A DNA stretch of 32,291 bases, taken from assembly GCA_947624745.1 (NCBI GenBank), contig CANQLR010000026.1, forward strand, positions 1 through 32,291, read 5' to 3'. The translations under genes and the position numbers were made by a program. Positions 1 to 32,291 of this stretch are shown piece after piece (positions within the stretch are counted from its first letter, which is position 1; each line of letters starts with the position of its first letter). Below the pieces are notes generated by a model, which did no database searches, had not been told where the DNA came from, and saw nothing but the letters and a program-made list of their open reading frames with translations. Origin of the DNA: an uncultured Clostridia bacterium. Its GTDB lineage: Bacteria; Bacillota; Clostridia; Oscillospirales; Ruminococcaceae.

Positions 1-114
1 TCCCATGATGTTCTTACCGAGAACAATTCACAGCATTCCCTATTCGGCAGGGACGCTTGCAGCAAATATGTCGGAAATGAAAAAACACAAACAATCATGG
101 GCGGCAAACTTTAA
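1..114 (+). CDS. Possible 3' end of an unidentified element gene
   Basis: Frame 1 is open from the window edge to a TAA at 112-114 and would encode the last 37 residues of a protein. I do not recognise it. The overlapping frame starting with ATG at position 5 is also open, to a TAA just before the excisionase gene, so the frame is uncertain. The hairpin at 99-124 overlaps this stop codon, which fits the end of a gene. Its place before xis and int suggests a cargo or replication gene of the mobile element. Confidence 0.25.
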   Translation, partial: SHDVLTENNSQHSLFGRDACSKYVGNEKTQTIMGGKL

Positions 115-124
115 CTTGCCGCCC
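99..124 (+). terminator. Hairpin, probable terminator upstream of xis
   Basis: A perfect 9-bp stem (GGGCGGCAA at 99-107, TTGCCGCCC at 116-124) with an 8-base loop is followed by an A/T-rich stretch with no clean T run. It probably ends or weakens transcription entering from the left before the excisionase gene. Confidence 0.45.
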
Positions 125-149
125 TTAAATTAAAATAGGAGGCGATAGC

Positions 150-380
150 ATGGCAGCAGTAGCACAGATTTCCCAGCGTGACGCTTACAGGATAATGTTC
201 AAAGATTACCCAGACGTTCTGAACATCGAAGAAATGTGCGGCATTTTAGGGATAAGCACAAAGACAGGCTATCAGCTTCTTAAAGACGGAAAAATTCAGA
301 ATCTCAAAGTCGGTCGGTCGTACAGGATTCCGAAGATACATCTTCTGACTTACCTTGGGATAGGAAATTGTGAGAATTGA
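150..380 (+). CDS. Excisionase-like winged-helix DNA-binding protein
   Basis: This 76-residue protein belongs to the small winged helix-turn-helix group (MerR-like, excisionase/HTH_17 type) often found beside integrases. Residues about 24-70 contain the predicted helix-turn-helix and wing, with the motif LNIEEMCGILGIS followed by GKIQNLKVGRSYRIP. An AGGAGG at 137-142 precedes the ATG at a normal distance. The known role of this family is to bend DNA at attachment sites and favour excision by the partner recombinase. The tyrosine integrase lies 172 bases downstream on the same strand, with its own promoter in the gap. The assignment as Xis rests on family and neighbourhood; a plain regulator is the alternative. 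Confidence 0.8.
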   Translation: MAAVAQISQRDAYRIMFKDYPDVLNIEEMCGILGISTKTGYQLLKDGKIQNLKVGRSYRIPKIHLLTYLGIGNCEN

Positions 381-412
381 TAATTTTGCACAAACAGGCA
401 GCAGAAAAATCG

Positions 413-426
413 TCACTTTAAAGTGA
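413..426. promoter_or_regulatory. 14-bp perfect palindrome between xis and int
   Basis: TCACTTTAAAGTGA reads the same on both strands and lies 10 bases upstream of the predicted -35 box of the integrase promoter. The position suits an operator for a dimeric repressor or the Xis-like protein. The binding protein is unknown. Confidence 0.45.
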
Positions 427-435
427 TAAATTTAC

Positions 436-464
436 TTCCATATTCAAAGCGTTTGTGATATAAT
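436..464 (+). promoter_or_regulatory. Predicted integrase promoter with extended -10
   Basis: The -10 box TATAAT at 459-464 is preceded by TGA, giving an extended -10. A weak -35 (TTCCAT, 436-441) lies 17 bases upstream. It would start transcription near 471 and give a leader of about 80 bases before int. Confidence 0.6.
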
Positions 465-552
465 TTAGATAATGCGCAACCTAAAAAATGCGCTGAAATC
501 TTAAAATGTATCAGGCGCGAGAGGATCTGCTGCCTTGAAAGGAGCATTGAAT

Positions 553-1710
553 ATGGTAGCAGGTCATTTAAGTGAAAAGAAAGGTTATTACTATGCAGTC
601 TTGAATTGCCATGATGCTTTTGGCAAAAGAAAGACTAAGTGGATAGCTACAGGACTGCCTGTTAAGGGCAACAAGAAAAAGGCTGAACAGTTTCTGATTG
701 AAGCTCGCAGAGATTTTGTTGAGGAAAAGCAACTGACCGACGAAAGCCTGCTGTTTTCGGAGTATCTTGAACAGTGGCTTGAAATTGTCAAAGGCTCGAT
801 TGCGGTAACTACATATTCTTCATACTGCAACGCTGTTAAAAGCATAATCTCTCCGTATTTCAGAAAGAAAAGGGTAACGCTCAAAAAGCTCACGGCGAGA
901 GATATTCAAGAATTTTATCTCGATGAGTTAAAGAGAGTGAGCGCGTCGTCAATCAAACATTACCACGCAAATATCCATTCGGCATTAAAGTATGCCATCA
1001 AGCTTGATTTGATTGATTCCAATCCCTCTGAAAAAGTTACTCTGCCAAAGAAAGAACGGTTTGTCGGGCAGTATTACGATTCGGGCGAGATGAACAGGTT
1101 GTTTGAGGTTTCCAAAGGAACAAAGATTGAAATTCCGATTCTCTTAGGCGCGTTTTACGGACTTAGAAGAAGTGAAGCGTTAGGACTTAGGTGGGACGCG
1201 ATTGACTTCGGCAAAAACACCATTACAATCTGCCACACAGTCACGGTCTGCAATGTGGACGGCAAGCTGACGCTTGTTGAATCAGATACTACCAAGACCA
1301 AATCAAGTCTTAGGACGCTGCCGCTTGTTCCGTTTATGCGGGAAAGGCTGCTTGAGCTGAAAGAGGAGCAGGAAGAAAATCGCCGACTTTGCGGGCGCAG
1401 CTATAATAAGGAATACTTAGGCTATATCTGCGTTACGGAGATAGGAGATTTAATCAAGCCGCACTATCTGACCGACAGCTTTCCAAAGCTGTTAGAGGAA
1501 AACGGTTTGAGACGGATAAGGTTCCACGACCTCCGGCACAGCTGCGCGTCACTTCTTTTGGCGAACGGCGTTCCGATGAAGCAGATCCAAGAATGGCTCG
1601 GACATAGCGATTACAGCACAACGGCTAACATCTATGCTCATCTGGACTATTCTTCTAAGCTTGATTCAGCGGGCGCGCTCATGAGCGGTTTGGGCATTAA
1701 ATCGCTGTAA
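553..1710 (+). CDS. int: Tyrosine recombinase (integrase)
   Basis: This site-specific recombinase of the phage/ICE integrase type catalyses integration and excision of the element. A TTG at 535 extends the frame, but the ribosome binding sequence AAAGGAG (538-544) sits inside that extension, nine bases before the ATG at 553, so I choose the ATG (385 residues). The order is an N-terminal AP2-like arm-binding domain (about 5-55), a SAM-like core-binding domain (about 65-160) and a catalytic domain (about 170-375). Catalytic residues visible are Arg205 (YGLRRSEALGLRW), the His325-x-x-Arg328 box (HDLRHS), His351 (WLGHS) and the nucleophile Tyr361 (IYAHLDY). It lies downstream of the excisionase-like gene and reads toward the tRNA-Ser genes, the usual layout for an element inserted in a tRNA gene. 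Confidence 0.95.
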   Translation: MVAGHLSEKKGYYYAVLNCHDAFGKRKTKWIATGLPVKGNKKKAEQFLIEARRDFVEEKQLTDESLLFSEYLEQWLEIVKGSIAVTTYSSYCNAVKSIISPYFRKKRVTLKKLTARDIQEFYLDELKRVSASSIKHYHANIHSALKYAIKLDLIDSNPSEKVTLPKKERFVGQYYDSGEMNRLFEVSKGTKIEIPILLGAFYGLRRSEALGLRWDAIDFGKNTITICHTVTVCNVDGKLTLVESDTTKTKSSLRTLPLVPFMRERLLELKEEQEENRRLCGRSYNKEYLGYICVTEIGDLIKPHYLTDSFPKLLEENGLRRIRFHDLRHSCASLLLANGVPMKQIQEWLGHSDYSTTANIYAHLDYSSKLDSAGALMSGLGIKSL

Positions 1711-1736
1711 GAAGATATGCGGCTTGCGACAGGGGT

Positions 1737-1762
1737 CCCCGCAAACGCCTGCGTTTGTGGGG
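1737..1762. repeat. Near-perfect 12-bp inverted repeat after int
   Basis: CCCCGCAAACGC at 1737-1748 pairs with GCGTTTGTGGGG at 1751-1762, with one G-T pair and a 2-base loop. There is no T run on either side, so it is not a standard terminator. The 227 bases between int and the tRNA hold this and a second hairpin at 1910-1931, and no convincing gene. Confidence 0.55.
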
Positions 1763-1909
1763 GTAAAGGCGTATGCAGAAGCATTATTTCTTGCCGCTCG
1801 ACTGCCCTCGGCGACAACGATTGCCTCGGGTGTCTCACGGAGAAATAATCGCGTCTGCGCGCGGAATGAGTGAAGCGGCGATTTCAAATGCGAAGCATGA
1901 AGAAAGCGC

Positions 1910-1931
1910 CGCAAGCGATATGAAGCTTGCG
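1910..1931 (-). repeat. Hairpin just 3' of tRNA-Ser
   Basis: CGCAAGC (1910-1916) and GCTTGCG (1925-1931) form a 7-bp stem with an 8-base loop, starting 7 bases beyond the CCA end of the tRNA on the minus strand. It could terminate or protect the precursor, but the tract after it (GCGCTTTCTTC in the minus sense) is only partly T-rich. Confidence 0.35.
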
Positions 1932-1937
1932 ACGCCG

Positions 1938-2031
1938 TGGCGGAGACGGTGGGATTCGAACCCACGGGCAGGCTCATCACCCGCCAAACGATTTCGAGTC
2001 GTTCCCGTTATGACCACTTCGATACGTCTCC
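1938..2031 (-). tRNA. tRNA-Ser(CGA), complete
   Basis: Read on the minus strand, this is a full class II tRNA with a long variable arm. The acceptor strands GGAGACG (2031-2025) and CGTCTCC (1948-1942) pair perfectly, the anticodon loop is CTCGAAA with anticodon CGA (codon UCG), the T arm contains GGTTCGAATCC, and the CCA end is encoded (1940-1938). It lies between the integrase gene and a broken second copy. I see no strong promoter directly upstream, so it may be read from the promoter at 2211-2239 through the broken copy. It may have been brought by the element to replace the copy disrupted at 2160. Confidence 0.95.
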
Positions 2032-2159
2032 AAATTTATTCAATTTTAGTCCCTCAAAATCAGGAGAGAACTGATAGAGAGAACAGAAAAATTGCCAAGC
2101 CTACAAAGTCCCGAAAATAAAGCACTTTCCGAGAAATTTTCCAAAAATATCCAATCAGT

Positions 2160-2199
2160 TTTCGAGTCGAGCCCGTTATGACCTCTTCGATACCGCTCC
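2160..2199 (-). pseudogene. tRNA-Ser(CGA) fragment: 5' half, cut at the anticodon loop
   Basis: On the minus strand this 40-base segment reads as acceptor strand GGAGCGG, D arm and the 5' side of the anticodon stem, ending in CGACTCGAAA. It matches the corresponding part of the complete tRNA-Ser at 35 of 40 positions by my count, then identity stops abruptly. The anticodon 3' strand, variable arm, T arm and acceptor 3' strand are missing. Its acceptor strand would mispair at two positions with the 3' half of the complete gene, so the two pieces do not come from one functional gene. A good promoter lies just upstream (2211-2239). This looks like the chromosomal side of an attachment site inside the anticodon loop. 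Confidence 0.85.
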
Positions 2200-2210
2200 A
2201 CAGCCTTGAT

Positions 2211-2239
2211 ATTATATCACACATTTCTGAAAAATGCAA
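2211..2239 (-). promoter_or_regulatory. tRNA-Ser promoter
   Basis: On the minus strand, -35 TTGCAT (2239-2234), a 17-base spacer and -10 TATAAT (2216-2211) predict a start near 2204, five bases before the broken tRNA 5' half. It is probably the original host tRNA promoter and could still drive the complete tRNA 170 bases further on. Confidence 0.75.
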
Positions 2240-2341
2240 GGGCTTTTTGAAAAAATAATCCCCTTTTCTTTTTTCACGGCTTTTTCCCGCTTTTTTGATG
2301 ATCCTCCTCCAAAATCCCGCCCCCTTTTCCCCCCCAAGCCC

Positions 2342-2370
2342 TTGCATTTTCTCCCCAAATGTATTATAAT
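2342..2370 (+). promoter_or_regulatory. Promoter for the DUF1858-trmK gene run
   Basis: TTGCAT at 2342-2347, a 17-base spacer and TATAAT at 2365-2370 give a near-consensus promoter 48 bases before the DUF1858 start. The -35 lies in AAGCCCTTGCAT (2336-2347), the exact reverse complement of 2234-2245, which holds the -35 of the divergent tRNA promoter. Confidence 0.8.
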
Positions 2371-2417
2371 AGTATATCATCCGCCTTTTCGGCCAAAATA
2401 ATCAAGGAGGTAATCAA

Positions 2418-2627
2418 ATGGACAAGATCACTGAAAAAACGGTCATCGGCGACATTTTGGACGTCGATTTCGGCTGCGCGCCCCTGTTTTTGGAGATGGG
2501 CATGCACTGCCTCGGATGCCCGAGCGCGCGCGGCGAGACCATCGAGGAGGCCTGTTCCGTTCACGGAAACGACCCTGCCGAGCTCGTGAAGAAGCTCCGC
2601 GCCTACTTCGGTCAGGATGCTGATTAA
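2418..2627 (+). CDS. DUF1858 domain protein
   Basis: This 69-residue cytoplasmic protein matches the DUF1858 family. It shows the family pattern: an N-terminal helix (ITEKTVIGDILDVDF), the GM-HCLGCPSA segment with two cysteines (residues about 33 and 36) and an acidic C-terminal helix. The molecular role is not established; some relatives are annotated as hydrid-cluster-associated redox disulfide proteins, and the CxxC pair fits redox or metal binding. AAGGAGG at 2404-2410 precedes the ATG. The 3' end overlaps trmK by 11 bases, so translation is probably coupled. Confidence 0.85.
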   Translation: MDKITEKTVIGDILDVDFGCAPLFLEMGMHCLGCPSARGETIEEACSVHGNDPAELVKKLRAYFGQDAD

Positions 2628-3315
2628 GCTCCCGCCGAGGCTTGCCGCCTGCGCCGGGCTCGTTTCCCGCGGCGGCGTGCTTTTGGACATAGGCACCGAC
2701 CACGCCCTGCTCCCCTGCTTTTTGGCGGAGGCAAACAGGGTGCGGCTTGCGTATGCCTGCGACGTCGCGCCGGGGCCTCTAAGCGCCGCAAAGGCCGATA
2801 TTGCGCGGTTCGGGCTTTCGAGGAGGGTGATCCCTCTCCTCTCGGACGGCTTTAAGGACATTCCCGCCGACATTCTCCCCGCCGTCACCGACGTTGTCAT
2901 CGCGGGCATGGGTGGCGAGCTTATCGCGGAGATCCTTTCGCCCGCCCCGAGGAGCGAAGCCGTCAATTTTATCCTTCAGCCGAACTCCCGCGCGTCGCAT
3001 CTCCGCCGGTTTTTGCATGATCGCGGGTTTCAAGTCGCCTCCGAGCGGGCGGTCATAGACGGCCGGTTCGCCTATACGATTATAAATGCAAAATTTTCGG
3101 GAGAGCCCGTCCCCCGCGCCCTCAGTGATCTTGAGGCCGAGATCGGTCATCTCGATCCGGCCGATCCCCCCTCGCGCGAGTATCTTCTAAGGGAGGCCTC
3201 GCGCTTAAAGGCCGCCGCCGATGGCATGAGCCGCTCTCAAAAACCCTCCCCCGAGGCGGAGAAAATACTTAATCTTTCAAATCAAATTGCGGCGTTTGCC
3301 GATAAAAAGAGCTGA
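2617..3315 (+). CDS. trmK: tRNA (adenine(22)-N1)-methyltransferase TrmK
   Basis: This SAM-dependent enzyme, known from B. subtilis YqfN, methylates N1 of adenine 22 in the D loop of tRNAs. At 232 residues it has the usual family length. Visible motifs are the N-terminal LPPRLAACAGLV helix, the SAM-binding motif I DIGTDHALLP (about 24-33), the catalytic-site motif VVIAGMGGELI (about 92-102) and LQPNSRASHLRRFL. The ATG has only a weak ribosome binding site and overlaps the preceding stop codon, implying translational coupling. The nif3-like gene follows after 19 bases, matching the conserved yqfN-yqfO order of Firmicutes. Confidence 0.92.
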   Translation: MLIKLPPRLAACAGLVSRGGVLLDIGTDHALLPCFLAEANRVRLAYACDVAPGPLSAAKADIARFGLSRRVIPLLSDGFKDIPADILPAVTDVVIAGMGGELIAEILSPAPRSEAVNFILQPNSRASHLRRFLHDRGFQVASERAVIDGRFAYTIINAKFSGEPVPRALSDLEAEIGHLDPADPPSREYLLREASRLKAAADGMSRSQKPSPEAEKILNLSNQIAAFADKKS

Positions 3316-3334
3316 ATTTTTCGGAGGAATCACC

Positions 3335-4129
3335 ATGGCAACAATTAAAGAAATTTACGATTTTTTGGACTCGTTCGCCCCGTTTTGCAACCAGGACAGC
3401 TTCGACAACTCGGGGCTCTGCGTGGGCGAAATGTCTGATCCGCGTGAGATAAATTCCGTCCTTTTGTGCCTCGACATCACAAATCCCGTGGTCGAGGAGG
3501 CGAAAAGCGGCGGCTTCGGCGCGATAATAAGCCATCACCCGGTAATTTTCCACGCGACAAAGCACATCGACCTGTCACAGCCCTATTCGCGAGCACTCGC
3601 CTACGGCCTGCCCTGTATCGGCACCCACACCTGCCTCGACAGCGCGCCCTACAGCTTAAGCGACATGATGGTCGACCGGCTCGGCTTCAAAAACCTCGGA
3701 GCGATCCCCTACATAAACCGTCAGGACCCGAAAACCGGCGCTCCGGTCGGATACGGCGCAACGGCGGAGTGCCCCGAAATGTCGGCGGAGGAGCTCGCGA
3801 AGCTCTGCAAAACTGCCTTCGATTCGGCGGCGCTTCGCTACTGCGACGGCAAAAAACCGATAACTCGGGTCGTCTGCGCCTCGGGGGCGTGCTCCGAAAC
3901 GCTCGAATACGCCTACTCTCAGGGCGCGCAGGCGGTGGTCACGGCGGACGTCAAGCTCGACCGCTTTTTGGAGGCCGACCGCCTCGGCATGACCCTCATC
4001 GACGCGGGACACTACGAGACCGAGGCGATAGCGCTTCCCTATCTTGCGAAAAAGCTCACCGAGCGCTTCGGGATAAAATGCGGGATAACCGCCGCGGACC
4101 GCGTTGTCAAAGGACTTTACACCGACTAA
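3335..4129 (+). CDS. Nif3-like dinuclear metal centre hexameric protein
   Basis: This 264-residue protein belongs to the NIF3/YqfO (DUF34) family, which forms hexameric rings with two metal ions per subunit; some members act as GTP cyclohydrolase I type 2-like enzymes, but the general role is unsettled. Predicted metal ligands are His67-His68 (SHHPV), His98 and Asp102 (GTHTCLDSA), and His226 and Glu230 (GHYETE). I take the ATG at 3335 because GGAGGA lies 7 bases upstream; the longer frame from 3287 overlaps trmK. It is the short form without the YqfO PII-like insertion. The rqcH gene follows after 9 bases. Confidence 0.92.
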   Translation: MATIKEIYDFLDSFAPFCNQDSFDNSGLCVGEMSDPREINSVLLCLDITNPVVEEAKSGGFGAIISHHPVIFHATKHIDLSQPYSRALAYGLPCIGTHTCLDSAPYSLSDMMVDRLGFKNLGAIPYINRQDPKTGAPVGYGATAECPEMSAEELAKLCKTAFDSAALRYCDGKKPITRVVCASGACSETLEYAYSQGAQAVVTADVKLDRFLEADRLGMTLIDAGHYETEAIALPYLAKKLTERFGIKCGITAADRVVKGLYTD

Positions 4130-4138
4130 GGAGGAAAA

Positions 4139-5899
4139 ATGGCGCTTGACGGCATCTATTTAAGTCTTATAAAAAGGGAGCTTTCGGAGGCGCTTTTGGG
4201 CGCTCGGGTCGACAGGATCCACCAGCCCGCGCGGGAGAGCCTTGTCATCACCTTTCGCACCCAAAGCGGCACGAAAAAGCTTCTGATGAACTCCTCGGCG
4301 GGCTCGGCGCGGGTTCATCTGACCCTCCGCGAGCCCGAAAACCCGCAGGTCCCGCCGATGTTCTGCATGCTGCTGCGAAAGCACATCGGCTCGGGAAAGC
4401 TCGTGAATATCCGTCAGGACGGCTTCGAGAGGATACTTTTCCTCGACTTCGAGGCCTCCGACGAGCTTGGCGATAGGGTCAGCCTGACCCTCGCGGTCGA
4501 GATAATGGGGCGCTGCTCGAACATCGTCCTCATCTCCCCCGAGGGGCGGGTGATCGACTCAATAAAGCGGGTCGGCGAGGATATGTCGAGGGTGAGGCCG
4601 GTGCTGCCCGGCACGGCATACAGCCTTCCCCCGCGCGAGAAACGGCTCGATCCCCTTGATTTTGACCCCGAGGAGCTTTTAAGCCGCCTTTCGGGGGATA
4701 AGCAGGAGCTCTCGAAGGCGCTTGTCAAAGCCTTCGAGGGTATCTCCCCGATATTTGCCCGCGAGGCGGCGTTTTTTGCCTGCCGCGGGGAGGAAAAATT
4801 ATGCAGCGAGCTTAGCGGCGACAATACCGACCGTCTGCTGTATTTTCTTAAAGACGTTAAAGAAAAGATAGCTCGGCGGGAGAACGTATACTGCCTTGTA
4901 AAGGACAAAAACGGCCTTATGAAGGACTTTTCCTTCATAAAAATAAACCAGTACGGCGGCCTCACGCTGACGAAGGAATACGATACCCCCTCGGCGCTTT
5001 TGGACGGATTTTACACCGAGCGCGACGCGCTTATGCAGACCAAGCAGCGCGCCGACGACCTTTTCCGGGTGCTGACGTCTTTGAACGAGCGCGTCCGCCG
5101 CAGGGTCGCGAGCCAGAAGATCGAGCTCGAGGAGTGCAAAAACCGCGACGAATACCGCATAAAGGGCGACTTAATAACCGCGAACCTCTACGCCGTAGAG
5201 CGCGGAATGACAAAAATTACCGTCCCGAACTTTTACGAGGAGGGCTCGCCCGAGGTCGAAATAGCGCTCGACCCGCGCCTCACGCCGTCGATGAACGCGC
5301 AGAAATACTACTCGGAGTACCGCAAGGCCGACACCGCCGAAAAGATGCTCCGGGGGCTCATCGAAAAGGGCGAGAGCGAGATAAAATATCTCGAATCGGT
5401 GTTCGACTCGCTTTCCCGCGCGACCGCCGAGGCCGAGCTTTACGAGATCCGCGAGGAATTAAAGGCCGAGGGCTACTTAAGGTCTGGCGGGAAAAAGGTG
5501 AAGGCGCCGAAGGCCCTCCCGCCGATAAGATACCGCTCGACGGACGGGTTTTTGATACTCTCGGGGAGAAACAACCGCCAAAACGACCGGCTGACCCTGC
5601 GTTCTGCCGACCGAAACGACCTTTGGTTCCACGTCAAGGACATCACCGGGTCCCACGTCGTGCTCGTTTTAGAGGGCAGAGAGCCCACCGAGGAGGGCAT
5701 TTTCGCCGCCGCGAAGATCGCCGCCTACAACTCTTCGGCCAAAAACAGCTCGAACGTGCCGGTCGATTATACCCGGGTGAGGTTCGTGAAAAAGCCCGCG
5801 GGAGCGAAGCCGGGAATGGTAATTTATACCGACCAGAAGACGGTCTACGTCACCCCGGACGGCGACGAAGCCGAGAGCATGAAGGAGAAAAAGCAATGA
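4139..5899 (+). CDS. rqcH: RqcH / NFACT family ribosome quality-control factor
   Basis: At 586 residues this matches bacterial RqcH (often annotated fibronectin-binding protein or FbpA). RqcH binds obstructed 50S subunits and recruits tRNA-Ala to add alanine tails to stalled chains. The NFACT-N domain (about 5-240) contains the EIMGRCSN motif (121-128). A central coiled-coil region (about 290-440) is followed by the NFACT-R domain with DLWFHVKDITGSHVVL (about 497-512). The position equivalent to the catalytic-type Asp-Arg pair reads Glu97-Arg98 in GFERILFLDF, a conservative difference. AGGAGG at 4128-4133 supports the start. The next gene begins on the ATGA overlap at its end. Confidence 0.93.
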   Translation: MALDGIYLSLIKRELSEALLGARVDRIHQPARESLVITFRTQSGTKKLLMNSSAGSARVHLTLREPENPQVPPMFCMLLRKHIGSGKLVNIRQDGFERILFLDFEASDELGDRVSLTLAVEIMGRCSNIVLISPEGRVIDSIKRVGEDMSRVRPVLPGTAYSLPPREKRLDPLDFDPEELLSRLSGDKQELSKALVKAFEGISPIFAREAAFFACRGEEKLCSELSGDNTDRLLYFLKDVKEKIARRENVYCLVKDKNGLMKDFSFIKINQYGGLTLTKEYDTPSALLDGFYTERDALMQTKQRADDLFRVLTSLNERVRRRVASQKIELEECKNRDEYRIKGDLITANLYAVERGMTKITVPNFYEEGSPEVEIALDPRLTPSMNAQKYYSEYRKADTAEKMLRGLIEKGESEIKYLESVFDSLSRATAEAELYEIREELKAEGYLRSGGKKVKAPKALPPIRYRSTDGFLILSGRNNRQNDRLTLRSADRNDLWFHVKDITGSHVVLVLEGREPTEEGIFAAAKIAAYNSSAKNSSNVPVDYTRVRFVKKPAGAKPGMVIYTDQKTVYVTPDGDEAESMKEKKQ

Positions 5900-6240
5900 A
5901 GACGAACCTGCCGAAGCGCCTATTACAGGCACTTCCCTACGCCGCGGTGATACTTGCGGTGTATTTGGCGCTGCCGTTCGGGGCGATGGGCCTCGGCCGG
6001 GCGGACATATATAATATCGTGCCGCTGCTCGATTGCTGCGGGTGCATGGCGGTGGGGTATTTCTACGGCCGAAAGCACGGCCGCGACCCGGTTTTGCCGC
6101 TTGTTTCCGCGCTTTTGTTCCTGCCGATGATGTTTATTTTTTACAATACGACCGCGTGGATCTACCTTATTCTGACAGCGATTTTTGCCTATTTGGGGCA
6201 GTGTATTGGAAACATGTACCAAAGTAAGTTCGGCCGTTAA
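5896..6240 (+). CDS. Small hypothetical membrane protein, 114 residues
   Basis: I do not recognise this protein. The ATG at 5896 overlaps the rqcH stop (ATGA) and has AAGGAG at 5882-5887, so it is translationally coupled. The product has about four hydrophobic segments (residues about 12-32, 39-60, 71-90 and 94-110), with short charged loops such as FYGRKHGRDP. It resembles small membrane proteins of unknown function found after rqcH in some Clostridia, but that comparison is from memory. A longer open frame from 5134 within rqcH is an overlap artefact. Confidence 0.7.
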   Translation: MKTNLPKRLLQALPYAAVILAVYLALPFGAMGLGRADIYNIVPLLDCCGCMAVGYFYGRKHGRDPVLPLVSALLFLPMMFIFYNTTAWIYLILTAIFAYLGQCIGNMYQSKFGR

Positions 6241-6303
6241 TATTTCCGAAACACAAAAAACAAATTTTTAACGATTTTTTAACACTTCTGAAACATTTTG
6301 AGG

Positions 6304-6332
6304 TTGCAACAGGGGCGTATTTGTGATAAAAT
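6304..6332 (+). promoter_or_regulatory. Promoter for the TrmO-like gene
   Basis: TTGCAA (6304-6309), a 17-base spacer and TAAAAT (6327-6332) predict a start near 6339. This excludes the upstream ATG at 6298 as the start codon and supports the GTG at 6397. Confidence 0.7.
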
Positions 6333-6396
6333 AGAGGCTCGGAAGAAAAAATTAGCAGAAACAGGCCGGGGAAGGGCTTTGGAGAGGAGCGCCGAA

Positions 6397-7086
6397 GTGG
6401 AGATCGAGAGGATCGCGTGGATCGAGACGGGGTATGAGGAAAAATTCGGCGTGCCGAGGCAGAGCGGGCTCGTCCGGGACGTCGGGAGGATAATCTTCGA
6501 GCCGAAATTTCGCGTGCCCGAGGCATTCCGCGGCATTGAGGAGTTTTCGCACCTTTGGCTCATCTGGGGCTTTTCGGAGGATTTTGCCTCAAAAAAGCCG
6601 GAAAAAGGCGGTTTTTCGCCGACTGTACGCCCGCCGAGGCTCGGAGGAAATTCGCGGGTCGGGGTGTTCGCTACGCGTTCGCCTAACCGCCCGAACAGGC
6701 TGGGGCTGAGCGCAGTTAAGCTGCTTAAATATTCTGAGGATAAGGAACTGGGCCCTACGCTTTTGGTCGAGGGGGCCGACATGGTCAGCGGGAGCCCGAT
6801 ATATGACGTCAAGCCGTACCTGAAATACGCGGATTCGCTGCCCGGGGCGGTCGGCGGTTTTGCGGAAAAATCCGCGGAATATCGGCTTTCGGTGGACTTC
6901 CCGGAGGAGCTTCGGGCCGCCGCCGGGGATCGCACAGAGGCGATCTCGGAGATGATCTCGCAGGACCCGAGGCCGCATTATCAGGACGACCCCGAGAGGA
7001 TCTACCGCTTCAGATACCGGGGGTTAGAGGTCGGATTTCGGGTCTTTGGGGACCGCGCCGAGGTCACGGAGGTCGCGGAAGGATAA
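6397..7086 (+). CDS. TrmO-like tRNA m6t6A37 methyltransferase (TsaA/YaeB family)
   Basis: This family transfers a methyl group from SAM to N6 of t6A37 in tRNA, best known for E. coli TrmO. The start is taken as GTG at 6397 because AGGAG lies at 6385-6389 and the promoter is at 6304-6332, giving 229 residues. Family landmarks in order are IAWIETGYEEKFGVPRQSGLV, EEFSHLWLIWGF, RVGVFATRSPNRPNRLGLSAV and SGSPIYDVKPYLKYADS, followed by a C-terminal domain with LSVDFPEELR and QDPRPHYQ. The partially different GSPIYDVKPY compared with the more usual DGTPVLDIKPY does not remove the core motif. Enzyme activity is inferred from family. Confidence 0.88.
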   Translation: MEIERIAWIETGYEEKFGVPRQSGLVRDVGRIIFEPKFRVPEAFRGIEEFSHLWLIWGFSEDFASKKPEKGGFSPTVRPPRLGGNSRVGVFATRSPNRPNRLGLSAVKLLKYSEDKELGPTLLVEGADMVSGSPIYDVKPYLKYADSLPGAVGGFAEKSAEYRLSVDFPEELRAAAGDRTEAISEMISQDPRPHYQDDPERIYRFRYRGLEVGFRVFGDRAEVTEVAEG

Positions 7087-7103
7087 TTTTTGCCGGAAAG
7101 GAA

Positions 7104-7580
7104 ATGAGCATATTGTCTAAAAAACGCCACCTGATTTTGTCACTTTCGCTGATCGTACTGACGGTCGGTTTTATCTGGATAAATTCGGCGCTGCCGGGGA
7201 GCGAGTCGGGGCAGTTCAGCCAGAACGTCAGAGAGCTCCTCGAAAAAATACTTACATTCATTAACTTCCCCGAGGCCGCGACGGCGTTTTTGCTCGAAAA
7301 CGTCAGGAAGGTCGCGCACGTCACCGAATACGCGGTGATGGGGTTAGAACTCGGCTTCCTGTGGGCGGGCCTGAAAAGGGGCTTCCAAGGGCTTTGGAAC
7401 GCCTTTTCGACGGTGCTTTTCATCGCCGTCTGCGACGAGACGATACAGCTTTTCGCGCTTTCCCGCGGGCCGCAGATCACCGACGTTTTGCTCGACACCG
7501 CGAGCGCCACGGTCATGATCCTCACCGTTTACATAATTTGGCTGATAATTCGCACCGCGCGGGGCGAGAGGGACTCATAA
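7104..7580 (+). CDS. VanZ-like membrane protein
   Basis: This 158-residue integral membrane protein matches the VanZ-like family, whose prototype gives low-level teicoplanin resistance; most chromosomal members have no assigned role. It has about four membrane segments and typical family blocks: WINSALPGSESGQFS after the first helix, KVAHVTEYAVMGLELGFLW, and CDETIQLFALSRGPQITDVLLDTASA. The AGGAAA ribosome binding sequence is very close to the ATG at 7104, so initiation at the TTG codon 7113 is possible. It starts 17 bases after the TrmO-like gene, so the two are probably co-transcribed. Confidence 0.85.
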   Translation: MSILSKKRHLILSLSLIVLTVGFIWINSALPGSESGQFSQNVRELLEKILTFINFPEAATAFLLENVRKVAHVTEYAVMGLELGFLWAGLKRGFQGLWNAFSTVLFIAVCDETIQLFALSRGPQITDVLLDTASATVMILTVYIIWLIIRTARGERDS

Positions 7581-7596
7581 AAAATGCGGCGGGGGC

Positions 7597-7625
7597 TTGA
7601 AATCGCGAAAAATATGTGCTAAAAT
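7597..7625 (+). promoter_or_regulatory. Promoter for the superoxide reductase gene
   Basis: TTGAAA (7597-7602), a 17-base spacer and TAAAAT (7620-7625) lie 55 bases upstream of the dfx start. The gene can therefore be expressed separately from vanZ. No PerR-like palindrome is obvious. Confidence 0.7.
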
Positions 7626-7680
7626 TGAATTACGGCCTCCGCGGGCGCGGGGGCAAGCTTATTTTTTGGGAGGTTTTACC

Positions 7681-8061
7681 ATGAAAGAATACTTTGAATT
7701 TCTGAAATGCCCGCTTTGCGGCAACGTCATCCTGAACGCCGCCGGAAGCGCCGAAAACGCGCTTTGCTGCGGCCGCAAGCCGGAGAAGCTGGTCGCCAAC
7801 ACCACCGACGCCGCCGTCGAGAAGCACGTCCCCCACGTCGAGATCAAAGGCGACAAGATGGTCGTGAAGGTCGGCTCGGTCGAGCACCCGATGACCGCCG
7901 AGCACTACATCATGTGGGTCGCACAGGTCGCCGGCAGCCGCATCACGCAGGTCATGCTCGAGCCCGGCCAGTCGACCGAGGTGACGTTTGAGAACGTCGG
8001 CGAGTGCAAGGTCTACGCGTATTGCAACCTGCACGGGCTGTGGGTCAAGGAAGTTAAGTGA
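7681..8061 (+). CDS. dfx: Desulfoferrodoxin, two-centre superoxide reductase
   Basis: This 126-residue protein reduces superoxide to hydrogen peroxide in the cytoplasm of anaerobes without making oxygen. The N-terminal desulforedoxin-type Fe(Cys)4 site is complete: Cys10, Cys13, Cys29 and Cys30 (CPLC ... CC). The C-terminal catalytic Fe(His)4Cys centre has His49, His69, His75, Cys115 and His118, with the active-site Glu47-Lys48 pair in EKHVPHV. This makes it the 2Fe (class I) type, not the neelaredoxin type. GGGAGG at 7668-7673 supports the start. The 3' untranslated region is unusually structured and runs to a shared terminator at 8263-8292. Confidence 0.95.
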   Translation: MKEYFEFLKCPLCGNVILNAAGSAENALCCGRKPEKLVANTTDAAVEKHVPHVEIKGDKMVVKVGSVEHPMTAEHYIMWVAQVAGSRITQVMLEPGQSTEVTFENVGECKVYAYCNLHGLWVKEVK

Positions 8062-8083
8062 TTTAGCGGATAATGAATGATGA

Positions 8084-8115
8084 CCGCCCCCGACTGCGAA
8101 AGCAGGAGGGGGCGG
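8084..8115 (+). other. GAAA-tetraloop hairpin with tandem G-A internal loop
   Basis: CCGCCCCC (8084-8091) pairs with GGGGGCGG (8108-8115), and CTGC (8094-8097) pairs with GCAG (8102-8105) around a GAAA loop (8098-8101). Between the two stems is a symmetric GA/GA internal loop, which in RNA usually forms sheared G-A pairs. This points to selection as RNA in the dfx 3' untranslated region. Its 3' strand overlaps the G-quadruplex motif, so the two folds compete. Confidence 0.6.
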
Positions 8116-8133
8116 GTGGGTTGGGGGTGGGGG
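8108..8133 (+). other. G-quadruplex motif
   Basis: Five G tracts of lengths 5, 3, 3, 5 and 5 are separated by loops of 1, 1, 2 and 1 bases on the plus strand. Short loops of this kind strongly favour a parallel quadruplex in DNA or RNA. It lies between the dfx stop codon and the cloverleaf. Confidence 0.7.
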
Positions 8134-8149
8134 AAGTTTTCACGCAGGC

Positions 8150-8246
8150 GGGGCGAAGCCACGTGGGCGCACGGAGTGCGCCCACGTCGGGCACGCTTGC
8201 GTGCCCGGCGTGGCGGCAGCGGAGCTGCCGCCCGGGGCTTCGCCCC
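8150..8246. repeat. Perfect four-way-junction (cloverleaf) palindrome cluster
   Basis: An 11-bp closing stem (GGGGCGAAGCC 8150-8160 with GGCTTCGCCCC 8236-8246) encloses three perfect hairpins: 12 bp at 8161-8187 with loop GGA, 9 bp at 8188-8207 with loop TT, and 9 bp at 8212-8232 with loop GGA. No base pair is mismatched, and only 7 bases in the element lie outside stems and loops. It is not a tRNA: arm lengths and loops do not fit. It may be a REP-like mobile palindrome or an RNA structure in the dfx 3' region. Other copies in the genome cannot be checked here. Confidence 0.85.
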
Positions 8247-8262
8247 TCCCCTCTCCCCGCAC

Positions 8263-8292
8263 AAAAAGCAGACCTCGCAGTCTGCCTTTTTC
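8263..8292. terminator. Bidirectional intrinsic terminator
   Basis: GCAGAC (8268-8273) and GTCTGC (8280-8285) form a stem flanked by A5 on the left and CT5 on the right, so each strand shows a stem followed by a T run. It ends dfx on the plus strand and the 20-kb minus-strand operon. Confidence 0.85.
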
Positions 8293-8396
8293 ATATATGT
8301 CTGCACTTATGGTAATATTCAGCGCACTTATTACGATCAGTATAACAATCTGCACTACTCTCCGTAATATCTCATCAGTATATTACTCCCCGTCGT

Positions 8397-8846
8397 CTAC
8401 CTATACTTTATCTTCTCATACACCCAGCGGAGGAGCTTGGTGAGGAAATAGACCGGGACTGCGGCAAAGCAGCCGGTAACCTCCGAGCCGAAGACGGTCA
8501 CCATTACATACTCGGCGTTGTAGGCGAACGCGGCGTAGGGGTGGAAATACTGCGCGATGGCGACGCTCGTCGAGTCGATGACCTGAACGACCACCAGCCC
8601 CACAAAAGGAAGTATAAACGGCGCGGCGATCATTATCGGGCGCTCAAGGCTCCAGAGCATGATGATCTCCAGAATGAACCACGCCCAGAAAATTATTATC
8701 GCGCTGTTGAACTCATACCCGAAAAGCGCCGTCGTTATCGCGACAAAGGCTATCGGGATCGCGGTCAGCGCCATCACGAGCAAAAACCCGAAAAGCCCCG
8801 TTTTTGTCTCGCAAAAGCCCTTGACGCTGTCTATCAGACGGTACAT
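8397..8846 (-). CDS. Hypothetical membrane protein, last gene of the operon
   Basis: This 149-residue protein is not recognised. It has about four strongly hydrophobic segments (residues about 18-42, 47-66, 70-90 and 112-138), a short charged N-terminus and a basic C-terminal tail (LLRWVYEKIKYR). AAAGGAG in the end of the preceding gene supports the start, and only 2 bases separate the two genes. Its position behind the FtsX permease and before the shared terminator suggests an accessory subunit of the envelope machine, but no motif supports a specific role. Confidence 0.75.
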   Translation of the reverse strand: MYRLIDSVKGFCETKTGLFGFLLVMALTAIPIAFVAITTALFGYEFNSAIIIFWAWFILEIIMLWSLERPIMIAAPFILPFVGLVVVQVIDSTSVAIAQYFHPYAAFAYNAEYVMVTVFGSEVTGCFAAVPVYFLTKLLRWVYEKIKYR

Positions 8847-8848
8847 TT

Positions 8849-9205
8849 TTAACTCCTTTGGCCGTTATTATTCTTCGGGGTGCGGATCAGCGCGTAGACG
8901 AACCAGCCGACCGCCGTCCCGCACAAAAACGCCAGCGGCACGAACATCAGCACAAGCGACAAAAGCCCCAAAAGGAAGTAGCCGAGCACGCCCCAGCCGT
9001 CCTCGGTAAAGCCGACGGCCATCAGCGACACGCCGACCGCCCCGCAGAGCTTCATGAGAAGCTTTGCTATGACCGAAGGCACGAGCTTGCCGACGCTGCC
9101 CTTCAAAAACATGCAGCAGAGAAGCTGGATACCCGCGCCCGCGGCGAAGACCGCCGTCTCGAACACGGTGATCGCAAAACGGTTTAACGTTTCGGAGTCT
9201 AACAT
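8849..9205 (-). CDS. Hypothetical small membrane protein
   Basis: This 118-residue protein is not recognised. It has three or four hydrophobic segments (about residues 10-34, 44-64 and a long stretch 69-112), a pair of cysteines in the first (QLLCCMFL) and a short C-terminus RTPKNNNGQRS. GAAAGGAAA precedes the ATG. It begins 69 bases after the FtsX permease gene, with a GC hairpin at 9224-9251 in the gap, and is followed after 2 bases by another small membrane protein. It is probably co-transcribed with the ABC genes. Confidence 0.72.
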   Translation of the reverse strand: MLDSETLNRFAITVFETAVFAAGAGIQLLCCMFLKGSVGKLVPSVIAKLLMKLCGAVGVSLMAVGFTEDGWGVLGYFLLGLLSLVLMFVPLAFLCGTAVGWFVYALIRTPKNNNGQRS

Positions 9206-9223
9206 AAAAATTTCCTTTCGCTT

Positions 9224-9251
9224 CCGCCCGAGAGCAGCTGCCCCCGGGCGG
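9224..9251. terminator. Hairpin between the FtsX permease and small membrane genes
   Basis: CCGCCCG (9224-9230) and CGGGCGG (9245-9251) form a 7-bp stem, with a T run at 9255-9260 on the plus strand only. In the operon (minus) direction it lacks a T run, so it may act as an RNA-processing or stability element, or as a plus-strand terminator against antisense transcription. Confidence 0.4.
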
Positions 9252-9274
9252 ACGTTTTTTGGGTTTTTGACGGC

Positions 9275-12091
9275 TTAATCCTCGCCGAGCTTGAGCGCCT
9301 TGTTGATGTTTATCTGCTTGATGAGCCGCGCTATCACGATGAAACCGACGATGAGCATGACAAGGACTATCGCGTAGAGCTTGATATAGTCGCTCCTCTG
9401 GGAGACCACCCTGAACGGCGGCACCTGGTCGGTGACGTTATAGAGCACCTGGAATAGCGGCACGAAGATGTCGGAGGCTATTCCGCCGATGATGATCGAG
9501 AGGAATATCGACACGCCCGAGACAAGTATCTGCTCGTAGACTATCATCGAGATTATCTCGCCGAAGCTCATGCCCATGGCGCGGAGGATACCGAACTGGA
9601 GCGTTCTGCCCTTTATCGAGAGTATCCAGTAGATGAGGAAGCCGATGAAGCACATCGCCATTATCGTGATGAAACCGAGGGTCAGAGCGCCGTTCACGCC
9701 CTGAAGCACCGCGTCGGTCTTGGAGCTGATTATCAGCTGGGAGGCGACGTCGAGGCGGGTCGCGGTGATGTCGTTGTCGACGACGCTTTGATAGAGCTCG
9801 CCGATGTCGGCGTCCTTTTTGAGCTTCATCCAGACCTCGTAGGGCTCGGTGATGGTCATTATCGACATGTAGTCGTAGTTCATTATCGCGAAGTCGCGGT
9901 ATTCGCCGGCCGAGTTCTTGTCATAGGGGTTAAGCGACGGCCAGAAGTCGACCACGGCGACGACTACCGTCTCGAACCAGTCGTTTCTCGCCCACTTGAC
10001 CGAGACCACGTCGCCGAGCTTCACTCCCGCCTTTTCGGCGTAGGAGCTCGAAATGATAAGCCCGTCCTGACACTCGTTGAGGGCGTTTATGTAGTTATTG
10101 ATATGGCTCGGCAAAAGGTCGGAGCGGAACCACGCGACCCGGGCGAACTGGCTCGGGATTATCGCCATGACGTGGACGTCGACGGTGGTCGATTCGTCGT
10201 GGCGGAGCTGCACCGCGTCGCGCTGGAAAACGGGTGTCGCGAGCTCTACGCCGGCGAGAGAGGAGTATCTTTCAAACTCCGGCTCGGTGTACTGGGTTGT
10301 AGAGCTTTCCTCGCCCGTTTCGGGGTCGGTGACCTTTACCCGCGAGGTCTTCCACGCCTCGGAGATGACCGCGTCGGCGCCGAGGTTATAGCGTATGCGC
10401 TCCTCGGTGTTGCGGTTTATCGCGCGCGCCGTGTTCGCCGAGAATATGCCGAGCGCCACGGTGAGGATCAAAAAGATCATGATGAACTTTTCGCGCCCGG
10501 TCGAGGAGCGGCCGATGTTGTTGAGCGAGATGTACGCCGCCGGGGACCAGTGCTTGCGGCCGATGGTGTAGACCAAACGGATAAAGTAGGGGTAGATCCT
10601 TACGCAGAGAAGCGCCGCGCCCAAGATGAACACGGTGGAGGCCGCGAACATGAGCGGGTTCATCGCCGCGGAGGTGTCCACGATTCCTTGGCTGATAAGG
10701 TTGTCGTTGAGGCGGTTATACCACCAGAGCCAAGCTATTGGGAGAACGACGCAGATGACGTCAAGGAAGGAGCGCTGCCAGAAGGGTTTTTTCTGGCTGT
10801 GGGCCTTCGACTGCTTGTGGGCGACGATGGATACCCTCGAGGCCGGGACAATCGGCAGAAGGGTGGTTATGAAGAACACTCCGACGGCGGCGACGGCATA
10901 GCCGAAGGCCGTAAGAGAGAGCTTTGCGTGAAGCGCGGGGCGGTTCACAAACTCCAAGAAGCCGTTTGAAACGCCCAAGATGTTACAGAGGCCGAGGCCG
11001 ACGAACGGGCCGATGAGAGCCGAAATCGCGCCCAGAATAAGGGTCTCATAGGCATAGATGCGAAGTATCTGCCAAGAAGACGCGCCTCTTGATTTGAGCA
11101 TAGCTATTTCGTTTCGCTCGCTCTCGATATTGAGCTGGGATACCATAAAGAGGTAGAATATCAGCATTAAGATGACCGGGATATCGAGCATTAAAAGAAT
11201 GTATTTCAGGGAGCCGGCCTTGGCGGCGTAGCTCTCCAGGATCTCCTGCGCGGGGACCTCGAAGGTCGCGTTGTCGTCCTTGTACTTTTCGGCCTGCGAG
11301 GCGAACTGGCTCCTGACGTGCTCGATGACGTTCATGTCCATGTGCTGGTAGTCGATGATGATCCGGCAGTCGACCTGGTTGAGGTTGACGACCCCCGAGA
11401 GGATAACGTCGTCGATCATGGTGTTGAACTCGCAGAACATGGTGTTGTCATATTCGGTGAGGCCCTCAGACCAGTAGGTGTCGTTCTGGTCCTTGAGCTC
11501 GAAAACGCCGACTATCTTTATCTTCACCGTTTCGCCGGGGGAGAGGATATTCGTGACCTCATAGACCGTGTCCGGCATGGCCTGTGAGAGCTGGAGCGCC
11601 TTTTCGGTGCAGATGACCTCATAAATGCCGTCGGCGGTCTTTCCCGGCTCGAACATGCGCCCCGAGACGATGTTGATGTGGTCGCCGATGTCGGTCATGC
11701 CGCCCATTTTTATCATGGCGGGCTCGCCGCTCTCGGTCTCGATGTTCGTGATGTAAAGGTAGGAATCGGACGTGTAGCACTTATGGGTGAGATAGGGCAC
11801 AAAGAGGTCGTTGAAGCGGTTTACCGCCTTCGCGTAGATGTCGGCGACGGTGTTGCGCTGTCTTGCGGCGTTCGAGCCCGAAACTATTGTCTTAGATACC
11901 GCGTAAACGCCGGGGTATTCGCCGGTGTCCTCCTGATATGCCTGCATATCCTTTATCAGCATGCGCTGCAGGGAGGCGTGCATATAGATCGGTATCGTAC
12001 TTGTCATGGCTGTCGCCATTATAAAGCCGATGAGAAGGCAAATAACCATCCATTTGGTGTTGCGCATCTTACGGATCAGCAATGTGAGCAT
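9275..12091 (-). CDS. FtsX/MacB-like ABC transporter permease, 938 residues
   Basis: This large membrane protein matches the FtsX-like permease family (type VII ABC systems such as MacB or YknZ). A first membrane helix lies at about 14-35, followed by a large extracytoplasmic domain (about 36-285) and an FtsX core of several helices (about 290-435) carrying ESERNEIAMLKSRGASSWQIL. A further helix near 530-550 (FIMIFLILTVALGIFSANTA) begins a second extracytoplasmic domain to about 790, and a second FtsX core (about 800-930) carries LQFGILRAMGMSFGEIISM. CGGAGGA precedes the ATG. It follows a MacA-like lipoprotein by 28 bases; the matching ATPases are at the far 5' end of the same operon. Export or mechanical coupling is inferred from family. 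Confidence 0.88.
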   Translation of the reverse strand: MLTLLIRKMRNTKWMVICLLIGFIMATAMTSTIPIYMHASLQRMLIKDMQAYQEDTGEYPGVYAVSKTIVSGSNAARQRNTVADIYAKAVNRFNDLFVPYLTHKCYTSDSYLYITNIETESGEPAMIKMGGMTDIGDHINIVSGRMFEPGKTADGIYEVICTEKALQLSQAMPDTVYEVTNILSPGETVKIKIVGVFELKDQNDTYWSEGLTEYDNTMFCEFNTMIDDVILSGVVNLNQVDCRIIIDYQHMDMNVIEHVRSQFASQAEKYKDDNATFEVPAQEILESYAAKAGSLKYILLMLDIPVILMLIFYLFMVSQLNIESERNEIAMLKSRGASSWQILRIYAYETLILGAISALIGPFVGLGLCNILGVSNGFLEFVNRPALHAKLSLTAFGYAVAAVGVFFITTLLPIVPASRVSIVAHKQSKAHSQKKPFWQRSFLDVICVVLPIAWLWWYNRLNDNLISQGIVDTSAAMNPLMFAASTVFILGAALLCVRIYPYFIRLVYTIGRKHWSPAAYISLNNIGRSSTGREKFIMIFLILTVALGIFSANTARAINRNTEERIRYNLGADAVISEAWKTSRVKVTDPETGEESSTTQYTEPEFERYSSLAGVELATPVFQRDAVQLRHDESTTVDVHVMAIIPSQFARVAWFRSDLLPSHINNYINALNECQDGLIISSSYAEKAGVKLGDVVSVKWARNDWFETVVVAVVDFWPSLNPYDKNSAGEYRDFAIMNYDYMSIMTITEPYEVWMKLKKDADIGELYQSVVDNDITATRLDVASQLIISSKTDAVLQGVNGALTLGFITIMAMCFIGFLIYWILSIKGRTLQFGILRAMGMSFGEIISMIVYEQILVSGVSIFLSIIIGGIASDIFVPLFQVLYNVTDQVPPFRVVSQRSDYIKLYAIVLVMLIVGFIVIARLIKQININKALKLGED

Positions 12092-12119
12092 TTGTTTTCC
12101 TCCGAAATAGTAAGACCGT

Positions 12120-13169
12120 TTATCTGATGATCACCTCGTCGCCTTCTTCAAGGCCGGACGTGATCTCGACGAGCGAGCCGCTTTGCAGCCCGAGCCCGAC
12201 GTTTACCGTTATGCGCTGATTATCCTTGAAAACATAGACGCAGGGCACGCCGTTTACCTTTTTGACAAGGTTCGCGGAAATTACGATGACGTTTTCGCGC
12301 TTGTCAAGTATCAGAAGCGTGTCGGCGATGTTTCCGACAGCCGAGCTTTCGGGGATAACGTCGTTGAACTTGACGATTATCGCGTCGGACTGCTCGCCTA
12401 AGATCTCAACTCCGTCCGAGTCGACAAGGGCGGCGCCGGTGCTTTCGTCCCACTGCTTGCCGGAGGTGTTTTTGACGATGGTGCCGTCATAAAGCTCGCC
12501 GTCGTAGCGGATCGTTATCGGCCGGCCGATCAGAAATTCGCCGACCTCGTTCTGAGGGTCGATCTTTATATAGAGGTCGGTGACGTCGATGACCGTTACC
12601 ACCGTTTCGCCGGGGTTCACCCAGTCGCCGGGCGAGCAGGTCATCACGTAGGAGACGGTGCCGGTGACGCCCGAATAGAGCTTTGCGGCGTCCTTTTCGG
12701 CGTAGAGCTTGTCGAGGTCGTTCTGCATAAGATCCACGTCGAGCTGCTCCTTCGCCTTAACGTTTTCGGACTCGTGCTTTTCGACGGCGATCTCGTACTC
12801 TAATCTTTCGCGCTCGAGCTCTAACTCCATGCGCTCGATCTGCTGGTCGAGCTCGTACGTTTCAAACTCGGCCAGAAGCTGGCCCTCGGTGACAGTCTCG
12901 CCGGCAGAGACGTAGACGGCCTTTATGTTTCCGCCGACGTCCTGGAAGCGCGCGTTATATTCGGTGCCGGAGGCGATGGTGCCCATCGTGAGCACCTGCT
13001 TGACGATGTCGCGCTTGGTCGCGGTCGTGGTGGTATAGTTTACCTCGTTTTCCTTGACGACCGGGGCCTCCAAGAGCTCCTCCTCCTCGGGCAAGAAATA
13101 ACAGCCGCCGAGCGACATCATCAACATTGCCGACGCTGCCGCCGCCATTATTATCCTTTTCAGTTTCAT
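12120..13169 (-). CDS. MacA/HlyD-like adaptor lipoprotein
   Basis: This 349-residue protein resembles periplasmic adaptor proteins of the HlyD/MacA family. I take the ATG at 13169 because AAGGAG lies 7 bases upstream; an in-frame TTG at 13193 would add 8 residues. The N-terminus is a signal sequence ending in a lipobox (SLGGC, Cys23), so it should be a membrane-anchored lipoprotein. A beta-barrel/lipoyl half (NIKAVYVSAGETVTEGQLLAEFETYELDQQ), a short helical hairpin (about 115-160), the second lipoyl half (GVTGTVSYVMTCSPGDWVNPGETVVTVID) and a C-terminal segment GLQSGSLVEITSGLEEGDEVIIR follow. The short hairpin suits a single-membrane partner of the adjacent FtsX permease, as in YknX-YknYZ. Confidence 0.88.
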   Translation of the reverse strand: MKLKRIIMAAAASAMLMMSLGGCYFLPEEEELLEAPVVKENEVNYTTTTATKRDIVKQVLTMGTIASGTEYNARFQDVGGNIKAVYVSAGETVTEGQLLAEFETYELDQQIERMELELERERLEYEIAVEKHESENVKAKEQLDVDLMQNDLDKLYAEKDAAKLYSGVTGTVSYVMTCSPGDWVNPGETVVTVIDVTDLYIKIDPQNEVGEFLIGRPITIRYDGELYDGTIVKNTSGKQWDESTGAALVDSDGVEILGEQSDAIIVKFNDVIPESSAVGNIADTLLILDKRENVIVISANLVKKVNGVPCVYVFKDNQRITVNVGLGLQSGSLVEITSGLEEGDEVIIR

Positions 13170-13220
13170 AGCACTGCTCCTTTTTAGTTTCAAAGAAAGG
13201 TCCTTTTGCGTATCGTTTTC

Positions 13221-13284
13221 GCCCGAAAGTGCGGGCTTAAACGGAATAATCTATACTAAAAGTAATAACTTAGCGCGTTATTAC
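13221..13284 (-). other. Two inverted repeats between the GH26-like and MacA-like genes
   Basis: GTAATAAC (13262-13269) and GTTATTAC (13277-13284) form an 8-bp stem overlapping the GH26-like stop codon, and GCCCG (13221-13225) with CGGGC (13232-13236) forms a smaller hairpin. Neither has a T run in the operon direction. They may protect or process the mRNA, or bind a regulator; I see no convincing promoter. Confidence 0.4.
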
Positions 13285-14894
13285 GAATAGTCTTCTATTT
13301 CATCGAGAGTCACGACCGAATCGGCAGAGTAAAAGAGGTCCCAATCGGTCAGGCTCATGTATTTTTGCGAGAGCTCGCCCGCGACGTCCGCGTAATCGCC
13401 CGAAAAGACGGAGCAGAACGCCCACGCGGCCTTGTCCCGCGACATTTCGTCGGGGTTCGGGAGCACGCTGCACTCGCTGACGGCGGCCATCTTCGCGTCG
13501 GAGATCTCCCTCGCCAGAAGCATGAAGTTCACGCCCGCGCCGCCGACGTCCTGTTCGGGGTACACGTCGAGGGAGATGATGTCGCAGCGCTCGTCGCCGG
13601 GGTAAAACTCGGCGCTCTGGCCGTTCCATATCCAGATGAGGTTGTCGAGGCCGTGGAAGTTCACCATGCGGTCGAACACGAGGCGATAGAGCCAGAGGTA
13701 GCTTTCGGGGTCGCGGCTCCACCAGTAAACGCCGGTCGAAGCCTCGGGCAGGGGCCGAAAGAGCACCGGCACCTTTTCGCTGCGAAGCCGTTTCAGCTGG
13801 GCGGCGACAGAGTCGATGCCGTCGATGACCATTAAGGTCTCGAGGCTTATTTCGCCCGCCGAGTAGCGCTGGGTCAGGACCTCGCCGCTCATCGAGGCGA
13901 TGTCGAGGCCGGTGACGGCCAAGGAAAGGTCGAAGCCGTTTTCGAGATAGAGCGAGCCGCCCATCTGCCAGTACCAACTGAAGCCGACGATGCCGCCCTT
14001 TTCCGCCCAATCGAGGGCAAGCTCGATCTCGCCCGAATCCTCGCCGGAGGAGTAGGCCATAAGCTCGCCGAAGCGGATTGCCGGGTATTTCCCGACGGCG
14101 TTATATATCGCGTCGATCTCGTCGTTGGTGCCCTGCGTGCACTGCTGGGCCGAAAATGTCAGGTCGCCGTAGCACTTGCGCAGGTATTCGTAAAGCTTCC
14201 GCGCCTTTCGCAGAGGTTCGGGGGTGACGGGCTTTCGCGCGACCGAATAGTCGAGCCCGTCGACCGCGGAGGAGCTTTCTAACCTTAGGCAGTCAAGCTC
14301 GACCGCCGAGGTGAAGCCCGAAAACGACAGGGTATGCTCGCCCTGAGAGAGATAAATGCTGTCAAATCTTACCGATTCATAGCCGTCCCCGCCGGGGATA
14401 TCAATGAGATAGACCCCAAAAAGGCCGTCTACAGCCATTTCACCGCCCGAATCACCGTCCGAGCCGAGGCGAAGCGTGACGTTATAGTGCTGCGAGGTCG
14501 GGGCGTCGATTATTATGTCGAGAGTCTCGCCCGGGGCGAGGCTCACGCTGCCGTCGCCGGAATAGCCCTCGCGGCGGCGGGACAGGTCGCCGAACCTTTC
14601 AAGCTCGATAAGCTCGTCGAAGTCCTCGTAGTCGTGCTCGAAATCCTGCACCTCATAGACGTCCGGGACCTCGAAAACGGTGGTCTCCTCGGTTGTCGTG
14701 GGGGGAGGAGTAGTCTCGGGCGCAGTAGTCTCGGGATGGAGAGTTTCGGGGGCAGTTGTTTCGGGGGAGGTGAGCGCCGGGGTGCCGGTCATGATCGACA
14801 CGGTGGGCTCGTCGCCGGAATTAAGCGCCGCTTTTTCTCCCGAGCAGCCGCAGAGAAATATCGTCAAAACAAAAATTGACAGTATTCGTTTCAT
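13281..14894 (-). CDS. GH26-like glycoside hydrolase lipoprotein with N-terminal beta-sandwich
   Basis: This 537-residue lipoprotein has a signal sequence with lipobox LCGC (Cys17), a Pro/Thr/Glu linker with PETTAPET-type repeats (about 38-75), a predicted carbohydrate-binding-like beta-sandwich (about 78-207) and a GH26-type TIM barrel (about 222-530). GH26 enzymes include beta-mannanases. The pattern GGIVGFSWYWQMGG, then VPVLFRPLPEASTGVYWW with candidate acid/base Glu384, LIWIWN, and candidate nucleophile Glu474 in AAVSECS fits the family. The usual RPLHE histidine is replaced by proline, so substrate or activity may differ. It sits between a sugar permease pair and the MacA-like gene and probably trims glycan at the cell surface. 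A shadow frame at 13300-14010 is not real. Confidence 0.8.
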   Translation of the reverse strand: MKRILSIFVLTIFLCGCSGEKAALNSGDEPTVSIMTGTPALTSPETTAPETLHPETTAPETTPPPTTTEETTVFEVPDVYEVQDFEHDYEDFDELIELERFGDLSRRREGYSGDGSVSLAPGETLDIIIDAPTSQHYNVTLRLGSDGDSGGEMAVDGLFGVYLIDIPGGDGYESVRFDSIYLSQGEHTLSFSGFTSAVELDCLRLESSSAVDGLDYSVARKPVTPEPLRKARKLYEYLRKCYGDLTFSAQQCTQGTNDEIDAIYNAVGKYPAIRFGELMAYSSGEDSGEIELALDWAEKGGIVGFSWYWQMGGSLYLENGFDLSLAVTGLDIASMSGEVLTQRYSAGEISLETLMVIDGIDSVAAQLKRLRSEKVPVLFRPLPEASTGVYWWSRDPESYLWLYRLVFDRMVNFHGLDNLIWIWNGQSAEFYPGDERCDIISLDVYPEQDVGGAGVNFMLLAREISDAKMAAVSECSVLPNPDEMSRDKAAWAFCSVFSGDYADVAGELSQKYMSLTDWDLFYSADSVVTLDEIEDYS

Positions 14895-14928
14895 AAATTC
14901 CTCGGATTTTTAAGCTCTTTTTTATCGC

Positions 14929-14960
14929 CAAAACCTGCCGCCAAAAAACGGCAGGTTTTG
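14929..14960. terminator. 12-bp perfect hairpin, possible internal terminator
   Basis: CAAAACCTGCCG (14929-14940) and its exact complement CGGCAGGTTTTG (14949-14960) flank an 8-base loop between the second permease pair and the GH26-like gene. On the minus strand the stem ends in GGTTTTG, giving only a short T run, so partial termination is plausible and would lower expression of the last five genes. Confidence 0.55.
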
Positions 14961-14984
14961 CGACATAAGCGCTTTCGCGCAGGA

Positions 14985-16106
14985 TCACATACCGGTCAGA
15001 CCGGAACGGGCAAGGCCCTCTGTGAAGTACTTTTGCAGGAAGATATACATGATGAGTATCGGGGCTATCGAAAGCAGACACCCGGACTCGAGCCATACTA
15101 TCTTCTTTCTTGTGCCGACCTGAGCGCCGTTGAAGAGCTGCTGGTCGAGCGTGTTCGAGAGCTTCTGGAGCTCAAGCGCTACGGTGTGGTAACCGTTGAT
15201 GTAGGTAGAGGATACATAGTAGTCGTTCCAGTACCAGACTATCGAGAAGAGGAAGACGGTCAGGAACGCGGAGGACGCGTTCGGGATCATGATCTTGATG
15301 AAGGTCTTGAACGGGCCGCAGCCGTCGAGGTAGGCGGCGTCCTCAAGCTCTACCGGCAGTCCGCGGAAGAACTGGCGGAAGATGAAGATAAACAGACCCG
15401 ATTTGATGCCGTTTGCGAATATCGCAGGGACGTACATGACGAGCGGGAGGCCTATCATCGAGCAGTAGTAGCTGCCGTCGAAGCTCGCGACCTGAATGGA
15501 TTTGCCGAAGATCGTCTTAACGCCCATACCCGCAAGGAGCTTTACAAGGCCGAAGCCCTTGAAGAACGCCCACTGAAGGTAGATCGGGATAACGGTGATC
15601 TGCGGGGGAACGATTATCTGCATGATGACGACCGCGAAGCAGATGCCCTTGCCCTTGAAGTTGAATCTCGCGAGGCCGTAGCCGGTAAGAGCGCAGGTCA
15701 CGACCGAGAGGAGCGAGCAGACAAGGTTGAGCTTTACGGTGTTCCAAAGCGTCACGCCGAAGTCCATGGTTTCCCAGACGTCGATCATGTTCGAGAGCGT
15801 CAGGGATTTCGGCAGCCAGATTACCGACGGGTCGGTCATCTGCACGTTCGGCCTGAATGCCGTCGAGAACATGTAGATGAGCGGGTAGAGGATAACGAAG
15901 CAGAGCCCGAACAGTATCAGGAAGCGGAAGAACGGCCAGACCTTTTCGACGATGGCTTTTCTTCTTAGATAAGCGGTGTGCTCGGGGGATACTATGCGCT
16001 CGTCGAGGGTACCTGCCTTTTTGGCGGCCTTATAGGCCTTGTGCCTCTCCTTAAGAGCCTTTGCACGCTCTTTTTCAAATAATTTTTCTTCTTTTGCTGT
16101 TGCCAT
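14985..16106 (-). CDS. Sugar ABC permease, MalG/UgpE-like (pair 2, second subunit)
   Basis: This 373-residue inner-membrane permease belongs to the carbohydrate uptake (CUT1) binding-protein-dependent family. Six membrane segments are visible, with the EAA coupling loop LEDAAYLDGCGPFKTFIKIMIPN (about 248-270), which docks on a MalK/MsmX-type ATPase. A long basic cytoplasmic tail (about 55 residues, rich in Lys, Glu and Ala) precedes the first helix and is unusual for the family. An extra stretch between helices (about 176-205) lengthens the protein compared with the usual 270-300 residues. AAGGAGGG before the ATG supports the start. It follows its partner permease by 13 bases. Confidence 0.9.
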   Translation of the reverse strand: MATAKEEKLFEKERAKALKERHKAYKAAKKAGTLDERIVSPEHTAYLRRKAIVEKVWPFFRFLILFGLCFVILYPLIYMFSTAFRPNVQMTDPSVIWLPKSLTLSNMIDVWETMDFGVTLWNTVKLNLVCSLLSVVTCALTGYGLARFNFKGKGICFAVVIMQIIVPPQITVIPIYLQWAFFKGFGLVKLLAGMGVKTIFGKSIQVASFDGSYYCSMIGLPLVMYVPAIFANGIKSGLFIFIFRQFFRGLPVELEDAAYLDGCGPFKTFIKIMIPNASSAFLTVFLFSIVWYWNDYYVSSTYINGYHTVALELQKLSNTLDQQLFNGAQVGTRKKIVWLESGCLLSIAPILIMYIFLQKYFTEGLARSGLTGM

Positions 16107-16119
16107 AGCTATCCCTCCT

Positions 16120-17112
16120 TTATACCTCGTAGTAGACGAACTTGTTGAGTATCGGGAGCACTATCGCGAGGGCCAGAACGACTATCGCGAAGTATGCCCA
16201 AGCCATGGCGGCCGAATACCCGTGGTTCCAGTTGGACGACTCTTGCAGCACCAGCTCCATAACGCCGTTGGACGGGTCGATAAAGCTGTCGACTATCGTA
16301 TAGATGAGGTTCGTTACGATCATCGGGCTGATGTAGGGGATGGTTATCTTCCAGAAGAACTCCCATGCGGTGGCGCCTTCGATGGACGCCGCCTCGCGCG
16401 CGGAAACGGGAATGTTTTGCAGCGCGGAGAGGAATATTATGATCTGGATACCGGCGTCCCAGACGAGGTTGAAGACGTTTGACGTTACCGTCGAGATGAG
16501 GTCGGTGACCTTGTCGGAGATGTTATAAACGCCGAGGAAGTTCATCAGCGCGCCGGTCATATCCGTCTCGAACATGGTCGAGAAGGCTTCGGCGCCTCCC
16601 GAGTAACCCGAGGTGTCCATATCGCCGTTGATGATGGAGATTACCGGGCCGGTGGCGATTATAACCGGGAGGAAGAATACCGCGCGGGCGAATGTTCTTC
16701 CGCGGAATTTCTGGTTCAGGATGACCGCGATGAAGATTGAGAAGATGATGATGAGCGGGGTCTGCCACAGGGTCTCCTGCAATACCGAGAGCAGGGCCTC
16801 GGTATACTGGGTATCCTTTCTGAAGGCGTCGATGTAGTTCTGGATACCTATGAACTCGGTCCCGAGGTGTCCGAGGTCTACCGACGTTTTGTTGAAGGAG
16901 TACCAGAAGGACAGAAGCAGAGGCCTGATGAAGAAGTAGAGGGAACCGATTATCCATATCGCCAGGAAGCCGTAGGCATAGAGCGCTTTTCTGCGTTCAT
17001 AGGCTATTCTCATTCCCTTTACCTTGGGAGCTTTCGGGGGCTTCGGCTCCTTGGGAGCCTTGACCTTGACCTCCTTGACCTCCTTGACGGCCTCGTTTTG
17101 GGTTTCAGCCAT
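16120..17112 (-). CDS. Sugar ABC permease, MalF/UgpA-like (pair 2, first subunit)
   Basis: This 330-residue permease has six predicted membrane segments and the coupling loop REAASIEGATAWEFFWKITIP (about 239-259). The N-terminal tail of about 40 residues is rich in Lys and Pro (VKAPKEPKPPKAPKVKG). Its ATG overlaps the stop codon of the DUF5696-like gene (TAATG), so translation is coupled. With the next gene it forms a complete heterodimeric CUT1-type channel, but no second solute-binding protein is next to it, so it may share the large binding protein at 23826-26747 or use the DUF5696-like protein. Confidence 0.9.
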   Translation of the reverse strand: MAETQNEAVKEVKEVKVKAPKEPKPPKAPKVKGMRIAYERRKALYAYGFLAIWIIGSLYFFIRPLLLSFWYSFNKTSVDLGHLGTEFIGIQNYIDAFRKDTQYTEALLSVLQETLWQTPLIIIFSIFIAVILNQKFRGRTFARAVFFLPVIIATGPVISIINGDMDTSGYSGGAEAFSTMFETDMTGALMNFLGVYNISDKVTDLISTVTSNVFNLVWDAGIQIIIFLSALQNIPVSAREAASIEGATAWEFFWKITIPYISPMIVTNLIYTIVDSFIDPSNGVMELVLQESSNWNHGYSAAMAWAYFAIVVLALAIVLPILNKFVYYEV

Positions 17113-19490
17113 TATTTCAGACCTCCTTTGACATATTCTGTATAGTTATAGGTCTTGCCGTTCGCTGTTACGGTGCCGGCGTCGAGGTCGACCACCGTCT
17201 TGTATCCGTTCGAGTAGGTGGTGGTGATGACCTTGCCGTCTATCTCATAGTCGGATATCGTGGCGTCCTTTGCGCCCTCCAAAACCTCGTTCACGAGCTT
17301 GTATGCCCCGGCGGCTTCTTCGAGCCAACCGTCATAGCAGGCGTAGAACAGGTTGACGTAATCGGTATTCACAAGCTCGGCCGCTTCGTTGTGGATAAAG
17401 TCGAAGTGGATGTTCGAGCCGGCGGCAATCGCCTTGAGTACCGCTACCGTGGTGTCGGGGGTGCCGTTTATCGCCTCGGAGGCGTAATCGACGTAGCCGT
17501 GCATTACCATCTGGTAGAAGGGAACGTCATAGTCGGAAACCTTGAACTGAGAGGACTGAAGGGTCAGATTCTCGATCCTGTCGACGTAGGGGAGCAGGTA
17601 GGCGTTCGGGCTGTCCGCGATGACCTTGCCGTTCGATTCCTTCGCCGCCTTGTAGTATTCGACGACATTCTCGGCGGTGACGTTGCGGTTGGTGCGGTTC
17701 TTGTTCGAGAAGTCGCTCCAGAGGGTGGTGGAGATAAGTCCCAGACCGGCACCCTGATCGAACTTGCCGAGGTTCTTGGTGACCTTCTTCGAGAGCTTAG
17801 CTACCGAGCGAGGCGTCAGGAGCGCGGGGGCAACGCCCGAGTCGGGAGTGCCGTAGGCGATGTTGTAGGTGTACTGGCGAGAGTAGGACTTCGAGACTCT
17901 GTATGCGGTGTCGAAGAGGGTCCAGAAGCCGTTGCCGTTAGACTTGAAGGTGAGGCCGGAAACGGTGGCGTAATAATCTACTCCCGCTTCGCTGAAGGCC
18001 TTGAGCATCTTCTTGTAGGCGCTCTTGCCTCCAAGGACGCCCGCTATCGAGTCGCCGGTGTCGAGCTTGTTGGACATCGAGTCGTTCGACCAGTCGTTAT
18101 AGTTGACGACGAGGTTGTCGACGCCGAATTCCTTGAGCTGCGAGACTATCTCGGTCGCTTCGCTGAACTTGGTGTATGCGGTCTTGAGCTTTATCGGGAA
18201 GCCCAGAATGGATTTTGCCTTTAAGGTGCCGCCGTAGAAGTCTACATAAAGGGCGGGGTCGGAGGCGGTGGACTTCTTGGTAAGTCCCTTCTCCTCGATG
18301 AGGTAGTTGCGGTAGACGTCGGCTATCTCGGCGACGGTGACTTCGTCGTTCGAGGAGGTGACGGGAATGTACTTGACGCCGATTCTCGGTACGCCTATGG
18401 TTCCGTCGCCCTTTTCAAAGACTATGATGGCCGAAGAGTCGCCGGTCATGTAGTAGTCGTCGGTCGAACGGACGGTGAAGGAGAAGTAGCAGTTGTTATA
18501 CATCGAGTTTTCCTGCTTCGAGTAGCTTACGTTGGCGTTTGCCTTCGCGAAGGTGTCGCCGTCGGTGGCTATCATGACAAGTCCGTCGGAGCCCTTTACC
18601 ATCGCCATTACCGGCAGATAAGCCTGCTCGGTCTGGTCGGGTTCGACCTCCTTGACCTGAGTGATGTCGCGGCCGTAGATGTCCTGCGAATAGTCGGCGT
18701 AAGCGCCCTTGCCGTTGTTGAGCCTTACCACGGTGCCGGAGCCGTCGGGAAGGAGCATATAGCCCTCGTCCTCCTCGGTGGCGGCGGACATGTACGGGGT
18801 CATGGCGATCTCGGTGATGACAACGGTGTCGGATTCGGCCTCGGTGTCGTCCTTGACGTCCTCCTTATAGCCGTTGCGCTCCTTGATTTCCTTAGTGTCG
18901 ATGTAGACGTAAAGGCCGTCGTCCTCCAAAACATAGTGGACGGGAACGGTCGCGCCGGCGGTGCGGAGGTTATATGTGACCTTCAGACCGTCCTTTTCGG
19001 GTTCCATCTTGGTGTTGCCCTTTTCGGTGCATTCTCTGTAGGAGAACAGGAACGCCGAGGAGGTGATGAGGTCGGTGGCGTTGCCGTACTTATAGGCAAG
19101 CGAGCTCATTCTGTTCTTGCGAAGGCTCGACTTGTTGGTCGAGGTGTCGGAGAGCGCGTTTATGGGGTTCACCCAGTGGATAACGCCCGATTCCTTGACG
19201 TAAAAGCCTATCCTCTCCATGGTCGGCTCGGGATCGTCGCCCTCTTCTTCGGCGACAAGGCCCTCGTCGTAGTAGAGTATGAATTTGTCGTTTTCAGCCG
19301 CGATCTGGCAGTTGGCGATCGCCTGCTGGTCGGTTATGAGGGGCTCAGCCTGTTCGACGTCCTCGCCCCCCTCCGAGGTGTCGGTGCTGTCCGAAGCGGC
19401 TTCGTCGGCCGTTATCGGGAAAGCAAGGGTGGAAATGAGCATTGCCGCCGTAAGCAGGCAAGCCAGTAATTTTTTAATTATGTCATTCAT
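17112..19490 (-). CDS. Large exported DUF5696-like protein
   Basis: This 792-residue exported protein resembles the DUF5696 family, which is often found beside sugar ABC genes in Firmicutes. The name is from memory; function is not established. A signal sequence (residues 1-28, ending around PITADEA) has no lipobox, and is followed by an acidic Ser/Asp/Glu linker. The region about 65-390 looks like beta-sandwich, and about 400-720 looks like a TIM-barrel glycosidase-like domain with segments DPALYVDFYGG, VDNLVVNYNDWSND, AGVDYYATVSGLTF and GLGLISTTLWSDF. A C-terminal beta region (about 735-785) follows. The start has only a weak ribosome binding site. It lies 23 bases after the YIP1-like gene and overlaps the next permease. 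Confidence 0.72.
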   Translation of the reverse strand: MNDIIKKLLACLLTAAMLISTLAFPITADEAASDSTDTSEGGEDVEQAEPLITDQQAIANCQIAAENDKFILYYDEGLVAEEEGDDPEPTMERIGFYVKESGVIHWVNPINALSDTSTNKSSLRKNRMSSLAYKYGNATDLITSSAFLFSYRECTEKGNTKMEPEKDGLKVTYNLRTAGATVPVHYVLEDDGLYVYIDTKEIKERNGYKEDVKDDTEAESDTVVITEIAMTPYMSAATEEDEGYMLLPDGSGTVVRLNNGKGAYADYSQDIYGRDITQVKEVEPDQTEQAYLPVMAMVKGSDGLVMIATDGDTFAKANANVSYSKQENSMYNNCYFSFTVRSTDDYYMTGDSSAIIVFEKGDGTIGVPRIGVKYIPVTSSNDEVTVAEIADVYRNYLIEEKGLTKKSTASDPALYVDFYGGTLKAKSILGFPIKLKTAYTKFSEATEIVSQLKEFGVDNLVVNYNDWSNDSMSNKLDTGDSIAGVLGGKSAYKKMLKAFSEAGVDYYATVSGLTFKSNGNGFWTLFDTAYRVSKSYSRQYTYNIAYGTPDSGVAPALLTPRSVAKLSKKVTKNLGKFDQGAGLGLISTTLWSDFSNKNRTNRNVTAENVVEYYKAAKESNGKVIADSPNAYLLPYVDRIENLTLQSSQFKVSDYDVPFYQMVMHGYVDYASEAINGTPDTTVAVLKAIAAGSNIHFDFIHNEAAELVNTDYVNLFYACYDGWLEEAAGAYKLVNEVLEGAKDATISDYEIDGKVITTTYSNGYKTVVDLDAGTVTANGKTYNYTEYVKGGLK

Positions 19491-19513
19491 AATTCTTACT
19501 CACTTTCTGCTTT

Positions 19514-20149
19514 TCAGCTTCTTACTCGGTAGAGTATTTCGGTGTAGATGGTTGCGAAGAATACGTAGACCTGCTGGAACAGCGACATTATCAGCGCCAG
19601 AAGTATCAGTATGATGAGCATGCCGACGACAGTGAAGATCATCGTCACGATGGTGGTCGTGAAGCTGTACTGGTGGCAGGCCTTCATGCCGAAGACCATG
19701 AGCACCACGCTCCACCAAAGGCCTACCTGGAAGATGGCGTTGTACCAGATCGACTCGTCAAGGGTGATGAAGTAGGAGATGCCGGTCGAAAGGAAGTTGC
19801 CGACGATGAACGGAACAAGGGCGTAGGCCGAATAGATCGCGACCCTGCGCATATTTCCCTCGCCGTCGAACAGCGTGCAGAGGCTCCAGTTGGCAACGAC
19901 CCATGTCGCGTAGTAGGCTACCGACTGGACGAGTATCGGCATGATGTTGAAGACGTCGGAATACCCTCGGACGTTATAGGCAAATCCTCCGTAGCGGGTG
20001 CTGAACACCTGCGAGCAGAAGAGGAGGAAGACGATGAATATGGCGATCTTCATTGAACCGGCCTTTTTCCATCTCATGTCCTCGAAGCCCTCGGTCGGGT
20101 GAAAGACAACGTGCTTGACCCATGCCCAAGGTTTCATATCATAGATCAT
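19514..20149 (-). CDS. YIP1-family membrane protein
   Basis: This 211-residue protein matches the bacterial YIP1 family of five-helix membrane proteins of unknown function. The N-terminal motif WVKHVVFHPTEGFEDMRWKKAGS is typical for the family, and about five membrane segments follow (about 34-50, 66-90, 104-128, 138-160 and 165-195). The ATG overlaps the stop codon of the NHL/TPR gene (ATGA), implying close coupling. The placement between an exported propeller protein and the DUF5696-like protein suggests a membrane scaffold for the exported parts, which is inference. Confidence 0.82.
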   Translation of the reverse strand: MIYDMKPWAWVKHVVFHPTEGFEDMRWKKAGSMKIAIFIVFLLFCSQVFSTRYGGFAYNVRGYSDVFNIMPILVQSVAYYATWVVANWSLCTLFDGEGNMRRVAIYSAYALVPFIVGNFLSTGISYFITLDESIWYNAIFQVGLWWSVVLMVFGMKACHQYSFTTTIVTMIFTVVGMLIILILLALIMSLFQQVYVFFATIYTEILYRVRS

Positions 20150-21816
20150 TTGCCCTTGCCCCCTTTCTTGATTTTTTCAACTACGCTCATAACGGCGTTC
20201 TTTCCCGCGTCGACGACCTTGCCGACGCCCGTCGCGATGAGCCTTTGGGGTATCTTGCCCTTCTTCTGAAGGATCTTCACGACGAAGTAGAGTATCACAA
20301 GAAGGATTATCAGTATAACATAGAGGGTGAAGTTGTTTCTTAAGGTCTCCTGGCGGTTGGCCTCGAAGGCTCTGTCGTACTCGTCGCCGTAGAAAGCGAG
20401 CTTGGCGTACTTCATGGCGCCCTTGTAATCGTCCTGGTTGTAAAGAGCCTTAGTTGTGCCGACAAGACCCATGTAGAAGGCACCGTCGCGCTTAAGGACT
20501 TCCTTCCAGACCTCGTATGCCTCCTCATAAAGTCCCTGGTTGTGGAGCTTTATGGCCTCGTGGACATAGGAGCCGAACTCGGTCATGCCGAACACCGTGA
20601 TGTCGTTGTTTCGGCCGTCGAGGACGTAGATGTTGTCGCCCCAGGTCTCGATGGCGTTCGGGTTCGAGAAGCCGCCGCGCTGTTCCTCCTGGTCGAAGCC
20701 GAAGATGAGGAGCTGGTTGCAGCGCTCGTCGTACTGGAAGACGCGGCCCGAGGTGTAGTCGAGAATGTTGATGAAGTGGTCGTCGGATACCGCGATGTCG
20801 GTAAGACGGGTGGCGTAGGTGGTGCCGTTGTATGTGACCGAGACCTGGTCGCCGAACTCGTTGTTGTCGGCGGTCTTTTCAAGGATGTTGTAGCCTGCGG
20901 GGTTCATTCTCTTGACGGCGTCGGTCGAGGCGTTTGCGACCTCGGTGACGGTGTAGATGAAGCCCTCGTCGTCGATGTCGAAGTTAGCGTATTCGACAGG
21001 GGTCGACTTGGTGAGCGAGGCTATCTGCTCCTCGGAGGCTATCTTGCGCCACAGCTTGTTTCTTATGACCTCGGCCGTGACCTCGACGCGGTTCGCGCCG
21101 TAGTAGCCGACGAAGGAGCCGGAGTCGCTGAACATTATAGCTCCCTTATTGACGGCCGGGCAGATGACGTAGACGTTTTTCGCGGCGTCAACGAGGACCT
21201 TCGTGCAGTAGAAGGACTGGGATTCGTAGAGCGCGGTCTCGGGCTTGTAGTACTCCTGAAGTATCCTTGCGGAGGTCGGAGTCTCCTCGACGCACTTTAC
21301 TATTCTCTGGTTATCCCTGTCGGCGATATACATGACGTCGTCCTTGTCGACGAATATGCCGTAGGGGGCCTTGAGCTCGTCGGCGTCGACGGTTATCTCG
21401 TTGCCCTGGTCGTCGACGACGGTGTGCTTAGCGGTCGAGCCTGGGAAGTTTTTATAGACTGCCAGAAGCTCGAAGTCCATGCTGAGCTTGACTATCCTGT
21501 TGTTGCCGGTATCGACTATATACATCTCGCCCTTGGGGGAGATGAAGAAGTCCTTCATGTCCGAGAAATTGACGTTCTCGGTGTCGGAGATGTAAAATTC
21601 CGAAGAAGGGTCTCTAACTCTTTCGAGTCCGACGTCGCGGTAGGTAACGGTCTGAATGACCTCGTATCCCGCCTGCGACGGAAGCGCGTTATACCACGCG
21701 TCATAGTTGTATGTCGTATAGGGATCGACTGCCAGCGCTGTGGTCGACATAACTCCAAGCGCGAGCACGGCAGCGATCAGTACAGTTAATATTCTTTTGA
21801 TTTTCATACTTTTCAC
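20146..21816 (-). CDS. Exported NHL-propeller / TPR protein with C-terminal membrane anchor
   Basis: This 556-residue protein has a signal sequence (about 4-29), a six-bladed beta-propeller with NHL-like repeats (about 70-420, including DMKDFFISPKGEMYIVDTGNNRIVKL and LKAPYGIFVDKDDVMYIADRDNQRIVK), two TPR-like helical repeats (about 430-490, HNQGLYEEAYEVWKEVL), a membrane helix (about 503-524) and a basic cytoplasmic tail. Propellers of this kind bind proteins or glycans outside the cell. The GTG at 21816 is taken as start because AAAGGTG lies 7 bases upstream. It follows the first permease pair by 46 bases and overlaps the YIP1-like gene. No enzymatic residues are apparent; a docking or assembly role is inferred. 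Confidence 0.85.
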   Translation of the reverse strand: MKSMKIKRILTVLIAAVLALGVMSTTALAVDPYTTYNYDAWYNALPSQAGYEVIQTVTYRDVGLERVRDPSSEFYISDTENVNFSDMKDFFISPKGEMYIVDTGNNRIVKLSMDFELLAVYKNFPGSTAKHTVVDDQGNEITVDADELKAPYGIFVDKDDVMYIADRDNQRIVKCVEETPTSARILQEYYKPETALYESQSFYCTKVLVDAAKNVYVICPAVNKGAIMFSDSGSFVGYYGANRVEVTAEVIRNKLWRKIASEEQIASLTKSTPVEYANFDIDDEGFIYTVTEVANASTDAVKRMNPAGYNILEKTADNNEFGDQVSVTYNGTTYATRLTDIAVSDDHFINILDYTSGRVFQYDERCNQLLIFGFDQEEQRGGFSNPNAIETWGDNIYVLDGRNNDITVFGMTEFGSYVHEAIKLHNQGLYEEAYEVWKEVLKRDGAFYMGLVGTTKALYNQDDYKGAMKYAKLAFYGDEYDRAFEANRQETLRNNFTLYVILIILLVILYFVVKILQKKGKIPQRLIATGVGKVVDAGKNAVMSVVEKIKKGGKGK

Positions 21817-21862
21817 CGCTTATCACCTTTCAATATATTAGTAGAAGTACCGAACTATTGAA

Positions 21863-22837
21863 TCAATCCTTCATGCCCGAGTTGGCCATGGTTTCCATAA
21901 CGTTACTCTGTGCGATCAGGAATATGACAAGCGGAGGGATCATCAGAACGACGGCGGAGGCATAGATAATGCCCTGTCTCGCGATACCCGAAGCGGCGAT
22001 CTGCGACATGATGGTCGGCAGAGTCTTCAGTTGCTCCTTATAGACCAGCGCGCCGCCCTGTACGTTCCAAGCGCCTTGGAAGACGAAGATTATAAGGGTC
22101 GCGATGGCCGGCTTCTGGTTCGGGATAACGACCTGCCAGCAGGTCCTGAATGCTCCCGCTCCGTCGACGCGCGCGGCGTCGATTATCGCGTCGTTGATGG
22201 TCGACATGTTCTGCCTCATGAGGAACAGACCCATAGGAGTCGCTACCGAGGGCAGGATCATCGCCCAGTAGGTGTTTATCATTCCCATCTTCGCCATGAT
22301 GACGAACTGCATGATCCATGTAGCCGTCGAGGTGAAGAGCATCGAGGTGACGATCAGCTGGTTTGCCGCGCGGTAGCCCGGTATCTGCGGGCACTTGGAA
22401 AGGACGTAGGCGCAGCAGCAGACGACGAAGACGTGCATAAGCGTTATGGCGATGGTGATGAACACCGAGTTGAACACATAGCGCGAGAACGGTACCCAAA
22501 GGTTTCCGGCGACCTTGAACAGGTTCGAGAAGTTTTCGCCGGTGGGCTGCAAAACGTAAAGCTTAGGCGGGAAGACGAACAGCTCGCTTATCGGCTTTAA
22601 GGACTGCACTATCGAGTAGTAGAGCGGGAAGACCATAAACAGACCGAGGAGGAAGAGAAGAATGAATATGCAGATATCTCCGCCCAAAGAGCCGTTTATA
22701 TGCTTGCCCTTTGACTTTTTGACCTTCGCCTTTTCGATGTCGCCTCTCTTTTTCTGACGCTTTTTGAGCTTTTTCAGCGCTCTTGCGTTGGCGGCTTCCA
22801 ACGACTCGGGTATCATTTCGTTAGTATTTTCAGCCAA
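21863..22837 (-). CDS. Sugar ABC permease, MalG-like (pair 1, second subunit)
   Basis: This 324-residue CUT1-type permease has six membrane segments and the coupling loop IDAARVDGAGAFRTCWQVVIPN (about 216-237). Its cytoplasmic N-terminus of about 50 residues is very basic (ALKKLKKRQKKRGDIEKAKVKKSKGK). The start codon is TTG at 22837, with GGAGGGG six bases upstream and no better alternative. It follows its partner permease by 17 bases. Together they would form the membrane channel served by the large solute-binding protein two genes upstream. Confidence 0.9.
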   Translation of the reverse strand: MAENTNEMIPESLEAANARALKKLKKRQKKRGDIEKAKVKKSKGKHINGSLGGDICIFILLFLLGLFMVFPLYYSIVQSLKPISELFVFPPKLYVLQPTGENFSNLFKVAGNLWVPFSRYVFNSVFITIAITLMHVFVVCCCAYVLSKCPQIPGYRAANQLIVTSMLFTSTATWIMQFVIMAKMGMINTYWAMILPSVATPMGLFLMRQNMSTINDAIIDAARVDGAGAFRTCWQVVIPNQKPAIATLIIFVFQGAWNVQGGALVYKEQLKTLPTIMSQIAASGIARQGIIYASAVVLMIPPLVIFLIAQSNVMETMANSGMKD

Positions 22838-22854
22838 GATATTCCCCTCCTTTT

Positions 22855-23811
22855 TTAGTTATCGGTATACTTGCTCAGCACTTTTCGTATGACGTGGTTG
22901 CATATAAGCATCGCCGCGAAGAGTACGAAGCATATTGCGGAGGCGTAGCCCATCTCATAACGGATCGAGCCGTAGTCCTGCGCGTGGTTCATTATCGTGT
23001 GGACGGCATATCCCGTAGACGGCAGTCCGCAGAGCGCCTGACCGACCGAGCCGACGGTGAACGCGCCGGAAATTGCAAGTACGGCGGCGAACAGAAGGGA
23101 CGGTCCCATCGCGGGGATGGTGATGGTGAAGAGCTCCTGGAAGCGGTTCTGGATACCCTCGATGGCGCCCGCCTCGTAAAGGGCGGTGTCGATGCCCTGG
23201 AAGCCTGCGCGAAGGGCCAGGAAGCCCGCGCCCATCGACATCCACAGCTGGACTATGATGACGACGGTCATCATGTAGGTGACGTCGGTCAGCCACTGCT
23301 TAGCCGAATTGATGATACCGAGGTCCAAAAGCACCGAGTTTAAGTATCCGTAGGAGTCGCCCGAGAAGACGAGCTGCCAGATAACGAACGCGGAAGGCGT
23401 CATGGACGGGGCGTAGAAAACGAAAGTGAAGAATACCTTGAGGAAGGGATTCATCTCGTTGATGAGCCATGCGAGTATAAAGCTGAGAACGTAGGAGAAC
23501 GGTCCCGTGAATACCGCAAAGATCAGGGTGTTCTTGATGGCGATGAGGAATACGTCGTCGTTTACGAACAGGGAGTAGAAATTCTGGAGCCCTATGTAGT
23601 GCGGGAACTGGACGAGGTTAAAGGAAGTCAGTCCCAGCGGGAGCGACATCACGACGGGAATTATCGTGAATATCGCGAAGAGCAGGAAGAACGGAAGCAT
23701 CATCCAGTAGCAGGCCTGGTTCATCTTCATCAGGTGGAGAGTATAGGCCGCCTTGGACTCGGTATTTATCGGCCTCGGCTTCTTTTGCTCGGTCGTTTTT
23801 TCTTTTGCCAT
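22855..23811 (-). CDS. Sugar ABC permease, MalF/UgpA-like (pair 1, first subunit)
   Basis: This 318-residue permease has six membrane segments and the coupling loop YEAGAIEGIQNRFQELFTITIP (about 231-252). A basic, Lys/Pro-containing N-terminal tail precedes the first helix (about 36). It begins 14 bases after the solute-binding protein gene with a GGAGG-type site, the usual binding protein-permease-permease order. A MalK/MsmX-type ATPase is expected as partner, but none is encoded in the window. Confidence 0.9.
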   Translation of the reverse strand: MAKEKTTEQKKPRPINTESKAAYTLHLMKMNQACYWMMLPFFLLFAIFTIIPVVMSLPLGLTSFNLVQFPHYIGLQNFYSLFVNDDVFLIAIKNTLIFAVFTGPFSYVLSFILAWLINEMNPFLKVFFTFVFYAPSMTPSAFVIWQLVFSGDSYGYLNSVLLDLGIINSAKQWLTDVTYMMTVVIIVQLWMSMGAGFLALRAGFQGIDTALYEAGAIEGIQNRFQELFTITIPAMGPSLLFAAVLAISGAFTVGSVGQALCGLPSTGYAVHTIMNHAQDYGSIRYEMGYASAICFVLFAAMLICNHVIRKVLSKYTDN

Positions 23812-23825
23812 GTCTTATCCCTCCT

Positions 23826-26747
23826 TTAAGATTCTTCGGGAACCGGGATGCCGAGTTCCTCGTATTTACGGATGATCTCGTCGTTGATATCCTTGTTGTA
23901 CCAAAGCAGCGTATCGCGCGGGTTGGAAGCAAGGTTGATGGTCTCTCTGAAGGCGTTAGTGATGTTACGTGTGACGATGTAGGTCGCGGGGATGATGTCT
24001 ATCTCGACGGTGGCGTCCATCTGAGTCCTTATCATGTCGAGCTCGGACTGGCTCCATGCGAGCTGGCCGAGGGCCTCGCGGTTAGCGGTCTCGAAACGTC
24101 CCATAGGACCTAACAGCGCTTCGATCGAGCGGCCGTATTCCGACTGGATCTCGGCGGAGGTGAACCACTTGATGAGCTCCCATGCGACCTCTCTCTGGTG
24201 CTGGTTGAGCTTCGAGAAGATGATCGCGCCGTTGGAGGCCGAGGTGGTCGCGTGGTTTACGTTGCCGTTTTCATCGGCCGTGCCGGGGATGAGCTGGAAG
24301 TCCCAAAGACCTCTTATTTCGGGGGCGGCCATGTAGAGCTGGTTATAGAAGGTGTAGCCGGTAACCACTATCGGATATTCGCCGGAGCGGAAACGTGTGA
24401 ACTGGTCGAATACCTGCTCGAAGGAATATGTCGAGTAGAACTTGGTCCACATCTCGAACGCCTCGACGGCGGGCTGAGTCTCGAAGATGGTCTTGGTCTT
24501 GGAGGGGTTATAGTACCCTAAGCCCTTCTGTACGAGGAAGGTAGCGTATGCGTCGAAGTTGAAGCCGACGCCCATATAGCTTCTCTGGAGGGTCGGGAGC
24601 ATGTCGATCAGTTCGTCCCAGGTCTCGGGGCCCTTGTCGAAGCCGAAGCCTGCCAGAACGTCGTTGCGGCAGAACATCATCGAGAAGGTCTGGGAGATCG
24701 GCAGCCCGTAGACGCCGTCCTGATAGGTGTAGAGGGTCATGATATTCGGGGCGAAGCGCTTGATGACCTCCTGATAGTCCGGGAACTGGGAGATATCGAC
24801 GAGGCAGTCACGCGCGGCCAGCTGGATAGGCAGGTCGCCGCCGACGAAGAGGACAACGTCAGGTCCCTTGCCGGCAAGAGTAGACTCAAGTATACCGCCC
24901 TGAACGAGGTTGATATTGACCGGTCTGTCTTCGCTTGCAAAGTAGGAGTCGACAAGCTCCTTGACTATCTGCGCCTGGTCGCGTCCGAGGGATACCCAGA
25001 CGTTGAGGGCCTCGGCGTTATCGTCCGAGAGGACGTCGTAATCCTCGAAGAAGGACCCCAAGAACGAACGGAAGCTGAACGTGAGCTGTTTGAAGAAGTT
25101 TTCCTTGATGGGGCTGAAGCTCTGGTCGGCGGAGGCGATCTCTATGATATCGACCTCAAGGGCCTGAGAGCGGTAGTCAGCCATCCACTGGGAAAGCGAG
25201 GAAATGTTATCCTTGATCTGGCCGAGGCAGCCCGGGATCTCGTCCGGCTTGTCGACCAATCTGTCCAGAAGCTTAGCCATGGTATCGAGCGAAACGGCTT
25301 CGGTACCCTTGGTTCCGGCGAGGGTCTCGACCTCGGACTTGATGTCGCGGAGGCTCTGAGCGTAGGTAGCGAAGTCCTCCAGAATGCCCTCGATCTGGTT
25401 CTGGATCATGTAGGTGTTGTATTCGTCGGGGGACGGGCCGGTTATCTGAAGGATCTGACGGTAGTAGCTGTTCAGATAGTAGATAACGTCGTCGAGCTTA
25501 CGCATGATGTTGCCTATCTCGCCCGGCATTGCCTCGAGCATGATGTTGTGCTTTCCGGCGCTGAGGTAGAAGTAGAGGGTCTTGCCGTCGGCGTCGGCAG
25601 GAGTTACGCACTTCCACGTGGTGGAGTAGTAGAACTTGACCTGCTCGGCTTCCTTGCAGGGCACCTCGCCGTCGATGTAGATGGTCCTGTTCGAGTAAAG
25701 ACCGCGCATCTGATCCTGCTTGGCGCGGATGCCTATCTTATAGTAGCCGTCCTTCGGAACCTCGAAATCCCAGCTGATGTACTGGTTCGAGGACTTCCAG
25801 TTCTCCTTGCCGATGGTGTTGTAGGTCATCTTGGTCGGGTCGGAGGGGGAGGTGAGATAGGTCGAACGGTCGTATGTAGGATAAAGGGTGATGTCCGACG
25901 CGGTGGAGGGGGTTTCGCCCTCGATCGAGACCAGAACGCCGGTGGTGGCGCTCGCCTTGCTCTCGTCCACAGTCACCTTGTTGGGAACGTCCTTCGCCGC
26001 CGGGATCTCGTCGGGGTTGCAGAGGGTCATCGACTTGATGGCGAACCTTGCCTTTTCCGAGATCAGCGAGAGGGTGTGAGTGCCCTTTTCAAAGTAGAAT
26101 CCCAGAGGACCCGCAAAGAGCCCGTCGCCGTCCTTGAACCATGCGGTCTGCCAGCCGAGCTGCTCCTCGAGGGTAGGTCTTATCTGGTTGTCGTGAATAT
26201 CGGTGCGGAAGCCGGTGCGGTTGCCCTGCTCGTCGTGGTCGAACGAGCTCTCGGCGCCGACCCATATCTTGGACAGCGCGACGCGCTCCGCAGAGTCGAA
26301 CGGGATAACGCCGTCGATCGCCACGGACAGCTCGATGTTGTTGGCAGAGCTTTCAAGGGCGTAGTATTCGATCTTTATGCCGTAAACGCCCGTTTCGGGA
26401 ACGTCAACGGTAAAATCGACCTCGCCGGAAGCCTCGGGCCAGAACAGAACGTCCCCCACGCCGCCGTCGCCCGCGCCGACATAAGCGCCGGTCTCCTCGG
26501 AAGCGCTGACGTAATCCGTGCCGTTTATCACGGCCTCCTGCTTCGGCCTCGGGTCGCTTGCATGAGTGTCATAGTAGGTGCCGTAGGTGCGCGCGCGGTT
26601 CTCTTCGTCGATAGACTGCGCCGAGGTTTCCTTGGTCGCCGTGGTCTGCGCGCCGTTCGAGTCGGCATAGACCGCGGGGATAAGCGGGAGCACCATGGTA
26701 AGAGCTATGACAGCTGCAATAAAGCGCCTGATCATTGTGTCTTTCAC
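23826..26747 (-). CDS. Multidomain solute-binding protein with two beta-sandwich modules
   Basis: This 973-residue exported protein is more than twice the usual length of a sugar-binding protein (about 400-450). I take GTG at 26747, with AAAGGTGG seven bases upstream; a TTG at 26765 would add 6 residues. A signal peptide (about 1-28) without lipobox cysteine is followed by a first jelly-roll module (about 70-245), a second (about 275-420), a helical linker (about 425-575) and a family 1 extracellular solute-binding domain (about 590-973) with LNVWVSLGRDQAQIVKELV, GPDVVLFVGGDLPIQLAARD and YGLPISQTFSMMFCR. It would catch a glycan and deliver it to the permeases. How it is retained at the surface without a lipid anchor is not visible. 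Confidence 0.88.
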   Translation of the reverse strand: MKDTMIRRFIAAVIALTMVLPLIPAVYADSNGAQTTATKETSAQSIDEENRARTYGTYYDTHASDPRPKQEAVINGTDYVSASEETGAYVGAGDGGVGDVLFWPEASGEVDFTVDVPETGVYGIKIEYYALESSANNIELSVAIDGVIPFDSAERVALSKIWVGAESSFDHDEQGNRTGFRTDIHDNQIRPTLEEQLGWQTAWFKDGDGLFAGPLGFYFEKGTHTLSLISEKARFAIKSMTLCNPDEIPAAKDVPNKVTVDESKASATTGVLVSIEGETPSTASDITLYPTYDRSTYLTSPSDPTKMTYNTIGKENWKSSNQYISWDFEVPKDGYYKIGIRAKQDQMRGLYSNRTIYIDGEVPCKEAEQVKFYYSTTWKCVTPADADGKTLYFYLSAGKHNIMLEAMPGEIGNIMRKLDDVIYYLNSYYRQILQITGPSPDEYNTYMIQNQIEGILEDFATYAQSLRDIKSEVETLAGTKGTEAVSLDTMAKLLDRLVDKPDEIPGCLGQIKDNISSLSQWMADYRSQALEVDIIEIASADQSFSPIKENFFKQLTFSFRSFLGSFFEDYDVLSDDNAEALNVWVSLGRDQAQIVKELVDSYFASEDRPVNINLVQGGILESTLAGKGPDVVLFVGGDLPIQLAARDCLVDISQFPDYQEVIKRFAPNIMTLYTYQDGVYGLPISQTFSMMFCRNDVLAGFGFDKGPETWDELIDMLPTLQRSYMGVGFNFDAYATFLVQKGLGYYNPSKTKTIFETQPAVEAFEMWTKFYSTYSFEQVFDQFTRFRSGEYPIVVTGYTFYNQLYMAAPEIRGLWDFQLIPGTADENGNVNHATTSASNGAIIFSKLNQHQREVAWELIKWFTSAEIQSEYGRSIEALLGPMGRFETANREALGQLAWSQSELDMIRTQMDATVEIDIIPATYIVTRNITNAFRETINLASNPRDTLLWYNKDINDEIIRKYEELGIPVPEES

Positions 26748-26812
26748 TTTGAATCCACCTTTCAATAGATTTGGAGTGCGTATATTTTCTCCATGTAGGT
26801 TAATAAAGTAGG

Positions 26813-27772
26813 TTATTGGGCCTTGTGAATGTAGATGCGCTCGTTTTCGAGATCAAGATCAGCCTTGACCTTTGAGCCGCCCTTTATCTCAAGCGCTTCG
26901 AGGTATTCCTTCGGGATCTGCATCCTGCCCGTTCTGTCGAGCACCACGAGCTCCTCGGATACCTCCTGCTCTTCCTCCGCGCCGTCCCAGCCCTTCGTTT
27001 CGGACATTATCTCGGCGTGGGATTTTTTTATGATCTCGCTCGAGGTCCTGCCGTCGCGTATGCTGATGACGCGGTCTATCTGCTTCGCGAGCCTAAGGTC
27101 GTGGGTAACTATCACGACCGTGACGCCGCGGTTTTTGTTAATGTCCTTGAACACCCCGAGCAGCTGGTCCGAGGTCTTGGTGTCGACCGAACCGGTGGGC
27201 TCGTCGGCCAGAAGTATCGCCGGGTCGTTTGCCAAGGATATCGCGATGGCGACCCTTTGCTGTTCGCCGCCCGACATCTGATCAAGCCGGGAGTTTATCC
27301 TGTTCGAGAGGCCGACCGCCTCCAAAAGCTCCAACGCCTTTTCGCGGCGCTGCTTTTGGCCCTGAAGGAGCATCGGGAGCTCGACGTTCTGCACCGCCGT
27401 CAGATACGGCACCAAATTTCGCGCGTTGTTCTGCCAGACGAAGCCGACGGTGTTTCGCTTATAGATCATGTAGTCCTCTTCGGTGAATTTCAGAAGATTC
27501 CGCCCGTTCACCGTAAGGCTGCCGGCGGAGGGTTTATCGAGCCCGCCGAGCATGTTCAAAAGCGTCGATTTGCCTGAGCCCGAGGTGCCGACTATCGCCA
27601 CAAGCTCGCCCTTTTTGATCTGAAGATCGAGACCTTGGAGCGCCACGACCTCTATCTGGTCGGTCTTGTATATCTTGACAAGGTTCTCGCATTCGATGGC
27701 ATACTCGCTCTCGGAGATGAGCTCCTGCTCGTGGGCGAGCTTTGCCTTTTTCTTTTTAGTCAACGATCTCAC
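26813..27772 (-). CDS. ABC ATPase (LolD/MacB type) with C-terminal AbrB-like domain
   Basis: This 319-residue cytoplasmic ATPase has Walker A GTSGSGKS (62-69), signature SGGEQ (167-171), Walker B AILLADE (185-191) and switch His224. An N-terminal Lys-rich tail of about 20 residues precedes the domain. After the ATPase core comes an acidic linker (about 258-272) and then about 42 residues (275-316) with VVLDRTGRMQIPKEYLEAL, matching the swapped-hairpin AbrB/MazE/SpoVT DNA-binding fold. This extension is absent from typical LolD-like ATPases of about 230 residues. The GTG start at 27772 overlaps the preceding ATPase gene by 17 bases. It probably pairs with that ATPase to energise the FtsX permease. 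Confidence 0.9.
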   Translation of the reverse strand: MRSLTKKKKAKLAHEQELISESEYAIECENLVKIYKTDQIEVVALQGLDLQIKKGELVAIVGTSGSGKSTLLNMLGGLDKPSAGSLTVNGRNLLKFTEEDYMIYKRNTVGFVWQNNARNLVPYLTAVQNVELPMLLQGQKQRREKALELLEAVGLSNRINSRLDQMSGGEQQRVAIAISLANDPAILLADEPTGSVDTKTSDQLLGVFKDINKNRGVTVVIVTHDLRLAKQIDRVISIRDGRTSSEIIKKSHAEIMSETKGWDGAEEEQEVSEELVVLDRTGRMQIPKEYLEALEIKGGSKVKADLDLENERIYIHKAQ

Positions 27773-28433
27773 CGTCCTCCAAAGTATATACGCGGTCGGC
27801 GATCTCCAAAAGGCTGACGTCGTGCGTGGTCATTACTATAGTCATGTGTTCGTCCAGAACGAGCCGCTTGAAAAGCTCGACGATGTGGTGCGAGGTGCCC
27901 GAGTCAAGCTCGGCCGTGGGCTCGTCGGCAAAGATTATCTTCGGCTCGTGGGCCAAAGCCCGCGCGATTGCGACCCTTTGCTGCTCGCCGCCCGAAAGCT
28001 CGCCGGGGCGGTGGTGCATTCTCTTTGCGAGGCCGACCTCTTCAAGACACTTTGTCACCCTCTCCTGACGCTTGTCGAGGGGGAACCCCGCCAGCCGCAG
28101 CCCGAAATCGACGTTTTCATACGCCGTCATCGAGCTCATCAGCGCGACCGACTGGAACACGAATGCCATCTTATAGCGGCGGATCTCGTCCCGCTTGCGG
28201 TCAGACAGCTTCGTGATGTCCTCGCCGTCGAAGATCACTTCGCCGGTGGTCGGCCTATCCAAAGCGCCGAGCATATTTATCAGGGTGGTCTTTCCCGAGC
28301 CGGAACGCCCTTTTAAAATCGTGAGCTTTCCCTCGGCGACCTGAATGTTTACGCCCTTTAAGGCGTGTACCACCGAGCCGTCGCCGATGATAAAGTCGCG
28401 GGTGATGTTTGTTGCGGTTAAAAGTTCTGCCAT
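27756..28433 (-). CDS. ABC ATPase (LolD/MacB type), first gene of the operon
   Basis: This 225-residue ATPase has Walker A GRSGSGKT (42-49), signature SGGEQ (147-151), Walker B KIIFADE (165-171) and switch His204. The length and sequence fit the lipoprotein/MacB/FtsE group, not the MalK group, which has a C-terminal regulatory domain. I take the ATG at 28433 (CGGAGA 6-7 bases upstream) and not the GTG at 28466. Its partner permease is most likely the FtsX-like protein at 9275-12091 in the same run. The long leader and strong promoter are described separately. Confidence 0.93.
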   Translation of the reverse strand: MAELLTATNITRDFIIGDGSVVHALKGVNIQVAEGKLTILKGRSGSGKTTLINMLGALDRPTTGEVIFDGEDITKLSDRKRDEIRRYKMAFVFQSVALMSSMTAYENVDFGLRLAGFPLDKRQERVTKCLEEVGLAKRMHHRPGELSGGEQQRVAIARALAHEPKIIFADEPTAELDSGTSHHIVELFKRLVLDEHMTIVMTTHDVSLLEIADRVYTLEDGEIVD

Positions 28434-28450
28434 GGTAATCTCCGAAAGTA

Positions 28451-28545
28451 TTTGTGCAATTTTCACAAAAATGGTTGTTAGTTCTCTAAAACGACTTTAA
28501 GCAAATACTTTTTTTGGCGCTTTTGCCGCAAAAAGGTATTTGCTT
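28451..28545 (-). promoter_or_regulatory. Structured leader of the 20-kb operon
   Basis: The predicted transcript has a leader of about 143 bases before the first ATPase. AAGCAAATAC (28499-28508) pairs perfectly with GTATTTGCTT (28536-28545), with a T/A-rich extension and a GGC/GCC inner stem. A second, smaller inverted repeat (TTTGTG 28451-28456, CACAAA 28464-28469) lies just before the ribosome binding site. There is no T run after the long hairpin in the operon direction, so mRNA stabilisation or a binding site is more likely than attenuation. Confidence 0.5.
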
Positions 28546-28582
28546 TGCTTTAAAATATATATTATCGCGATTTGATAGATAC

Positions 28583-28611
28583 ATTATACCAAAGTGACAG
28601 GGATATGTCAA
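28583..28611 (-). promoter_or_regulatory. Promoter of the 20-kb envelope operon
   Basis: On the minus strand, TTGACA (28611-28606), a 17-base spacer and TATAAT (28588-28583) form a full consensus sigma-A-type promoter. The start is predicted near 28576. I see no other comparably strong promoter within the fifteen genes that follow. Confidence 0.85.
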
Positions 28612-28646
28612 GAGCTATCACGCAATTTCCAAAAAAAAAATTTTAA

Positions 28647-28678
28647 GAAAAAACCCCGCCTGTCTGCATCAGGCGGGG
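28647..28678 (-). terminator. Terminator of the NPxTG protein gene
   Basis: CCCCGCCTG (28654-28662) and CAGGCGGGG (28670-28678) form a 9-bp GC stem with a 7-base loop. On the minus strand it is followed by T6, a classic intrinsic terminator 33 bases after the stop codon. It separates this gene from the operon promoter. Confidence 0.92.
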
Positions 28679-28710
28679 TGATTTTTTGATCCTTCTTTTT
28701 ATAGGAGGAA

Positions 28711-30402
28711 TTAGTGCTTCTTAGCAACAACAGCGGCAGCGGCAGCTACGAGCATAGGAACTACAGCAAGAGCAATACCGGTAGTCGGGTTGTTGTCCTC
28801 GGCAGGAGCGGGAGCAGCAGTCTCGGTCTCGTCGGCGGGAGCGTCAACCTCTTCGCCTTCGGTCTCGTTAGAGCCACCCTCGACAGGAGAGTCGACTTTC
28901 TCAGCGGCATCGGGCTCTTCTTCACCGGGGATAAGGAGGTACATAGCAGTAGCCTTTGCAGGAGCAGCAGTACCGTCGTTAGAAGTGCGGTATTCTTCGG
29001 AAGCACCGCCGGCAGCGTATCTCAGAGGAGCGCCGTCGAAGTTGACGACATCGCTCCAACCCCAAGAGAGTCTGCCAAGGTTGCCGGAGCCCATAGCGCT
29101 GAGGTTAAGAGCAGAGCTGTTGTTGCCCCAAGCGGACTGGAACTTAAGCGGGTTCTTCATGAATCTGTAATCCATAAGAGTGATGTTCTCGAAGATTACG
29201 AATTCCTGGTTGAAGGTACCGTAGTTGGGTTCAATAAGGGTGCTGATCGGAACGTCGAATTCAAGAGACTCCTGAGTACCGTCGATCCTGACTTCGGAGA
29301 CGTACTGACGAGCGCCGCTGTACTGCCACCAGTTGGTGCCGCGGTTAGCGTCGGTAGAGGCCCACAGAGTGTAGGTCGCCTGGCCGTTGAGGGCATTGTC
29401 GAGCTCGACAACGAGCTTAACGGTGTCGGAAGGAGAGCCGTAGATATAGGACTGGTTCTGGAGAGTGTGGTCCCAAGTCAGCGGAACTTCGGAAGTGTTC
29501 GTAGGATCGAGGTTGACCCAAGTGCCGGTAGCGGCATCGTACTGCTGGAGGTACTGAGTAGTCCAGTCGGAAGTTACGAAGGTGTACTTGCCGGGGTGGT
29601 TGTCAACGGTCTTGTCGCCCTTGGTAGGAGTCCACTGCCAGATGAAGGAACGGGAACCGGTAACAGGGGTGTCGTCCTTGGCATTGTAGAACTGAACGTT
29701 AGCGGTTCTGTAAACTTCCTGCCAGCTCTGGGTGAAGGCAGAGATATCGACCTTCCAGTCAGAATAGTAGCCGGAAACGGTTACGTTAGCGACCAGTCTT
29801 ACGGAAGTGGTATCGCCATAGCCGGTGGACTGAGGAATGGTGGTATCAAAACCGGCCATGTAGGGGTGAGTAGCATAACCGAAGTTGACCTTGTGCTCAG
29901 AGTATTCCTTGTTCTTAAGAGAAGCGTCGAATCTCGGGTTAGCGAGCTTGGTCTTGCCGGTGGTCTGCTCGAGAACATACTCAACACCGTTTACGATGAG
30001 GGACCAGTTGATGGTAGCTACAGAGCTGTTGATAACGGGCTTCTTGTTACCCTTGTCGTCGAGCTCGGGAGAGCCGTTGGCGTCGGTAACAAACTTGATG
30101 TTGTCGCCGTCATAGCTGTAGTAGGAATCAGCGTTGCTACCGAAGTTGGTAGGCAGGGTGAATACCATGTAGTGGTCGGAATCCATGTAGCCGTAGAGAG
30201 CGTACAGAGGGACATCGAAGGTAACAGCAACAGTGGTGGTGTCATAGCTGGTGTTGGTGGTAACGCCGCCGGCACTGTTGAAAGGATTAGTCTTGCTGGT
30301 AGGATATACAGGGATCTTGACATCCTCAGCGAAGACAGAGATAGCCATTGCAGAGAGGGCTACCGTGACCGCCAAAACGACGGCCAGAATTTTCTTTGCC
30401 AT
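28711..30402 (-). CDS. Secreted cell-wall protein with NPxTG sorting signal
   Basis: This 563-residue protein is not recognised as a named family. A signal peptide (1-25, ending VFA) is followed by a long region rich in Thr, Ser, Tyr, Asn and Trp, probably beta-strand (about 30-480), with no cysteine that I can see. An acidic, Ala/Glu/Pro-rich stalk (about 485-535) precedes the C-terminal NPTTG motif, a hydrophobic helix and the basic end KKH. This is the layout of proteins cut by a sortase and fixed to the cell wall. AAAGGAGG before the ATG, a consensus promoter and narrow codon use suggest strong expression, as for an abundant surface protein. No sortase gene is in the window. A long open frame on the opposite strand is an artefact. 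Confidence 0.85.
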   Translation of the reverse strand: MAKKILAVVLAVTVALSAMAISVFAEDVKIPVYPTSKTNPFNSAGGVTTNTSYDTTTVAVTFDVPLYALYGYMDSDHYMVFTLPTNFGSNADSYYSYDGDNIKFVTDANGSPELDDKGNKKPVINSSVATINWSLIVNGVEYVLEQTTGKTKLANPRFDASLKNKEYSEHKVNFGYATHPYMAGFDTTIPQSTGYGDTTSVRLVANVTVSGYYSDWKVDISAFTQSWQEVYRTANVQFYNAKDDTPVTGSRSFIWQWTPTKGDKTVDNHPGKYTFVTSDWTTQYLQQYDAATGTWVNLDPTNTSEVPLTWDHTLQNQSYIYGSPSDTVKLVVELDNALNGQATYTLWASTDANRGTNWWQYSGARQYVSEVRIDGTQESLEFDVPISTLIEPNYGTFNQEFVIFENITLMDYRFMKNPLKFQSAWGNNSSALNLSAMGSGNLGRLSWGWSDVVNFDGAPLRYAAGGASEEYRTSNDGTAAPAKATAMYLLIPGEEEPDAAEKVDSPVEGGSNETEGEEVDAPADETETAAPAPAEDNNPTTGIALAVVPMLVAAAAAVVAKKH

Positions 30403-30442
30403 AGTAATTTCCTCCTTTAAAAATTAGGATATGGTTTTCATC

Positions 30443-30487
30443 CCTATACGGGTATAGGAATTTTGGTTTGTCTCGGAAGCCCAAGAC
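30443..30487 (-). promoter_or_regulatory. Two 5'-leader hairpins of the NPxTG gene
   Basis: The predicted mRNA starts near 30488 and immediately enters GTCTTGG-GCTT-CCGAGAC (30487-30470), then a second stem CCTATAC/GTATAGG (30458-30443) with a 2-base loop. A stem at the extreme 5' end is a known way to protect mRNA from 5'-end-dependent decay. The second could also be an operator, being nearly palindromic. Confidence 0.55.
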
Positions 30488-30494
30488 ATCGACA

Positions 30495-30523
30495 ATTATA
30501 GCATAACTCGTCGGAATTGTCAA
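30495..30523 (-). promoter_or_regulatory. Promoter of the NPxTG protein gene
   Basis: On the minus strand, TTGACA (30523-30518), a 17-base spacer and TATAAT (30500-30495) match the consensus at all twelve positions, predicting strong constitutive expression. Confidence 0.9.
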
Positions 30524-30544
30524 CCCTTTTCCAATTTTATTTTG

Positions 30545-30576
30545 AAAAAAGTCCCGAGAGCGTTTGCCTGTCTCGG
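30545..30576 (-). terminator. Probable rny terminator
   Basis: On the minus strand CCGAGA (30576-30571) and TCTCGG (30559-30554) form a 6-bp stem with an 11-base loop, followed by GAC and T6. It lies just upstream of the next promoter. Confidence 0.7.
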
Positions 30577-30711
30577 CCTCCCGCTGTCTAAATAGTGTCA
30601 GTCGGAGGCGAAAATGTTGCAAAAACTTTCGGGATTTTTTTATTTTGTTGAAACTGCACATTCACGGGCGAAATTTTGGCGGGGTTTTGTGCAAATTTCC
30701 GGGGGTTTAGG

Positions 30712-32277
30712 CTATTTCGCGTAGTCTACCGCTCGCGATTCGCGTATAAGGTTGACCTTTATCTGCCCGGGGTAGTCCATTTCGTCCTCTATCTTCTGCG
30801 AAATTTCGCGGGCGACGATGACCATCTGCTCGTCCGAGACCTTCTCGGGGATAACGAGTATCCTTACCTCGCGGCCGGCCTGTATCGCGAAGGATTTCTC
30901 CACGCCGTCGAAGCTCGAACAAATTTCCTCTAACTTTTCGAGCCGCTTGATGTAGTTCTCGAAGTTTTCGCTTCGCGCGGCCGGACGTGCCGCCGAGATC
31001 GCGTCCGCAGCCTGAACGAGCGCCGCGATGACGCTGTGGCACTCGACGTCGCCGTGGTGCGCCTCGATGGCATGAATGATGTCGGGCGATTCCTTGTATT
31101 TCTTGCAGACGTCGACGCCTATCTGAACGTGCGAGCCCTCGATCTCGTGCGAGAGCGCCTTGCCGATGTCGTGAAGTAAACCTGCGCGGCGGGCAAGCGT
31201 CGGGTCGACCCCGAGCTCGGAGGCCATCATGCCCGCAAGGTGAGCGACCTCGATGGAGTGGTTAAGTACGTTCTGGCGGTAGCTGGTGCGGTAGTGCAGC
31301 CGCCCGATGAGCTTGACGAGCTCGTGGTTGAGGCCGTGGATATTAGCCTCCAAAACAGCGCGTTCGCCCTCGGACTTGATGACCTGCTCGACCTCGCGCC
31401 GGGCCTTGTCGACCATTTCCTCGATGCGGGTCGGGTGTATGCGGCCGTCCTGAATGAGCCGCTCGAGGGCGATCCTCGCGACCTCGCGGCGGACGGGATC
31501 GAAGCAGGAAAGGGTGATGGTCTCGGGCGTGTCGTCGATAATGAGGTCGACGCCGGTGAGCTGTTCCAGCGCGCGGATATTTCTTCCCTCGCGGCCGATT
31601 ATGCGGCCCTTCATCTCGTCGTTAGGCAGCGGGACAACGCTGACCGCGCTCTCCGAGACCTGGTCGGCGGCGCATCTTGCGATGGCGAGAGAGATGTACT
31701 GGCGCGCCTTGGCCTCGCACTCCTCCTTTATCTGCGCCTCGTAGTTCATTATCCTGACCGCCTTTTCGTGCGCGAGGTCGTCCTCGAGCTCCTTTAAAAG
31801 GTAGTCCTTTGCCTGGTCCTGCGTAAGCTGAGAGATCTTTTCGAGCATCTCTATCTGGCTCCGCCTTATCTCCTCGGATTCGGCGAGCTTCTGGTCGGCC
31901 TGGTTCAGCTTCTGCTGAACGAGCTCGTTCTTGCGCTCCAGATTGTCGATCTTCTTGTCAAGAGTCTCCTCTTTTTGCTGTACGCGTCTTTCCTGGCGCG
32001 AGATCTCGCTTCTGCGTTCCTTGATCTCGCGGTCGGCTTCCTGTCTGGCTTTGTAGATTTCGTCCTTAGTCTCGATGAGCTTTTCTTTTTTCAGCGAATC
32101 GGCGTTCTTCCGGGCTTCCGAAACGATGCGTTCGGCTTCCTGCTCGGCAGAGCCTATTTCTGCCTCGGCCTTTTTCCGCCTGTCGTCATATCCGCGGCGG
32201 TAGCTTAAGACTCCCGCGCCGACGGCCGCGGCCAAAAGCACAACGGCGACGACTATAAGCAGCCATATCGGTATCAT
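30712..32277 (-). CDS. rny: Ribonuclease Y
   Basis: RNase Y is the membrane-anchored endoribonuclease that starts bulk mRNA decay in many Firmicutes. The protein has an N-terminal membrane helix (about 3-24), a long coiled coil (about 30-200), a KH RNA-binding domain ([31 protein letters not shown], about 218-248) and an HD phosphohydrolase domain with the metal-binding HDIGKA motif (about 365-370), at the usual family length. Two starts are possible: ATG at 32283 is only one base from AAGGAG, while ATG at 32277 is seven bases away, so I prefer 32277 (521 residues). The next gene upstream lies outside the window. Confidence 0.96.
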
Positions 32278-32291
32278 CGACATTCTCCTTT

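Follow-up and report, generated by a model that had tools for sequence, protein, structure and literature searches.

The stretch of DNA that was analysed, referred to below as the window (32,291 nucleotides), carries on its minus strand a run of fifteen open reading frames that starts at 28466/28433 and ends at 8397, its members overlapping slightly or separated by no more than 90 nt. This bears out the fifteen-gene same-strand run claimed in a preliminary description of this DNA. The single consensus promoter proposed there for the run is also confirmed: the site at 28611-28583 is the only minus-strand promoter-like site matching at 9/12 positions or more between 7500 and 30000. A terminator just before it marks the upstream limit of the operon. 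The features, in the direction of transcription, are the following.

28653..28679, minus strand: strong terminator of the preceding gene (10-pair stem and T run), just before the promoter
28583..28611, minus strand: sigma-70-type consensus promoter, TTGACA-17-TATAAT, 12/12 match
27756..28433, minus strand: A1, LolD/FtsE-like ABC ATPase belonging to the FtsX machine; under the cut-off of each of the 25 NCBIfam models among the matches listed
26813..27772, minus strand: A2, the FtsX machine's other ABC ATPase, in 47/394 genomes, 47/47 with FtsX
23826..26765, minus strand: giant solute-binding protein, 979 aa (SBP_bac_8, 2.5e-19, residues 628-877)
22855..23811, minus strand: P1, CUT1-type permease (BPD_transp_1, 5.7e-10), UgpA-like, EAA loop EAGAIEG
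21863..22837, minus strand: P2, CUT1-type permease, UgpE-like (1.9e-24), EAA-type loop DAARVDGA
20146..21816, minus strand: NHL-propeller protein (NHL, 4.1e-11) with a C-terminal TM helix (498-516)
19514..20149, minus strand: Yip1-domain membrane protein (PF04893, 1.9e-15)
17112..19490, minus strand: DUF5696 protein (5.6e-143), GH129-like fold, N-terminal hydrophobic segment
16120..17112, minus strand: P3, CUT1-type permease, UgpA-like (3.3e-15), EAA loop EAASIEGA
14985..16106, minus strand: P4, CUT1-type permease (BPD_transp_1, 1.8e-10), GlcU/UgpE-like, EAA-type loop DAAYLDGC
14895..14984, minus strand: hairpin separating P4 from GH26, with a weak T4 tail (90 nt, -40.5 kcal/mol)
13281..14894, minus strand: GH26 lipoprotein, mannanase-like (PF02156, 4.2e-40; 3zm8 mannanase, 1.7e-71)
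12120..13193, minus strand: HlyD/MacA-type adaptor (MFP; PF16576, 9.6e-8, over cut-off; TIGR01730, 5.8e-16, under cut-off)
9275..12091, minus strand: FtsX-type permease whose single chain contains two FtsX units and two large outer domains, a layout like that of YbbP (PF02687 in two stretches)
8397..9205, minus strand: two small membrane ORFs at the operon tail, poorly conserved

A1 probably starts at the ATG at 28433, which is preceded by CGGAG and coincides with the end coordinate given in the preliminary description; the A1 leader carries a hairpin. A 12/12 promoter lies 5' of A1 in 17 of the 21 related loci examined, R. albus included, and an Rfam search of the window at gathering thresholds gives a tRNA and no other RNA element. 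The family assignments made earlier are recovered by Pfam and NCBIfam, with the exception of the TPR repeats called by eye in the NHL protein, for which Pfam gives no match at E 0.01. The treatment of all fifteen genes as one set holds as regards their contiguity, but the last two ORFs (9205-8397), being poorly conserved, probably lie outside the system. The strong hairpin between P4 and GH26 (14895-14984) does not appear in the preliminary description.

The sugar-uptake cassette (module 1) has the composition of a CUT1 importer, combining a binding protein with permeases that bear EAA coupling loops, and EAA-type loops are present in all four of its permeases. The solute-binding protein matches SBP_bac_1/8 in Pfam, and its N-terminal half gives weak matches resembling carbohydrate-binding modules (CBM_35 and Golvesin_C), both under cut-off. 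The BPD_transp_1 scores of P2 and P3 (24.0 and 25.4 bits) fall just below the cut-off of 26.4, and NCBIfam matches back both assignments. Pfam finds no gene for a MalK/MsmK-type ATPase among the fifteen, and OB_MalK matches occur elsewhere in the genome in 11 of 11 genomes searched (G000 and 10 others); a MalK-type ATPase from another locus probably energises the permeases. A literature search on Yip1 gave nothing relevant among the titles and abstract openings listed, and one for DUF5696 found no papers. The DUF5696 protein has the overall fold of GH129, with a beta-sandwich, a TIM barrel and a C-terminal beta domain, but differs in sequence from NagBb and the GH129-like ZgGH129/DagB, at 13-14% identity. 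The catalytic Asp of GH129 is Asp435 in NagBb, equivalent to Asp486 in ZgGH129 (PMC5698469). Asp593 of the DUF5696 protein is an acidic residue in the C-terminal half that is invariant in 47/47 sequences. A family that is present in 190/394 genomes of the order sample thus gains a likely enzyme fold.

The FtsX machine (module 2) consists of A1, A2, the adaptor and the permease. Both ATPases are of LolD/MacB type by Pfam and NCBIfam, and neither reaches equivalog level for LolD (TIGR02211; 206.8 and 228.4 against 307.75) or for FtsE (TIGR02673; 196.3 and 180.8 against 264.85). They are separate genes, and the PRK10535 match spans the ATPase part only, so the arrangement is not a MacAB-TolC fusion. 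The permease matches LolF/LolC, PsdB and MacB, and its double layout follows from the predicted helices and outer loops (hydropathy). Its FtsX-type units with large extracytoplasmic domains are those of a type VII ABC transporter, and the fusion of two permease units with two outer domains, served by a separate ATPase, is that of the YbbAP type. A structure prediction of the permease was unusable (pLDDT 50.5, pTM 0.32, 9 close sequences). A domain scan of ten proteins, nine from FtsX loci and u563 of the window, returned adaptors, unrelated proteins or no match and indicated no function for FtsX, and a search combining Ruminococcus albus, FtsX and ABC transporter found no papers.

The lipoprotein between the modules carries the GH26 family motifs, and its glutamates E384 and E474, which we take to be the catalytic residues, are invariant in 10/10 sequences. 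No TesA-like lipase/esterase match over cut-off was obtained among the fifteen genes. In the seven relocated loci that were read the GH26 gene lies 5' of the adaptor and in the same orientation (7/7). Outside the genus it is found near MFP-FtsX in 3 of the 20 sister-lineage FtsX loci read (L094, L095, L240), a weak sign because genomes hold 2-6 GH26 genes each (12 genomes searched). In other lineages GH95, GH26 and GH130 genes turn up behind P4, alongside unrelated ones, in a scan of 78 proteins from 51 of 112 non-genus loci with a close neighbour on the same strand.

The distribution of the two modules across genomes differs sharply inside and outside the window's family. FtsX occurs in 49 of the 394 order-sample genomes, and the genomes with A2 all fall within those 49; G009 has FtsX and is missing both A2 and the cassette. 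Among the 28 FtsX-bearing genomes outside the family, 23 are without DUF5696 at E values up to 1e-60, and three (G057, G073, G209) have DUF5696 and FtsX on different contigs. Two loci were read directly: no cassette gene occurs anywhere on the 17-kb FtsX contig of G147, and in G258 the FtsX contig, just 4.6 kb long, has none. DUF5696 is thus present in 5/28 FtsX genomes outside the family, as against 165/352 genomes overall, and the modules are not associated there. In the phylum sample of 279 genomes, 3 apart from the window's carry both, on separate contigs. Other families of the order have the arrangement adaptor-FtsX-A1-A2: among the 13 FtsX loci read there, A1 adjoins FtsX in 12, and A2 does so in 11, the absentees being at contig ends, and no locus holds a module 1 gene. 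The cassette order in turn recurs across other families of the order and phylum with neither A1/A2 nor FtsX. Each module therefore exists alone in other bacteria. Within the family sample, by contrast, A2 lies at most 10 kb from DUF5696, and the ATPases precede the cassette, in 21/21 FtsX-bearing genomes. The conserved co-occurrence named as a test in the preliminary description fails in most genomes, where the modules are apart, and holds for the ATPases and the cassette in this family.

Named records show the same pattern: FtsX is found with 18/18 cassettes that have A1/A2 and with 0/32 plain cassettes, a sorting which was taken from the locus map and so refers to the cassette locus only, in records that carry no completeness values and of which at least 2 of the 18 positives (L167 and L178) duplicate G183 and G130 and are not new genomes. 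These 50 records come from 80 named loci; the omitted ones are L143-L156 (14 kin of the window's genus), a further 14 truncated inside the cassette or upstream of it (L166, L174, L176, L177, L180, L192, L193, L200, L202, L203, L205, L214, L216, L219), and the plain cassettes L221 and L222.

The relationships among these loci allow assembly of the operon to be traced in stages. By tree, the cassette-borne A1 and A2 are orthologues of the ATPases that adjoin FtsX in other families, and the tree of the solute-binding protein fits one gain of A1/A2 and two losses, both losing genomes being also without FtsX; both trees come from chosen subsets and quick searches. Of the genus's 28 readable genomes, 10 have GH26-MFP-FtsX at another site, and in G004 MFP-FtsX is likewise elsewhere; a split clade and two sister genera hold MFP-FtsX away from the cassette. 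The linked clade has support of 67/70, and the linked state may be derived within the genus or may have been lost in the split clade. The preliminary description had named a full terminator between the modules as a sign against a single system: six of the 17 linked loci in the genus have one, yet 12 of the 13 loci of the window's subclade have none. The terminator behind P4 is complete in 6/6 and 10/10 sister loci as against 1/13 in the subclade, where the T-tract has been lost and where the P4-GH26 gap is without a promoter-like site (9/12) in 12/13, the single site of L061 lying inside the GH26 reading frame. The hairpin of the window can be read as an eroded terminator, at which part of the transcripts may still end. 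In other families module 2 stands alone; A1/A2 would have been placed at the cassette head in the Ruminococcus-like family, GH26, adaptor and permease added at the tail in the window's genus, and the terminator between P4 and the tail genes lost by decay in the subclade, in which all module genes would probably be made together. Because the ATPases head the cassette throughout the family sample and the tail is joined with neither full terminator nor promoter in 12/13, the data support coupled expression of the two modules in this lineage, and their belonging together there.

The bracketing order, which is found in the window and 17 relatives, had earlier been taken to suggest one integrated surface glycan machine. 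What survives of that claim is the coupling; a single indivisible machine was rejected because the cassette and the FtsX part are found apart outside the family, and most lineages have the cassette without the MacAB-like part. A physically integrated complex, with import and MacAB-like action as its successive steps, would suit the bracketing order, the constant place of GH26 before the adaptor in relocated loci, and the precedent that a type VII ABC transporter, YbbAP-TesA, can carry a hydrolase (PMC12646458, from the portion of that text available), but we consider it very unlikely, since the cassette is complete without module 2, the permease is distant in sister genera and full terminators separate the modules in six linked relatives. 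Extremely improbable is the reading in which A1 and A2 serve the sugar permeases as their own ATPases, with FtsX incidental, even though they are the first genes of the operon, have no other ATPase gene beside them in the cassette and remain with it where FtsX is elsewhere: it was rejected because of the co-occurrence pattern, as the 32 plain cassettes without A1/A2 belong to genomes also without FtsX and A2 never occurs without FtsX in the order sample, and MalK-type ATPases in every genome searched and the LolD/FtsE-like character of A1/A2, which adjoin FtsX elsewhere, tell against it as well.

Two further explanations do without joint function. Module 2 might be an ordinary efflux and immunity pump for peptides or drugs, co-expressed with the sugar cassette by happenstance, and the available part of PMC5985334 does link Gram-positive adaptor and MacB-like systems to antimicrobial peptides; this is rather improbable given that the operon genes have no bacteriocin-like Pfam matches and that module 2 is linked to a glycan cassette throughout the family sample. 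Plain co-location, in which chance neighbours hitch-hike in one operon, is unlikely but deserves serious weight: the modules are independent in other families, the cassette is often retained without FtsX, and the split clade and sister genera keep MFP-FtsX elsewhere. Against it, the same cassette has been joined twice, by the ATPases at its head at family level and by GH26, adaptor and permease at its tail at genus level; the ATPases precede it in every cassette-bearing family FtsX genome read, although the permease is mostly elsewhere; and the T-tract has been lost in the subclade.

The overall best explanation, which we hold to be probable with some reserve, is that the locus is a composite of two jointly acting modules under one promoter. 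Gene content, order, co-occurrence and signals are read from the sequence; joint action and the partnership with GH26 are what we infer from them. Module 1 would be a glycan-uptake cassette with a large binding protein, two CUT1 pairs, an anchored propeller, Yip1 and the GH129-like DUF5696 protein, and module 2 a type VII ABC machine built from an adaptor, a permease fused in the YbbP manner and two different ATPases, which probably form a heterodimer, one for each permease half. In the presence of glycan the cell would make the importer and a mechanical envelope device together, and the outer domains, driven by ATP, would move or present a surface partner, for which the GH26 lipoprotein is the best candidate here. 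The stepwise bringing together of a widespread sugar-uptake set and an unrelated ATP-driven surface machine suggests that both have the same plant sugar polymers as their target. A more specific proposal, which is speculative and improbable, is that the heterodimeric-ATPase machine serves as surface presenter for a Gram-positive glycan feeder, moving or activating an outer glycosidase (GH26, possibly with DUF5696) so that oligosaccharides are released beside, and handed to, the importer of the same operon. The locus would link ABC machines with a mechanical role outside the cell to glycan uptake in herbivore-gut relatives of Ruminococcus, and R. albus is a cultured relative in which the coupling is directly testable.

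Among known systems, YbbAP-TesA of E. coli shares with module 2, as far as the available portions of PMC5985334 and PMC12646458 describe it, the fusion of two MacB-like units with two outer domains in one permease, the separate ATPase gene and a genetic tie to a hydrolase; the window differs in having two distinct ATPases and an HlyD-type adaptor, and a GH26 lipoprotein instead of TesA, inside a sugar-import operon. The Gram-positive MacAB-like systems YknXYZ and Spr0693-0695 resemble it in their adaptor, separate ATPase, FtsX/MacB-type permease and lack of an outer-membrane exit duct (PMC5985334, same portion), whereas the window has a fused double permease, two ATPases and an adjoining sugar cassette. 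The cassette itself resembles CUT1 importers of the UgpAE, MalFG and GlcTU type in its binding protein, UgpA/UgpE-like permeases and EAA loops, but it differs from them in having two permease pairs for one giant binding protein, no ATPase gene of its own, and the recurrent partners NHL, Yip1 and DUF5696.

The locus joins a type VII ABC machine to a glycan-uptake cassette in a lineage-specific union, which partly supports the preliminary description: importer and ABC machine are united in this lineage, and they are not one ancient machine. The fifteen minus-strand ORFs and their families agree with the ORF map and family searches, and the single promoter placed at the operon head stands, with a 12/12 match. 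The most likely start codon of the first ATPase gene, A1, is the ATG at 28433, and A1 and the second ATPase, A2, both retain Walker A, signature, Walker B and H-loop motifs when read by eye. The DUF5696 protein (17112-19490, minus strand), a name not found in the literature searched, has the fold of a GH129-like glycosidase; the GH26 protein is a lipoprotein, judging by eye from its N-terminus. The widest intergenic gaps fall at the module borders (P4-GH26, 90 nt; GH26-adaptor, 87 nt; FtsX-tail ORFs, 69 nt), and conservation is slight in the last two ORFs.

Downstream of the promoter, the A1 leader (28434-28582, minus strand) forms a long hairpin (AGCAAATAC...GTATTTGCT) which has no Rfam match and is possibly regulatory. 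At the C-terminus of A2 (26828-26941, minus strand), residues 278-315 give a weak, below-cut-off match (8.2e-4) to an AbrB/MazE-like domain, a putative tail that would be odd for a transporter ATPase. One further gene adjoins the operon:

28711-30402, minus strand: 563-aa protein just upstream of the operon, with its own terminator, an N-terminal hydrophobic segment and a C-terminal transmembrane helix

This protein has no Pfam match and looks like a fast-evolving surface protein; relatives with 36-44% identity stand ahead of A1 at loci L143, L145, L146 and L149.

Full-length or nearly full-length relatives of the FtsX permease occur in 49 of the 394 order-sample genomes, and A2 occurs in 47, all among these 49; the two lacking A2 (G116 and G258) are assemblies of 410 and 470 contigs. 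When the FtsX and DUF5696 match lists are tallied for the 42 genomes of the window's family, 21 carry both, four DUF5696 alone, none FtsX alone and 17 neither; no more than 10 kb separate A2 from DUF5696 in 21/21 FtsX-bearing genomes, and FtsX is close to DUF5696 in five and elsewhere in 16. Among the 352 genomes outside the family, DUF5696 occurs in 165 and FtsX in 28, the two together in only five. Of the 13 FtsX loci of the order inspected there, 12 have A1 next to FtsX and 11 have A2, each absence falls at a contig end, and cassette genes are found at 0/13; one locus, L107, has three HlyD-type adaptors. Across the phylum, six loci combine FtsX with A2, five of them also with A1 (the sixth ends at a contig edge), and L262 adjoins another CUT1 pair, of 26-28% identity.

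Within the two sister genera, maps place A1-A2-cassette and adaptor-FtsX at separate loci; none of 12 FtsX loci has A1/A2 orthologs beside it, and three have ATPases of just 25-27% identity. The same separation holds for 8/8 FtsX loci inspected in R. albus-like records. In a 50-record test, FtsX accompanied the A1/A2-bearing cassette in 18/18 and the plain cassette, without A1/A2, in 0/32. Across the 59 rows of the SBP tree, A1/A2 must have changed three times, interpreted as a single gain plus two losses, and both genomes with losses (L168/G442 and L173/G443) also lack FtsX. Cassette-borne A1 forms one clade (SH-aLRT 84), as does cassette-borne A2 (98), and every A1 row, cassette-side or FtsX-side, is separated from every A2 row (support 100). 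Genus member G009 (L077) counts against strict dependence: it has GH26-MFP-FtsX without A2 or a full DUF5696, so that its permease is an orphan or the assembly has a gap.

The surroundings of DUF5696 are readable in 28 of 30 genus relatives (the G020 assembly is too fragmented), and A1-A2 precede the cassette in all 28. Behind it stand GH26-MFP-FtsX in 17, GH26 only in one (G004, with FtsX on another contig) and no such gene in ten. Three of these ten split genomes (G006, G024, G030) carry FtsX on the cassette's contig at a distance of 46-47 kb, and the other seven on a separate contig. At seven relocated FtsX loci, from six split genomes and G009, GH26 is same-strand and upstream of the adaptor in every case, with a spacing of about 1 kb in two. 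Because the sister genera with separate loci branch outside the window's genus on the FtsX tree, the linked layout is most likely an innovation within this genus; the split clade may nevertheless have reverted from the linked state (one-linked-clade support 67/70). Among distant phylum members a GH26 gene also stands behind the cassette, directly in L264 and after one intervening gene in L270 and L271, and the cassette-mannanase tie is possibly older.

The junction behind P4 separates the window's subclade (the window and 12 others, including G004) from other branches. At this junction, a hairpin followed by a T-rich tail is present in 10/10 split loci (0.09 expected from shuffles) and in 6/6 linked loci of other genus branches (0.00 expected), where the gap is 668-1455 nt. 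In the subclade the hairpin is retained in 11/13 (2.82 expected) and the T-rich tail in only 1/13 (0.11 expected). As counts without shuffled expectation, the tail is found in 2/2 and 6/10 loci of the sister genera, 9/12 R. albus-like loci and 4/10 plain cassettes. No promoter-like site of at least 9/12 lies in the subclade's P4-GH26 gap (that of L061 sits within the GH26 frame); all six linked loci of other branches have 9-10/12 sites in or beside their far longer gaps, which may partly reflect chance. The single continuous operon predicted from these signals is thus specific to the window's subclade, where the hairpin may reduce tail-gene expression even now.

Gene content, order and co-occurrence, these signals, and the GH26 and GH129-like folds are established by the analysis. 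In the mode of working that we infer, A1 and A2 would pair, seated on the two permease halves, and ATP-driven motion of the outer domains, together with the adaptor, would work on something at the surface. Co-expression of the two modules for one glycan is on balance probable; the stronger model, in which the machine presents its partner at the surface, seems unlikely. The permease, a single chain that contains a pair of FtsX units plus two large outer regions, resembles YbbP, for which passages of a MacB review (PMC5985334) name this layout. The partner of YbbAP, according to PMC12646458, is TesA; the best candidate for the corresponding role here would, by analogy, be the GH26 lipoprotein.
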